From the NCBI GenBank assembly GCA_003024785.1, contig PUQB01000078.1, forward strand, positions 1 through 64,000: a DNA stretch of 64,000 bases, given 5' to 3'. Below are positions 1-64,000 of this stretch, one piece after another. Under the pieces are notes generated by a model. The model ran no database searches and was not told the origin of the DNA. It worked only from the letters and a program-made list of their open reading frames with translations. Both the position numbers and the translations under genes were made by a program. The DNA comes from Selaginella tamariscina (lineage: Eukaryota; Streptophyta; Lycopodiopsida; Selaginellales; Selaginellaceae). Numbering within the stretch: the first letter of the stretch is position 1; every line of letters starts with the position of its first letter.

Positions 1-189
1 TGCGACAAGAAGTCATTTGGAGACCTTTTGCACGTCTGCAAAGTCTGTCACCCGACACAACAACAGTTAGTTAATTTCTTTAAGTTAACTAGAATTTATA
101 TTGGAGGCCTCTAGTTAAGGTTGTCTGTCGGCCCCTAGGTTAAGAAGAAATAACTTTATTTCTTAATCAGTTTGAGACCTTGCCTCAAA

Positions 190-1657
190 CTCATTCACCA
201 ACTCCATCGCGTTCTGCAGATTCTCCAATGGTTCCCATGTCGACTCGCATGCCGGGTACCTTTCCACTTAACAAGATATTCACGTTTACGTTTTCGCGTC
301 CATGAATGTTTGCCCCTTTAATATCGCCTCAACTTCAAATTCTTTCTCCACCAACTAACTCTGGAGGCGGACGTAAATTTGATATCTATGTGGATGTTTC
401 TCATCCTTGTGGAATGGCTCGAGCAAATTGACATGAAACACATTGTGTATTGTTCCCAACTCTGGAGGAAGATCTAACCCATAAGCCACTTTCCCTACTT
501 GCTTCACCACCTTGTATGGACCTATGTAGTGCGATAGAAACTTCTTCGAAAGAGTTGTTGGAACCTTCAGGTTTTGGTACTCAACAATACCATATCCCCA
601 ACCTGATACTCTACATCGCCGATGCTTATCGTACTGCTGACGATACCTTTCCTGTGCTGCAGCCATCGCTTGACGAGCAGCTTCCCATGTTCGATACAAT
701 TGTCCCGTGAACTCTGCTACAGATGGAACTCGATTGCTATCGTCTTTCGGTAACACCATACTCTGAGGAATACCACCCTTATTCCCAGTTAACACTTCCA
801 TCGGGCTACATCCGATTGCAGTGTGTCGAGTTATTGTAACATATCTCAGCCATATCTAAGTGTTCAGCCCAATCAAGTTGATCACCTTGAACATAGCATC
901 TGAGATAGTCCTCGACTTGTCGGTTCACCCTCTCCGTTTGACCATCAGTTTGCGGATGGTAGCTGTACTGAACTTGAGCATCGTACCAAATTGCTTAAAC
1001 AATGTTCCCCAAAACTTCCCTAAACGAGGATCCCGATCTGAGATCATGTTTCCGGTAGTCCGCGCACTCTTATGACTTCGTGGAAGAACAACTTCGCTGC
1101 TTGAATTGCATTCACTGTCTCTACAGTTGGAATGAAATGAGCAACCTTTGAAAACCGATCGACTACCACCATGAGCAGAAAACCACAAGATTTTGGCAAT
1201 CCCATGATAAAGTCCAAAGTAACACTTTGAAATGGCCGCTCTGGAATCGGTATAACTGCAACTTCCCAGCTCGTTTTTGCGATCGGCTCTTTACTTGTTG
1301 GGGGCATGTCTTGACATACTTGGCAACATCATCTATCATACCCGGCCAATAGAATCCCTGTTTCAACAAAGCCAACGTCTTATGCCTTCCACCATGTCCT
1401 GCCAAAGGAACGTCGTGATGCTCTCTTAACAGCCTCTCCCTCCATGTCCCTTCTGGAACATAGAGTCTCTTTTCTTTATAATAAAGAACTCCATCTCGTA
1501 CCAAAATGGCCTGTTTGAGTGCATCCATTCGACTTTCTATTCCTGCTGGAATATTACCATCTCTTCGTAACTGATGAACTTGTTTCCTCTTTGCCACCAG
1601 GCTCAAAGCCTCCTTAGCAAACTTGTCCTGAGGATACGCCGTCACAAATTCATCCAC
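190..1657 (-). pseudogene. Integrase and chromodomain region, frameshifted
   Basis: The minus strand shows the integrase zinc-binding segment (HHDVPLAGHGGRHKTL ... YWPGM, 1,350-1,450) and the catalytic core around TLDFIMGLPK and VVVDRFSKVAHFIP (1,140-1,260). The C-terminal domain with GPYKVVKQVGKVAYGLDLP and HNVFHVNLL follows (420-560). A chromodomain lies at about 190-310: YLVKWKG, then after a one-base frame change ESTWEPLENLQNAMELV. In chromoviruses this domain directs integration to marked chromatin. Several frameshifts make it non-functional. Confidence 0.8.
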
Positions 1658-1715
1658 AAAGTTGACACGGGTGCTGACATAATCGAAGATGACCCTTTCC
1701 TACTGAGTGCATCAG

Positions 1716-2966
1716 CTACCACATTGTCCTTTCCCGCTTATGTTTGATTTCAGGCTGAAATCGTGCCAACTTCTGCTGCCATCTAGCATACTTCGGCGAT
1801 AGCTTCGGCTGCGTTTCAAAATACCTTAGAGTTACACTATCTGTCCAAACCACAGTACCATGACTTGGAAGATAATGACGCCAATACTCCAAGGAAGCAT
1901 AGCATACATCTTTTCGAGCGCATCTAACTTTTTCGAGAAAAAGGACACTGGATGTCCTTTTTTGCAATACACCACCAATTGCAAAGTCGGAAGCGTCACA
2001 TTCTACTTCAAAGGGATCTTCAAAGATGGGCAACTGCAAAACTGGCTCAGAAGAGATAGCCTCTTTGAGTTTGACGAACGCACGTTGGCACTCTGGAGTC
2101 CAATGCCATGGAATGTTTTTCGTAAGATCTGTCAATGGGGCCGCTATTTCCGAGTAACCCTTTATGAATCTTCGGTAATACCCTGTCAGACCAAGAAATG
2201 ATCTAACTTCATGCACATCTTTTAAAGTCATCCACTCGTAATAGCTTGAATTTTCTTTGGGTCCATGGCAACCTCCCCACCTGAGATCAAGTGTCCCAAG
2301 AAATCTATCTTGGTTTGACCAAATGCGCACTTGCTTTCTTTAGCATACAATGGTTCTCTCTCAACCTCTGAAACACTTTTTAAGTGTTCCACATGTTCCT
2401 CAATTGTCGAACTGAAAATCAGAATGTCATCAATATACACCACTACGAACTCGTCAGATAGTCTCTAAACACATCATCCATCATTGTGCAAAAAGTTGCT
2501 GGAGCATTGCACAACCCGAATGGTAAGACTAGAAACTCAAATGATCCATAACGCGTTCGAAAAGCGGTCTTCTCAATGTCATTCTCTGCTACCCGAATCT
2601 GATGGTACCCCGATCTCAAGTCTATTCTTGAAAACTTTGCTTTTGATAGCCTATCAAATAAGTCGTCCACTCGTGGAAGAGGATACTTATTTTTGATAGT
2701 TATCGCGTTCAGCTCGATAGTCCACACACATTCGCATCGTACCATCCTTTTTCATTACAAACAAGATAGGTGCACCATACGGATCGACTAGGTCGAATGT
2801 GTCCTCGACCAATCAATTCTGTCAGCTGTCTCTTCAATTCTACTAACTCTTGAGGATTCAACCGATATGGGGCTCTTGCCGGTGGAGACGAACCTGGCAA
2901 AACTCTATCTGTGGTCCACAGCTCGACGTGGAGGTAACTCGGGCGGCAAGTCTTCTGGCAACACAT
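1716..2966 (-). pseudogene. Reverse transcriptase and RNase H region, frameshifted
   Basis: Three overlapping frames together cover a gypsy reverse transcriptase. The entry segment PPARAPYRLNPQEL (about 2,880) leads into [16 protein letters not shown] and [12 protein letters not shown] (2,600-2,700), the [12 protein letters not shown] motif (~2,510) and the catalytic YIDDILIF (~2,430). It continues to FLGHLIS and the RNase H stretch with ECDASDFAIGGVL (~1,990). Family knowledge: these domains copy the element RNA into DNA. At least three frame changes and small deletions break it, for instance between 2,966 and 2,745 and near 2,230. Confidence 0.85.
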
Positions 2967-3224
2967 CCTTAAACATGTTCAAGACTTCCAAAATAGGTTC
3001 AGGAACAGATTCTTGACCATCTCCTATTTTGACTTCACCAGTATCCAAAACCATTGCAAGAAAACACGTTCCCGATGTCTAACTGCCTTACGCAACTGAG
3101 TTAAGGTAAGGAACATAGGATTCCAATCCTTATCAGTTAGCGTTTCCATTTTGAGCGTGGTCTTTTTAATGTCTCTTTATCTGCTGCAAGCGTGATCGAT
3201 TGTCTCCAGAACCCCTCATTTCGA

Positions 3225-3572
3225 TTACATGTTTATGGAACCATTCCATACCCAAACAAAGTCAAACCCCGTCATATTCAAGACAACTAAGTCTAGCTTA
3301 GCCTTCCAATCTTTGATTTGGACAGGAACTGCCCTTGCTATATTATTAGTATTTTGAGAACCTTTGCCAAAATTGATCTTTATTTCACACATCTTTATTA
3401 CATCCAAATTCAATCGACGAGCTAGACTAGTCGATATGAAGTTGTATGTTGCTCCAGTATCGATCATCATTCGGACTCGGTCCCCTCGTATCCTTCCTGT
3501 CAAATATAGCAAAGGGTCAGTTTTGTCTTGAATAGCGAATAAGGCAAAACTGACACGCTTTTTGATGAACAT
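3225..3572 (-). pseudogene. Retroviral-type aspartic protease region of the chromovirus (fragment)
   Basis: A 115-codon open stretch holds the active-site motif MIDTGATYNFIS, followed by the LARRL helix typical of gypsy proteases. In the family this enzyme cleaves the Gag-Pol polyprotein. The C-terminal GMEWL-type motif falls after a frame break, and no intact Gag with a CCHC knuckle is visible upstream before the 3,588 junction. The reading frame does not continue into the reverse transcriptase, so this is a fragment. Confidence 0.75.
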
Positions 3573-3865
3573 GGATTTTCAAAAATAACTCTGTCATTCT
3601 AACATGTGGCACAAGAAATTTTTGCAAACCCCTCTCTTATCTCATGGCAATGCTGAAAATCCATGTTCTCAATTGTTTTATTACATCTGCAAAATGATAG
3701 TTAGCTGACCTTATAATTATCAAGGTATATTATTTACCTTGTTAATGTGTGACCCATGTTTAAACTAAAAGCTTCATTAATCCTTAAGAATTTATTTTCT
3801 GTACAAATATAAATAAAATATATAAAAATGCCTTATGTTACACTCATTTACAACTATTCGTCACT

Positions 3866-6800
3866 CTAAGAACTTATTAACAATTCTTCTTTGCTATTAC
3901 CTTCTGAGTAAGGCGAAGAAGGTCTAAGCCGCTTGTGAGATGGTTCATGATCTTCCGTATCTTCTGTTAATGTTTCTATGGGTAATGGAGTGTGTGAATG
4001 TTTTGTACTCCTTGAGATAACTTCCGGTCTAATATCTGATTGAAGTTCGTCCTCAAACTCCAACATTGAACCAGATTCGTCTTCTGAGCTATCGCACTTC
4101 TTGGGAGGGAACTTTCCCAAATACTCCTATATGAGCTTGTTCAGGTCCTCAAACCATGGTCTTATCCTTTTCAATGGCAACACACATGTATCCCGAAGGT
4201 AACACTCCTTCAAGACAGACCCCCTAGTGTAGTAGTCAAAAACCCACGCATCACTGTGAGGATCCCTGATCAAGTTGATGATGCTCCGTGCCACTTGACT
4301 TGTAATGTTTGGATAATGTACATTACCGAATACGTCCCTCTCAGCTATCAGTGTATCGGATGGAGGTTCAAGCCCGTTAGAGTGCAAACAGATGCCTGGC
4401 TAGTCATTTGGAAGTTTGAAATTGTTTGGCGCATTCCTAACAACCAAGTGAACAACCGTATCAATGCACTTAGGATCAGCATCATTCATATAAAATCCTG
4501 TCCAACGATGTTTATTCTTCTTGGTGAAGGTGAAAGCAAAAGTATCGGTGACATGAGCAAGAATCAAGAAATAAATACTTGAAAACATAGGTATCAGTGA
4601 ACATGAATTCAATAATAAATACCTTCTTTGTACATGCTTGCACGGCTAAGTTTCTCCACCAAATCCTCTAGTGTCCTATCTGTCGAAGGATTTTTTGACA
4701 CCCGCTGATCCATCACGAACAATTGAAACAATTTTCTACAAGCAGTGATGTTACCCCATAAAGTCTCTGAATCCAACAACAAACATATGTAGGGCTTGTC
4801 GTGATTCGTAACATCCTCCTTTATAAGATTCAACTCGGTTCTCCGCTGCTGAAGGATTGCCATAAGAGAAGGCATCATCACAATGTTCTCCTTTTTGGCA
4901 TTGGCATGCAATAGATTCTTGCCCATATCTTCCGATTGATTCACCCATTTGACAAGCATATGATCGTTTGTCACATGCAAATATTTGCTAGCCTCTTCGT
5001 ATGTTAAAGCCAAGGTCCAACATAGTTTGTGGCAATGTATTCCCAACCACTCCTTAAAGTGCCTGACTGTCTTCAACTCCATTGTCTTGACATAAAAAGG
5101 AGAGGTGGGGCTGTTGTTGTTAATCTGTAGTTTGCCATCAATCACCAAATCAACCAAGACTTCCATCTCCTCCATCATTGTTCCATTTAAAGGCTTCAAC
5201 CAGTGAGCTTGAAATCGTTGTCTATATCCTTTATAAATTGAACAGACTTAGCCTTCGGCATCTTACTAGGTTTCTTTGCAGACTTCTCTGAGGGCTCCCC
5301 TTCACTTGTCTACTTCTTCTTAATGTTCCTTTTGAAAAGGATTCCATAATCCACAACCATTTGGCAAAGATCTATCCTCGGGACAAGAAATCAACATCAT
5401 CAAAAAGGATGTTTCCTTCCCGCCCACCTGGGCAAAATCAACTGCTACAATTTCTTCAACTCTCTGAAAAAAAGAGACAGATTAATATACCGAGATAAAT
5501 CCCGCCCAGACAATTTGCTTACCCGGTCGCACATTGTGTATTCCTTGCAGTAGCTCTTTGTGGTCGCTGAAGAGATTCCCACACGGCTCGCTGTGTTTGA
5601 ACTTCTCCATATTTTGCTGTTGTAGTGGTTGGTGTCGGCAGCGTCCCATTCCGCGATAACTTATGGTACTGCTCGATTGTGAGATTCGGCTTAGCTAAAA
5701 ATGCCGATCTTTTTGTCAGCTTCTCACGGGTATGCTCGAAAGTTTTGTTGCCATCGTTCCTTTGTTGTGTTCATCGAGAAGTCGTTGGGCTGTTATTGTG
5801 TGCTGGCCACTAATGATGTAGTACTTGATTGATTTTCTATTCTCCGTCTGAATCTTCATGATTTGTTTGGTGTTGTGATCCACACTTTGTCAGCGCCTTT
5901 CTTTCTTTCGTAGTATGGGCACAAAACAGCATTATGTGGAACGGTGTAAGAATTGTCGTCCTTCATCTTCTCCATGAGCTCAGCTACACGTTCCTGGTTG
6001 AGTGGCCTGTAATTGAAGTTTGGGTTGACGCTGCAATACTTAACCCTACACTCATAAATCCTATCATCCAACATCATTTCCTTGTGGCTTATTGCAGCAT
6101 GGGATGCCACAGGTGCAGCTGACAAAACGATTGATGATTTTCTTTTACGATCCGAATCAACATGTGTGATCCCCGATGCAGTGTTCTAATGTTCTCGGCA
6201 CACTCTTCCAGCTCCGAAGTTCCTAAGCAAATTGAACGTGATCTGTAAAGAACCTGGACCGAGCCACCTCTCAATCTCCCTTATGATGTCGCTGTGTTCT
6301 TCTTCAATGTGAAGAGGGACGATTGCTCCACTTGTGGATGTTCTGTATTGTGAAGCAATCTCTGCTGAGAATACACCTACTCGATGAGTCTGAAGATCTT
6401 CGAAGTAGACATCTAATTGGATCCCTCCATAGATGGGCTTTCGTTGAGTTGAAGAAGAACTCCACGGTCAACAATTATGAACACGTGAACATCATTATCC
6501 ACAAGTCGACAAGACCACCCGAGATTAATGTTGTAACTGGCGACCTCTGGATCCGAGAACGTGACATTGGATGGAACAAGGCATATGTGTCGAGCATCGT
6601 CCAATCTGGGTTCGCATGCTTTCGGGTGCTTGACTAGTAAATCTACTTTCCATTGTTTTGCTTGTCCATGCGATGTGACAGAGGTTAGTTTGACAGCAAC
6701 CATGGTTGCTCCAATGCGCTTCCCGTTTAGTTTAAATATGGCCAAGTTGATTCCAGAATCCCCCTGCCCATCTCTTCTCCTGCTCTCGTCTTCAATGTCA

Positions 6801-6904
6801 CCTCAATTCCACATCTGAATACAAAAATGATTAGTTCTTCAAGCACATATCCGAGTATAAAGATTTTATTTTAATTCTTACCCAGAATTTGACGACGACT
6901 CCAT
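3866..6904 (-). pseudogene. ParB-like / methyltransferase-like gene, element I copy
   Basis: This is the minus-strand counterpart of the gene at 30,672-33,814. It keeps the short first exon ending in ESSSNSG (about 6,880-6,904), the N-terminal region of unknown function (6,413-6,800), and the ParB-like stretch NYRPLNQERVAELMEKM (~6,000). The basic linker, the RHFKEWLGIHCHKL region (~5,050) and the C-terminal acidic tail ending about 3,866 are also present. Introns correspond to those of the other copies; the one near 5,460-5,530 also carries a decayed copy of the palindrome. Frames break at several points, for example around 6,240, 5,820 and between 4,387 and 4,120, so it is not functional. 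Unlike the element II copy, it keeps the reading frame at the start of exon 2 and around 4,870. Confidence 0.7.
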
Positions 6905-7073
6905 ACTAATGACTGAATCTCCTTGTTTGATCAAATCGTCCTTTTGCAAAATAATACACTATGAATACAATTCATATAAAAACGACACACACTTATTAAA
7001 CCCGAATAAACAAAATTAATACACAGATAAATTCACATACACCCTCTTTGTCTCAAGAGAAGTGGATGGGATT

Positions 7074-7153
7074 AACTGTCCAAAGCTCACATTTGTGCTA
7101 GTGCAAAAGACAGATAACATTTTTTAGAACCACCAAAATGAGCTTTGGACAGT
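7074..7153. repeat. Conserved hairpin (about 20-bp stem), element I
   Basis: The left arm begins ACTGTCCAAAGCTCACATTT and the right arm is its near-complement ending GGACAGT, with a loop of roughly 40 bases. The same hairpin sits at the same place, between the ParB-side array and the gene start, at 30,484-30,568 and 41,113-41,197. In this copy the right arm has lost several bases (AAAATGAGCTTTGGAC). It could be a regulatory or structured leader element, or an old miniature insertion inherited by all copies. Confidence 0.7.
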
Positions 7154-7264
7154 TTCACATAGTTTACTGGCTTTTACTCAAATATTATGATAAGATGATA
7201 AAAGTAAATAAAATGAGATATGCAACTTATATATACTAATACACATATATATTCACCCCTTCTA

Positions 7265-8300
7265 TGCCTCCTGAAAGGGTGGGCGATTAATCTCGCCACC
7301 TTTCTGAGGCCCTGAATGGTGTGCGGGATTAATCCCGCACCCTTTCGGTCTCAAGAGAACTGGGCAGGATTTATTTGGCACACCCCTTCAGGGGCTCCAA
7401 AAGGTGGCGGGATTAATCTCGCCCACCATGTAAGGGATGGTGAAATTAATCTCGCCACCCTTCTCAGTCCCTCCATTGGTATGCTGTAAACCTTCTCTGT
7501 CTCAAACAGAGGTGGTCGGGATTGATTTACTCACCAATGGAGAAAAAAAAAAGGGTGGCGGATTAATCCGCCACCCCTTCCATGCCTGTGGGCGGATTAA
7601 TCCCGCCCACGACACTCTCATATGGATTAAGGCGGTTGGCGGATTAATCCCGCCACCAGGCATAGAAGGGTCGGCGAGATTAATCCCGCCGCCCTTCGTA
7701 AATCATGCGCACACACACATATATATGGGTGGCAGGATTAATCCCCTCGCCCTCCGAGAAGGGATGGGTGAGGGGCGGGATTAATCCCGCTGCCCTCATG
7801 CAGGGCATGGGCGTGCGGCGGGATTAATCCCCCCGCCTCCGAGAAGGGATGGGTGAGGGGCAGAATTAATCCTGCTGCTCTCCGCGCAGGGCATGGGCAT
7901 GCGACGGGATTAATTCTGCCACACTCCGCACAAGGCATAGGTGTTCAGCCGGATTAATCCTGCCACCCGGGCCCTTCACGTAAACATGAGTGGCGGGATT
8001 AATCCCGCCGCATTCCGCGTAGGGCATGGGTGTGCAGCATGATTAATCCCGCCGCCTAGGCCCTTCACGTAGGCCATGGGCAGCGAGATTAATCTCACCG
8101 CACAACCATGCCCTGCGCAGAATGCGGCAGGATTAATCCCGCCGCCTAAGCCCTTCACGCAAGCCATTGGCAGCGGGATTAATCCCGCCACATTCCGTGC
8201 AGGGCATTCCGTGTAGGCCATTGGTGGCGAGATTAATCTTGCCGCTCATGAGGTTAATCAAATAGCCTGTGTGAAGGGTGGCGGAATTAATCCCACCGCT
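7265..8300. repeat. Palindrome array, ParB side, element I
   Basis: About 1 kb is built of repeated variants of the 18-bp perfect palindrome GGCGGGATTAATCCCGCC with spacers of about 20-45 bases. Spacers in this array contain AGGCCCTTCAC-like and GCGCAGGGCATGG-like segments, shared with the ParB-side arrays at 28,971-30,376 and 41,309-42,670. They are different from those in the transposase-side arrays. Many units here have decayed to CGAGATTAATCTCG. A further 10-bp inverted pair (CTCCATTGGT...ACCAATGGAG) lies at 7,471-7,542. Confidence 0.9.
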
Positions 8301-8358
8301 ATATGGTCACATATATATATGTATGCATGTGTATAGATATAAAACAGATATATATATT

Positions 8359-8420
<62 letters not shown>

Positions 8421-8705
8421 GATATGTATATCATGTGTGTGTGTGTGTGTGCAAAATAAATTAAATTATACACACACACTGTGTAACACACACAACACAC
8501 ACACACACACATATATATATGTATATATATGTATATACAGGAGTGTGCGTGTGTGTGTGAGAGATAGATAAATAATAAAATTATATAGATACTGGTACAC
8601 ATAATATATGTATGTATTTATGTACATAGGTATATATATGTGTGTATATGTATATCGTGTGTATGCGTGTGTGAGCGAAACAAATAAAATCATACAGTAA
8701 ACACA

Positions 8706-8736
<31 letters not shown>

Positions 8737-8960
8737 CAGGAGTGTGCGTGTGTGTGCGAGAGATAAAATTAATAAATTAATAAAATTATATAGATACACA
8801 CACACACACATATATATATGTGTGTGTGGTGTGTGCGAGAGATAAATAAATAAATTTTTTATTAAGATACACACATATATAAATGTATATGTGAATAAAA
8901 ATAAATAAATAAACTCAGGAGTGTATGTGTGAGAGAGAGAGAGATCTCACTTCTGTGTGT
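8301..8960. repeat. TG/CA and AT microsatellite block, element I centre
   Basis: A run of (TG)n of about 28 units at 8,363-8,418 is followed by alternating (TA)n, (TG)n, (CA)n and GA-rich tracts. The unit AGGAGTGTGCGTGTGTG recurs about four times. Open frames seen here are only translations of dinucleotide runs. A matching block is at 42,672-43,450; element II has lost it. Confidence 0.9.
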
Positions 8961-9239
8961 GAGAAAGGGAGATTTCACAACCGCCTCCTTCGCCGCCTTT
9001 CTTCTTGAAACCCTAAGAATATACCTAAACCTTAAAAAGAATATAATATATATTAACCCTAATCAAATATTCCTTCTAAGAATATACTTAAACCCTAAAA
9101 AGAAAAAATATAAATTCGCCCTAAACGAATATTCTTTATATTTCAGCGTGTGCGTGTGTGTGGGTATATCACATACACCCCAAAAATATAAATCATGCAT
9201 GGGTTTAACATGTGTATGTCCATGAGAGTGTTAAAGTTT
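8961..9239. repeat. AAACCCTAA-type and degenerate repeat segment, element I
   Basis: Two or three imperfect copies of a ~65-bp unit containing AACCCTAA and AAGAATATACTTAAACCC are followed by a GTGTGCGTGTG segment. The same pattern is at 43,480-43,760 in element III. No gene is visible. Confidence 0.6.
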
Positions 9240-9960
9240 CACGTGTAGCAACATATATATACACATATAGTATTATACACATAGACATACATACATATTA
9301 GTATATAATATTAAAGAGACATAGTACATATTATGGATCATGCATGGTGTGTATGTATGAGAGAAGAGAGACAATACATATTATGGATCATGCATGGTGT
9401 GTATGTATGAGAGGAGACAGTACATATTATGGATCATGCATGGTGTGTATGTTTGAGAAAAGAGAGATAGTACATATTAATATGGATCATGCATGGTGTG
9501 TGTAGGAGAAGAAGAGGAGATGTTAACAAATTAAAATTCATACACACAGACATACATACATATTATATGTGTAAATTCGGTTTAGGGTTTAGGTTTAGGG
9601 TTTAGGATGGATCATGCATGGTGTGTATGTATGAGAGAAGAGAGAGTGTTGAAAATTAATTTTGTACACATTGCATATATTAGTACACATATATGCATAT
9701 ACATATTATACACAGATATACATACATAGTACATAATATTGTAACATCAATACATATTATAGATCATGCATGGTGTATATGTATGATAGAAGAGAGATAA
9801 TACATATTATGGATTATGCATGTGTGTATGTAAAGAGAAGAGAGAGAATGTTAACAAATTAACATTGTAGACATTGCATATATTAGTACACATATATACA
9901 TACACACGTGTATACACACAGACATACATACATATTACATGTGTAATTCAATGTGTTACA
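9240..9960. repeat. GGATCATGCATGGTGTGTATG minisatellite with TTTAGGG tract, element I
   Basis: An irregular tandem array of about 45-55-bp units contains the palindromic core GGATCATGCATGG followed by TGTGTATGTATGAGAGAAG. Four-fold TTTAGGG-like repeats interrupt it at about 9,583-9,606. The same array is longer at 43,780-44,880 and much reduced near 28,700-28,930. TTTAGGG is the usual plant telomere unit; here it is interstitial. Confidence 0.8.
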
Positions 9961-11382
9961 TTACACGACTAAATACATATAAATCATAATATGTGAACAT
10001 GATGTTTTAATAAAAGAAACAACATATTTCTCTAGTTTGGTTTAGGGTTTAAACCCAATGCAAGTATTTATTATATAAATTTTATATGGTACATAATATA
10101 TACATTAGTATAAAATCTTTATACTAAATATAAACTAAATGCATGCACATTTTTCTAATTATTTACTCTAAATACTAAACATATGTAAGTCCCAATGTAG
10201 AGTGTGTGTAACTATAAATATTTGGTTTTAGTTTTAAACTCTATATCATAAATACAAAACTAGAATGCTTTATTTATATCGTGAATCCACCTCATCAGCT
10301 TGTGCATGTGTGTGCATATGTGTCTTTGTAAGTGCTTCTAATGCGTGTGCACGTGTATATATAAATTTATGATTGTGTTTATATATGTGTGCAAAACAAC
10401 ATCGAATAATTAAGAAAATAATATTAATAAACACACTATGAACATATTTTAAATTATACATAATAATATATGATTTTATCTAATATATAGCCATATAGTT
10501 TAATAATATATATTAATTTAATATTGATAATAAGGTTTAACATTGGAAATATTCTTGAAATAATAATAAATTAATTGAGAAAATCCCATTATATATACAA
10601 ATGTAGATCAAGTACTAAAAATAATTAACTAAATTAATTATGATAATCATGTTTTATTGGATATTCTTGGAATAATAAGAAAATAATAAAGAAATATCCC
10701 ATTAATAGTAGAAATGTAAAGAAAATAATAATAATAAACAGACTATGAATATATTTTTAATGATACATAATAATATATCAATTTATTATTGTATAAGTAT
10801 ATATATATATATATAATTATATATACTTGATATTAAGAATGTAGAATAATTTTAAAATTTTGTAATATTAAATAGCTTAAATCACTTAAATAACATTAAA
10901 TGTAATTTTATAACACTCATGGAATTAGAAAATAATATGTCAGAATGTCGGTTATTTGTGTCAACTCATCTTAAATTTTATTTTTTGTTCTTTTCAAAAA
11001 TTTGAAATTTCTGACATAAGTATTGTTGGTCTGACATGTAAATTTGAAAATGCATTTAATTTCCCATTCAAATTCAGATTTGGTTTTCTTCGCAAGGTTT
11101 TTTATTTCTGTATTTTTCACTCTTCAGATCTTCTTTTTCCTTCATAATGATCAGCTCAGAAGCGACATTAAATTGGGTGCTATTATTTATAGGAAAGCAC
11201 GGTGCGTTCAGTGTTATTTACAAGTATTATAAATAAATTAAATATACTTATAAAGATTCACTTTCTTACATTCTCTCTTAAAATTAAAATTTAGGGGTTT
11301 AGGAATGCATTAGGATTACAATATATTTCGTTAGGATTTATCCCCGTTTAAATATCCTTTAACTTAATATTCTCGGTTAGCC
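9961..11382. other. AT-rich centre of element I with possible transposase leader exon
   Basis: No gene is visible in most of this stretch, which is about 75-80% A/T. At about 11,130-11,223 lies a segment conserved in all three elements (GACATTAAATTGGGTGCTAT...). In elements II and III it ends in a good 5' splice site (CAA|GTAAGTATT); here the site has decayed to CAAGTATT. It may be the first exon of the transposase transcript. The upstream 11,000-11,130 segment is also conserved among copies and may hold the promoter. Confidence 0.45.
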
Positions 11383-12013
11383 GGCGGGGATTAATCCGGC
11401 CATTTTTTTTGCCTCTTGAAGAGGTGGCGGGATTAATCCCGCCACCATTCTTTATAGCTATGGCAGAATTAGTCGGGCAATGCTTCTCCGCCTCTAAAAA
11501 GAGCAGCGGGATTAATCCGCCGATAACTCTCTCAACTAATAAAGAGTTACCTGAATTTATTAAAAGATTGTCGGTGGGATTAATCTGCCAACCATTTTAG
11601 AGGAAAGAAGGGTGGCGGGATTAATCTCGCCACCATTCCCTGTTTTAAAGATTTGTGGGCAGATTTATCCCGAGATCTCTTTGAAATATATTTAGAGAGT
11701 TGTGGGCGGATTAATCCCGCCTATTCCGTCGTAAGAGTTGTGGGCGGGATTAATCCCCGCCTCTTCCTCGAGGGAGTTGCAGCGGGATTAATCCCCCCGC
11801 CTCTTCCTGTCGGAGGATTGCGGCGGGATTAATCCGCCACTCTTCCTCGAGAGGAGTCCGGCGGGATTAATCCCGGCCTTCTCCGAGGAAGATCCGGGCG
11901 GGATTAATCCGCCGATCCCGCCGACTCTCTCCGAAGGGGTAGAGTCGGCGCGGGATTAATCCCGCCCCGTTCCTCGTCGGAGGGAGTCGTGGGCGGGATT
12001 AATCCCGCCCATC
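11383..12013. repeat. Palindrome array, transposase side, element I
   Basis: Roughly a dozen or more variants of GGCGGGATTAATCCCGCC occur with short spacers rich in CTCTCCGACGAGGAAG-like sequence, itself partly inverted between neighbours. The array ends about 150 bp before the transposase coding start. The counterparts are 26,316-27,045 and 46,079-46,802. Confidence 0.9.
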
Positions 12014-12160
12014 AGTTGTATTAATCAAAGCATGAGATATTATCTCTATACATAATTATGTATTATTGCACATGCATATTATTAAGCAACCAGTTCAATT
12101 TCTTAGAAATATTGCATAAACAGATATCATAAAAAACAAATTATTTATGTGCAGGACAAT

Positions 12161-15100
12161 ATGTTTAATACTGGAGATAAAGTATGTCTTCTTCGGAACA
12201 AGATAGTTGGCACTGGAACTGTGGAAGTTCGAGATGATAATGCATCATGTCACAATATTGCCCAAGGATCTTGTGTGTACGTATGGGTGAACACCATTTA
12301 CAAGCATGTTGAGGTTCGGGAATGGAATTTGAGGAGGGTTCTCCTGTATTGTGGAATTTGGATGAAGTCAAGGCTGACACAGAATATGCAGAGTCACAAA
12401 CAAATAGTAGCACGAGTTTACCAGATGATGGCTTGCCTGCTGTGATGGATGAGGTGATTCTCTTTCTTCATGAGATTGAGGTTGGGAGAGGCATCATCAC
12501 AGCTATAAATCCAATGGAAGCAGTGTCAGAAGAGAAACTAGGGTCCGACTTCGTGGGTGTAGTTGTGACAGAGGTTTCACCTAATGGCACATTGCATCCT
12601 GGATCCCTCGTGAGGTGGCGAACATCTGAATTAAGACGGCAAGATGGTTCAACATATTCTGGGTTGGATTTCAATAATAACAACCCGGAAGAACAACTCA
12701 TATTTGAAGAGGTTCCTTGCATTGGTCCTATTTAAAAAAAGGCGATTCATGGGTTGCAGATCTTCCCCTGCAAGTTTCAGCAAGAGGGTAAGATGGATCC
12801 TACATCTTCCGAAAGTGTTACGAGCATTTCCACGATTGACTGCTGCAAGAAGAAGTGTTGTCAGATGGCAGACCGGAATGAAATTACCCAATGTAGACAT
12901 GTCTTTCGTACGCTCACCCAAAAGCAAAGGCATGAGTTTGTATATGCTGCACTAACTGGGTGTATTGATGGAATGGCCTCGGACACAGGTTATCAGAGTA
13001 CATCCATGGTATTTAATAAGGTGGCCATCTGCTTCAAAGCTTGGTACAGTATATACGGGATCCCAAAGACCACGTTCTACCGTCGGAGGGATGAGTGGCT
13101 AGATGGAGCGCGAACCTCAGTACATGGGAACACTCGCTTGGTCAAAACCCGCTCTCACATTATGGCAGCCATAGAGATACTCAAGGCTTTTGTGGAAGCA
13201 AATGCAGACAGGATGCCTCACAAATGCCGAACCACAAATGCAGGGGTCAGGGAAAATCTCAAGGTTTTGCCTTCAATCTACACTCAATTGAAGCTGTGTG
13301 AACATGTGAACAAGTGCCTCAGTTTGATGGGGCTCCAAGCAATCTGCACTGGTACCTTCAACAACATATGGAATACTCATTTTAAGGATGTGGAGATTGC
13401 AAAACACTCTAGCTTTTCCAAGTGTGACACTTGTACATCATTGAAGGCTGCAGAGGCTTGTGCAAAAACCTTGGTGGAGATCACTGCCATTCAAAAGAAG
13501 ATGGAGGCCCACATGATTGCACAACAAACTTGCCGGTCTCAGTACTATGCACACCGCATGCTTTCTGTGTCACGCCCATCAGAGTACCTGTGCTTGATCC
13601 ATGACAAGATGGATCATTCAAAGACCAGCATTCCAAAGCTTTGCAACACCAAAGTGCCTTGGAAATGTCATGAAACTTCCGATTTCATTGACAGGTGTGC
13701 TAACACATGGACACGGTTGTGAGTCATATGGACACTTTTCACTTCCACATTGGTCTAGCGACTCCAATTTCACTATTGGGTCGTTGGCCATGTGTTTCAG
13801 AAACCTTGAAGCCCACTCACAGACAAGTCCTATCAGTGATCTCAAAGTGAAGAAACAACACCTTCAACCTTTACATAATGCTCTCATGAACACGTCTGCA
13901 CTTGAGGCTACTTGGGAATATGAGAGGCATTGTCAGCAACCTGCACAAAAAACAGATGGCCCTGTTGAGAGTTCAGGTTCAGTGGAGGGATCTAGCTCAA
14001 ATAGTGTACATGTGTCCTCAACATCAAATAAGCTTCCTCGTCATTTGCTTTTACAGATGGATAATTGTGCAGGCGAGAACAAAAATAGGTAAATCATTTT
14101 ACTTAAGGGTTTCTCAAGCTCATACTTACTTTTATTTTCTAGATATGTGCTAGCATACTTGTCAATGCTTGTTGCCAAAGGTGTGTTTGAAACAATCACG
14201 CTCAGTTTCCTTATGGTTGGTCACACTCATGAAGATATTGATGCGTTCTTCAGCAAGGTCTCCAACTCTAAAAAAGACAAGTGCACTTACCTTACCGCAT
14301 ATGATGAATCTTTTTGAAAATTGCATCTCCAAAAAAAGTTGTGCTTTGCTTGTGACTGAGGTGCCAGACTTCAAAAAATTTCTAAGGAGTATATAAAAGA
14401 GGGAGTGATTCTTTAGTTGGTCACCTTGTGCCGCTACAATTCTTTTTCTCCATACGAGATGGTATACCTATTATGCAGTACAAGTTACGGCCATCAGAGC
14501 AGGAGTGGTTACCGAAAGAGGGCTTAATGCTCTTCAAAAGTGGAGAGGATGGAAAGCCACTTCTCCCAGAAGGACAACCAGACCCTATTCCATTGAGTGC
14601 CCAGCTCAAGGAACAAGAGGTTATTATTGATGGCATCAAAAAATATGTGGCATGGGTTCAAAAATCGATGCCAAAGAATTCTGATAAGGCAACTGGTTAC
14701 TCAGAACTATATAAGCATGTGGTCGACTATTGGGAGACTGTTGTTCGAGAGTTGGAAGGGCCTACTGTCACAAGTACAGAATTGCAACACCCTTTTGGCC
14801 TAAAACAAGGTGGCGAGAGGAGATTGAAATGACATCACTGAGCACAGACGACATAGAAGCCAGTAGTGATGTGGAAGTGCAAACCCCACACTTTGTTGGA
14901 CAAAGGAACCAAAAACCTAAAGCATACTTTGATTGCTGCAAGGATCTTCAAAAACTAATGATGGTTCTCATTACTCCAGATGCGTCATATAATCAGCCTA
15001 TTTGGATGGGTCAAATTATCGACACACCTGAAGTAATCACAAAAAATAGTATTGTTAAGGTTGCATGGTTCAAACCACAAAAAAGGCGACACGAGAAGGA

Positions 15101-15263
15101 GAGCGAAAGATATAATGGATGCCTAGAGAAAACATGGTCTCCCAATCAAAAAGACCCAGCATGTTTTATAAATGTTAAATCCATTCGATATGGGTGGATG
15201 TCAAGAATTGATAAAGTCACGATTAACAAAACTGCAAGGGAATGTATGTTTTCTGAAGCTTAA
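12161..15263 (+). pseudogene. DDE-type transposase gene, element I copy
   Basis: The coding region starts at or just before ATG 12,161 (a splice acceptor GTGCAG|GAC precedes it). Two N-terminal modules (12,161-12,370 and 12,450-12,640) resemble plant TNP1-like domains, for example ITAINPMEAVSEEKLGSDF. A Cys-rich and helix-turn-helix-like region with IPKTTFYRRRDEW (~13,070) follows. Catalytic-type motifs are LIHDKMDHSK (~13,590), MDNCAGENKNR (~14,060) and VGHTHEDIDAFFS (~14,218). A 54-base intron (14,089-14,142) splits the last two motifs. Frames break near 12,205, 12,320, 12,735, 13,645, 13,890, 14,270, 14,390 and 14,795, so this copy is dead. Inferred role: cutting and joining element ends in the nucleus. 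Confidence 0.8.
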
Positions 15264-15526
15264 AGCAATTACAAAATTATAAAATATCATATATTTAATA
15301 TTCATAATTATTATAAACTCTTTAATAATAGTACCAAATTGTTTAACTATATAAATTTAAAAAATGATATGGAAGATTGACTATATTATTATAGGATTTT
15401 ATATATATATTATTATACTACTAATTTAATTTTAATTAATAATGTTATATTTAAATATTAATATTTTAATAACAATCAATATTTATATAATGTACCTCTT
15501 ATGCTCTTCCTTAATTATTATATTAG

Positions 15527-16270
15527 GCGGCTTCGACTGGCCCATGAGCTTAGCCAATGCTGGTCAAGCTCGTGCCATCCCAACTAGGGTGGATAAAAGC
15601 CCAGCAACAGTTGTTGCTCGGCTTTGGGCCGCCCCTTAAGCTTGAACAGAGCTAATGAACCCAGTAGTTGTTATGGGGCTTTGGGCCGCCTCCTAGATGT
15701 AAATGAATGTAAGAAAAGAAGAAGAGAGGATAAAAGACTACTATGATTTGCTTGTTCTTTTACCATTCTCTCCCGATTTGTGTAGGAAAACATACATAAA
15801 TTAGGGTAGAATGAGAATATATTAAGAATATACTAAGAATAATGAGAATATTTTAAAAAATTCATCTGTATTATTTTTTAAATTTTAATTATATGTGTTA
15901 AAATAAAAATAAAAATATAAAATAAAAATAAATATTTTTTACATATAAAAATACACATTACGCATGAAATTTTTAAAAAAGGTTGTGAAAAAGGTGGCGA
16001 GCTGTGCGTCATTAAGGGTGGCTAAGGACCCCCACCTCCCTTCAATTTTCTTTGTAATTTTGGAGTGTTCTCTTAAATTAGGTTAAGAGAAGGTTGCGAA
16101 ATCACTGGCCTTAGTGGTCAAACCCTTAAAAAATCTTAAGAAACCATGCGAATTCAATGCCCTTAGCCGTTAAACCCTTTAGTAAGTGGTTATTCAACTT
16201 AAGGGCGAATACAAATCCATTTTCCCTTACTTAAGCCCACTTAAGTTAAGTGTGGTGCGAAACGACCCTC
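15527..16270. other. Intergenic block of unknown origin next to element I
   Basis: The element match stops abruptly and a more GC-rich segment begins (15,527-15,720). In it GGCTTTGGGCCGCC appears twice about 60 bp apart, each preceded by CAGNNGTTGTT-like sequence. This looks like part of an unrelated repeat or LTR, but I cannot identify it. From 15,780 to 16,270 the DNA is AT-rich with a short CCCCCACCTCCC stretch. No gene is seen. Confidence 0.4.
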
Positions 16271-18086
16271 AAGCTTATAAAATTTATTAAATAAATTTTA
16301 ATTAAATTTACATAAGATATAATCACACTGGTGGATGGTCAATTTTTTTTTTTTTCAATATTTAATCATCATCAATGGAGATACTTTTATATTATTAATA
16401 TTTTAAACAGCCATAAGTATATATAACCTACAAAATATACAGATTCATTAGGAATATATAAATATATGTTTTCAAATCTTATTGAAGTATTAATTCATTT
16501 TCACTGGAAGTAGCTTGGGGCATTGTCATTATAATAAAGTTAAATATGTTAAAATCTACTTCAAACGATATATAGTTAAATATAATTGTAAATAGAACAA
16601 TAAATATTTTGATTTACAGATAAACCTAACGGGAATTCACGTGAGAATAAGTTAACTTAAAAGTTATTTTCTTATACAATGTAATAATATATTTCAATAA
16701 AATAATATTGATATACATTAATTTTTACAATTAATATTTTATTATATTAATATACTAAAATTAAGAAGTCTTGAAGGTTAAAATAATTAAGAGGCTAAGT
16801 GTTTTTAATATATTTCTACAAATTAATAATTTTATATTGTATTATAATAAAATTATGTGTAAATATACCTTAAAATCAGCCTCCATATTGAATGAGGTTG
16901 TTAACACCTACTTTAAAATACTTTTCTCTTGTTCATTAAGGTCAAACTAATTAATTAGAGTTAAAATAAATAAGTTAAGGCTAGATTTTTTATTGTAACA
17001 AAATTTACAATCAAATTTATATTTTTCAACAATGCATATTCTAAAGCATTGAGAATCTGATTTTAAACATAACAGGACTTTCAAAAGTAATTGTTTTATA
17101 AGGCTTAAATTGTGATTAATTTCTTTGGCATTTTATTTAAAATTTCACACACAGGTACACACCTCGTCAAACATTGAAGAATTAAGATCTTAAAATTAAA
17201 AATATTTTTTTATTATCTTAGTCCATTTCCAAGTATTAGACTAGTACGAAGTTTAAATAATTAATAATAATAATAATAATAAAAATTCTCATTTGATTAA
17301 AACTTTATAAAAGGAGAACTATGTGAGCACAGTACAAACCCTAAACCCTAAACTTAAACCCGGAGAGAAAGAGAGAGACTGACTGCAGTTTTTGGATGCC
17401 AACTTCTGTATTGTCTAGGCTATGTTATTGACAAGGCATAGTCATGAGATTGCAGTCTCTGGATGTCTAAACCCAAAATCCTAAACTTCTGTATTGTCTT
17501 TACGAGACATACACCAATATTATTAGAATCGTGATTAAAAAAAAAGATTGCATCTACTTACATAAGTCAGTTTTTGAAACTAAAAAAACTAATGCTGTGC
17601 CTTAAATACGTATGTCAGATTGTTGTACAAAGTGTGAACATGCACTTCATACACTTTGAATTATATATATATATACATGGATACACGCTTATGATGTCAA
17701 ATTTTAGACCTTGAATACATAATGATTCAAGCATATTTATAAATTAGAACATGTTAGGCATCAGTAGGTACAATATAGAGACCCAACTGCCTGTAGTTTC
17801 CGCACGCTGCTCTATAAAGAAAACTTCCACACAGATCTATATTAGATTATTTTTCTTACCATAAACTTTATTTCTAAATCTACGTACACATGTCATTCTA
17901 ATTTTAAAGAAGAACAATATGTGGCCGACTGACTATCAAAACTGCCCTCTCAATGTGCGATAAATCGGTGAAAGATATTATTTCGGTGCACATACAAAAT
18001 TATCAAGAAGCCACAAAGATATGTATAAAAGAAAGGACTGTTTTTAGTAAAAGCATTCTCAGACATTTCTGCTTCTCGTATATAAT

Positions 18087-18407
18087 ACTGCAGTTCTTTC
18101 TCTTCTATTTGTATCGATAATGCTTGTTACAGGTCCTAGAATATTCGGTCTTCTGTTTCACATGTGTGTTATTACATTATCCATATGATTATTATAAGTT
18201 TGTTACACAATGGAAAAGAAAAATATGGCATGATTTGCATGGTATTTCAACATTTTCTCATAATATCCAAGTGTAGTAATTATGTATGGTTGCAGGCATG
18301 TCACAGCATCTTCTTCTTGACGGTTCTGAGGCTAGTTGCCCTGCTTGAAGCAGATAGTGTGATGCAATGGGGGATGCGCTTGCATCAACCCGAGCCCTAG
18401 TTGTTAA
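18087..18407 (+). pseudogene. Decayed duplicate of the cysteine-rich defensin-like gene
   Basis: Both exons align with the intact gene at 20,584-21,024. The signal-peptide exon (about 18,087-18,132) has lost the ATG and first codons and has a frame change. The splice sites around an intron of ~160 bp are kept. Exon 2 (from 18,296) keeps SQ(H)LLLDGSEASCPA, then meets an in-frame stop. It has also lost about 80 bases covering the middle cysteines, rejoining at the segment encoding the INP(E)PSC end. It cannot make the peptide. Confidence 0.8.
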
Positions 18408-20501
18408 GGCTATGTGTGTGCCCGTGCTATCAAGCTATGTAATTATATAAATAAGCTTAGTTTGCAATAATAATTGTTGTTATTGTATATTTTCCCATCA
18501 TAACGTACTTAAAGAGTTGAGATTAATACTAAGTGGGATGTTAGGCTTAGTCGAAGTGCGTTAAAATTGTTTAAATTAATATGGTTTTATTTAGTACGAT
18601 AGATACTTAATTGTAACATCCAACGTCACAGTAATGTCACTCATTTATTATATATATTTTATTTTAACATTCAACGCAACACTATATACCGTAGATATTA
18701 TGTAAGAGTTGACATTAATACTACGTAGATTAGGCTAAAGAACATTAAAAATAACACGTTGCCTATAAAGCGTTTTCATTATGTTATCATCTTTAATCTC
18801 TCTACTTCAAACGATGTATATTTAAATATAATAGTGAATTTTTATTTACAGTTACAATTTTAAATAAAGAGTGAAAGAAAGTCTTTCGTTATTGCAGTTT
18901 AAAATGCATAATGTAGAAGTCCTCCAAATATTTCAAAATAAAATATTTATTTTGCTTATTTAAATGTGTTATTTTTTAATTTAACCCGTAAATGGATTCT
19001 CGTGAAAAGAAAGAATTTACATAAGAAAAAGTAAATTTAAAAAGTGTACAAATGTAATAATATATTTTAATAAAATTATATATATTTAATTAATTCTTTT
19101 ACAATTAATATTTATTATTATATTAAAAATAAGAAGACTTGAAGGTTAAAATAATTAAGGTTAAGGCAAATGAATTGATTTTTTTACAAATTAACAATTT
19201 TATATTGTATTATAATAAAATTGAGAAGGAACAACTTACACAGTAACGTCCAACACAGTATATATGTCAATTATTATGTGTTGTAACAACATTAAGAGTT
19301 TAACATTAAATTCTATGTTGCATATTAAGATTAAGGAAAATTATATTTATAGTGCTGAATTTATCATATTTACATATATATTTTTAAAAGTTTATATTTA
19401 TCTTGAAACTATTTAAACTTTATAAATTTCAAAATATAAAAAAAAAACATTTTTAAAAAATTAATAAAAATTTATAATTATATTAAATATATATATCACA
19501 ATATAATATAATTATTTAAAAAATATTTCATTATTTATTATGACAATTTTTTCATATTTAACACTTAATAAACTTTAATTATTTCATTTGCAATATATTA
19601 TGAATTAAAAATATATTTTTTAATTAATATTATTATTTTAAAAGTCAAAATATACAATTAAATTTTTTTAAGGTCTATATGTAAATTTAAAACTTTTAGA
19701 GGGTATATATGTAAATATAAATTTTTTAGGAATATATATGTAAATATAATAAATTTTAAAGTAATTCTTTTTTTAAATTATATTTAAGTACATCAAAATT
19801 AATATGATTTTGTTTATTACCTCAAATGTCTCTTGTGTTGGATTGAGTATAAAGCCTCTTCATTATAATAAAGTTAAATATGTTAAAATGTACTTCAAAC
19901 CATTTATTTTATATAATAAATTTATTTAATGTGTGTGTCTGTATTATGAACACTCCGTTAACCATTATTTTAAATTTGACTCATGACCATCTTAAATTTT
20001 AAATTGTGTTGTTACACATTACCAATTGTAATTTTAAATTTTATTTAACGATCGTATTACATTAATAACTACCCTAAATCCTAAAGAACTTGTTAATTCT
20101 TTATTAATTAACTAATTAATTTAGTCGTTTAATCACATGTAACAATCTTAAGGCTTTTTTAAGTTTGAAAACCTGATAAATTTAAGTAAATGTAATCTTT
20201 ATTTTATCGCGATCAACACACTATCAATAACATAGCCTAGACAATACAGAAGTTGATTGCAGTCTCTCTCTCTCTTGGGGTTTAGACGGTAATTTTAAAC
20301 CTCAGAGTGAAATGCACTTCGTATATACAACTTTGAATACTTAAATACAACCTTTTGTGAATATGGAAGGTATACCATGGATACGCTTCTGTTTACATTT
20401 ACTAATATATAATGTATATATATTTTTAATTCAAGCATATTCGAATATTCCTGTAAATTAGAAGAAAAAACGTGGCCGATTCCGATTGACTATCAAAACT
20501 G

Positions 20502-20510
20502 TATAAAATA
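20502..20510 (+). promoter_or_regulatory. Probable TATA box of the defensin-like gene
   Basis: TATAAAATA lies about 75 bases before the ATG, which would place transcription start near 20,530 and leave a 5' leader of about 50 bases. The pseudogene copy has TATAAAAGA at the matching position (~18,025), also followed by AAGGACT. Conservation of the pair across the duplication supports the assignment. Confidence 0.5.
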
Positions 20511-20583
20511 AAGGACTATCTTTACTAAAATGTAATTTCAGGCATTTCTCGTCTATAGCTTCTCATATATAGTCAGTATCATC

Positions 20584-21024
20584 ATGGCTCGTACTGCAGT
20601 TCTTCCTCTTCTGTTCTTAGCGATGATATTTGTTACAGGTACTAGAAATTCATTCTTCTATTTCACCTGTGCGTGAGTGTGTGTGTGTTATTACATTATC
20701 CATATGATTACTATAACTTTGTATGATTTGCATGGTATTTCCAACATTTTTCTTGATGGGTATCCATTTATTATGTGCAAGTGCAATATAAAAATGCCAA
20801 ACGAAATTTAGTAATTATGTATGGTTGCAGGCATGTCACAGGATCTTCTTCTTGACGGTTCTGAGGCTAGTTGCCCTGCTTGGAGCGGACCATGTGAGGC
20901 GACAAAATGCAACAATTGGTGCAAGGGTTGTCACCAGGGTACCTTCGGCGGCTGCATCAAATGTCACACTGGCATATGTTGCGAGGGGGAATGCACTTGC
21001 ATCAACCCGTGCCCTAGTTGTTAA
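20584..21024 (+). CDS. Secreted cysteine-rich defensin-like peptide precursor (82 aa, two exons)
   Basis: Exon 1 (20,584-20,638) encodes a hydrophobic signal peptide (MARTAVLPLLFLAMIFVTG). A GT-AG intron of 192 bases follows, and exon 2 (20,831-21,024) encodes the mature part and stop. The mature peptide has 13 cysteines in about 60 residues. Within them the plant defensin frame can be traced: SGPC, C-NNW-C, FGGC and C-T-C, matching the GxC, CxxxC, gamma-core GxC and CxC positions. At least four extra cysteines (KGC, IKC, a CC pair, final PSC) are added. An intron at the end of the signal peptide is usual for plant defensin-like genes. The product is probably an extracellular antimicrobial or signalling peptide. 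Metallothionein is less likely because of the signal peptide. The splice phase restores one uninterrupted frame, so I regard the gene as intact. Confidence 0.8.
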
Positions 21025-22539
21025 GGCTGGGAAATCCAGTGCTACCAAGCTATGTATATATGTAATAAGCTTGGTTTGCAATAATAATGTTAATATTGTG
21101 TTGTTATATTTTCTCAAAAAGTACACATGTATACACATAAAGAAAATGTAAAAGGAATTCTCAGTAATTAAACTTTGATTTGTGTTACTAAATTTATTAA
21201 ATTATCATATTATACATTATATATCTTATGTATATGTGTATATTAACTCAGCATTTATATTTTAATGTGCATATTGAGTTAACATAATATACAGTGCCGT
21301 GATAAGAGTTGACATTAATGCTAAGTCCGATGTTAAGATTAGGCTGGAATGCATTAAAATTATTAAAATGATAAGGTTTTATTTGTCATATATACTAATT
21401 TTAACATCCAACTCAACACTATACACATAGATACCATGTAAGAGTTGACATTAATGCTATGTTGCATATTAAGATTAGGCTGAAGTACATTAAAAATAAC
21501 ACGTTTCTTACGAAGCCGGTTTACTCTCTACTTTAAACGATCTATATTTAAATATAATAGTGAATATTTTTATTTAAAATTGCTAGTGAATATTTTTATT
21601 TACAAATACAATTTTAAATAAAGAGTGAAAGAAGTCTTTCGTTATTGCAGTTTGAAATGCATAATGTAGACTCTTCTAAATTAATTCAGAATAAAATATT
21701 TATTTTGCTTATTTAAATGTGTTATTTTCTCCGTAAATTGATTCTTGTGAAAAGAAAGAATTCACATGTACAAATGTATATAATTTATTTTAACAAAATT
21801 ATATATTTTTAATTACTTTCTTACAATTCATATTTATTATTAAAATTGGTTAAGGCAAATAAATTGGGATGTTTAATATATTTTTATAAATTAATAATTT
21901 TATATTGTATTATAATAAAATTGAGAAGGCTTTATATGTAAATATACTTTTTATCAGCCCCCACGTTGAAAGAGACATTTAAGGTTGTTAACACTTAAAT
22001 AAAAAATACTGAAAAAACATGTGTCTTTAATTAAAGTCAAACTAATTAATTAGGGTTAAAACAAATAAGTTAAGGTTAGGTTTGTTATTGTATATAATTT
22101 TTAATTTATGTTTTTCAGCAATGTATATTCTAAAAAAATTTAAAATATAACAGGACTTTCATATCAAAGTAATTGTTGTGTTTTTTTATAAGCTTAAATT
22201 GTAATTAATCTCTTCCATTTTTACTTCAAAATGTCGCACACATATGTACAACATGAGAGTTACCCTCGTAAAACATTGAAGAATTAAGATCATAAATATT
22301 AAAAAAAATAAAATTTATTGTCTTAGTCTTAATGATAATTTAAAATTATTATTACTTTTTATCTAATATTATTATTAATAATAAATAAAAGTCCTTATTA
22401 TTAAACTATTACATACACTAAAAAATTAATAACAATAATTATAAAAAGACAACACTTGGATAAAATAATATTACAATACACATGTAACTAGACACACTAT
22501 TATATATATAATATAGTTTATCAAGAGTATACTTTAGGT

Positions 22540-22543
22540 AATA
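22540..22543. repeat. AATA target-site duplication, left of element II
   Basis: AATA directly precedes the ATGCA that starts the element and is repeated directly after the right end at 35,469-35,472. The same four bases flank element III. Confidence 0.6.
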
Positions 22544-22571
22544 ATGCAAGTTGTAACTAAATGGGCATGGC
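22544..22571 (+). repeat. Terminal inverted repeat, transposase end of element II
   Basis: The end reads ATGCAAGTTGTAACTAAATG then GGCATGGC. It matches the complement of 50,525-50,552 closely, including the following CCCATTTCCTAATAATTAG. It matches the ParB-side ends over about 27 bp with a few differences. Confidence 0.8.
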
Positions 22572-23049
22572 TATAGTCCCATTTCCTAATAATTAGCAAT
22601 TTTAGCTATTTAATTAGCATTTTCTAATATTAAAGGAATATTCTTTAGAATATATGTTTGAAAAGAGAATATTCTTTAGAATATTCTATTTTGTATTCTA
22701 CCCTTTAATAAATTATAGCATTCATTGAACAAAAATTAATAACATTATAAAAGTAGAATGTATTAAATTATATAATATATTGCCTAATATAACAATTAAG
22801 GAAGAGCATAAGAGGTACATTATATAAATATTGATGTTGTTATTAAAATATTAATATTTAAATATAACATTATTAATTAAAAATTTGTAGTAGTAATAAT
22901 ATATATATAAAATCCTATAATAATATAGTCAATCTTCCATATCATTTTTTAAATTTATATAGTTAAGTATACAATTTGGTACTATTATTAAAGAGTTTAT
23001 AATAATTATGAATATTAAATATATGATATTTTATAATTTTGTAATTGCT

Positions 23050-26000
23050 TTAAGCTTCAGAAAACATACATTCCCTTGCAGTTTTGTTAATCGTGACTTT
23101 ATCAACGCTTCTTGACATCCACCCATATCGAATGGATTTAACATTTATAAAACATGCTGGGTCTTTTTGATTGGGAGACCATGTTTTCTCTAGGCATCCA
23201 TTATATCTTTCGCTCTCCTTCTCGTGTCGCCTTTTTTGTGGTTTGAACCATGCAACCTTAACAATACTATTTTTTGTGATTACTTCAGGTGTGTCGATAA
23301 TTTGACCCATCCAAATAGGCTGATTATATGACGCATCTGGAGTAATGAGAACCATCATTAGTTTTTGAAGATCCTTGCAGCAATCAAAGTATGCTTTAGG
23401 TTTTTGGTTCCTTTGTCCAACAAAATGTGGGGTTTGCACTTCCACATCACTACTGGCTTCTATGTCGTCTTGCTCAGTGATGTCATTTCAATCTCCTCTC
23501 GCCACCTTGTTTTAGGCCAAAAGGGTGTTGCAATTCTGTACTTGTGACAGTAGGCCCTTCCAACTCTCGAACAACAGTCTCCCAATAGTTGACCACATGC
23601 TTATATAGTTCTGAGTAACCAGTTGCCTTATCAGAATTCTTTGGCATCGATTTTTGAACCCATGCCACATATTTTTTGATGCCATCAATAATAACCTCTT
23701 GTTCCTTGAGCTGGGCACTCAATGGAATAGGGTCTGGTTGTCCTTCTGGGAGAAGTGGCTTTCCATCCTCTCCACTTTTGAAGAGCATTAAGCCCTCTTT
23801 CGGTAACCACTCCTGCTCTGATGGCCGTAACTTGTACTGCATAATAGGTATACCATCTCGTATGGAGAAAAAGAATTGTAGCGGCACAAGGTGACCAACT
23901 AAAGAATCACTCCCTTCTTTTATATACTCCTTGAGAAATTTTTTGAAGTCTGGCACCTCAGTCACAAGCAAAGCACAACTTTTTTTGGAGATGCAATTTT
24001 CAAAAAGATTCATCATATGCGGTAAGGTAAGTGCACTTGTCCTTTTTGTAGAGTTGGAGACCTTGCTGAAGAACGCATCAATATCTTCATGAGTGTGACC
24101 AACCATAAGGAAACTGAGCGTGATTGTTTCAAACACACCTTTGGCAACAAGCATTGACAAGTATGCTAGCACATATCTAGAAAATAAAAGTAAGTATGAG
24201 CTTGAGAAACCCTTAAGTAAAATGATTTACCTATTTTTGTTCTCGCCTGCACAATTATCCATCTGTAAAAGCAAATGACGAGGAAGCTTATTTGATGTTG
24301 AGGACACATGTACACTATTTGAGCTAGATCCCTCCACTGAACCTGAACTCTCAACAGGGCCATCTGTTTTTTGTGCAGGTTGCTGACAATGCCTCTCATA
24401 TTCCCAAGTAGCCTCAAGTGCAGATGGTTCATGAGAGCATTATGTAAAGGTTGAAGGTGTTGTTTCTTCACTTTGAGATCACTGATAGGACTTGTCTGTG
24501 AGTGGGCTTCAAGGTTTCTGAAACACATGGCTAACGACCCAATAGTGAAATTGGAGTCGCTAGACCAATGTGGAAGTGAAAAGTGTCCATATGACTCACA
24601 ACCGTGTCCATGTGTTAGCACACCTGTCAATGAAATCGGAAGTTTCATGACATTTCCAAGGCACTTTGGTGTTGCAAAGAGCTTTGGAATGCTGGTCTTT
24701 GAATGATCCATCTTGTCATGGATCAAGCACAGGTACTCTGATGGGCGTGACACAGAAAGCATGCGGTGTGCATAGTACTGAGACCGGCAAGTTTGTTGTG
24801 CAATCATGTGGGCCTCCATCTTCCTTTGAATGGTAGTGATCTCCACCAAGGTTTTTGCACAAGCCTCTGCAGCCTTCAATGATGTACAAGTGTCACACTT
24901 AGAAAAGCTAGAGTGTTTTGCAATCTCCACATCCTTAAAATGAGTATTCCATATGTTGTTGAAGGTACCAGTGCAGATTGCTTGGAGCCCCATCAAACTG
25001 AGGCACTTGTTCACATGTTCACACAGTTTCAATTGAGTGTAGATTGAAGGTAAAACCTTGAGATTTTCCCTGACCCCTGCATTTGTGGTTCGGCATTTGT
25101 GAGGCATCCTGTCTGCATTTGCTTCCACAAAAGCCTTGAGTATCTCTATGGCTGCCATGATGTGAGAGCGGGTTTTGACCAAGCCAGTGTTCCCATGAAC
25201 TGAGGTTCGCGCTCCATCTAGCCACTCATCCCTCCGACGGTAGAACGTGGTCTTTGGGATCCCGTATATACTGTACCAAGCTTTGAAGCAGATGGCCACC
25301 TTATTAAATACCATGGATGTACTCTGATAACCTGTGTCCGAGGCCATTCCATCAATACACCCAGTTAGTGCAGCATATACAAACTCATGCCTTTGCTTTT
25401 GGGTGAGCATACGAAAGACATGTCTACATTGGGTAATTTCATTCCGGTCTGCCATCTGACAACACTTCTTCTTGCAACAGTCAATCGTGGAAATGCTCGT
25501 AACACTTTCGGAAGATGTAGGATCCATCTTTACCCTCTTGCTGAAACTTGCAGGGGAAGATCTACAACCCATGAATCGCCTTTTTCTTACAATAGGACCA
25601 ATGCAAGGAACCTCTTCAAATATGAGTTGTTCTTCCGGGTTGTTATTATTGAAATCCAACCCAGAATATGTTGAACCATCTTGCCGTCTTAATTCAGATG
25701 TTCGCCACCTCACGAGGGATCCAGGATACAATGTGCCATTAGGTGAAACCTCTGTCACAACTACACCCACGAAGTCGGACCCTAGTTTCTCTTCTGACAC
25801 TGCTTCCATTGGATTTATAGCTGTGATGATGCCTCTTCCGACTTCAATCTCACGAAGAAAGAGAATCACCTCATCCATTACAGCAGGCAAGCCATCATCT
25901 GGTAAACTCGTGCTACTATTTGTTTGTGACTCTGCATATTTGTGTCAGCCTTGACTTCATCCAAATTCCACAATACAGGAGAACCCTCCTCAAATTCCAT

Positions 26001-26171
26001 TCCCAGAACCTCAACATGCTTGTAAATGGTGTTCACCCATACGTACACACAAGATCCTTGGGCAATATTGTGACATGATGCATTATTATCTCGAACTTCC
26101 ACAGTTCCAGTGCCAACTATCTCGTTGTTCCGAAGAAGACATACTTTATCTCCAGTATTAAACATATTGTC
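23050..26171 (-). pseudogene. DDE-type transposase gene, element II copy (least broken)
   Basis: Translation on the minus strand starts near ATG 26,165, after an acceptor GTGCAG at about 26,172, and runs to a stop at 23,050. It has a 54-base intron at 24,177-24,230. A single uninterrupted frame of more than 500 residues (25,890-24,240) covers the second TNP1-like module, the Cys-rich region (CCKKKCCQ), IPKTTFYRRRDEW and LIHDKMDHSK. The exon after the intron carries VGHTHEDIDAFFS. The full product would be about 1,020 residues. Breaks remain near 25,930 (lost bases after VKADT), in the 24,420 region and at about 23,520 (HPFGL instead of HPFWP). The final 23,050-23,445 segment is well conserved in all copies. 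Confidence 0.8.
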
Positions 26172-26315
26172 CTGCACATAAATAATTGTATTATTTATGA
26201 TATCTGTTTATGCAATATTTTAAGAAATCTGAATTACGGTTACTTAATAATATGCATATGCAATAATACATAATTATGTTTAGAGATAATATCTCATGTT
26301 TGATTAATACAACTG

Positions 26316-27045
26316 ATGGGCGGGATTAATCCCGCCCACGAATCCCTCCGACGAGGAACGGTCGGCGGGATTAATCCCGCCGCCGACTCAACCCCTTCGG
26401 AGAGAGTCGGCGGGATTAATCCCGCCTTGGACTCCCTCCGACAAGGAAGAGCCGGCGGGATTAATCCCGCCGCCTCTTCCTCCTCGGGGGAGTCCGGCGG
26501 GATTAATCCCGCCGACTCTCTCCGACGAGGAAGGGAGTCCGGCGGGATTAATCCCGCCGACTCATCCTCGGAGAGAGTCGGCGGGATTAATCCCGCCGGA
26601 CTCCCCGAGGAAGAGGCGGCGGGATTAATCCCGCCGGCTCTTCCTTGTCGGAGGGAGTCCAAGGCGGGATTAATCCCGCCCACAATTCTTACGACGGGGA
26701 ATGGGTGGCGGGATTAAACCCGCACATAACTCTCTCCAAAACTATGATTTCAAAGAGATCTCGGGATAAATCCTGTCCCCAAATCTTTAAAACAGGGAAG
26801 TGGTGGCGAGATTAATCCCGCCACCCCTTCCCTGCCTCCTAAAATGGTTGGCGGGATTAATCCCGCCGACAACTCTTTCTAATAAATTCTGGTAACTCTT
26901 CATCAGTTGAGAAGGTTATCGACGGGATTAATCCCGCCACTCTTTTTCAGTGGCGGAGAAGCATTGCCCGGGAGATGGTGGCGGGATTAATCCCGCCACC
27001 TCTTCGAAAGGCGAAAAAGAAATGGCCGGATTAATCCCGCCGCCC
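26316..27045. repeat. Palindrome array, transposase side, element II
   Basis: About fifteen copies of GGCGGGATTAATCCCGCC or close variants are present, the best preserved set in the window. Spacers contain CTCTCCGACGAGGAAG and its complement, so neighbouring units often form longer inverted pairs. The array lies entirely between a consensus-like splice donor at 27,210 and the acceptor at 26,172, that is, inside the presumed first intron of the transposase gene. Confidence 0.92.
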
Positions 27046-28970
27046 GGTTAACCTAGAATATTAAGTTAAAAGGATATTTAAACGGGATAAATCCCTAACG
27101 GAATATATTATAATCCTAATGCATTCCTAAACCCCTAAATTGTAATTTTAAGAGAGAATGTAAGAGAGTGAATCTTTATAAGTATTTTTAAATTTGTTTA
27201 TAATACTTACTTGTAAACAGCACTGAAGGCGCCGTGCTTTCCTATAAAGAATAGCACCCAATTTAATCTCGCTCCTGAGATGATCACTATGAAGAAAAAA
27301 GAAGATCTAAAGAGTGAAAAATACAGAAATGAAGAAACCCTTGCCGGAGAAAGAACCAGATCTGAATTTGAGTGGGAAATTAAATGCATTTTCAAATTTA
27401 CATGTCAGACCGACAATACATATGTCAGAAATTCAAATTTTTTAAAAAGAACAGAAAATAAAATTTAAGATGAGTTGACACAAATATCCGACACTCTGAC
27501 ATATATACTCTCCAGTTCCAATGAGTATTTTAAAATTGCATTTAATGTTATTCAAGTGATTCAAGCTGTTTAATATTACGAAATTTTAGACTATATTCTA
27601 CATTCTTAGTATTCAAGTATATTTATATTATATATATATATAAATATATACTTATACAATAAATAAATTGATATATTATTATGTATCATTTAAAATATAT
27701 TCATAGTCTGTTTATTATTATTATTTTCTTAATTACTCGAGTATTTAGTTTTCATTTCCTAGTATCAATGGGATATTCTTTAATATTTTATTAATATTTG
27801 AAGAATATTCTAATATTAAACCTGATTATCATAATTAAATTAGTCTTGTTCTTAATTATTGCAGTAATTATTCTACATTTGTATATATTAATGGGATTTT
27901 CTCAATTAATTTGTTATTATTTCAAGAATATTCATGTGTTAAAACCTTATTATCAATATTAAATTAATACACACTATGAACATATTTTAAATTATACATA
28001 ATAATACATCATTTTATCTAATATATAGTCATATATATTTTAAATATATATTAATATCATTTCCTTAATTACTTGAGTAATTAATCTTCTTTATATTAAT
28101 GGGATATTCTTTATTATTTTCTTATTATTCCAAGAATATTCCAATATTAAACATGATTATGATAATTAATTTAGTTAATTATTTGAGTACTTAATTTACA
28201 TTTGTATATATTAATGGGATTTTCTCAATTAATTTCTTATTATTTCAAGAATATTTCAATGTTAAACCTTTTTATCAATATTAAATTAATATATATTATT
28301 AAAACTATATATGGCTATATATTAGATAAAATCATATATTATTATGTATAATTTAAAATATGTTCCTAGTGTGTTTATTAATATTTTTCTTAATTATTCG
28401 ATGTTTGTTTTGCACACATATATAAACACAATCATAAATTTACACACGCATTACAAGAACTTACAAAAACACATATGCACACACATGCACAACCCTAAAC
28501 CAAACTGAAGAAATAGGTTGCTTCTTTATTGAAAACATCATGTTCAACGCATGTATGATATATGTACTCAATCTGTGTGACTGTATGTAACACATTGAAT
28601 TTACATGTGTAATATTTATATTAAGCTTGTTGGGAGCAAACCCTAAACCCTAAACCCTAAACCCTAATATGTAACACAATGAATTTACTCATGTAATATG
28701 TATGTATGTCTGTGTGTATACACGTGTGCATGTATATATGTGTACTCTGTATGTATATATGTGTACTTTCTGTCTTCTCTCATACATACACACCATGCAT
28801 GATCCATGTTAATATGTACTGTCTCTCTTCTCTCAAACATATACACCATGCATGATCTATAATATGTACTCGGTCTCTCTAATATTATGTACTAATATGT
28901 GTGTATGTCTGTGTGTATACACGTGTGTATGTATATTATGTGTGTGTTTTTATCTCGCTAAGCCCCTCGA
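27046..28970. other. AT-rich centre of element II with possible transposase leader exon and AAACCCT tract
   Basis: The segment 27,211-27,300 (minus strand) is conserved in all copies and ends in CAA|GTAAGTATT. Spliced to GAC at 26,171, its frame (HLRSEIKLGAILYRKARRLQ) would run into DNMFNTGDKV without a stop, so it may be a coding first exon, though the ATG is not clear. AAACCCT repeats occur at about 28,638-28,668 and shortened CATGCATG units at 28,790-28,860. The remainder is AT-rich with no gene seen. Confidence 0.4.
28638..28668. repeat. Interstitial plant telomere-type repeat (CCCTAAA)n, element II
   Basis: Four CCCTAAA units occur in a row. The equivalent TTTAGGG tracts are at about 9,583-9,606, 44,187-44,214 and 44,468-44,496 in the other elements. 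They are therefore part of the transposon, not a chromosome end. Confidence 0.85.
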
Positions 28971-30376
28971 GCGGCAGGATTAATCCCGCCGCTATATGGT
29001 TGGGGCCATGGCGGCGGGATTAATCCCGCCGCTCACCCATGCCCTGCGCGGAATGCGGCGGGATTTATCTCGCCGGCAATGGCCTGTGTGAAGGTTCTAA
29101 TGGGCGGGATTAATCCCGCCGGATTCCGCGCAGGGCATTTACAGGGGATGGGCGGCGGGATTAATCCCGCCGCCGAGGCTCACGCAGGCCATGGGCGGCG
29201 GGATTAATCCGCCGCTCTTCGGTTTGCGTAGAGCGGCGGGATTAATCCCGCCGCCCAGGGAATTCACGCAGGACATGAACGGCGGGATTAATCCGGCCCC
29301 ACGCTCATGCCCTTCGCGGAGCGGCGGGATTAATCCCGCCGCTCAGGCACTTCCGCAGGATATAAGCGGCGGGATTAATCCCGCCCCCACCCATCCCTGT
29401 TCAAAAATGCCGCAGCCAATATATATGTGTGAGCGCATGATTTACGAGAGGGCGGCGGGATTAGCCTCCGAACCTTCATTACCCGGTGGCGAGATTAATC
29501 TCCGAACCTTCATTACCCCATTGGTATGTTGAATCAATCCCGACTAACTCTGTCTGAGACGGAGAAGGTTTACAAAATACCAATGGAGGGAACTGAGAAG
29601 GGTGGTGGGATTAATTTCACCATCCCTTACATGGTGGGCGGGATTAATCCCGCCGCGTACGCATGCCCTGCGCGGAATCGGGCGGGATTTATCCCGCCGC
29701 CATTGGCCTGCCTGAAGGGCCTAGGCGGCGGGATTAATCCCGCAAGATTTCGCACAGGGCATTGGCGTTCGGCGGGATTAATCCCGCCGACTAAGGCCCG
29801 AGTGAAGGGCCTGGGAGGCGGGATTAATCCCGCCGGACGCCAATTCCCCTCGGAATCGGGCGGGATTAATCCCGCCGCCATTGGCCTGTCTGAAGTGCCT
29901 AGGCGGCGGGATTAATCCCGCCCGATTCCGCGCAGGGAATTGGCGTCCGCGGGATTAATCCCGCCGCATAGGGACCGAGTGAAGGCCCTGGGCGGCGGGA
30001 TTAATCCCGCCGAGTCTTCAATGCCTGTTGGAGGAATGAATCCCGCCACCCTTCCTTTTTTTTCTCCATTGGTGAGTCGGACCAATCCCAAACGTTTCTG
30101 TCTGAGACGTAGAAGGTTTTCAACATACCAATGGAGAGAATTGGGAAGGGTGGGGAAATTCATTTAACCATCACTTACATGGTGGGCGAGATTAATCCCG
30201 CCTCCTTTCTGGAGTCACTGAAGGGGTGTGAGAAATAAATCCTGCCCAGTTCTCTCTGAGACCGAGAAGGGTGGCAAGATTAATTCCGCACTCCCGTTCA
30301 AGGCCTCCAGAAAGGTGGCGAGATTAATCCCGCCCACTCTTTCAGGAGGCATTGAAGGGGTGGCGAGATTAATTTC
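28971..30376. repeat. Palindrome array, ParB side, element II
   Basis: More than twenty variants of GGCGGGATTAATCCCGCC have spacers of two alternating types, one like CCTAGGCCCTTCACTCGGGCC and one like GCCAATGCCCTGCGCGGAAT. An extra inverted pair CTCCATTGGT...ACCAATGGAG flanks a TCTGAGACG-containing loop at 30,064-30,136, with a second version at 29,515-29,590. The long frames running through this block are translations of the repeat (GGINPA / AGLIPP) and are not genes. Confidence 0.92.
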
Positions 30377-30483
30377 CATGTGAATATATATGTGTATTAG
30401 TATATATAAGTTGCATATCTCATTTTATTTACTTTTATCATCTTATCATAATATTTCGAGTAAAAGCTAGGAATCTATGTAAA

Positions 30484-30568
30484 ACTGTCCAGAGCTCACA
30501 TTTGTGGTGGTTCTAAAACGAAATGTTATCTTTCTTTTGCACTAACACAAATGTGAGCTTCGGACAGT
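30484..30568. repeat. Conserved hairpin, element II
   Basis: The arm ACTGTCCAGAGCTCACATTT pairs with the segment ending GGACAGT at 30,568, including CACAAATGTGAGC. The stem is about 21-23 bp with one or two mismatches and the loop about 40 bases. It lies about 100 bases before the splice acceptor of the ParB-like gene and is kept in all three elements. Confidence 0.75.
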
Positions 30569-30671
30569 TAATTACGTCTACTTCTCTCTGTGTATTATTT
30601 TTGTATATTCGGGTTTATACAAGTGTGTGTGCGTTTTTATATAATTTATATTTATAGTGTATTATTTTGCA

Positions 30672-33600
30672 GAAGGACGATTTGATCAAACAAGGAGATC
30701 GAGTCATTAGTATGGAGTCGTCGTCAAATTCTGGGTAAGAATTAAAATAAAATCTGTTATACTCGGATACTTGAACTAATCATTTTTGTATTCAGATGTG
30801 GAATTGAGTGACATTAAAGACAAGAGCAGGAGAAGAGATGGGCAGGGGGATTCTGGAATCAACTTGGCCATATTTTAAGATAAATGGGAAGCGCATTGGA
30901 GCAACCATGGTTGCTGTCAAATTAACCTCTGTCACATCTCATGGACAAGCAAAACAATGGAAAGTAGATTCGCTAGTCAAGCACCCGAAAGCAGGCTGCG
31001 AACCCAGATTGGACGATGCTCGACAGATATGCCTTGTTCCATCCAATGTCACGTTCTCGGATCCAGAGGTCGTCAGTTACAACATTAATCTCGGGTGGTT
31101 TTGTCGACTTGTGGATAATGACGTTCACGTGTTCACTAATGATGTTGACCTTGGAGTTCTTCTTCAACTCAACGAAAGCCCATCTATGGAGGGGATCCAT
31201 CTGGATGTCTACTTCGAAGATCTTCAGACTCATCGAGTAGGTGTATTGTCAGGAGATATTGCTTCACAATACAGAAAATCAGCAAGTGGAGCAATCTTCC
31301 CTCTTCACATTGAAGAAGAACACAGCGACATCATAAGGAGATTGAGAGGGTGGCTCGGTCTCAGGTTCTCTACAGATCACGTTCAATTTGCTTAGGAAGC
31401 TTCGGGAGCTGGAAGAGTGTGCCGAGAACACTAGAACAGCTGCAGTCGGGGATCACACATGTTGATTCGGATCGCAAAAGAAAATCATCAATCGTTTTGT
31501 CAGCTGCACCTGTGGCATCTCATGCTGCAATAAGTCACAAGGAAATGATGTTGGATGATAAGATTTATCCTTGTAGGGTTAAATATTGCAGCGTCAACCC
31601 AAACTTCAATTACAGGCCACTCAACCAGGAACGTGTAGCTGAGCTCATGGAGAAGATGAAGGACGACAATTCTTATACCGTTCCACATAATGCTGTTTTG
31701 TGTCCATACTATGAAAGAAGGAAGGGTGCTGACAAAGTCTGGATCACAACACCAGAACAACTCATGAAGATTCAGACGGAGAATAAAAGATCTATCAAGT
31801 ACTACATCATTAGTGGCCAGCACACAATAACGGCAGCCCAACGACTTCTCGATGAACACAACAAAGGAACGATGGCAACAAAACTTTCCGAGCATACCCG
31901 TGAGAAGCTGACAAAAAGATCGGCGTTTTTAGCTAAGCCGAATCTCACAATCGAGCAGTACCATAAGTTATCGGCGGAATGGGACGCTGCCGACACCAAC
32001 CACTACAACAGCAAAATATGGGAGAAGTTTAAACACACGCGAGCCGTGTGGGAATCTCTTCAGCGACCACAAAGAGCTACCGCAGGGAATACACAATCTG
32101 CGGAATACCGGGTAAGCAAATTGTTTGGGCGGGATTTATCTCGCCGGTATATTAATCTGTCTTTTTCCTCAGAGAGTTGAAGAAATTGCAGCAGTTGATT
32201 TTGCCCAGGTGGGCGGGAAGGAAACATCATTTCTGATGATGTTGATTTCTTGCCCCGAAGATAGGATCTTTGCCAAATGGTTGGGGATTATGGAATCCTT
32301 TTCAAAAGGAACACTGAAGAAGAAGCAGACAAGTGAAGGGGAGCCCTCAGAAAAGTCTGCAAAGAAACCCAGTAAGACGCCGAAGGCTAAGTCTGTTCAA
32401 TCTACAAAGGATGTAGACAACGATTTCAAGCTCACATGGTTGAAGCCTTTAAATGGAACAACGATGGAGGAGATGGAAGTCTTGGCTGATTTGGTGATCG
32501 ATGGCAAACTACAAATTAATAACAGCAGCCCAACCTCTCCTTTTCATCTCAAGGCAATGGAGTTGAAGACGGTCAGGCATTTCAAGGAGTGGTTGGGAAT
32601 ACACTGCCACAAACTGGGTTGGACCTCGACTTCAACATATGAAGAGGTTAGCAAATATTTGCATGTGACGAACGATGATATGCTTGTCGAATGGGTGAAC
32701 CAATCGGAAGATCTAGGCAAGAATCTATTGCACGCCAACGCCAAAAAGGAGAACATTGGGATGACGTCTCTTCTCTTATGGCAGTCCTTCAGCAGCGGAG
32801 AACCGAATTGAACCTTATAAAGGAGGATGCTACGAATCACGACAAGCCCTACAGATGTTTGTTGTTAGATTCGGAGACTTTATGGGGTAACATCACTGCT
32901 TGTAGGAAACCGTTTCAATTGTTCGTGATGGATCGGCGGGTGTCAAAAAATCTTTCGACAGATAGGGCACTAGAGGATCTGGTGGAGAAACTTAGCCGTG
33001 CAAGCATATACATAGAAGGTATTTATTATTGAATTCATGCTTGCGCTCTTCACTGATACCTACTTTTTCAGGTATTTATTTCTTGATTCTTGCTCATGTC
33101 ACCGATACTTTTGCCTTCGCCTTCGCCAAGAAGAATAGACATCGTTGGACAGGATTTTATATGAACGATGCTAATCCCAAGTGCATTGATACTGTTGTTC
33201 ACTTGGTTGTTAGGAATGCGCCAAACAATTTCAAGCTTCCAAATGACTGGCCAGGCATCTGTTTGCACTCCAACGGCCCTGAACCTCCATCCGATACACC
33301 GATAGGTATGAGTGACGTATTCGGCAATGTACGTTATCCAAACATTACAAGTCAAGCGGCACGGAGCATCGTCAACTTGATCAGGGGTCCTCACAGTGAT
33401 GCGTGGGTTTTTGACTACTGCACTAGGGGGTCCGTCTTGAAGGAGTGTTACCTTCGGCATACATGTGTGTTTGCCGTTGAGAAGGATAAGACCATGGTTG
33501 AGGACCTGAACAAGTGGATAGATTGGGTCTCAACTGAGTACCCCAACGAATCCATAAAGGCGTATTTGAGAAAGTTCCCTCCAGATAAGTGCGATAGCTC

Positions 33601-33814
33601 TGAAGGTGAATCTGGTTCAATCTCGGAGTCTGAGAACGAACATCAATCAGATATTAGACCGGAAGTTATCTCGAGGAGTACAGAACATTCGCACACTCCA
33701 GGACCCATGGAAACATCAATAGAAGATGCAGAAGATCTTGAACCATCTCACAAGCGGCTTAGACCTTCTTCGCCTCATTCAGAAGGTAATAGCGAAGAAG
33801 AATTGATAGAGTGA
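30672..33814 (+). pseudogene. ParB-like / DNA methyltransferase-like fusion gene, element II copy
   Basis: Exons inferred from splice sites are 30,672-30,734, 30,796-32,111, 32,173-33,018 and 33,072-33,814, giving a product near 980 residues. Exon 1 may start upstream (KDDLIKQGDRVIS is open before the ATG at 30,712). The N-terminal 200 residues are unrecognised. Next comes a ParB/sulfiredoxin-like domain: YRPLNQERVAELMEKM (~31,610), then YYIISGQHTITAAQRLLDE (~31,800). A Lys-rich linker (32,320-32,400) follows. The C-terminal half has LLLDSETLWG (~32,860) where beta-class methyltransferases have their catalytic DPPY, and YPNITSQAARSIVNLI then AWVFDYCTRGSVLKECYL (~33,345-33,450), resembling their SAM-binding FxGxG segment. 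The tail is acidic with KRLRPSSP. A lost base near 30,808, frame changes at 31,330-31,450 and an insertion near 32,765 break this copy. ParB-like assignment moderate; methyltransferase assignment weak. Confidence 0.6.
32127..32145. repeat. Single decayed palindrome inside an intron of the ParB-like gene
   Basis: GGGCGGGATTTATCTCGCC lies in the 61-base intron 32,112-32,172. The same intron in the other copies carries the same unit (5,490-5,507 and 39,545-39,563). This is a member of the array repeat family far from the arrays. Confidence 0.7.
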
Positions 33815-34078
33815 TGAATAGTTGTAAATGAGTGTAACATAAGGCATTTTTGTATATTTCTTTTATATTTGTACAGAAAATAAATTCTCAAGGATTAATG
33901 AAGCTTTTAGTTCAAACATGGGTCACACATTAACAAGGTAAATAATATACCTTGATAATTTTAAGGTCAGCTAATTATCATTTTGCAGATGTAATGAAAT
34001 AATTGAGAACATGGATTTTCAGCATTGCCATGAGGTAAGAGAGGGGTTTGGCGACAATTTCTTGTGCCACATGTCAGA

Positions 34079-35180
34079 ATGACAGAGTTCATGCAGGAAA
34101 TGGATAATAATGCAGCTCAAAACATCGTTACCATGGGGGCCACTTCAGTTTTTGCATCATCATTTTTATTGGCTTCAGTTCCGAAATCAATTTCTTCAGC
34201 GCATGCAATATCTGAATCTTGTAAGGATGATGTACAATTAAATGATGAAGGGATAGGCAACGAAATAGTGGCAACGGATAAATGTGAAAGGGAGCAAACA
34301 AGTGATTTGCAAAGTATTCAAGAGGCAACGCTATCTCATGTTACTCATGGCCATATTGTGTTGTTGGATGTCAATGGTGTTCTGCTTCATCGACAAAGGC
34401 CCAGGATAGAAAAACAGAAATCAAACAAGGAGATTTCATTCCTTGTCATGGTAAATTTCGATATGATATTATTTTTCGTCCAGGGTTGGATCGTCTCTTT
34501 CAAAAGCTTAAGGGAAACATTGTAGTGTTGCAGAAGAGGTGATTCGTAAAGATTGGATTTTTGACCAGCGAATGTGTCATAAACCTCTCGAATTTCACAA
34601 TATAAGAAAGGAAAGCAAGCCATACTTCTTCAAGAATGAAAGAATAATTGGGACTCATGGGGAGATCAGTCGCTTAAGGATAACGAAGAATGCACATATC
34701 TTAGTAGTAGACGACTCTCCTCAGAAGGCTATGCTCAACCAAAACATTGCTTGTATTCATCCAATCACTTTCGATCCATATTCTGATACCGATATCATGG
34801 ATGAGCTAGTGAACTACTTGGATACGTGCCTCAGAAAGAAGAATCTCGAAAATTTTTGTGAGCAGTATCCACCGTATCATACATTTCCTGAAGCTTTTCT
34901 TTCTCGTGATATTGAATTTTATAAAATGAAAGATAGCAACCGGGCGCTTTATAATATTATTCTTAAGGAACGTCAGTTTTTAAATGAGCCTTTATGCAGA
35001 CCTTCTCTTATCACATCTTATGTATTAACAAGGATGGCAACTCCCAATTGCATTCGTGAAAGTGTTAAGTGGTGGCAACAACATCAAGATATTGACCAAA
35101 ATGATTTGATTAATCCGGAGAGTGATGATTTAGACAAAATGAAAAGATTTCTTTGTATGATAGAAAGAAAGTATTTATAA
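34079..35180 (+). pseudogene. NIF/FCP1-like HAD-family phosphatase gene, element II copy
   Basis: The frame from ATG 34,079 reads to HIVLLDVNGVLLHR (~34,360). This matches the HAD nucleophile motif of the NLI-interacting-factor / FCP1 CTD-phosphatase-like family, with Asn in place of the second Asp, as I recall from plant NIF-like proteins. A one-base loss near 34,403 shifts the frame. A deletion of about 70 bases near 34,510 removes the segment that in element III encodes ALVGIWSCM. Downstream (34,539-35,180) the frame is open and holds HILVVDDSPQKAMLNQNIA, the third HAD motif, plus a ~130-residue C-terminal extension I do not recognise. Family members dephosphorylate Ser/Thr, for example on the RNA polymerase II tail. 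This copy is broken. Confidence 0.65.
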
Positions 35181-35440
35181 AAAATTAATATGTTGATAAG
35201 AAAATGATTTCATTTGTAATTATGTTTGATAGTATTTCTTCATTATTGTAAACTATTTTTAGAATAATATGAATATTCTAAGATATTTTAGGAATATTCC
35301 TTACTAAGTAAGGTTATTGAAGGATTAATTAATTAATTAATTAATATTTAAGGCTTAATTACATATTAATTAAATGATTAATTAATAATTAAAACTTAAG
35401 TATTAATTAGTAATTTATTTTATATTCCCATTTTCACGTA

Positions 35441-35468
35441 TCATGCCCACTTTAGTTACAACGTGCAT
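35441..35468 (-). repeat. Terminal inverted repeat, phosphatase end of element II
   Basis: Read from the outside on the minus strand: ATGCACGTTGTAACTAAAGT then GGGCATGA. It is nearly identical to 36,173-36,200 for at least 60 bp inward and matches the transposase-end repeat over about 27 bp. Confidence 0.8.
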
Positions 35469-36172
35469 AATAATTATGTATGTTCATTTAAAATAGATAT
35501 TAATAAGATGTTTTAATTTTTCTTTTAAAACAAAGTTCATACATAAAATATATGGAATATATTTTATGTTCTTATATAGTACTTAGCGTATATCGTTATT
35601 AGTACTAGTAGTACTACTAAAAAAGATATAAATCATTAAAAAGTAGTAAAGTATATCCTTTTAAACCATATATAATGAAAAGACTCCACATATCCTTGTG
35701 TTACACATGGCATTGACACATGGATGCTAGTCTCTGCACATGTATCATTATACATATTCCATGTAATATATACACATGTACATATATTTTGCACTATCTT
35801 TTCTTCCTTGGGTGTGTACATGATTCTTAACAAGATGGTTTTGGATTGAGAAATAATAGTTTAATGTGCACCCAAACATTTTTAATAGATTTCTAAGTAG
35901 GAACTATTTCAGCTTAACCATATGAATAATCTACCTAATTATACTTAATATTTTTAAGGACTAACTCTTTAAAACACCTATGGTAAGGACCAATTATTAA
36001 CCTAGGTTCAATTAATTTTGAAACCATAACAAAATCATTGTTTGAGTACTCACACAGTTGATGTTATGCATTGTAGAAAAATTGTTAATAAACTTAATTC
36101 TAATTAAGATGTTTAATAAACTTTACATGCAAAAGAGGTAATGTAACTTAATTTTAATTAAAATGTTTAATA
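35469..36172. other. Spacer between elements II and III
   Basis: About 700 bases of AT-rich sequence hold no gene that I can support. It begins with AATA (35,469-35,472, duplication of element II's target) and ends with a partly duplicated 54-bp unit and AATA at the start of element III. Confidence 0.6.
36091..36172. repeat. 54-bp tandem unit interrupted by element III
   Basis: A first complete unit (36,091-36,144, containing GTTTAATAAACTTTACATGC) is followed by a second one that stops at ...TGTTTAATA at 36,172. Its remainder (GACTTTACATGCAAAAAAGG) reappears right after element III at 50,557-50,582, preceded by a second AATA. The intact first unit is therefore an in-cis empty site for element III. 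Confidence 0.75.
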
Positions 36173-36200
36173 ATGCACATTGTAACTAAAGTGGGCATGA
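36173..36200 (+). repeat. Terminal inverted repeat, phosphatase end of element III
   Basis: It reads ATGCACATTGTAACTAAAGT then GGGCATGA. It is nearly identical to the complement of 35,441-35,468 and matches the right end 50,525-50,552 imperfectly. Confidence 0.8.
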
Positions 36201-36443
36201 TACGTGAAAATGGGAATATAAAATAAATTACTAATTAATACTTAAGTTTAATTATTAATTAATCATTTAATTAATATGTAATTAAGCCTTAAATATTAAT
36301 TAATTAATTAATTAATCCTTCAATAACCTTACTTAGTAAGGAATATTCCTAAACTATCTTAGAATATTCATATTATTCTAAAAATAGTTTACAATAATGA
36401 AGAAATACTATCAAACATAATTATAAATGAAATCATTTTCTTA

Positions 36444-37635
36444 TCAATATGTTAATTTATTTATAAATACTTTCTTCCTAACCATACAGAGAAATCTCCT
36501 CATTTTGTCTAAATCATCACTCTCCGAATTAATCAAATCATTTTGATCAATATCTTGATGTTGTTGCCACCACCTAACACTCTCACGAATGTAATTAGGA
36601 GTTGCCATCCTTGTTAATACATAAGATGTAATAAGACCAGGTCTGTATAAAGGCTCATCTAAAGAATGACGTTCCTTAAGAATAATATTATAAAGCGCCC
36701 GGTTCCTATCTTTCATTTTATAAAATTCAAAATCACGAGAAAGAAAAGCTTCAGGAAATGTATGATATAGTGATACTGCTCACAAAAAGTTTCGAGATTC
36801 TTCTTTCTGAGGCACGTATCCAAGTAGTTCACTAGCTCATTCATGATATCGGTATCAGAATATGGATCGAAAGTGATTGGATAAATACAAGCAATGTTTT
36901 GGTTGAGCATAGCCTTCTGAGGAGAGTCGTCTATTACTAAGAATATGTGCATTCTTCATTATTCTTAAGCGACTGATCTCCCCATGAGTCCCAATTATTC
37001 TTTCATTCTTGAAGAAGTATGGCTTGCTTTCCTTTCTTATATTATGCAATTCGAGAGGTTTATAACACATTCGCTGGTCAAAAATCCAATCTTTACGAAT
37101 TACCTCTTCTGCAACACTACAATGTTTCTTAAGCAAATTCAACAGCGGTGTTAAGTTATGAATTGCATGCATGACCAAATCCCCACAAGCGCACCCATCT
37201 CTTTAAGCTTTTGAAAGAGATGATCCAACCCTGAACGAAAAATAATATCATATCGAAATTTACCATGACAAGGAATGAAATCTCCTTGTTTGATTTCATT
37301 TTTCCTATTCTCGGGCCTTTGTCGATGAAGTAGAACACCATTGACATCCAACAACACAATATGGCCATGAGTAACATGAGATAGCGTTGCCTCTTGAATA
37401 CTTTGCAAATCACTTGTTTGCTCCCTTTCACATTTATCCGTTACCACTATCTCATTGCCTATCCCTTTATCATTTAATTGTACATCATCCTTACAAGATT
37501 CAGATATTGCAGGCGCTAAAGAAATTGATTTCGGAACTGAAGCTATAAAAATGATGATGAAAAAACTGAAGTGGCCCCCATGATAACAATGTTTTAAGCT
37601 GCATTATTATCTATTTCCTGCATGAACTCTGTCAT
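36444..37635 (-). pseudogene. NIF/FCP1-like HAD-family phosphatase gene, element III copy
   Basis: From ATG 37,635 this copy has an early in-frame stop (Gln codon to TAA, after IDNNAA). It then keeps an intact stretch (37,447-37,151) with HIVLLDVNGVLLHR, FRYDIIFRSGLDHLFQKL and ALVGIWSCM, which element II has partly lost. Later parts, VIDDSPQKAMLNQNIA (~36,930) and the C-terminal extension ending at 36,444, are in other frames. Element III shows the full domain order, element II the better C-terminal frame; neither is intact. Confidence 0.65.
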
Positions 37636-37898
37636 TTTGACATGTGGCACAAGAAAATTGTCGCCAAACCCCTCCTATGCCAATGCTAAAAATCCATGTT
37701 CTCAATTGTTTCATTACATCTGCAAAATGATAATTAGCTGACCTTAAAATTATCAAGGTATATTATATTTACTTTGTTAATGTGTGACCCATGTTTGAAC
37801 TAAAAGCTTCATTAATCCTTAGAATTTATTTTCTGTACAAATATAAACAAATATACAAAAATGCCTTATGTTACACTCATTTACAACTATTCGTCACT

Positions 37899-40800
37899 CT
37901 AAGAATTCATTAACAATTCTTCTTCGCTATTACCTTCTGAGTGAGGCGAAGAAGGTCTAAGCCGCTTGTGAGATGGTTCAAGATCTTCTGCATCTTCTAT
38001 TGATGTTTCCATGGGTAATGGAGTGTGCGAATGTTCTGTACTCCTCGAGATAACTTCCGGTCTAATATCTGATTGAAGTTCGTCCTCAGACTCCGACATT
38101 GAACCAGATTCGTCTTCAGAGCTATCGCACTTATTGGAGGGAACTTTCTCAAATACTCCTTTATGGATTCGTTGGGGTACTCAGTTGAGAACCTATCTAT
38201 CCACTTGTTCAGGTCCTCAACCATGGTCTTATCCTTTTCAACGGCAAACACACATGTATGCCGAAGGTAACACTCCTTCAAGACGGACCCCCTAGTGCAG
38301 TAGTCAAAAACCCACGCATCACTGTGAGGACCCCTGATCAAGTTGACGATGCTCCGTGCCGCTTGACTTGTGATGTTTGGATAACGTACATTGCCGAATA
38401 CGTCACTCTACCTATCGGTGTATCGGATGGAGGTTCAGGGCCGTTGGAGTGCAAACAGATGCCTGGCCAGTCATTTGGAAGTTTGAAACTTTGGCGCATT
38501 CCTAACAACCAAGTGAACAACGAATCAATGCACTTCGGATCAGCATCATTCATATAAAATCCTGTCCAACGATGTTTATTCCTTCTTGGCAAAGGAGAAG
38601 GCAAAGTATCGGTGACATGAGCAAGAATCAAGAAATAAATACCTGAAAAGTAGATATCAGTCAAGAGTGCAAGTATGAATTCAATAATAAATACCTTCTT
38701 TGTACATGCTTGCACTAAGTTTCTCCACCAAATCCTCTAGTCCTGTCTGTCGAAGATTTTTTGACACCCGCCGATCCATCACGAACAATTGAAACGGTTT
38801 CCTACAAGCAGTGATGGTACCCCATAAAGTCTCCGAATCAACAACAAACATCTGTAGGGCTTGTCGTGATTCGTAGCATCCTCCTTTATAAGGTTCAACT
38901 CGGTTCTCCGCTGCTGAAGGACTGCCATAAGAGAAGGCGTCATCGCAATGTTCTCCTTTTTGGCGTTGGCGTGCAATAGACAGATCTTCCGATTGATTCA
39001 CCCATTCGACAAGCATATCATCATTTGTCACATGCAAATATTTGCTGACCTCTTCGTATGTTGAAGCCGATCCAACCCAGTTTGTGGCAGTGTATTCCCA
39101 ACCACTCCTTGAAGTGCCTGACCGTCTTCAACTCCATTGCCTTGAGATGAAAAGGAGAGGTGGGCTGCTGTTGTTAATTGTAATTTGCCATCAATCACCA
39201 AATCAGCCAAGACTTCCATCTCCTCCATCGTTGTTCCATTTAAAGGCTTCAACCATGTGAGCTTGAAATCGTTGTCTACATCCTTTATAGATTGAACAGA
39301 CTTAGCCTTCGGCGTCTTACTGGGTTTCTTTGCAGACTTCTCTGAGGGCTCCCCTTCACTTGTCTGCTTCTTCTTCAGTGTTCCTTTTGCAAAGGATTCC
39401 ATAATCCCCAACCATTTGGCAAAGATCCTATCCTCGGGACAAGAAATCAACATCATCAAAAGGATGTTTCCTTCCCGCCCACCTGGGCAAAATCAACTGC
39501 TACAATTTCTTCAACTCTCTGAGAAAAAGACAGATTAATATACCGGCGAGATAAATCCCGCCCAAACAATTTGCTTACCCGGTATTCCGCAGATTGTGTA
39601 TTCCCTGCGGTAGCTCTTTGTGGTCGCTGAAGAGATTCCCACACGGCTCGCGTGTGTTTGAACTTCTCCCATATTTTGCTGTTGTAGTGGTTGGTGTCTG
39701 CAGCGTCCCATTCCGCCGATAACTTATGGTACTGCTCGATTGTGAGATTCGGCTTAGCTAAAAACGCCGATCTTTTTGTCAGCTTCTCACGGGTATGCTC
39801 GGAAAGTTTTGTTGCCATCGTTCCTTTGTTGTGTTCGTCGAGAAGTCGTTGGGCTGCCGTTATTGTGTGCTGGCCACTAATGATGTAGTACTTAACTGAT
39901 TTTCTATTCTCCGTCTGAACCTTCCTCATTTGTTCGGTGTTGTGATCCACACTTTGTCAGCGCCTTTGTTTCTCTCGTAGTATGCGCACAAAACAGCATT
40001 ATGTGGAACGGTGTAAGAATTGTCGTCCTTCATCTTCTCCATGAGCTCAGCTACACGTTCCTGATTGAGTGGCCTGTAATTGAAGTTTGGGTTGACGCTG
40101 CAATACTTAACCCTACAGGTAAATCTATCATCCAACATCATTTCCTTGTGGCTTATTGCAGCATGGATGCCACAGGTGCAGCTGACAAAACGACTAATGA
40201 TTTTCTTTTACGATCCGAATCAACATGTGTGATCCCCGATTGATGCTGTTCTAATGTTCTCGGCACACTCTTCCAGCTCCCGAAATTTCTAAGCAAATTG
40301 AACGTGATCTGTAAAGAACCTGAGACCAAGCCACCCTCTCAATCTCCTTATGATGTCGCTGTGTTCTTCTTCAATGTGAAGAGGGACGATTGCTCCACTT
40401 GTGATTTTCTGTATTGTGAAGCAATATCTCCTGACAATACACCTACTCGATGAGTCTGAAGATCTTCGAAGTAGACATCCAGATGGATCCCCTCCATAGA
40501 TGGGCTTTCGTTGAGTTGAAGAAGAACTCCAAGGTCAACATCATTAGTGAACACGTGAACGTCATTATCCACAAGTCGACAAAACCACCCGAAATTAATG
40601 TTGTAACTGGCGACCTCTGGATCCGAGAACGTGACATTGGATGGAACAAGGCATATGTGTCGAGCATCGTCAATCTGGGTTCACAGCATGCTTTCGGATG
40701 CTTGACTAGCACCACTTTCCATTGTTTTGCTTGTCCATGCGATGTGACAGAGGTTAGTTTGACAGCAACCATGGTTGCTCCAATGCGCTTCCCGTTTAGT

Positions 40801-40971
40801 TTGAAATATGGCCAAGTTGATTCCAGAATCCCCCTGCCCATCTCTTCTCCTGCTCTCTTCTTTAATGTCACCTCAATTCCACATCTGAATACAAAAATGA
40901 TTAGTTCAAGCAATATCCGAGTATAACAGATTTTATTTTAATTCTTACCCAGAATTTGACGACGACTCCAT
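37899..40971 (-). pseudogene. ParB-like / methyltransferase-like fusion gene, element III copy
   Basis: This is the same gene as at 30,672-33,814, read leftward from the short first exon (ATG at 40,971). The beginning of exon 2 is intact here (GIEVTLKKRAGEEMGRGI), unlike in element II. The ParB-like segment NYRPLNQERVAELMEKM is at about 40,080-40,030 and YYIISGQHTITAAQRLLDE at about 39,890-39,830. A long open frame (39,950-39,456 and 39,459-39,028) spans an intron with a decayed palindrome at 39,545-39,563. The FDYCTRGSVLKECYL segment lies near 38,300. Frame breaks occur around 40,720, 40,250, 40,160, 39,190, 38,970 and 38,130. Confidence 0.65.
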
Positions 40972-41112
40972 ACTAATGACTCGATCTCCTTGTTTAATAA
41001 ATCGTCCTTCTGCAAAATAATACACTATGAATACAAATCATATAAAAACGCACACACACTTGTATAAACCCGAATATACAAAAATAATACACAGAGAGAA
41101 GTAGACGAATTA

Positions 41113-41197
41113 ACTGTCCAAAGCTCACATTTGTGCTAGTGCAAAAGAAAGATAACATTTCGTTTTAGAACCACCACAAATGTGAGCTCTGGACAGT
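41113..41197. repeat. Conserved hairpin, element III
   Basis: The arm ACTGTCCAAAGCTCACATTT pairs with CACAAATGTGAGCTCTGGAC ending at 41,197. Sequence and position are as in elements I and II. Loop bases are more variable than the arms. Confidence 0.75.
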
Positions 41198-41308
41198 TTT
41201 ACATAGTTCCTAGCTTTTACTCGAAATATTATGATAAGATGATAAAAGTAAATAAAATGAGATATGCAACTTATATATACTAATACACATATATATTCAC
41301 ATGGAAGG

Positions 41309-42670
41309 TGCGGCGGGATTAATCTCGCCACCCCTTCAATGCCTCCTGAAAGAGTGGGCGGGATTAATCTCGCCACCTTTCTGGAGGCCTTGAACGGGAG
41401 TGCGGAATTAATCTTGCCACCCTTCTCGGTCTCAGAGAGAACTGGGCAGGATTTATTTCACACCCCTTCAGTGACTCCAGAAAGGAGGCGGGATTAATCT
41501 CGCCCACCATGTAAGGATGGTTAAATGAATTTCCCACCCTTCCCAGTTCTCTCCATTGGTATGTTGTAAACCTTCTACGTCTCAGACAGAAACGTTTGGG
41601 ATTGGTCCGACTCACCAATGGAGAAAAAAAGGAAGGGTGGCGGGATTCATTCCTCCAACAGGCATTGAAGGCTCGGCGGGATTAATCCCGCCGCCCAGGG
41701 CCTTCACTCGGTCCCTATGCGGCGGGATTAATCCCGCCGGACGCCAATTCCCTGCTCAAATCGGGCGGGATTAATCCCGCCGCCTAGGCCCTTAGGCAGG
41801 CCTTTGGCGGCGGGATTAATCCGCCCGATTCGCGCAGGGTAGCGGATTAATCCCGCCGCCCGGCCCTTCACTGGCCTAGCGGCGGGATTAATCCCGCCCG
41901 ATTCGCGCAGGGTAGCGGATAATCCCGCCGCCCGCCCTTCACTCGGGCCTAGGCGGCGGGATTAATCCGCGGACGCCATGCCCTACGCAGAATCGGGCGG
42001 GATTAATCCCGCCGCCTAGGCCCAGTGAAGGACGGGCGGCGGGATTAATCCGCCGGACGCAATGCCTCTGCGAAATCCGGCGGGATTAATCCCGCCGCCT
42101 AGGCCCTTCAGGCAGGCCAATGGCGCGGGATAAATCCCGCCCGATTCCGCACAGGGCATGTGTACGCGGCGGGATTAATCCTGCTGCCCAAGCCCTTCAT
42201 TCGGGCCTTAGCGGCGGGATTAATCCCGCCGGACGCCAATGCCCTGTGCAGAATCCGGCGGGATTAATCCCGCCGCCTAGGCCCTTCAGGCAGGCCAATG
42301 GCGGCGGGATAAATCCCGCCCGATTCCGCGCAGGGCATGCGTATGCGGCGGGATTAATCCGCCGCCCAGGCCCTTCACTCGGGCCTTAGTCGGCGGGATT
42401 AATCCCGCCGGATGCCAATGCCTGTGCAGAATCGCGGGATTAATCCCGCCACCTAGGCCCTTCAAGCAGGCCAATGGCGGCGGGATAATCCGCCTGATTC
42501 CGCACAGGGCATGCATAGGCGGAGGGATTAATCCTGCCGCCCAGGCCCTTCACTCGGGCCTGAAATGGCGGCGAGATTAATCCCGCCGCCGAGTGGCTAA
42601 TTATATAACGACGGATAATCCCGCCACTACACACGTCTCACCATATAGCGGCGGATTAATCCCGCCGCTA
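41309..42670. repeat. Palindrome array, ParB side, element III
   Basis: More than twenty GGCGGGATTAATCCCGCC variants carry the ParB-side spacer types (CTAGGCCCTTCAGGCAGGCC and GCCAATGCCCTGTGCAGAAT). Higher-order repetition of about 100-190 bp is visible around 42,080-42,480. The inverted pair CTCCATTGGT...ACCAATGGAG is at 41,551-41,621. Confidence 0.92.
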
Positions 42671-42671
42671 C

Positions 42672-42807
42672 ACACACAACACATATATATGTATATGTAT
42701 ATGTATATACGCGTGTGTGTTCGAGAGATAGATAAATAAATAAAATTATACAGATACTGGTACACATAATATATGTATGTATACATAAGTATATATATAT
42801 ATATATA

Positions 42808-42849
<42 letters not shown>

Positions 42850-43028
42850 TGTGTGTATGTATATCGTGTGTATGCGTGTGTGAAACAAATAAAATCATAT
42901 AGATAAACAAACACACCACACACACATATATATACAGGAGTGTGTGTGTGTGCAAGAGATACAATTAACAAATCAATAAAATTATAAAGATACACACACA
43001 CACACATATATATAGATAAATAAATAGA

Positions 43029-43084
<56 letters not shown>

Positions 43085-43450
43085 TATATATATCTGTGTG
43101 TGTATATGTATACGAGTGTGCGCGTGTGTGCGAGAGATAGAGATCTATAGAGGAGAGAGAGAGAAGGAGATATATAATAATATGTTGTGTGTGTGTGTGT
43201 GTGTCGAGTGTGCGTGTGTGCGAGAGATAGAGATCTATAGAGAAGAGAGAGAGAGAAGGAGATATATATATATATATATATATATATCTGTGTGTATATG
43301 TATACGAGTGTGCGTGTGTGTGCGAGAGATAGAGATCTAAATTATATTATTAAGATACACACACATATAAATATATATGTGAATAAAAATAAATAAATAA
43401 ACGCAGAGGAGTGTGCGTGTGAGAGAGAGAGAGAGATCTCACCTGTGTGA
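42672..43450. repeat. TG/TA/GA microsatellite block, element III centre
   Basis: It alternates (TG)n, (TA)n and GAGAGA tracts, with a repeated ~110-bp unit carrying GAGATAGAGATCTATAGAG at about 43,130, 43,220 and 43,325. It is homologous to 8,301-8,960. No coding potential beyond dinucleotide translations. Confidence 0.9.
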
Positions 43451-43779
43451 GAGAGAGAAGGAGATTTCGCCGCCGCCTTACAACCCTAGGAATATACTTA
43501 AACCCTAAAAGAAATAAAATATATATTAACCTAATCGAATATTCCTTTTAAGAATATACTTAAACCCTAAAAGAAATAGAATATATATTAACCCTAATCG
43601 AATATTCCTTCTAAGAATATACTTAAACCCTAAAAAGAATAAACTTTAGATTCGCCTAAACGAATATTCTTTCATTATATTATCAGCGTGTGCGTGTGCG
43701 TGGGTGTATCACATACACCCAAGAATAAATATCATGCACGGGTTTAACACGTGTGTGTCCATGAGACTGTTAAAGTTTC
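43451..43779. repeat. AAACCCTAA-type ~70-bp repeat segment, element III
   Basis: Three imperfect copies of a unit with AAGAATATACTTAAACCC and CGAATATTCCTT are present, equivalent to 8,961-9,239. No gene is visible. Confidence 0.65.
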
Positions 43780-44880
43780 ACGTGCAGCGATACATATATA
43801 CACACATAGTATTATACACATAGACATACATACATATTAATACATATTAATATTAGAGAGACAGAGTACAGGATCATGTATAGTGTGTATGTATGAGAGA
43901 AGAGTGACAATACATATTATGGATCATGCATGGTGTGTATGTTTGAGAAAAGAGAGACAATACATATTTACATGGATCATGCATGGTGTGTATGTATGAG
44001 AGAAGAGTGAGAGTGTTAACAAATTAAATTCATACACATTGGATATATTAGTACACACATATACATACACATGTGTATACACACAAACATACATACATAT
44101 TACATGTGTAAATTCAATGTGTTATACACAGATATACATACATAGTATATGAAGAAGAGAGACAGTACATATTATGGATCATGCATAGGGTTTAGGGTTT
44201 AGGGTTTAGGGTTAGGATGGATCATGCATGGTGTTTATGTATAAGAGGAGTGAGTGTTATACACAGATATACATTATACATATTACATAATATTGTAACA
44301 TCAGTACATATTATGGATCATGCATGGTGTGTATGTATGAGAGAAGAGTGAGAGTGTTAACAAATTAAATTCATACACATTGGATATATTAGTACACACA
44401 TATACATACACATGTGTATACACACAGACATACATACATATTACATGTGTAAATTCAATGTGTTACATAGGGTTTAGGGTTTAGGGTTTAGGGTTAGGAT
44501 GGATCATGCATGGTGTTTATGTATGAGAGGAGTGAGTGTTATACACATATATACATTATACATATTACATAATATGTAACATCAGTACATATTATGGATC
44601 ATGCATGGTGTGTATGTATGAGAGAAGAGACAGGCTACATATTATGGTCATGATCATGCATGGTGTGTATGTATGAGAGAAGGATTATGCACGGTGACAC
44701 TGTGTATGTATGAGAGAAGAGATAGAGTGTTAACAAATGAAAATCGTACACATTGCATATAATATAGTACACATTATACATACACATGTGTATACACACA
44801 GACATACATATATATACATGTGTAAATTCAATGTGTTACATACACACACATTGAGTACATATAGATCATACATGCGTTGA
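43780..44880. repeat. GGATCATGCATGG minisatellite with TTTAGGG tracts, element III
   Basis: About ten units carry GGATCATGCATGGTGTGTAT followed by GTATGAGAGAAGAG. Two runs of four TTTAGGG-type repeats lie at about 44,187-44,214 and 44,468-44,496. A longer unit of about 285 bp containing the telomere-type run is itself duplicated in tandem here. Confidence 0.85.
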
Positions 44881-46078
44881 ACATGAGTTTTTTCAATAAA
44901 GAAGCAACATATAATTTCTCAAGTTTGGTTTAGGGCAATGTGCATGTGTGTGCATATGTGTCTCTGTAAGTGCTTCTAATGCGTGTGCACATGTATATAT
45001 AAATTTATGATTATGTTTTATATAATATGTGCAAAACAAACATCAAATAATTAAGAAAATAATATTAATATACACACTATGAACATATTTTAAATTATAC
45101 ATAATAATATATAATTTTATCTAATATATAACCATATATAGTTTTAATAATATATATTAATTTAATATTGATAATAAGGTTTAACACTAGAATATTCTTG
45201 AAATAATAACAAATTAATTGAGAAAATCCCATTAATATATACAAATGTAGAATAATTAATGAGATAATTAAGAATAAGACTAATTTAATTATGATAATCA
45301 TGTTTAATATTGGAATATTCTTTTGAATATTAAGAAAATAACAAAGAATATATCCCATTAATAGTAGGAAATGTAAATTAATTACTCGAGTAATTAAAAA
45401 TAATAATAATAAATAGACTATGAATATATTTTAAGTGATACATAATAATATATCAATTTATTTATTGTATTAGTGTATATATATATATATATATATATAT
45501 AAAAACTTAATAATATATACTTGAATATTAAGAATGTAGAATAATTATAAAAATTTCGTAATATTAAACAGCTTGAAGCACTTGAATGACATTAAATGCA
45601 ATTTTAAAACACTCATTAGAATGGAGAGTATATATGTCAGACTATCGGTTATTTGTTTCAACTCATCTAAATTTTCTTTTCTATTATTTCAAAAATTTCG
45701 AATTTCTAACATAAGTATTATCAGTCTGACATGTAAATTTGAAAATACATTTAATATCCCACTTAAATTCAGATCTGGTTCTTTCTCCGGCAAGGTTTCT
45801 CATTTTCACTCTTCACATTTTCTTTTTTCTTCTTAATGATCAGCTCAGGAGCGACATTAAATTGGGTGCGCTATTGTTTATAAGAAAGCACGGCGCCTTC
45901 AGTGCTGTTTACAAGTAAGTATTATAAATAAATTAGATATATTATAAAGATTCATTCTCTTACATTCTCTCTTAAATTTTAGAATTTAGGGATTTAGGAA
46001 TGCATTAGGATACAATATATTCTGTTAGGGATTTATCATGTTTAAATATACCCTTTAACTTAATATTCTCGGTTAGCC
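44881..46078. other. AT-rich centre of element III with possible transposase leader exon
   Basis: Mostly AT-rich without genes. The conserved segment 45,836-45,914 ends in a strong 5' splice site CAA|GTAAGTATT. With the acceptor at 46,941-46,942 it would define a ~1.03-kb intron that contains the palindrome array. In this copy two extra bases change the frame of the segment compared with elements I and II. Confidence 0.4.
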
Positions 46079-46802
46079 GGGCGGCGGGATTAATCCGGCC
46101 ATTTTTTTTTGCCTTTTTGAAGAGGTGGCGGGATTAATCCCGCCACCATCTCTTTCATAGCTATGGCAGAATTAGTTCGGGCAATACTTCTCCGCTTCTT
46201 AAAAAGAGCGGCGAGATTAATCCCGCTGATAACTCTCTCAACTGATAATGATTTATTTGAATTTATTAGAAAGAAGTTGTCGGCGGATTAATCTCGCCAA
46301 CCATTTTAGGAGACAGAAAAGGGTGGCGGGATTAATCTCGTCACTACTTCCCTTTTTAGATATTTGTGGGCAGAATTCATCCCGAATCTCTTTGAAATTA
46401 TAGTTTCGGAGAGTTGTGGGCGGGATTAATCCCGCCGCTTATTCCCCGTCGTCAGAGTTGTGGCGGGATTAATCCCGCCGCCTATTCTCCGTCGTCAGTG
46501 TTGCCCCCTTTTCCTCGTCGGAGGAATTTACGGCGAGATTATCCCGCCGACTCTCACAGACAAGGAAGATCTGGCAGCGGGATTAATCCCGCCAGTACTT
46601 CCTCGTCGGAGGGAGCCCACGCGGGATTAATCCCGCCGCTACTTCCTTGTCGGAGGGAGCCCACGGCGGGATTAATCCTGCCGCTTCTCTCCGACGAGGA
46701 AGTATTGCCGCCTCTGTTCGACGGGGTAGATTAACGGCGGGATTAATCCCGCCGACTCTCTCCGATGGGTAGAGTCGACGGCGGGATTAATCCCGCCCAT
46801 CA
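46079..46802. repeat. Palindrome array, transposase side, element III
   Basis: About fifteen variants of GGCGGGATTAATCCCGCC occur with CCTCGTCGGAGGGAG-type spacers, like 11,383-12,013 and 26,316-27,045. The left part is more degenerate. Confidence 0.9.
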
Positions 46803-46948
46803 GTTATATTAATAAAGCATGAGATATATTTTTATATATAATTATGTATTATTGCACATGCATATTATTAAGCAACCGCAGTTATGATTTCTTAGAAATA
46901 TTGCATAAGATAATCATAAATAACACAATTATTTATGTGCAGGACAAT

Positions 46949-49900
46949 ATGTATAATACTGGAGATAAAGTATGTCTTCTTCGGAACACGAGATAGTTGG
47001 CACTGGAACTGTGGAAGTTCGAGATGATAATGCATCATGTCACAATATTGCCCAAGGATCTTGTGTGTACGTATGGGTGAACATCATTTTCAAGCATGTT
47101 GAGGTTCCTGGAATGGAATTTGAGGAGGGTTCTCCTGTATTGTGGAATTTGGATAAAGTCAAGGCTGACACAGAATACAGAGTCACAAACAAACAGTAGC
47201 ACGAGTTTTCCAATGATGGCTTGCCTACTGTGATGGATGAGGTGATTCTCTTTTTCATGAGATTGAGGTTGGGAGAGGCATCATCACAGCTATAAATCCA
47301 ATGGAAGTAGTGTCAGAAGAGAAACTAGGGTCCGACTTCGTGGGTGTAGTTGTGACAGAGGTTTCACCTAATGGCACTTTGCATCCTGGATCCCTCGTGA
47401 GGTGGCGAACATCTGAATTAAGACGGCAAGATGGTTCAACATATTCTGGGTTGGATTTCAGTAATAACAACCCGAAAGAACAACTCATATTTGAAGAGGT
47501 TCCTTGCATTGGTCCTATTATAAGAAAAAGGCGATTCATGGGTTGCAGATCTTCCCCTACATGTTTCAGCAAAAGGGTGAAGATGGATCCTACATCTTCC
47601 AAAAGTGTTACATTTTCACGATTGACTGCTGCAAGAAGAAGTGTTGTCAGATGGCAGACCGGAATGAAATTACCCAATGTAGACATGTCTTTCGTACACT
47701 CACCCAAAAGCAAAGGCATGAGTTTGTATATGCTGCACTAACTGGGTGTATTGATGGAATGGCTTCGGACACAGGTTATCAGAGTACATCCATGGTATTT
47801 AATAAGGTGGCCATCTGCTTCAAAGCTTGGTACAGTATATATGGGATCAAAACCACGTTCTACCGTCGGAGGGATGAGTGGTTAGATGGAGCGCGAACCT
47901 TAGTACATGGGAACTGGCTTGGTCAAAACCCGCTCTCACATTATGGCAGCCATAGAGATACTCAAGGCTTTTGTGGAAGCAAATGCAGACAAGATGCCTC
48001 ACAAATGCCGAACCACAAATGCAGGGGTCAGGGAAAATCTCAAGGTTTTGCCTTCGATCTACACTCAATTGAAGCTGTGTGAACATGTGAACAAGTGCCT
48101 CAGCTTGATGGGGCTGCAAGCAATCTGCATTGGTACCTTCAACAACATATGGAATACTCATTTTAAGGATGTGGAGATTGCAAAACACTCTAGCTTTTCC
48201 AAGTGTGACACTTGTACATCATTGAAGGCTACAGAGGCTTGTGCAAAAACCTTGGTGGAATCACTGCCATTCAAAAGAAGATGGAGGCCCACATGATTGC
48301 GCAACAAACTTGCCGGTCTCAGTACTATGCACACCGCATGCTTTTGTGTCACACCCATCAGAGTACCTGTGCTTGATCCATGACAAGATGGATCATTCAA
48401 AGACCAGCATTCCAAAGCTCGTTGCAACACCAAAGTGCCTTGGAAATGTCATGAAACTTCTGATTTCATTGACAGGTGTGCTAACACATGGACACGGTTG
48501 TGAATCATATGGACACTTTTCACTTCCACATTGGTCTAGCACTCCAATTTCACTATTGGGTCGTTGGCCATGTGTTTCAGAAACCTTGAAGCCCACTCAC
48601 AGACAAGTCCTATCGGTGATCTCAAAGTGAAGAAACAACACCTTCAACCTTTACATAATGCTCTCATGAACACGTATGCACTTGAGGCTACTTGGGAATA
48701 TGAGAGGCATTGTCAGCAACCTGCACAAAAAACAGATGGCCCTGTTGAGAGTTCAGGTTCAGTGGAGGGATTTAGTCAAATAATGTACATGTGTCCTCAA
48801 CATCAAATAAGCTTCCTCGTCATTTGCTTTTACAGATGGATAATTGTGTAGGCGAGAACAAAAATAGGTAAATCATTTTACTTAAGGGTTTCTCAAACTC
48901 ATACTTACTTTTATTTTCTAGATATGTGCTAGCATACTTGTCAATGCTTGTTGCCAAAGGTGTGTTTGAAACAATCACGCTCAGTTTTCTTATGGTTGGT
49001 CACACTCATGAAGATATTGATGCATTCTTCAGCAAGGTCTCCAACTCTACAAAAAGGACAAGTGCACTTACCTTACCGCATATGATGAATCTTTTTGAAA
49101 ATTGCATCTCCAAAAAAAGTTGTGCTTTGCTTGTGACTGAGGTGCCAGACTTCAAAAAATTTCTCAAGGAGTATATAAAAGAGGGGAGTGATTCTTTAGT
49201 TGGTCACCTTGTGTCGCTACAATTCTTTTTCTCCATACGAGATGGTATACCTATTATGCAGTACAAGTTACGGCCATCAGAGCATGAGTGGTTACCGAAA
49301 GAGGGGTTAATGCTCTTCAAAAGTGGAGAGAATGGAAAGCCACTTCTCCCAGAAGGACAACCAGACCCTATTCCATTGAGTGCCCAGCTCAAGGAACAAG
49401 AGGTTATTATTGATGGCATCAAAAATATGTGGCATGGGTTCAAAAATCGATGCCAAAGAATTCTGATAAGGCAACTGGTTACTCAGAACTATATAAGCAT
49501 GTGGTCAACTATTGGGAGACTGTTGTTCGAGAGTTGGAAGGGCCTACTGTCACAAGTACAGAATTGCAACACCCTTTCTGGCCTAAAACAAGGTGGCGAG
49601 AGGAGATTGAAATGACATCACTGAGCATAGACGACATAGAAGCCAGTAGTGATGTGGAAGTGCAAACCCCACACTTTGTTGGACAAAGGAACCAAAAACC
49701 TAAAGCATACTTTGATTGCTGCAAGGATCTTCAAAAACTAATGATGGTTCTCATTACTCCAGATGCGTCATATAATCAGCCTATTTGGATGGGTCAAATT
49801 ATCGACACACCTGAAGTAATCACAAAAAATAGTATTGTTAAGGTTGCATGGTTCAAACCACAAAAAAGGCGACACGAGAAGGAGAGCGAAAGATATAATG

Positions 49901-50049
49901 GATGCCTAGAGAAAACATGGTCTCCCAATCAAAAAGACCCAGCATGTTTTATAAATGTTAAATCCATTCGATATGGGTGGATGTCAAGAAGCGTTGATAA
50001 AGTCACGATTAACAAAATTGCAAGGGAATGTATGTTTTCTAAAGCTTAA
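46949..50049 (+). pseudogene. DDE-type transposase gene, element III copy
   Basis: It starts at ATG 46,949 (YNTGDKV after the acceptor) and ends at 50,049, with a 54-base intron at 48,868-48,921. It retains both TNP1-like modules, TTFYRRRDEW (~47,855), LIHDKMDHSK (~48,375) and VGHTHEDIDAFFS (~48,995). It alone keeps the frame across HPFWPKTRWREEIEM (~49,580). MDNCAGEN has become MDNCVGEN (48,835-48,860). Frames break near 47,195, 47,620, 47,850, 48,265, 48,540, 48,770 and 49,425. Confidence 0.8.
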
Positions 50050-50524
50050 AGCAATTACAAAATTATAAAATATCATATATTTAATATTCATAATTATTAT
50101 AAACTCTTTAATAATAGTACCAAATTGTTTACTTAACTATATAAATTTAAAAAATGATATGGAAGATTGACTATATTATTATAGGATTTTATATATATTT
50201 ATTACTACTACAAATTTTTAATTAATAATGTTATATTTAAATATTAATATTTTAATAACAACATCAATATTTATATAATGTACCTCTTATGCTCTTCCTG
50301 AATTGTTATATTAGGCAATATATTATATAATTTAATACCTTCTACTTTTATAATGTTATTAATTTTTGTTCAATGAATGCTATAATTTATTAAAGGGTAG
50401 AATACAAAATAGAATATTCTAAAGAATATTTTGTTTTCAAACATATATTCTAAAGAATATTCTTTAATATTAGAAAATGCTAATTAAATAGCTAAAATTG
50501 CTAATTATTAGGAAATGGGATTAG

Positions 50525-50552
50525 CCATGCCCATTTTAGTTACAACATGCAT
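50525..50552 (-). repeat. Terminal inverted repeat, transposase end of element III
   Basis: Read inward on the minus strand: ATGCATGTTGTAACTAAAAT then GGGCATGG. Just outside is AATA (50,553-50,556), followed by the rest of the interrupted 54-bp unit. Confidence 0.8.
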
Positions 50553-50582
50553 AATAGACTTTACATGCAAAAAAGGTAATGT

Positions 50583-51949
50583 AATTTATATTGTTGAACT
50601 CACAACGTGACATCTTTAGTATGTAATAAATTCGATAGTAACTCTAACTTACTATGTCATTTCAAATCATACTCATATAATACCTTGAATGAAGAGATAT
50701 TAATTAAGTTTTAAATATAAATAACCTTATGCATGAATTTTATATATTTAAATATCATCCCATTGAGTGTATAATTTAATCGTCCATGTTATGAATGATA
50801 TAAAGAAGAGGTAAATGAATGTTTAACACATAATGGAGTGCATAACATTGCAAGGAAAGTTAGTTAATGACCATTATTTTGAAAGTATCCACTTTGAATA
50901 AGAGTGTTGTAAAATCACATGATATTATTAATATAACAATTGCATCTATAAGTGAACCAACATGTTATTTTAATTCTTTAAAAAAAAAAATAAAAAGGTC
51001 TTATCATATCAATTACAACCAACTCAAAAAGGCAAGAACTAATATATTTTTATAATATGCCTAAAGAAAGTGTGAAACATAAATAAAAGATATAATAAGT
51101 AATAATTAATCTTTAAAATTTGTCTTCACAAAATACACCAAATATTTTAAAATCGAAATTAAATATGATATTTTTAGAATTAATCCTCATACATTTTATC
51201 ATATTGGAGTTACAATTGAACATTAATATATATTGTTAGAACCAAAATTATAAACTATAAGAAAAATTTATAAACTCATTCATACATGGCTTACTCTTTT
51301 GTGTAGCTCGTAATACCTCTAAAGATTATAAGTTAACATTGAACACTTGAGGGGCTTATACCAAACCAAAACACTCCATAAAACTATTATTACATAATAT
51401 AATTATCAAGAGGTGTTTTATGAAATAAAATTAACATCAACCATTGTTAATTTTGAAATTTTAAAGCTACAATGTTCATCGTGTTGCATGATTTATGTAT
51501 GCAAATTTATATAATATAATTTTGTTGATGGTTTAAGGCAAGGGTTTGAGCTCTAGGGTTTATATAGATTTATTTGCAAGTGTTTAAAAGTAACAATTTC
51601 AACTCCATAATTAGGGTTTGCATAGCTTTATGCATGGCTTATTTCCGAAATCATTGCCCTTAGCAACGTCTCCATGTGCAGCTCCAAAAGTACTTTAACA
51701 ACATATCTCTTTATTTTACATGAATACTAGTGAGATAATAATAAAGAAGTTCAAGGACTTTTTAATTAGTTTCTTTTAGAAAAACGATTAGTAAGAAGGG
51801 GTTAAAGAAAATCTTCAAACAACTAGTAGAAGAGAACATTAGAGGCAAAGTCGCTCTTTTATGTAATAGAGTAATATCTTTGTTGTAAAATCCACATCTT
51901 TCACACACACATAAAAAAATGTATGCAAACACACAATCTTCTTTTTCTC
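50583..51949. other. AT-rich intergenic DNA
   Basis: No gene, clear repeat or regulatory feature is supported. Short open frames here have no recognisable protein character. Confidence 0.6.
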
Positions 51950-52600
51950 TATAATTACACACACAAGTAAATACATATATCTTTTTCTTTCTCTCTCACA
52001 CACACAAACACAAGCACAAACACATGCTCACATACAAATTCTCTCTCTCATGCACACACACACATAAACATAAACACATGAAACATACAATCTTCTCTCT
52101 ATAAACACACACACAAATGGAAAATAAACGCATGCTCATATACAAAGTCTCTCTCTCGTGAACACAAATACATAAAACACAATCTTCTCTCTCTAATCAC
52201 ACACAAGCAAACACACAATTTTTCTCTTTCTTACTTACATAAATGCATGTAAGCACTTAATCCTTTTTTTTTTCTAATCGTACGCACACACTAGCAAACA
52301 CATAATCTTCTCTCTTTATAATCATACACACATATGCATGCTCACATACAAACTCTCTCTTTCATGCACATGCAACAATCTCTCTCTTTCTCTCTCACAC
52401 ACACACAAACACAAATGCATGTAGGCACACAATCTTCTCTTTTTCTCTTTCTATAATCACACACACATACAAACAAAAACATATACTCACAACAATCTCT
52501 CTCTCTCACATGCACACACACCACACACAAACACAATCACATGTAGACACATAATCCTCTCTCTATGTAATCACACATACAAACACAAATACATACTTGT
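51950..52600. repeat. CA- and CT-rich imperfect tandem repeat
   Basis: Alternating ACACACAAACACA and TCTCTCTC tracts form irregular units that include CATGCATGTAG- and AATCTTCTCTCT-type segments. Apparent Cys-rich frames on the minus strand are translations of GT runs. Confidence 0.85.
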
Positions 52601-52989
52601 TATTTATAGTTAACATGATCTTAATACATTCTTGTTTATATTAATTTTCCTCCTCTTATCTTCATGCAAATGACAATGTGTGAAGCGTGTCGCACGATTT
52701 TAACCTCAAAGAAGAACATGTTTAATAATGATGATAATAACATTTAAATAAGTGAATAAAAATGTTGAAGTAAGAGTTTTTAAAATGATTTTATTATAAT
52801 TTTTAATTTAATATGTAACTATAAAACTAAAGAATGATTATGTGGAACCTTTAGCCCTCCCAACTTCTTAAAACACATTTAAGAAGATAAAATGAGAATG
52901 AAACGAGGAACATTAATATATAGACAAGGAACATAAACAAACATCCAAAAAGAGGTGGTAAAGGTAATTAAAAAAGAAAGAAAACCAAA

Positions 52990-53983
52990 AAAGCTTTTGA
53001 CAAGATAAAATATCTCTTTTACATTTTTGAATAAATAGTTTTTAATAAATGTCATAATTTTTATTATGACCCCCCTTTTACTTAAAATTGATTATTATTA
53101 CTTACTAAATTATTTATGAACCCTAAATTTAATGAGAACAACCCGATTAGTGCATTTAAGTGTTTAAGGGTTGTCCAGTTAACTGTCACTAGATACCTCA
53201 AAAAACTTTATAAAGATAGCACTTACCTTTTAAAAGGCTCTTCCCTTTGTTTTAATGTCTTGATGAAGTTTTTATAAGTTTTCTAATTAAATCTTTAGGG
53301 ATAGAATGTCAAAGCTGTTAAAGTTTAAATTCGAAGAGTAACACATGGCTGTCAAGTGGCCATCCAGCATTAACACTCTGTATAAACAATGCTAAGTCTT
53401 TTAAGATAATCCCAAGAACCTAACTCAGATGTATAAAACTTAGGGTTCTACTCTAAGTCCTTAGAATGATTATCCAAACCTTAGAGGATAATATGAATAA
53501 ACTTTAAAATCCTACCCCAAAAGACTTAGACAGGCTCATGCCCTAAGCTCACTAAGAAGACATGCCTTGCACATACCTCGTGATAAAACCAAGGCATCAT
53601 GACTTACCTTTTGAGAAATCACCCTCATCAAGGAGTACAACCCCTTTAGGGCGATAAGGGGTGCCTGAACCACGTCTAACCCCTAAGGGTTTGAGTGACC
53701 AAGTCATACCTTAGACTTAGGGTTAGTACTTAATGAGGAACGAGTGTGTGCCATAGGACATGAGACTCGCTAAAGTTAGGTTTGGATAACTCTAAGTGGA
53801 CAACTCCATAAGTGCCTCACAAAGGGGCTCAGGCTAATGAGCTTAGGTTGTCCAGCCACTTGGATCCCAATGAGAACACCCATAGCTAAGTGTGCTAATA
53901 ACACACCTAGTTACGAGACCTAACCTCCCTTGAGTCGATGCCCAAGGCTTAACACCCTAATGCAAGCGCAAGCATGCTTGCTT
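52990..53983. repeat. Left arm of a diverged inverted repeat around the 3' chromovirus
   Basis: Segments such as CATAATTTTTATTATGAC (~53,050), TTGATTATTATTACTTACTA (~53,090) and ATAGCACTTACCTTTTAAAA (~53,215) recur in the same order as diverged complements in 61,010-61,150. The rest of the arm is rich in AACCCTAA/CCTTAG words and has no gene. Identity is clearly lower than between the transposon copies. Confidence 0.4.
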
Positions 53984-53988
53984 GCTAG
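53984..53988. repeat. 5-bp target-site duplication GCTAG (partner 60,263-60,267)
   Basis: GCTAG directly precedes the TG of the left LTR and directly follows the CA of the right LTR, as expected for integrase-mediated insertion of an LTR element. Confidence 0.9.
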
Positions 53989-54595
53989 TGTCAAGCCACG
54001 ATCCAGGAACCAGGAAGAGAGCAGGATTCCAAGAATATGAAGGCTTAACTCAGGAACAGGACAAGAGCAGGACGGAACTAGGAACAGGATAGATCCAAGA
54101 GCAGACAGGATCAGGATAGGATCCGGGAGCAAGACAGGAGCAGGATAGGATCCAGGAGCAGGACAGGAACAAGAGCGAGACAGGAGCAGGACAGGAAACA
54201 AGAGAACAGAAAAGACGAGATTATCGTAGTAAGACTGGTGTTGATAGTAACTGATTGTACAACAATTAGGTCGGAGCTTTTATGCTCACAACTCCAAGAG
54301 CTAATCTAGGCATGAGTGCTAAAAGTGGTTGCATGCATGCAAAAGTGATTGCATGCATGCAGAGGCTAAGATGAGTCCACATGTCCCTTATCCTCTAGGC
54401 ATATCCTGTAGGAATCCAATGTATCCTGTGTCCGGAATCCTGGTAGGAATATCCTGTAGGAAAGTCCTGCAACCTATCCTGTATCCGGAATCCTGTAGGA
54501 AAGTTGCAACCCATATCCTGTATCCGGAATCCTGTAGGAAAGTCCTGCAACCCATCCTGTATCCGGAATCCTGTATTCTGTATCGGGTCGTGACA
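53989..54595 (-). repeat. 3' LTR (left)
   Basis: 607 bp, TG...CA. Internally it has a repeated AGGAGCAGGACAGGA-like region and, near its right end, three copies of ATCCGGAATCCTGTAGGAAAG. Confidence 0.9.
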
Positions 54596-54606
54596 GCACC
54601 TCCTCC

Positions 54607-56446
54607 CTAAAGACGAGTTCCACGAGTCTTGGGACCTGGTTTAGCAGGATAATGCCGATGGAAGGCAGCAACCTTGGAAGAAGCATGGAGTAAGTTGGAT
54701 GCAGGTTCCCAAGTGCGATCAGTAGGCAAATACCCTTTCCAATCCACCAAGTATTGGAGTTGGTGACGATGAAGACGAGAATCAAGGATGGCTGCAACTT
54801 CGTACTCAGGTTCAGTGTCAATGACCACAGGAGGGGGAGGAGAAGAAACACGACCGGGAAGAGAAGAAGGATGATACGGCTCCAACAAGGAGGTGTGAAA
54901 CACAGGATGAAGTTTCACCGTGGATGGTAACTCGAGTCGGAAAGCTACAGGATTTACCTCCGCCACGATCCTGTAAGGGCCCAATCGTTGAAAATCCAAC
55001 TTAGAAGAAGGCCTGTTGGTGCGAATGTGTCGACGAAGAAGCCACACGAGATCACCAATCTTGTATGCAGGTGCCGGCTGACGGTGAGCATCAGCATGAT
55101 GCTTGTATCGTTCCTGTGCCTGCTGAAGATGAACCTGGAGATCATCCTGTACCTGCCGAAGATGCTGAAGACGATCCTGTACTGCAGGAGCGGAAGAAGG
55201 AGAAGCGGGAGGAGCAAAGTCAAAACGTGGATGGTGGCCTGTAAGAGCAAAGAAAGGTGTCTGTCCTGTAGATGCGTGAAGGAGTTGTTGTAGGCAAACT
55301 CCGCCATTGGAAGAAGGTCCAACCAGTTGTCCTGCTGGTAACTGATGAAGCAACGAAGATACTGTTCTAAGGTCTGAATTGTGCGTTCGGACTGCCCATC
55401 GGTTTGTGGGTGATATCCTGAAGAAAGATCCGCTTTAACCTGTAGACTCCGAAGAAGCTCTCGCCAAAACTTGGACATGAATTGTGGACCTCGATCGGAA
55501 ACAATGCTCTCAGGAAGACCATGATGTCGGAACACCTCACGGATCACCAACTCGGCAGTTGTCTGACCTGTAGCTGTCTTGTTGCAGGGTAGGAAATGAG
55601 CCTGCTTGGTGAAACGGTCAACCACCACAAGAACTGCATCAATCCACGAGAAGGAGGAAGATCTGTGAGGAAATCCATAGAAATGGATCTCCAAGGAGCA
55701 GAAGGAACAGGAAGAGGACGAAGAAGACCAGAGGGTGCATGATGAGGCATCTTCGACCTGCTACAAGTGTCACAACTCCGTACAAACCTCTCCACAAAAC
55801 CTCGCAACCCAGGCCACCAATAGTTGCGAGTCACCAACTCCACTGTCTTGGCCACACCAAAATGTCCTGTAGCCGGGGTATCATGACAATCCTGTACCAC
55901 ACGAGTCCTGGAAATACCAACAGGAACGTACAGGAGACCTTCCCGGTACAGGAGTCCATCCTGTATGGTGAACAGGTTGTAGTCTGGACGGGAACTGGAG
56001 GAAGAGGAACTTGCAACGTCAGGATGAATGTGTGAGAACACATTCTTTGCCAAGTCGTCTGTAGCCAACTGCGAACGGACGTCCTGTAGGAGTGTTGAAT
56101 TTGCTGGAGCCTGATGAACCTGCAGTGCCGCAAGCCGGAATCGATCAGGACCCAACAACACTTGCCTTTGACAGTCAAATGCAGGATCGCCCGGGCTTGG
56201 TGCAAGGTAAGAGCGCCTAGACAATGCGTCCGCCTTGCCATTCCGAAAACCGGGCCTGTAGACGATGACGAAGTCAAAACGTGATAGGAACTCCCCACCT
56301 AGCCTGTCGCCGACTGAGAACTCGAGCCGTTTGAAAGTACTCCAGGTTCTTGTGATCCGTAAGAACTTGTACAGGATGTGCAGCACCTTCCAGGAAATGC
56401 CGCCACTCCTCAAACGAATCCACAATGGCCTTGAGTTCCTTGTCAT
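54607..56446 (-). pseudogene. Integrase and chromodomain region of the 3' chromovirus
   Basis: Overlapping minus frames carry the HHCC zinc-binding segment (HDTPATGHFGVAKT ... CDTCSRSK, 55,750-55,880) and the catalytic core with VVVDRFTKQAHFLP (~55,620), VSDRGPQF and YHPQTDGQSERT (55,400-55,500). GPYRIVAEVNPVAFRLELP and HPVFHTSLLEPY (54,870-54,980) follow, then a chromodomain (YLVDWKGYLPTDRTWEP, ~54,720) that runs to the stop at 54,607 beside the polypurine tract. A short deletion and frame changes near 55,690 and 55,300 break the frame. Confidence 0.85.
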
Positions 56447-57440
56447 GAATCTCGTAATTGATCTCCGCCGACAGGAACTTACGAGAGTGAAAAGCTACAG
56501 GATGAAGCAACTTGTCCTCTCCAACTTGCGATAGGACGGATCCTACTGCAAAATCCGAGGCATCTGCTTCAATGAAGAAAGGATGAGAAGGGTCAGGATG
56601 TGCTAAAATCGGAGCTGTCGTGAAACGTCCTTGAGTGTTGTGAACGCGTGTTCCGCCTTGTCGGACCAAGAGAAAAGCCTGTGCGCTTGGTGAGTTCTGT
56701 GAGTGGAAGTACACGCTTGGAGAAGTCCTGTATGAACCGCCTGTAGAAGTTTGCAAAGCCAAGGAAACATTGTACATCTCGTACCGACTTGGGCCTCTCC
56801 CACTCCACGATGGTCTTCACCTTGTGCATGTCCATGGAAACGCCAGCAGGAGAGACGATGTAGCCCAAGAACTCCACCGAATCCCTATCGAAAAAACACT
56901 TCTCCAACTTCGCGTACAGGCCATGCTCGCGAAGCCGCTCTAGAACTAGTCGTACATGCTTGTCATGTGCCGCCTGGTCCTTGGAGAAAATCAAGATGTC
57001 GTCGAGGTAGATCACCACAAACTGGTCCAAGAAGTCACGAAAGATGTCGTTCACCATGTGTTGGAACACGCTGGGGCATTGGTAAGGCCGAAAGGCATTA
57101 CCGTGTACTCAAAATGTCCATACCTTGTACGAAAGGCAGTCTTCCACTCATCGCCGGGACGAATCCGTACAAGGTTGTAGGCCCCTCGTAAGTCGATCTT
57201 CGTGAACACCTTTGCTCCTCGCAGCCGATCGAGAAGTTCCGGGATCAATGGCAACGGGTACCGATTCCGAATGGTGACTTGATTCAAACCCCTGTAGTCC
57301 ACAACCAAACGTAAACTCCCATCCTTCTTCTTGACAAAGAAGATAGGCGCTCCTGCAGGGGACTTTGAGTGACGAATGAAGCCGGATGCCAAGTTGTCCT
57401 CGATGTACTGACGAAGAACCTCCAACTCTGTGGGTGACAA
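56274..57440 (-). pseudogene. Reverse transcriptase and RNase H region of the 3' chromovirus
   Basis: It shows [20 protein letters not shown] and [15 protein letters not shown], then [12 protein letters not shown] and [10 protein letters not shown] (57,060-57,360), the catalytic YLDDILIFSKD (~57,010), FLGYIVS, and RNase H with [13 protein letters not shown] (~56,560) and [14 protein letters not shown]. Frame changes occur at about 57,060 and 56,690. Confidence 0.88.
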
Positions 57441-57549
57441 TGCATAAATCGGTCCGAATGGTGGAGTCTTTCCTTCCGCAAGATCAATAGGACAGTCGTA
57501 GGACCTGTGAACAGGAAGAACTGCAGCCTTGTGCTTGTCAAAAACGTCC

Positions 57550-58283
57550 TTAAAGTCGTGGTACTTGGATGGTAGGGAAGAAGGAGGAGAAGGAGAAGGA
57601 GAGGAGAAGGAGATTGAAAAAAGGAGAGTCGGATACAGGAAAGGTAGAAGAGGACGTAGGAGTTACTTGAAAGGCAAAAAGGTGGAAAGGAGCAGGATCA
57701 GTGGCGAGTTCATGCATGGTAGTGGTAAGAACTCGGAGAGGAGAAGGAGGGAGCTGTGACTGAAAAAGAGGAAGGATCTTGGGGGTGGAACAGAAGCAGG
57801 GTAACAGAAAGAGGCAGGATTGGAAAAAACCTGTGTGGTGTTGATGAGTGTACAGGATTGGAAGAATCCTGTACAGGAGTCCGTGGTTGCGCAGAGTGGG
57901 AAGCCTGCGAATGTGCTGACGAATCAACAGGAGGTGGATCCTGTTGAGGAGGAACCTTCGACACTGATACAGGATTGGAAGAACCCTGTACAGGACACCG
58001 CAAACTTACAGGAGTGGAGAGAGCCTGCGGATGTGCTGAGGAACTGACATGAGGTGAATCCTGTCGAGGAGGAGTCTTCAACACTGGTACAGGAACAGGC
58101 ACGGTCAATCCTGTAGCTTGTACTGCCTCAGATACTAAGGATGTATCCTGCACACGGAAGGTACAGGATTGATCCTAGCTGTCGGAGAGGAAAACGTGAG
58201 CGTCCTAGACCTCCAGTCGATCTGCGGATTTGCAACAACGAACCATGGCATGCCCAAAATGATGGGAGTCGACCGAGTCTTGA
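57550..58283 (-). pseudogene. Pro/Ser-rich linker between protease and reverse transcriptase
   Basis: This low-complexity stretch encodes repeated PPRQDSP / SSAHPQA / VQDSSNP-type segments (57,830-58,130) on the minus strand and a GA-rich tract (57,570-57,660). Such an inserted linker is not part of the usual catalytic domains. It contains frame changes. Confidence 0.5.
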
Positions 58284-59567
58284 TCAAGTTGAAGGAAATT
58301 GAACAGTTGAATGTGCCATACTGCAGGAGAGAGGTTCGGTAGCATGGGTAACTGCGCCAGAAGCAATCAGACGCCCATCGGCCACCTCTACAGGAACTGC
58401 ACGCTTCAACTTCACCACCGAAATGCCATGTTGAGTTGCAAAAGTGTCATCCATGAAGCATGCATTTGCACCAGTGTCTAACAAGGCAAACTCCATGAGC
58501 TCTCGATTATTAAGATGAATGTGTACAGGAAACTTAAGTGATGGATGGTATGAGCAGCACCAATGGAGCCTGCACCTACGTCCAACTTCGCGGCTCCTAG
58601 ACGAAGTGGACATTGGAGTTTTCCGACTGAACTTCAGCTTCAACTTCACGCGTCTTGAAGTTCCTGGCTTTAATAGGACAATCTGCCACCTTGTGTCCTG
58701 CTCCACCACAATACAAGCACAGGTTCTCACTGCGACGACGTTGCTTCTCAGCAGCGGAAAGAGAGCCACGCTTGGATTTCTCAACCTCCATAGGAACTAC
58801 TCCAGAAGGTGGTGCAGGAACATGTACCACAGCTGCAGGATTGGTTTGCAGGAACTGACGGGATCTTTCCTGACGACGCTCGAACAAACGGTTGTCGCAA
58901 CGAACAGCTTGTTGCATGATCTCCGCTAATGTTTGGGCATCCGGTAACGTAAGGAGAAGGTCCTTCACGTCATCCCTCAACCCAAAACGGAAGTGTTCGA
59001 TCAATGCAGTCTCGTCCCATGGAATGTTCGTGCAAAGTTGCTGAAATTCGGATGCATAGACGGAAGCTGGTCGGGATCCTTGAGTGAGCTTCCGTAACTT
59101 CGTGCATGCAGAACGGTACTTATCAGGATCTCCAAAACAGGCTTCAAAGGCAGCCACGAAACCTTCAAAGTCTTCCATCAATGGTCGTCACGCTCCAGCA
59201 AGGGGCAACCCAAGCCCGTGGAGATCCACTTAGTAAGGATGCCAAAAGACCCACCTTTTGAGCATCAGTCGAGTAGCGCCGTGGTTGCATACGGATCAAG
59301 AGCCGGATCTGATTCAGGAAACCTTGGAAATCGGCACGATTGCCACTGAACTTCTCTGGCATGCTAACCTTCGGCTCCGAAGAAAAGTTTGATGAAGAGG
59401 GAACCACCGATGCCTGGGAAGAGCCTGCGCAGCAGCCTTGGAGGATGCATCAGCAGCTGCATGTGCCGCATGGTGGAACCTTGCAGGTCGGTGACCACTT
59501 GGCGCAAAGTGGCCAGCTCATGAAGTAACATTTGGTGCTCGCGTTGAAAGCGCTCAAAATCAGCCAT
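58284..59567 (-). pseudogene. Gag, zinc knuckle and protease region of the 3' chromovirus
   Basis: It begins at ATG 59,567 (coiled-coil-like N-terminus FERFQREHQMLLHELATLRQ). Continuing in shifted frames, it has the capsid-type segment MPEKFSGNRADFQGFLNQ and a zinc knuckle CLYCGGAGHKVADCP (~58,690). The protease has LLDTGANACFMDD (~58,470). A one-base break near 59,400 and another near 59,200 split Gag. Confidence 0.85.
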
Positions 59568-59660
59568 GATCTAGGAAAGAAAAAAGGAGGAAAATGAAGG
59601 AAAAGAATCAAGAAAAAGGTAGCTGGAAAACGGAGAACTATGAAGCAGTTACTATCAAAC

Positions 59661-60262
59661 TGTCAAGCCACGATCCAGGAACCAGGAAGAGAACAGGATT
59701 CCAAGACAGGAAGGCTTGACTCAGGAACAGGACCGAGAGCAGGACAGGAACTAGGAAAGGAACAGGACGGATCTAGGAGCAAGACAGGATCAGGATAGGA
59801 TCCGGGAGCAAGACAGGAAGCAGGACAGGATCCAGGAGCAGGACAGGAAACAGAGCGAGACAGGAGCAGGACAGGAAACAAGACAGAACAAGACAAGACG
59901 AAGATTGATCGTAGTAAGACTGGTGTTGATAGTAACTGATTGTACAACAATTAGGTCGGAGCTTTTATGCTCACAACTCCAAGAGCTAATCTAGGCATGA
60001 GTGCTAAAAGTGGTTGCATGCATGCAAAAGTGACTTGCATGCATGCAGAGGCTAAGATGAGTCCACATGTCCCTTATCCTCTAGGCATATCCTGTGGCAT
60101 ATCCTGTAGGAATATCCTGCAACCGATCCTGTCCGGAATCCTGGGTAGGAATATCCTATAGGAAAGTCCTGCAACCCATATCCTGTATCCGGAATCCTGT
60201 AGGAAAGTCCTGCAACCCATATCCTGTATCTGGAATCTTGTATTCTATATCGGGTCGTGACA
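59661..60262 (-). repeat. 5' LTR (right)
   Basis: 602 bp and collinear with 53,989-54,595. The sequence next to it on the Gag side, GTTTGATAGTAACTGC on the minus strand, is where a primer-binding site is expected. It is not the common initiator-Met type (TGGTATCAGAGC), and I cannot match it. Confidence 0.88.
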
Positions 60263-60267
60263 GCTAG

Positions 60268-61150
60268 AGTATCTAACCTCGTGTGTTAAGCCCATGAGAC
60301 AACCCCAAAGGGCATGCCTCAAGCGTTGTACCGTGTGCCATCAAGCCTAATGTCACATCTTTATGTAACACTGTTTCCCAAGATGTGGGCTATCTCGCCA
60401 TAGCCTTTCAAATTTAAAAGTTACATCTAGTGACACAAGTTGGCTCACAAATGTCATCTTTAGAACCCTTTTATGAACCCTCAAGAACGTGATAAAGAAA
60501 ACTTGTTAGCCAAGATTTCATGTCCATAATTGGACAAGGACACGGATCTGCCCTGCTTAGGCTACTCTTGGCTTGACGTGGAAGAGGAGTTTAGAGACAA
60601 GCTTCAACCTCTGACCCTTAGAATGTGCACTTTGACAAGACCTCCAAAGCATAAATTCACCACCATTAAGGTTAGGTTGCCCCAAATGTGGGATGTACGC
60701 TTATTGTTTAGAAGTCAACAGAGGTAATGATACTAGCTAAAGCTTGCACCAGTAAAAGAACAACGAGCTCAATCCCTCCAGCCCTTTTTTCATGTTTTAT
60801 AAAGTGGATTAACACTAAATATCATTCCCAATAGAAATATACTTAGTGAGTTTTTAACTTAACAGCCTAAACCTTAACCTAAAGGGTTTAGGGTATGGGA
60901 TTAGGGCAACTTGTCAACCCTAGGAGTGTTTCTACCCCTATCCAACATGTTGAACTCATCAAAATTAACCAATAATCCAACTGAGACCCAGAAAACAAGG
61001 GTATGAGTTTTCTAAAAGGTAGGTGCTACCTTTGCTTAGAGTTGCTCAAGGTATTTAGGGACAACTAGCCATACTGTTTCTCACTACATTTAAGGCTTGC
61101 CAACATAGTTTATTAGGTGATAATAATCAACTCCATAATAAAAGTAAAAG
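60268..61150. repeat. Right arm of the diverged inverted repeat
   Basis: This is the complementary partner of 52,990-53,983, best seen at 61,010-61,150. The 60,290-60,900 part has CCTAAACCTTAACC-type words similar in composition to the left arm. No gene is supported. Confidence 0.4.
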
Positions 61151-61239
61151 TCATAATAAAAACTATGATACTCTCTGCATAAAGTGATATGCTAGTTTTG
61201 GGACCTCAAATAAGCCGGGCGCTTTACAATATTTGAGGG

Positions 61240-62275
61240 ATGAGTTCAGTGATCTTTCATGAATTTGTCGAGCATGTGAAAGCAAATATACATGATGGAG
61301 TGAGCCTTGAAAGTTACTTCTCATTTGCAATGGTCATGCAACACACCTTGATGATGAAGTTATGTAGTTCTGCTATGATAATGGCATGTTGTTGGTACTA
61401 TTTCCCAGCCACACAAGTCATCGAATTCAACTTTGGATGTCTTTAGTTTTTAATCCCTTCATAGAATCGCTTGCTAGTAAGTATTATCCTCAACGATGTT
61501 CAACTACTTTTAACGATCTATAATGCTGTTACATGATCAGCTTGGAAGGAAACTATAGATGCACTTACCCCCAACAATATAATCTCTGGTTTTTGGGCAA
61601 CTAGGGTCTAACCATTGGACCTGCATGCAATGGATGATGCATTCCCAATAAGGGTACAATTTCATGACATACCAGATGTTGGAGAAGCTTCAACATCAGT
61701 AGTAGGTGAAACAAGACACTTGGGTGCCCAGCAGTACAAGGAAGTTGAGGTTCCACCTCCATTCTCACCTAACTTCATTGTTAAATAAAGTAAAGTAGTG
61801 TTATTAATATGAATAAATATTAGATTAACTTAGTTTTCATCATGCAAATTTCATGGAGTGTCCTAGTTTGAACACAATCCCATGCAACTTTCCAAAAGAG
61901 ATAGAGTCTCCCCATACTCCTATAAACACAATTTCACAAGGTAAGCACCCTTGCACACAAATAAGTTATTCTCACTTGTTGTTATATAAGAATTTGAAAA
62001 TGTGACCTTTGTAGTTTCAAGTCAAATGGAGGATGGCAAGAATATCAATCCAAACCTCCTTGATGTTCAACATCCTCAATTATCTGCCTATGCCTGAGTT
62101 TGCTACTCCTTTAAGTGTGAGATGCTACCAAAGTTATGCAACTGAGCCAGCATATGAGTGCCAAGTTAATATTTTGGAATTTATTGAAGTTTTTTGTGCC
62201 AAGAAAGAAGCTCGCATCAAAGTTGAGACCCTAGAAAAACAAAAATGTGAGGAAAAAAACTACATAAAGGATTAA
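61240..62275 (+). pseudogene. Decayed coding remnant of unknown protein
   Basis: Short open stretches have protein-like composition. They include 61,240-61,446 (FHEFVEHVKANIHDGVSLES), about 61,613-61,788 (MDDAFPIRVQFHDIPDVGE, then KEVEVPPPFSPNFIV) and about 62,026-62,095 (MEDGKNINPNLLDVQHPQLS). A charged segment near 62,190-62,275 follows (KKEARIKVETLEKQKCEEKN). They are interrupted by stops, so this may be an old transposon or gene remnant. I do not recognise the family. Confidence 0.3.
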
Positions 62276-63195
62276 ATAAAGGTGGTTAGAACTGGAGCTT
62301 CACAAACAGCAAAAGCAGCCAATAAACTTGTTGTTCAAGAAAAATGTGAATAAAAGAAGGCAAAAGCTGCTCACTAAAACAATCCAAGGATGACTCAGTT
62401 GCATGAACTCAAGCTCGAGCTCGAGCCATGGCACATGCCATCTACATTGTTGCTGTTGCCACTCTACCATGTTGAACTAGATACTAATTTTGATTCGATA
62501 TTTAATAGATACATGAGTTGAAGATAACTTACTAAATAAAACACCACATGAAATATGTTTATTAAACAGTGAATTGAAGTTTACATTTGTCTCAAACTAT
62601 CATTAAATCTTGTGATTTTTTAATGAACCCTAAATGGATTTGTCACGATCGGCCTTTGATAAAATTTAGATCATACTACTTGTTATGTACAACTTACGGT
62701 TTTAAATACGATTCCTGGCGGTGGTCGATCCCTCCCCCTATATCTGGATTATATACAAAAGTTTACTTGGCCATGTGGCACATATACCATAATATGTATG
62801 ACCACCACCTACACTCATGCATGTGTACAGGTGTATACTTACGAAACACCTATAAGTATGTTTTAAATTGAAATATTTAATAAATCCATAATATTAATAA
62901 ATTAAATATAATTAACCAACATATATATTTATGTAATATGTATATAAAACTATAATATAATTGTACTGATCAAATCGGTAAATACAAAAAAAATATGCAT
63001 TAGCCTTAAAAGTCTTTATTTACTAATTATAATTGACCTTGTATAATTGTTTATAAGTACACAAGAATAATTAATACAAATTATTAATACGTTAAACTTT
63101 TATATTTATAAGTTAATTATAAATATAAAAAAAACTTGTGAGAAATATATATATATATATGCATACGCATCTATAGAAGAATTTAAATTTGGAAG

Positions 63196-63232
<37 letters not shown>

Positions 63233-63389
63233 ACAATCATATTTATCCATACATAAATGAGTTATTTATTTACATTTCTCTTAAATACTTTAATATTTAA
63301 CATATATAAATATCTTGGCACTACAGGTTCGCCGCTAATTGTCAAATATAAACGTACATACATTAAGAAAGAGGAAGAAGAAAGTGGCT
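62276..63389. other. AT-rich upstream region of the PRISE-like gene
   Basis: (TA)n tracts are at 63,150-63,165 and 63,200-63,230. No gene is supported. The promoter of the gene at 63,390 should lie here, but no single TATA box stands out because of the high AT content. Confidence 0.5.
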
Positions 63390-64000
63390 ATGGCGGACAA
63401 AGAGAGGAAAGATAACCGCGTCGCAATCGTCATAGGCGTCACAGGAATAATTGGCAACAGCCTCGCACGCAAGCTACTCGATAATCACGGTTTTTCGAAG
63501 GTTTATGGTACAGGCCGGCGTGAGTGTCCCAAATGGCTTCCTACTGAGGTTGGTTTTATAATTTATATATATGATTATGTATTTTTTCTTTTCTTCTTTC
63601 AGGTGAACTACATACAAGTAGATCTCCTTAACCGTGAACAAGTGCAGCAACTTCTCTCTCCCCTCTGCAAATCAATCACTGATCTTTTTGGGCAGCATGG
63701 TGTGTGTGAGAGAGATATAAACAGAGAGATGTATGTGGATATTATGTTCTTAAATGTAAAAGATACATGTGCATATGAATACATGTATGCATACATATCT
63801 CCATACGTGCATACTTGAAGACGTGTGTATACTGTTAGGATTCCAATGCCAACTGAAGCTGAGAACTGCGATGCAAATGGTTCCATATTGCGCAACACTC
63901 TGGATGCGCTTATTGGAGATGATCACTCGAGCTCTCTGCATCACATTTGTCTCACTACAGGGGCCAAGCACTACCTTGGCCCGTTTGAGCAATTTGGGAA
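63390..64000 (+). CDS. PRISE-family short-chain reductase (progesterone 5-beta-reductase / iridoid-synthase-like), partial
   Basis: Exon 1 (63,390-63,548) encodes VAIVIGVTGIIGNSLARKLL, the NADPH-binding glycine-rich motif of the PRISE/VEP1 family, then KVYGTGRRECPKW, where the family has its ARR cofactor motif. Intron 1 is 63,549-63,602. Exon 2 (from 63,603) reads VNYIQVDLLNREQVQQLL...ITDLF. After a second intron whose borders are uncertain (donor about 63,700-63,705; acceptor about 63,815-63,838), exon 3 gives PTEAENCDANGSILRNTLDAL and TGAKHYLGPFEQFG. In the family that Lys in TGxKHY is catalytic. Such enzymes reduce the C=C bond of enones, including steroids and iridoid precursors. The gene is cut by the window end after about 40% of the usual ~390 residues. 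The usual FYVTWASR segment before PTEAENC is not clear (YTVRIPM at best), which may reflect divergence or a mis-set exon border. Confidence 0.75.

Follow-up and report, generated by a model that had tools for sequence, protein, structure and literature searches.

The 64-kb stretch of Selaginella tamariscina DNA analysed here (the window) raises the question of whether three long segments, I, II, and III, are copies of one transposon, and what role their palindrome arrays play. Self-BLAST of the window demonstrated that the three share one architecture, as originally predicted: divergent genes, accessory cargo, and two palindrome arrays flanking the centre, one upstream of each divergent gene (Table 1). 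I and II share 90.6% identity in the ParB-like gene, rising to 96.8% in the transposase gene plus part of its array; II and III share 94.6% on the ParB side and 91.8% on the transposase side, including the array and part of the centre. Of the three copies predicted, II and III are complete, and I is truncated, both ends being lost at cuts at 3587 and 15528. The predicted length of 13–14 kb needs slight widening, to 12.9–14.4 kb for the complete elements in the window and 13.8–15.4 kb for 13 other pairs of terminal inverted repeats (TIRs). These elements are a giant (13–15 kb) DNA transposon with TIRs, a 4-bp target site duplication (TSD), divergent genes, and cargo.

Table 1. Coordinates of elements I, II, and III and their features in the window.
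Element	Feature	Position	Strand	Remarks
I	Element, truncated at both ends	3587..15528	+	Without TIRs or phosphatase gene; limits from self-BLAST and sequence
I	ParB-side palindrome array	7322..8297	.	
I	Transposase-side palindrome array	11426..12009	.	
II	Complete element, 12.9 kb	22544..35468	-	Each end carries a TIR and the AATA TSD; transposase left on -, ParB-like and phosphatase genes right on +
II	Transposase-side TIR	22544..22569	+	
II	Transposase gene	23050..25944	-	DUF7869; split by intron(s) and/or indels; C-terminal exon located through its match with III
II	Palindrome array 1, upstream of transposase gene	26319..27041	.	
II	AT-rich centre	27042..28972	.	
II	Telomere-type (CCCTAAA)3 in centre	28641-28661		
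II	Palindrome array 2, upstream of ParB-like gene	28973..30334	.	
II	ParB/methyltransferase-like gene	30712..33814	+	Splice signals, and frames compared with other copies
II	Proposed introns of ParB-like gene	30735-30795, 31350-31395, 32112-32172, 33019-33071		Predicted from sequence
II	Palindrome with 2 mismatches	32128..32145	+	Inside proposed 61-bp intron 32112-32172 of ParB-like gene
II	NIF/FCP-type phosphatase gene	34034..35180	+	Two overlapping frames in II; one ORF in L012 and L009
II	ParB-side TIR	35443..35468	-	
III	Complete element, 14.4 kb	36173..50552	+	TIRs and AATA TSD; orientation opposite to II
III	Phosphatase and ParB-like genes	36461..40937	-	
III	ParB-side palindrome array	41312..42587	.	
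III	Transposase-side palindrome array	46083..46797	.	
III	Transposase gene	47240..50049	+	

The TIRs of II and III are imperfect and measure 26 bp, rather than the ~28 bp first read, and the predicted AATA duplication is present on both sides of each element. Genome-wide, 4,272 TIR matches were found, and the reversed pattern returned 0. Flanking sequences were compared for 16 further facing TIR pairs of the 27 found, a set that omitted much more distant pairs along with certain others. Identical 4-bp flanks were present in 10 of the 16 pairs and differed in 6, and non-partner combinations matched in 1 of 240. The matching pairs gave ten different duplications (TAGA, CGTT, CTAT, ATAA, TGGT, TATC, ATGT, ATTA, GTAG, and AAGA), and a target preference for AATA was rejected because the TSDs vary in sequence. 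Strand counts were uneven among 40 scored candidates of 1,121.

The transposase and ParB sides belong to one unit. Among 100 listed TIR matches of the 4,272, all exact, there were 27 facing pairs, 13 of them at the 13.8–15.4 kb spacing, and 11 of these 13 combined one transposase-type end with one ParB-type end. Beyond transposase ends, 17 of 20 stretches lying 6.5–14 kb away gave a BLAST match longer than 1.5 kb to the ParB–phosphatase side; of the other three, L014 carries palindromes but mainly other ORFs, L015 holds a miniature element with no palindrome, and L017 is 76% N. Given the paired unlike ends and the ParB–phosphatase side beyond transposase ends, the reading of two independent halves was rejected, and no sign of independent halves was seen among the copies examined. 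Copies of the element are young and many.

A Pfam profile check upheld the transposase, matching DUF7869 (PF25273) at 4.4e-27 on the ORF at 23483–24226 of II and at 3e-05, below the cut-off, on the ORF at 24166–25944. The transposase of II contains the motifs CLIHDKMD and GHTHEDID, and MDNCAGENKNR was read in copy I; HDKMD, MDN, and also GHTHxDID turn up repeatedly in the alignment, and relatives of the transposase, the DUF7869 proteins P0001–P0010, are 26–52% identical. A strand/helix order around these motifs is visible in a model of relative P0001 built from 12 alignment rows, whose confidence (pLDDT 43) is too low to rely on, and Foldseek found no PDB structure match to it at E ≤ 0.001. 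The dN/dS of the transposase was 0.17–0.37. A literature search, with most subscription papers outside its reach, found no paper on DUF7869. Given its domain, the DUF7869 transposase would act on the 26-bp imperfect TIRs to generate the 4-bp duplications.

The Sola superfamily has TIRs, a 4-bp TSD, and a DDD transposase; its elements are mostly 2–9 kb, some exceed 15 kb, and they are known from the moss Physcomitrella (PMC10741241, PMC9033089). TIRs with a 4-bp TSD are likewise found here in II, III, and 10 of the 16 further pairs, a likeness drawn from description; the accessory genes and palindrome arrays are extra in the present element, and none of the results labelled DUF7869 as Sola. On the basis of its TSD, its TIRs, and a possible D-D-D/E pattern, the transposon, of cut-and-paste type, is best placed near the Sola group.

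The cargo consists of two accessory genes that, as judged by dN/dS, are maintained by selection, one of them a NIF-type phosphatase. For the phosphatase, PF03031 matched the ORFs in L012 and L009 at 3e-12 and 1.7e-11, with 46.9 bits against a cut-off of 21.8, and dN/dS was 0.47 (II/III, 304 codons). The ParB-like gene is under purifying selection, with dN/dS values of 0.27 (II/III, 923 codons), 0.38 (I/II), and 0.53 (I/III). Its reading frame is broken in II in at least two places. The interruptions at 31350 and 32112, at first taken for frameshifts, have the appearance of short introns bounded by GT..AG, and the proposed splicing gives a protein of ~960 aa.

The array unit is a perfect 18-bp palindrome, GGCGGGATTAATCCCGCC. 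Allowing up to four mismatches, the window contains 112 sites, all inside I, II, or III, with 0 in the other 24.8 kb; at up to two mismatches there are 85, compared with 0 in shuffles. The intron palindrome of II has counterparts in I at 5489 and in III at 39545. The genome contains 27,128 exact sites (control 0), and most of the 100 listed among these are clustered, with few solitary, as judged by eye. This confinement to elements and the clustering argue against a host transcription or silencing factor as the binder, with the arrays serving as borrowed host promoters or as targets of repeat-induced silencing. Such a reading would suit the position of arrays upstream of both genes and the telomere-type repeats also in the centre, repeats of a type known as plant promoter boxes, and we consider it unlikely.

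Within the arrays, 56 of the 102 neighbouring gaps of up to 200 bp measured 42–46 bp and 10 about double that, and TRF reported tandem repetition at periods close to 44 and 89 bp. Tandem duplication and conversion could by themselves have spread an arbitrary, neutral unit, its conservation reflecting recency only; the tandem periods and the youth and number of the copies are compatible with this, and we judge it quite improbable in view of how the bases vary. Palindrome positions carry a mean of 1.6 bits per base against 0.0–0.4 in near-random flanking letters, a contrast partly by construction since sites were chosen by the palindrome. Across 17 copies, 66 of 6,171 palindrome bases differed from II compared with 260 of 13,661 spacer bases (Fisher p 1.3e-5, taking bases as independent, the contrast being helped by choosing sites through II). 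Between II and III, 0 of 177 palindrome bases differed compared with 13 of 374 spacer bases. Masked spacers had a CpG value of 0.68, which does not clearly point to shielding from methylation.

Two miniature derivatives, 244 and 245 bp long, consist of just the two ends, lack the arrays, and are flanked by the TSDs CTAC and TTAA; a third TIR pair spans 246 bp, from coordinates alone. A requirement of the palindromes for transposition was rejected, and the arrays are probably dispensable for transposition because the two ~245-bp derivatives carry none; a TSD would also persist around a full element that had shrunk where it stood, and the miniature case amounts to two loci whose joins are much alike. 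The same derivatives, together with TIRs that as printed contain no palindrome-like sequence, weigh against the transposase itself binding the palindrome, as a self-regulating operator or transposition enhancer, with the ParB-like protein doing something else. One array does lie upstream of the transposase gene, and self-regulation is common among transposases; we give this explanation a small chance.

The identity of the ParB-like protein bears on what might bind the arrays. Its ParB/methyltransferase label was a motif-level reading that our searches failed to sustain. The protein had no ParB family match in Pfam, NCBIfam, or PHROGs, its sub-threshold matches being unrelated (among them PH_BUD3_C 0.036, intein_Nterm 0.098, and phrog_21535 0.13), and the best hits of a PDB sequence search (E 0.063 and 0.34) were chains of unrelated name. 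Protein searches with a 415-aa ORF and with residues 240–900 of a 960-aa spliced reading found no relatives, and phage tblastn and a viral contig scan were without result. Purpose-built profiles scored no better than shuffles. For a phage ParB-methyltransferase profile, made from the 43 of 80 fetched loci with an ORF >330 aa and both motifs, 135 of 1000 shuffles scored as high on the ParB part, where hhalign gave E 0.055 at a probability of 1% and paired GQHTITAAQRL with GHGRVLAARKL; on later exons 617 and 789 of 1000 did so, with an hhalign hit (E 0.054) away from the expected motif place. A single-sequence AlphaFold model of the ParB segment was too low in confidence to rely on (pLDDT 37). 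The putative methyltransferase catalytic motif reads DSET instead of DPPY, and self-methylation is therefore doubtful.

A ParB-like motif near palindrome arrays recalls ParB/parS, and the arrays could be imagined as replication or partition (parS-like) sites of an element with an extrachromosomal phase. This is very improbable: a Spo0J-type profile of 80 ParB sequences was matched by 61 of 1000 shuffles (hhalign E 0.096), and the element shows ordinary TIR and TSD integration.

The palindromes may instead be docking sites for a protein made by the element itself. As operator-like sites they would be bound by a dimeric, element-encoded DNA-binding protein, most likely the ParB/methyltransferase-like protein, and binding would let both promoters stay active in the face of host silencing, or would mark the DNA of the element, by parallel with VANC/VANDAL. 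Taken as a whole, the reading of a Sola-like giant whose arrays are operator-like sites of an element-encoded, VANC-like regulator is tentative, a little short of an even chance. A more specific form is clearly more doubtful: transposon self-recognition, in which the carried protein would read the perfect 18-bp palindrome at both promoters and in an intron, its sites often separated by some four helical turns, and so shield or mark many hundreds of copies. This would constitute an independent second case of VANC-like anti-silencing, by a ParB/methyltransferase-derived protein whose catalytic motif may have been lost, with aid from the captured phosphatase.

The prediction that the transposon is apparently undescribed holds in part. 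Sola1-1_Ec32 of the brown alga Ectocarpus is a published 21.5-kb giant in which a gene described as ParB-like plus N4C/N6A DNA methyltransferase (1104 aa) lies opposite the transposase, and such algal accessory proteins are proposed to bind the element that carries them and to modify it (PMC12477816, the sole relevant paper found on ParB and methyltransferase transposons in a search with most subscription papers outside it). Set together by description, both are giant DNA transposons whose accessory gene runs on the strand opposite to that of the transposase; they differ in size (21.5 kb with an accessory protein of 1104 aa there, 13–15 kb with one of ~960 aa here), and the phosphatase and palindrome array present here go unmentioned for Sola1-1_Ec32 in the passages of PMC12477816. 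This kind of element is not wholly new, and the palindrome arrays, phosphatase, and abundance look new. Those passages also name no target site, whereas here a candidate target is visible, with its 27,128 exact copies and two arrays per element. This candidate makes the bind-and-modify proposal directly testable.

VANDAL elements are Mutator-type elements, and VANA21 is a transposase gene. In Arabidopsis VANDAL21, VANC21 has its target repeats upstream of VANA21 as well as within introns of VANC21 and VANB21 (PMC5735166). Compared by motif arrangement alone, both systems have tandem-repeat motifs upstream of the transposase gene and motifs in accessory-gene introns; they differ in the motif, which is YAGTATTAY for VANC21 and an 18-bp palindrome here. 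If the self-recognition reading is true, it would suggest that sequence-specific self-recognition arose more than once among plant-lineage transposons.

The copies in the window represent a TIR element that integrates and carries accessory genes under selection, together with a palindrome that is constrained and lies upstream of both the transposase gene and the ParB-like gene. Three copies had been claimed in the original prediction; two, elements II and III, are complete, and the third, element I, is of the same type and lacks both ends. The 4-bp AATA duplication proposed for II and III was present at both elements.

Coordinates of the elements and other features of the window
Feature	Position	Remarks
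Element I	3587-15528	truncated, both ends missing
Element II	22544-35468	complete, 12.9 kb; opposite orientation to III
Element III	36173-50552	complete, 14.4 kb; opposite orientation to II
Interval between II and III	35469-36172	704 bp
ParB-like gene, II	30712-33814	five proposed coding exons, short introns (predicted from sequence)
Proposed 46-bp intron, ParB-like gene	31350-31395	
Transposase C-terminus	49414-50049	
Three tandem plant-type telomere repeats, II	28641-28661	AT-rich centre
Three tandem plant-type telomere repeats, III	44191-44211; 44473-44493	AT-rich centre
Telomere-type units, I	9581; 9594	two separate units
LTR-type retroelement	53989-60242	minus strand; reverse transcriptase, integrase core; bounded by two ~550-bp repeats, 90% identical
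Second retroelement fragment	1163-1699	integrase zinc-binding domain
Epimerase-type gene start	63339-63818	PF01370, 1.7e-4

Among the first 100 TIR places listed, all exact matches, there were 27 facing pairs; 13 of these spanned 13.8-15.4 kb, 11 of which combined an A-type (transposase-side) with a C-type (ParB-side) end. The 4-bp flanks were read for 16 pairs out of the 27; 10 of these pairs were retrieved specifically for this reading and 6 came from TIR loci, while the remainder mostly had very long or short spans. The flanks were identical in 10 and different in 6; non-partner combinations matched in 1 of 240. At two other genomic places, L015 (TSD CTAC) and L036 (TSD TTAA), miniature elements 244 and 245 bp long have both element ends in common and contain neither genes nor palindromes. 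Either locus alone could reflect shrinkage in place; because a closely similar internal join occurs at both, the deleted form itself probably transposed.

Across the genome scanned (300.7 Mb, 1,391 contigs), the TIR pattern with at most 2 mismatches occurred 2,200 times forward and 2,072 times in reverse (reversed control, 0). A 601-bp transposase-side query returned 1,121 first-look candidates, with 100% identity (rounded) for all 40 scored, and 17 stretches with long ParB-side matches showed 94.5-99.2% identity to II across 4.1-5.6 kb. This is therefore a young family with many copies. The exact palindrome GGCGGGATTAATCCCGCC occurred at 27,128 sites genome-wide (reversed control, 0), which at 14-23 per full element would give a rough estimate of 1,200-1,900 array-bearing copies. 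The ParB-side ends of II and III face each other with an identical AATA duplication, and two C-type ends (L041, L042) on contig C1 (C1:2394830-2395103) are arranged back to back with 222 bp between them; both arrangements hint at insertion that is local or clustered. Also on C1, 18.6 kb separates two TIR places (L034, L035) whose 24-bp flanks are identical, which suggests that a duplication took in the element end.

Each element has two palindrome arrays, one upstream of the transposase gene and one upstream of the ParB-like gene, and in all three window copies a proposed ParB-like intron holds an extra palindrome. Exact copies numbered 23 in II, 14 in III and 3 in I; with at most 4 mismatches, the window contained 112 sites (33 in I, 40 in II, 39 in III) and none in the remaining 24.8 kb outside the elements. 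Neighbour gaps of at most 200 bp (n=102) fell at 42-46 bp in 56 cases, 36-54 bp in 78 and 79-98 bp in 10. Palindrome positions carried 1.0-2.0 bits and flanking letters 0.0-0.4, a difference partly built in, as sites were picked by the palindrome. Using the best BLAST piece per copy (L012, L014, L015 and L017 left out), 17 copies differed from II at 66 of 6,171 bases within palindromes and at 260 of 13,661 within spacers; since choosing sites via II favours this contrast, we place more weight on the fact that the spacing is regular even though the spacers have diverged. Between III and II, 0 of 177 palindrome and 13 of 374 spacer bases differed. The arrays had a high CpG observed/expected ratio (0.79-1.25), compared with a low 0.39-0.40 for the transposase gene; because pooled spacers of II and III with palindromes masked reached 0.68, the high array value does not demonstrate methylation protection. 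The telomere-type repeats in the element centres are possibly promoter boxes. Telomere-type TTTAGGG repeats and retroelement domains make the genome look like that of a plant.

The DUF7869 profile matched one transposase ORF at 4.4e-27 and another weakly, below cut-off (3e-05). Ten database relatives shared 26-52% identity, with HDKMD, MDN and GHTHxDID recurrent. The transposase C-terminus matched no Pfam family at E<=0.001; by eye, it resembles those of three relatives (P0001, P0006, P0007) in the FVGQ/YVGP/FVGH stretch and the following part. The phosphatase is of NIF/FCP type (PF03031, 3e-12 and 1.7e-11 on ORFs from two other copies), its frame in II being broken into two overlapping ORFs; a plausible guess is that it modulates host transcription through this domain. 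The third gene has predicted introns of 46 bp, unusually short for plants, and 61 bp, the latter holding the palindrome, and a predicted spliced product of ~960 aa. Its ParB reading is based on the stretch RPLNQERVAELMEKM...YYIISGQHTITAAQRLL and its methyltransferase reading on AWVFDYCTRGSVLKEC...VFAVEKD, an order we take to be that of beta-class methyltransferases, with DSET at the position of the expected catalytic motif. The proposed label is a motif-level reading; comparisons with Pfam, NCBIfam, PHROGs, PDB and purpose-built ParB and ParB-methyltransferase profiles were negative or gave no clear match, so we restrict the name to ParB/methyltransferase-like.

Codon comparisons used the exons of L026, a copy elsewhere in the genome, and II as frames, with gapped, N-containing and stop codons removed; for the accessory genes they cover some of the possible copy pairs. 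ParB-like dN/dS was 0.27 (II/III), 0.38 (I/II) and 0.53 (I/III); when III was compared with four further copies, it was 0.25-0.28. Phosphatase values were 0.47 (II/III) and 0.44-0.51 for III with the same four. Three close-copy pairs gave 0.34 and 0.64 (ParB-like) and 0.53 and 0.95 (phosphatase), and were otherwise undefined. Both accessory genes are therefore maintained by selection between sublineages. Transposase dN/dS was 0.17 (I/II), 0.37 (I/III) and 0.24 (II/III). Element I is a mosaic: its synonymous divergence from II, 0.025 for the transposase side, rises to 0.154 for the ParB side, so element halves were probably exchanged by recombination.

A dimeric protein encoded by the element, most likely the ParB-like protein, may have the palindrome as its target; once bound, it would keep promoters open or mark the element. 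Giant transposons of this kind are already known: in the part of PMC12477816 consulted, Sola1-1_Ec32 of Ectocarpus has a ParB-methyltransferase gene opposite the transposase. The combination of phosphatase, paired palindrome arrays and high copy number in an apparent plant genome was not found described together in the literature searched. The closest working model for the arrays is VANC21, whose targets, in the portion of PMC5735166 consulted, are located within tandem repeats upstream of VANA21 and also in introns of VANC21 and VANB21.
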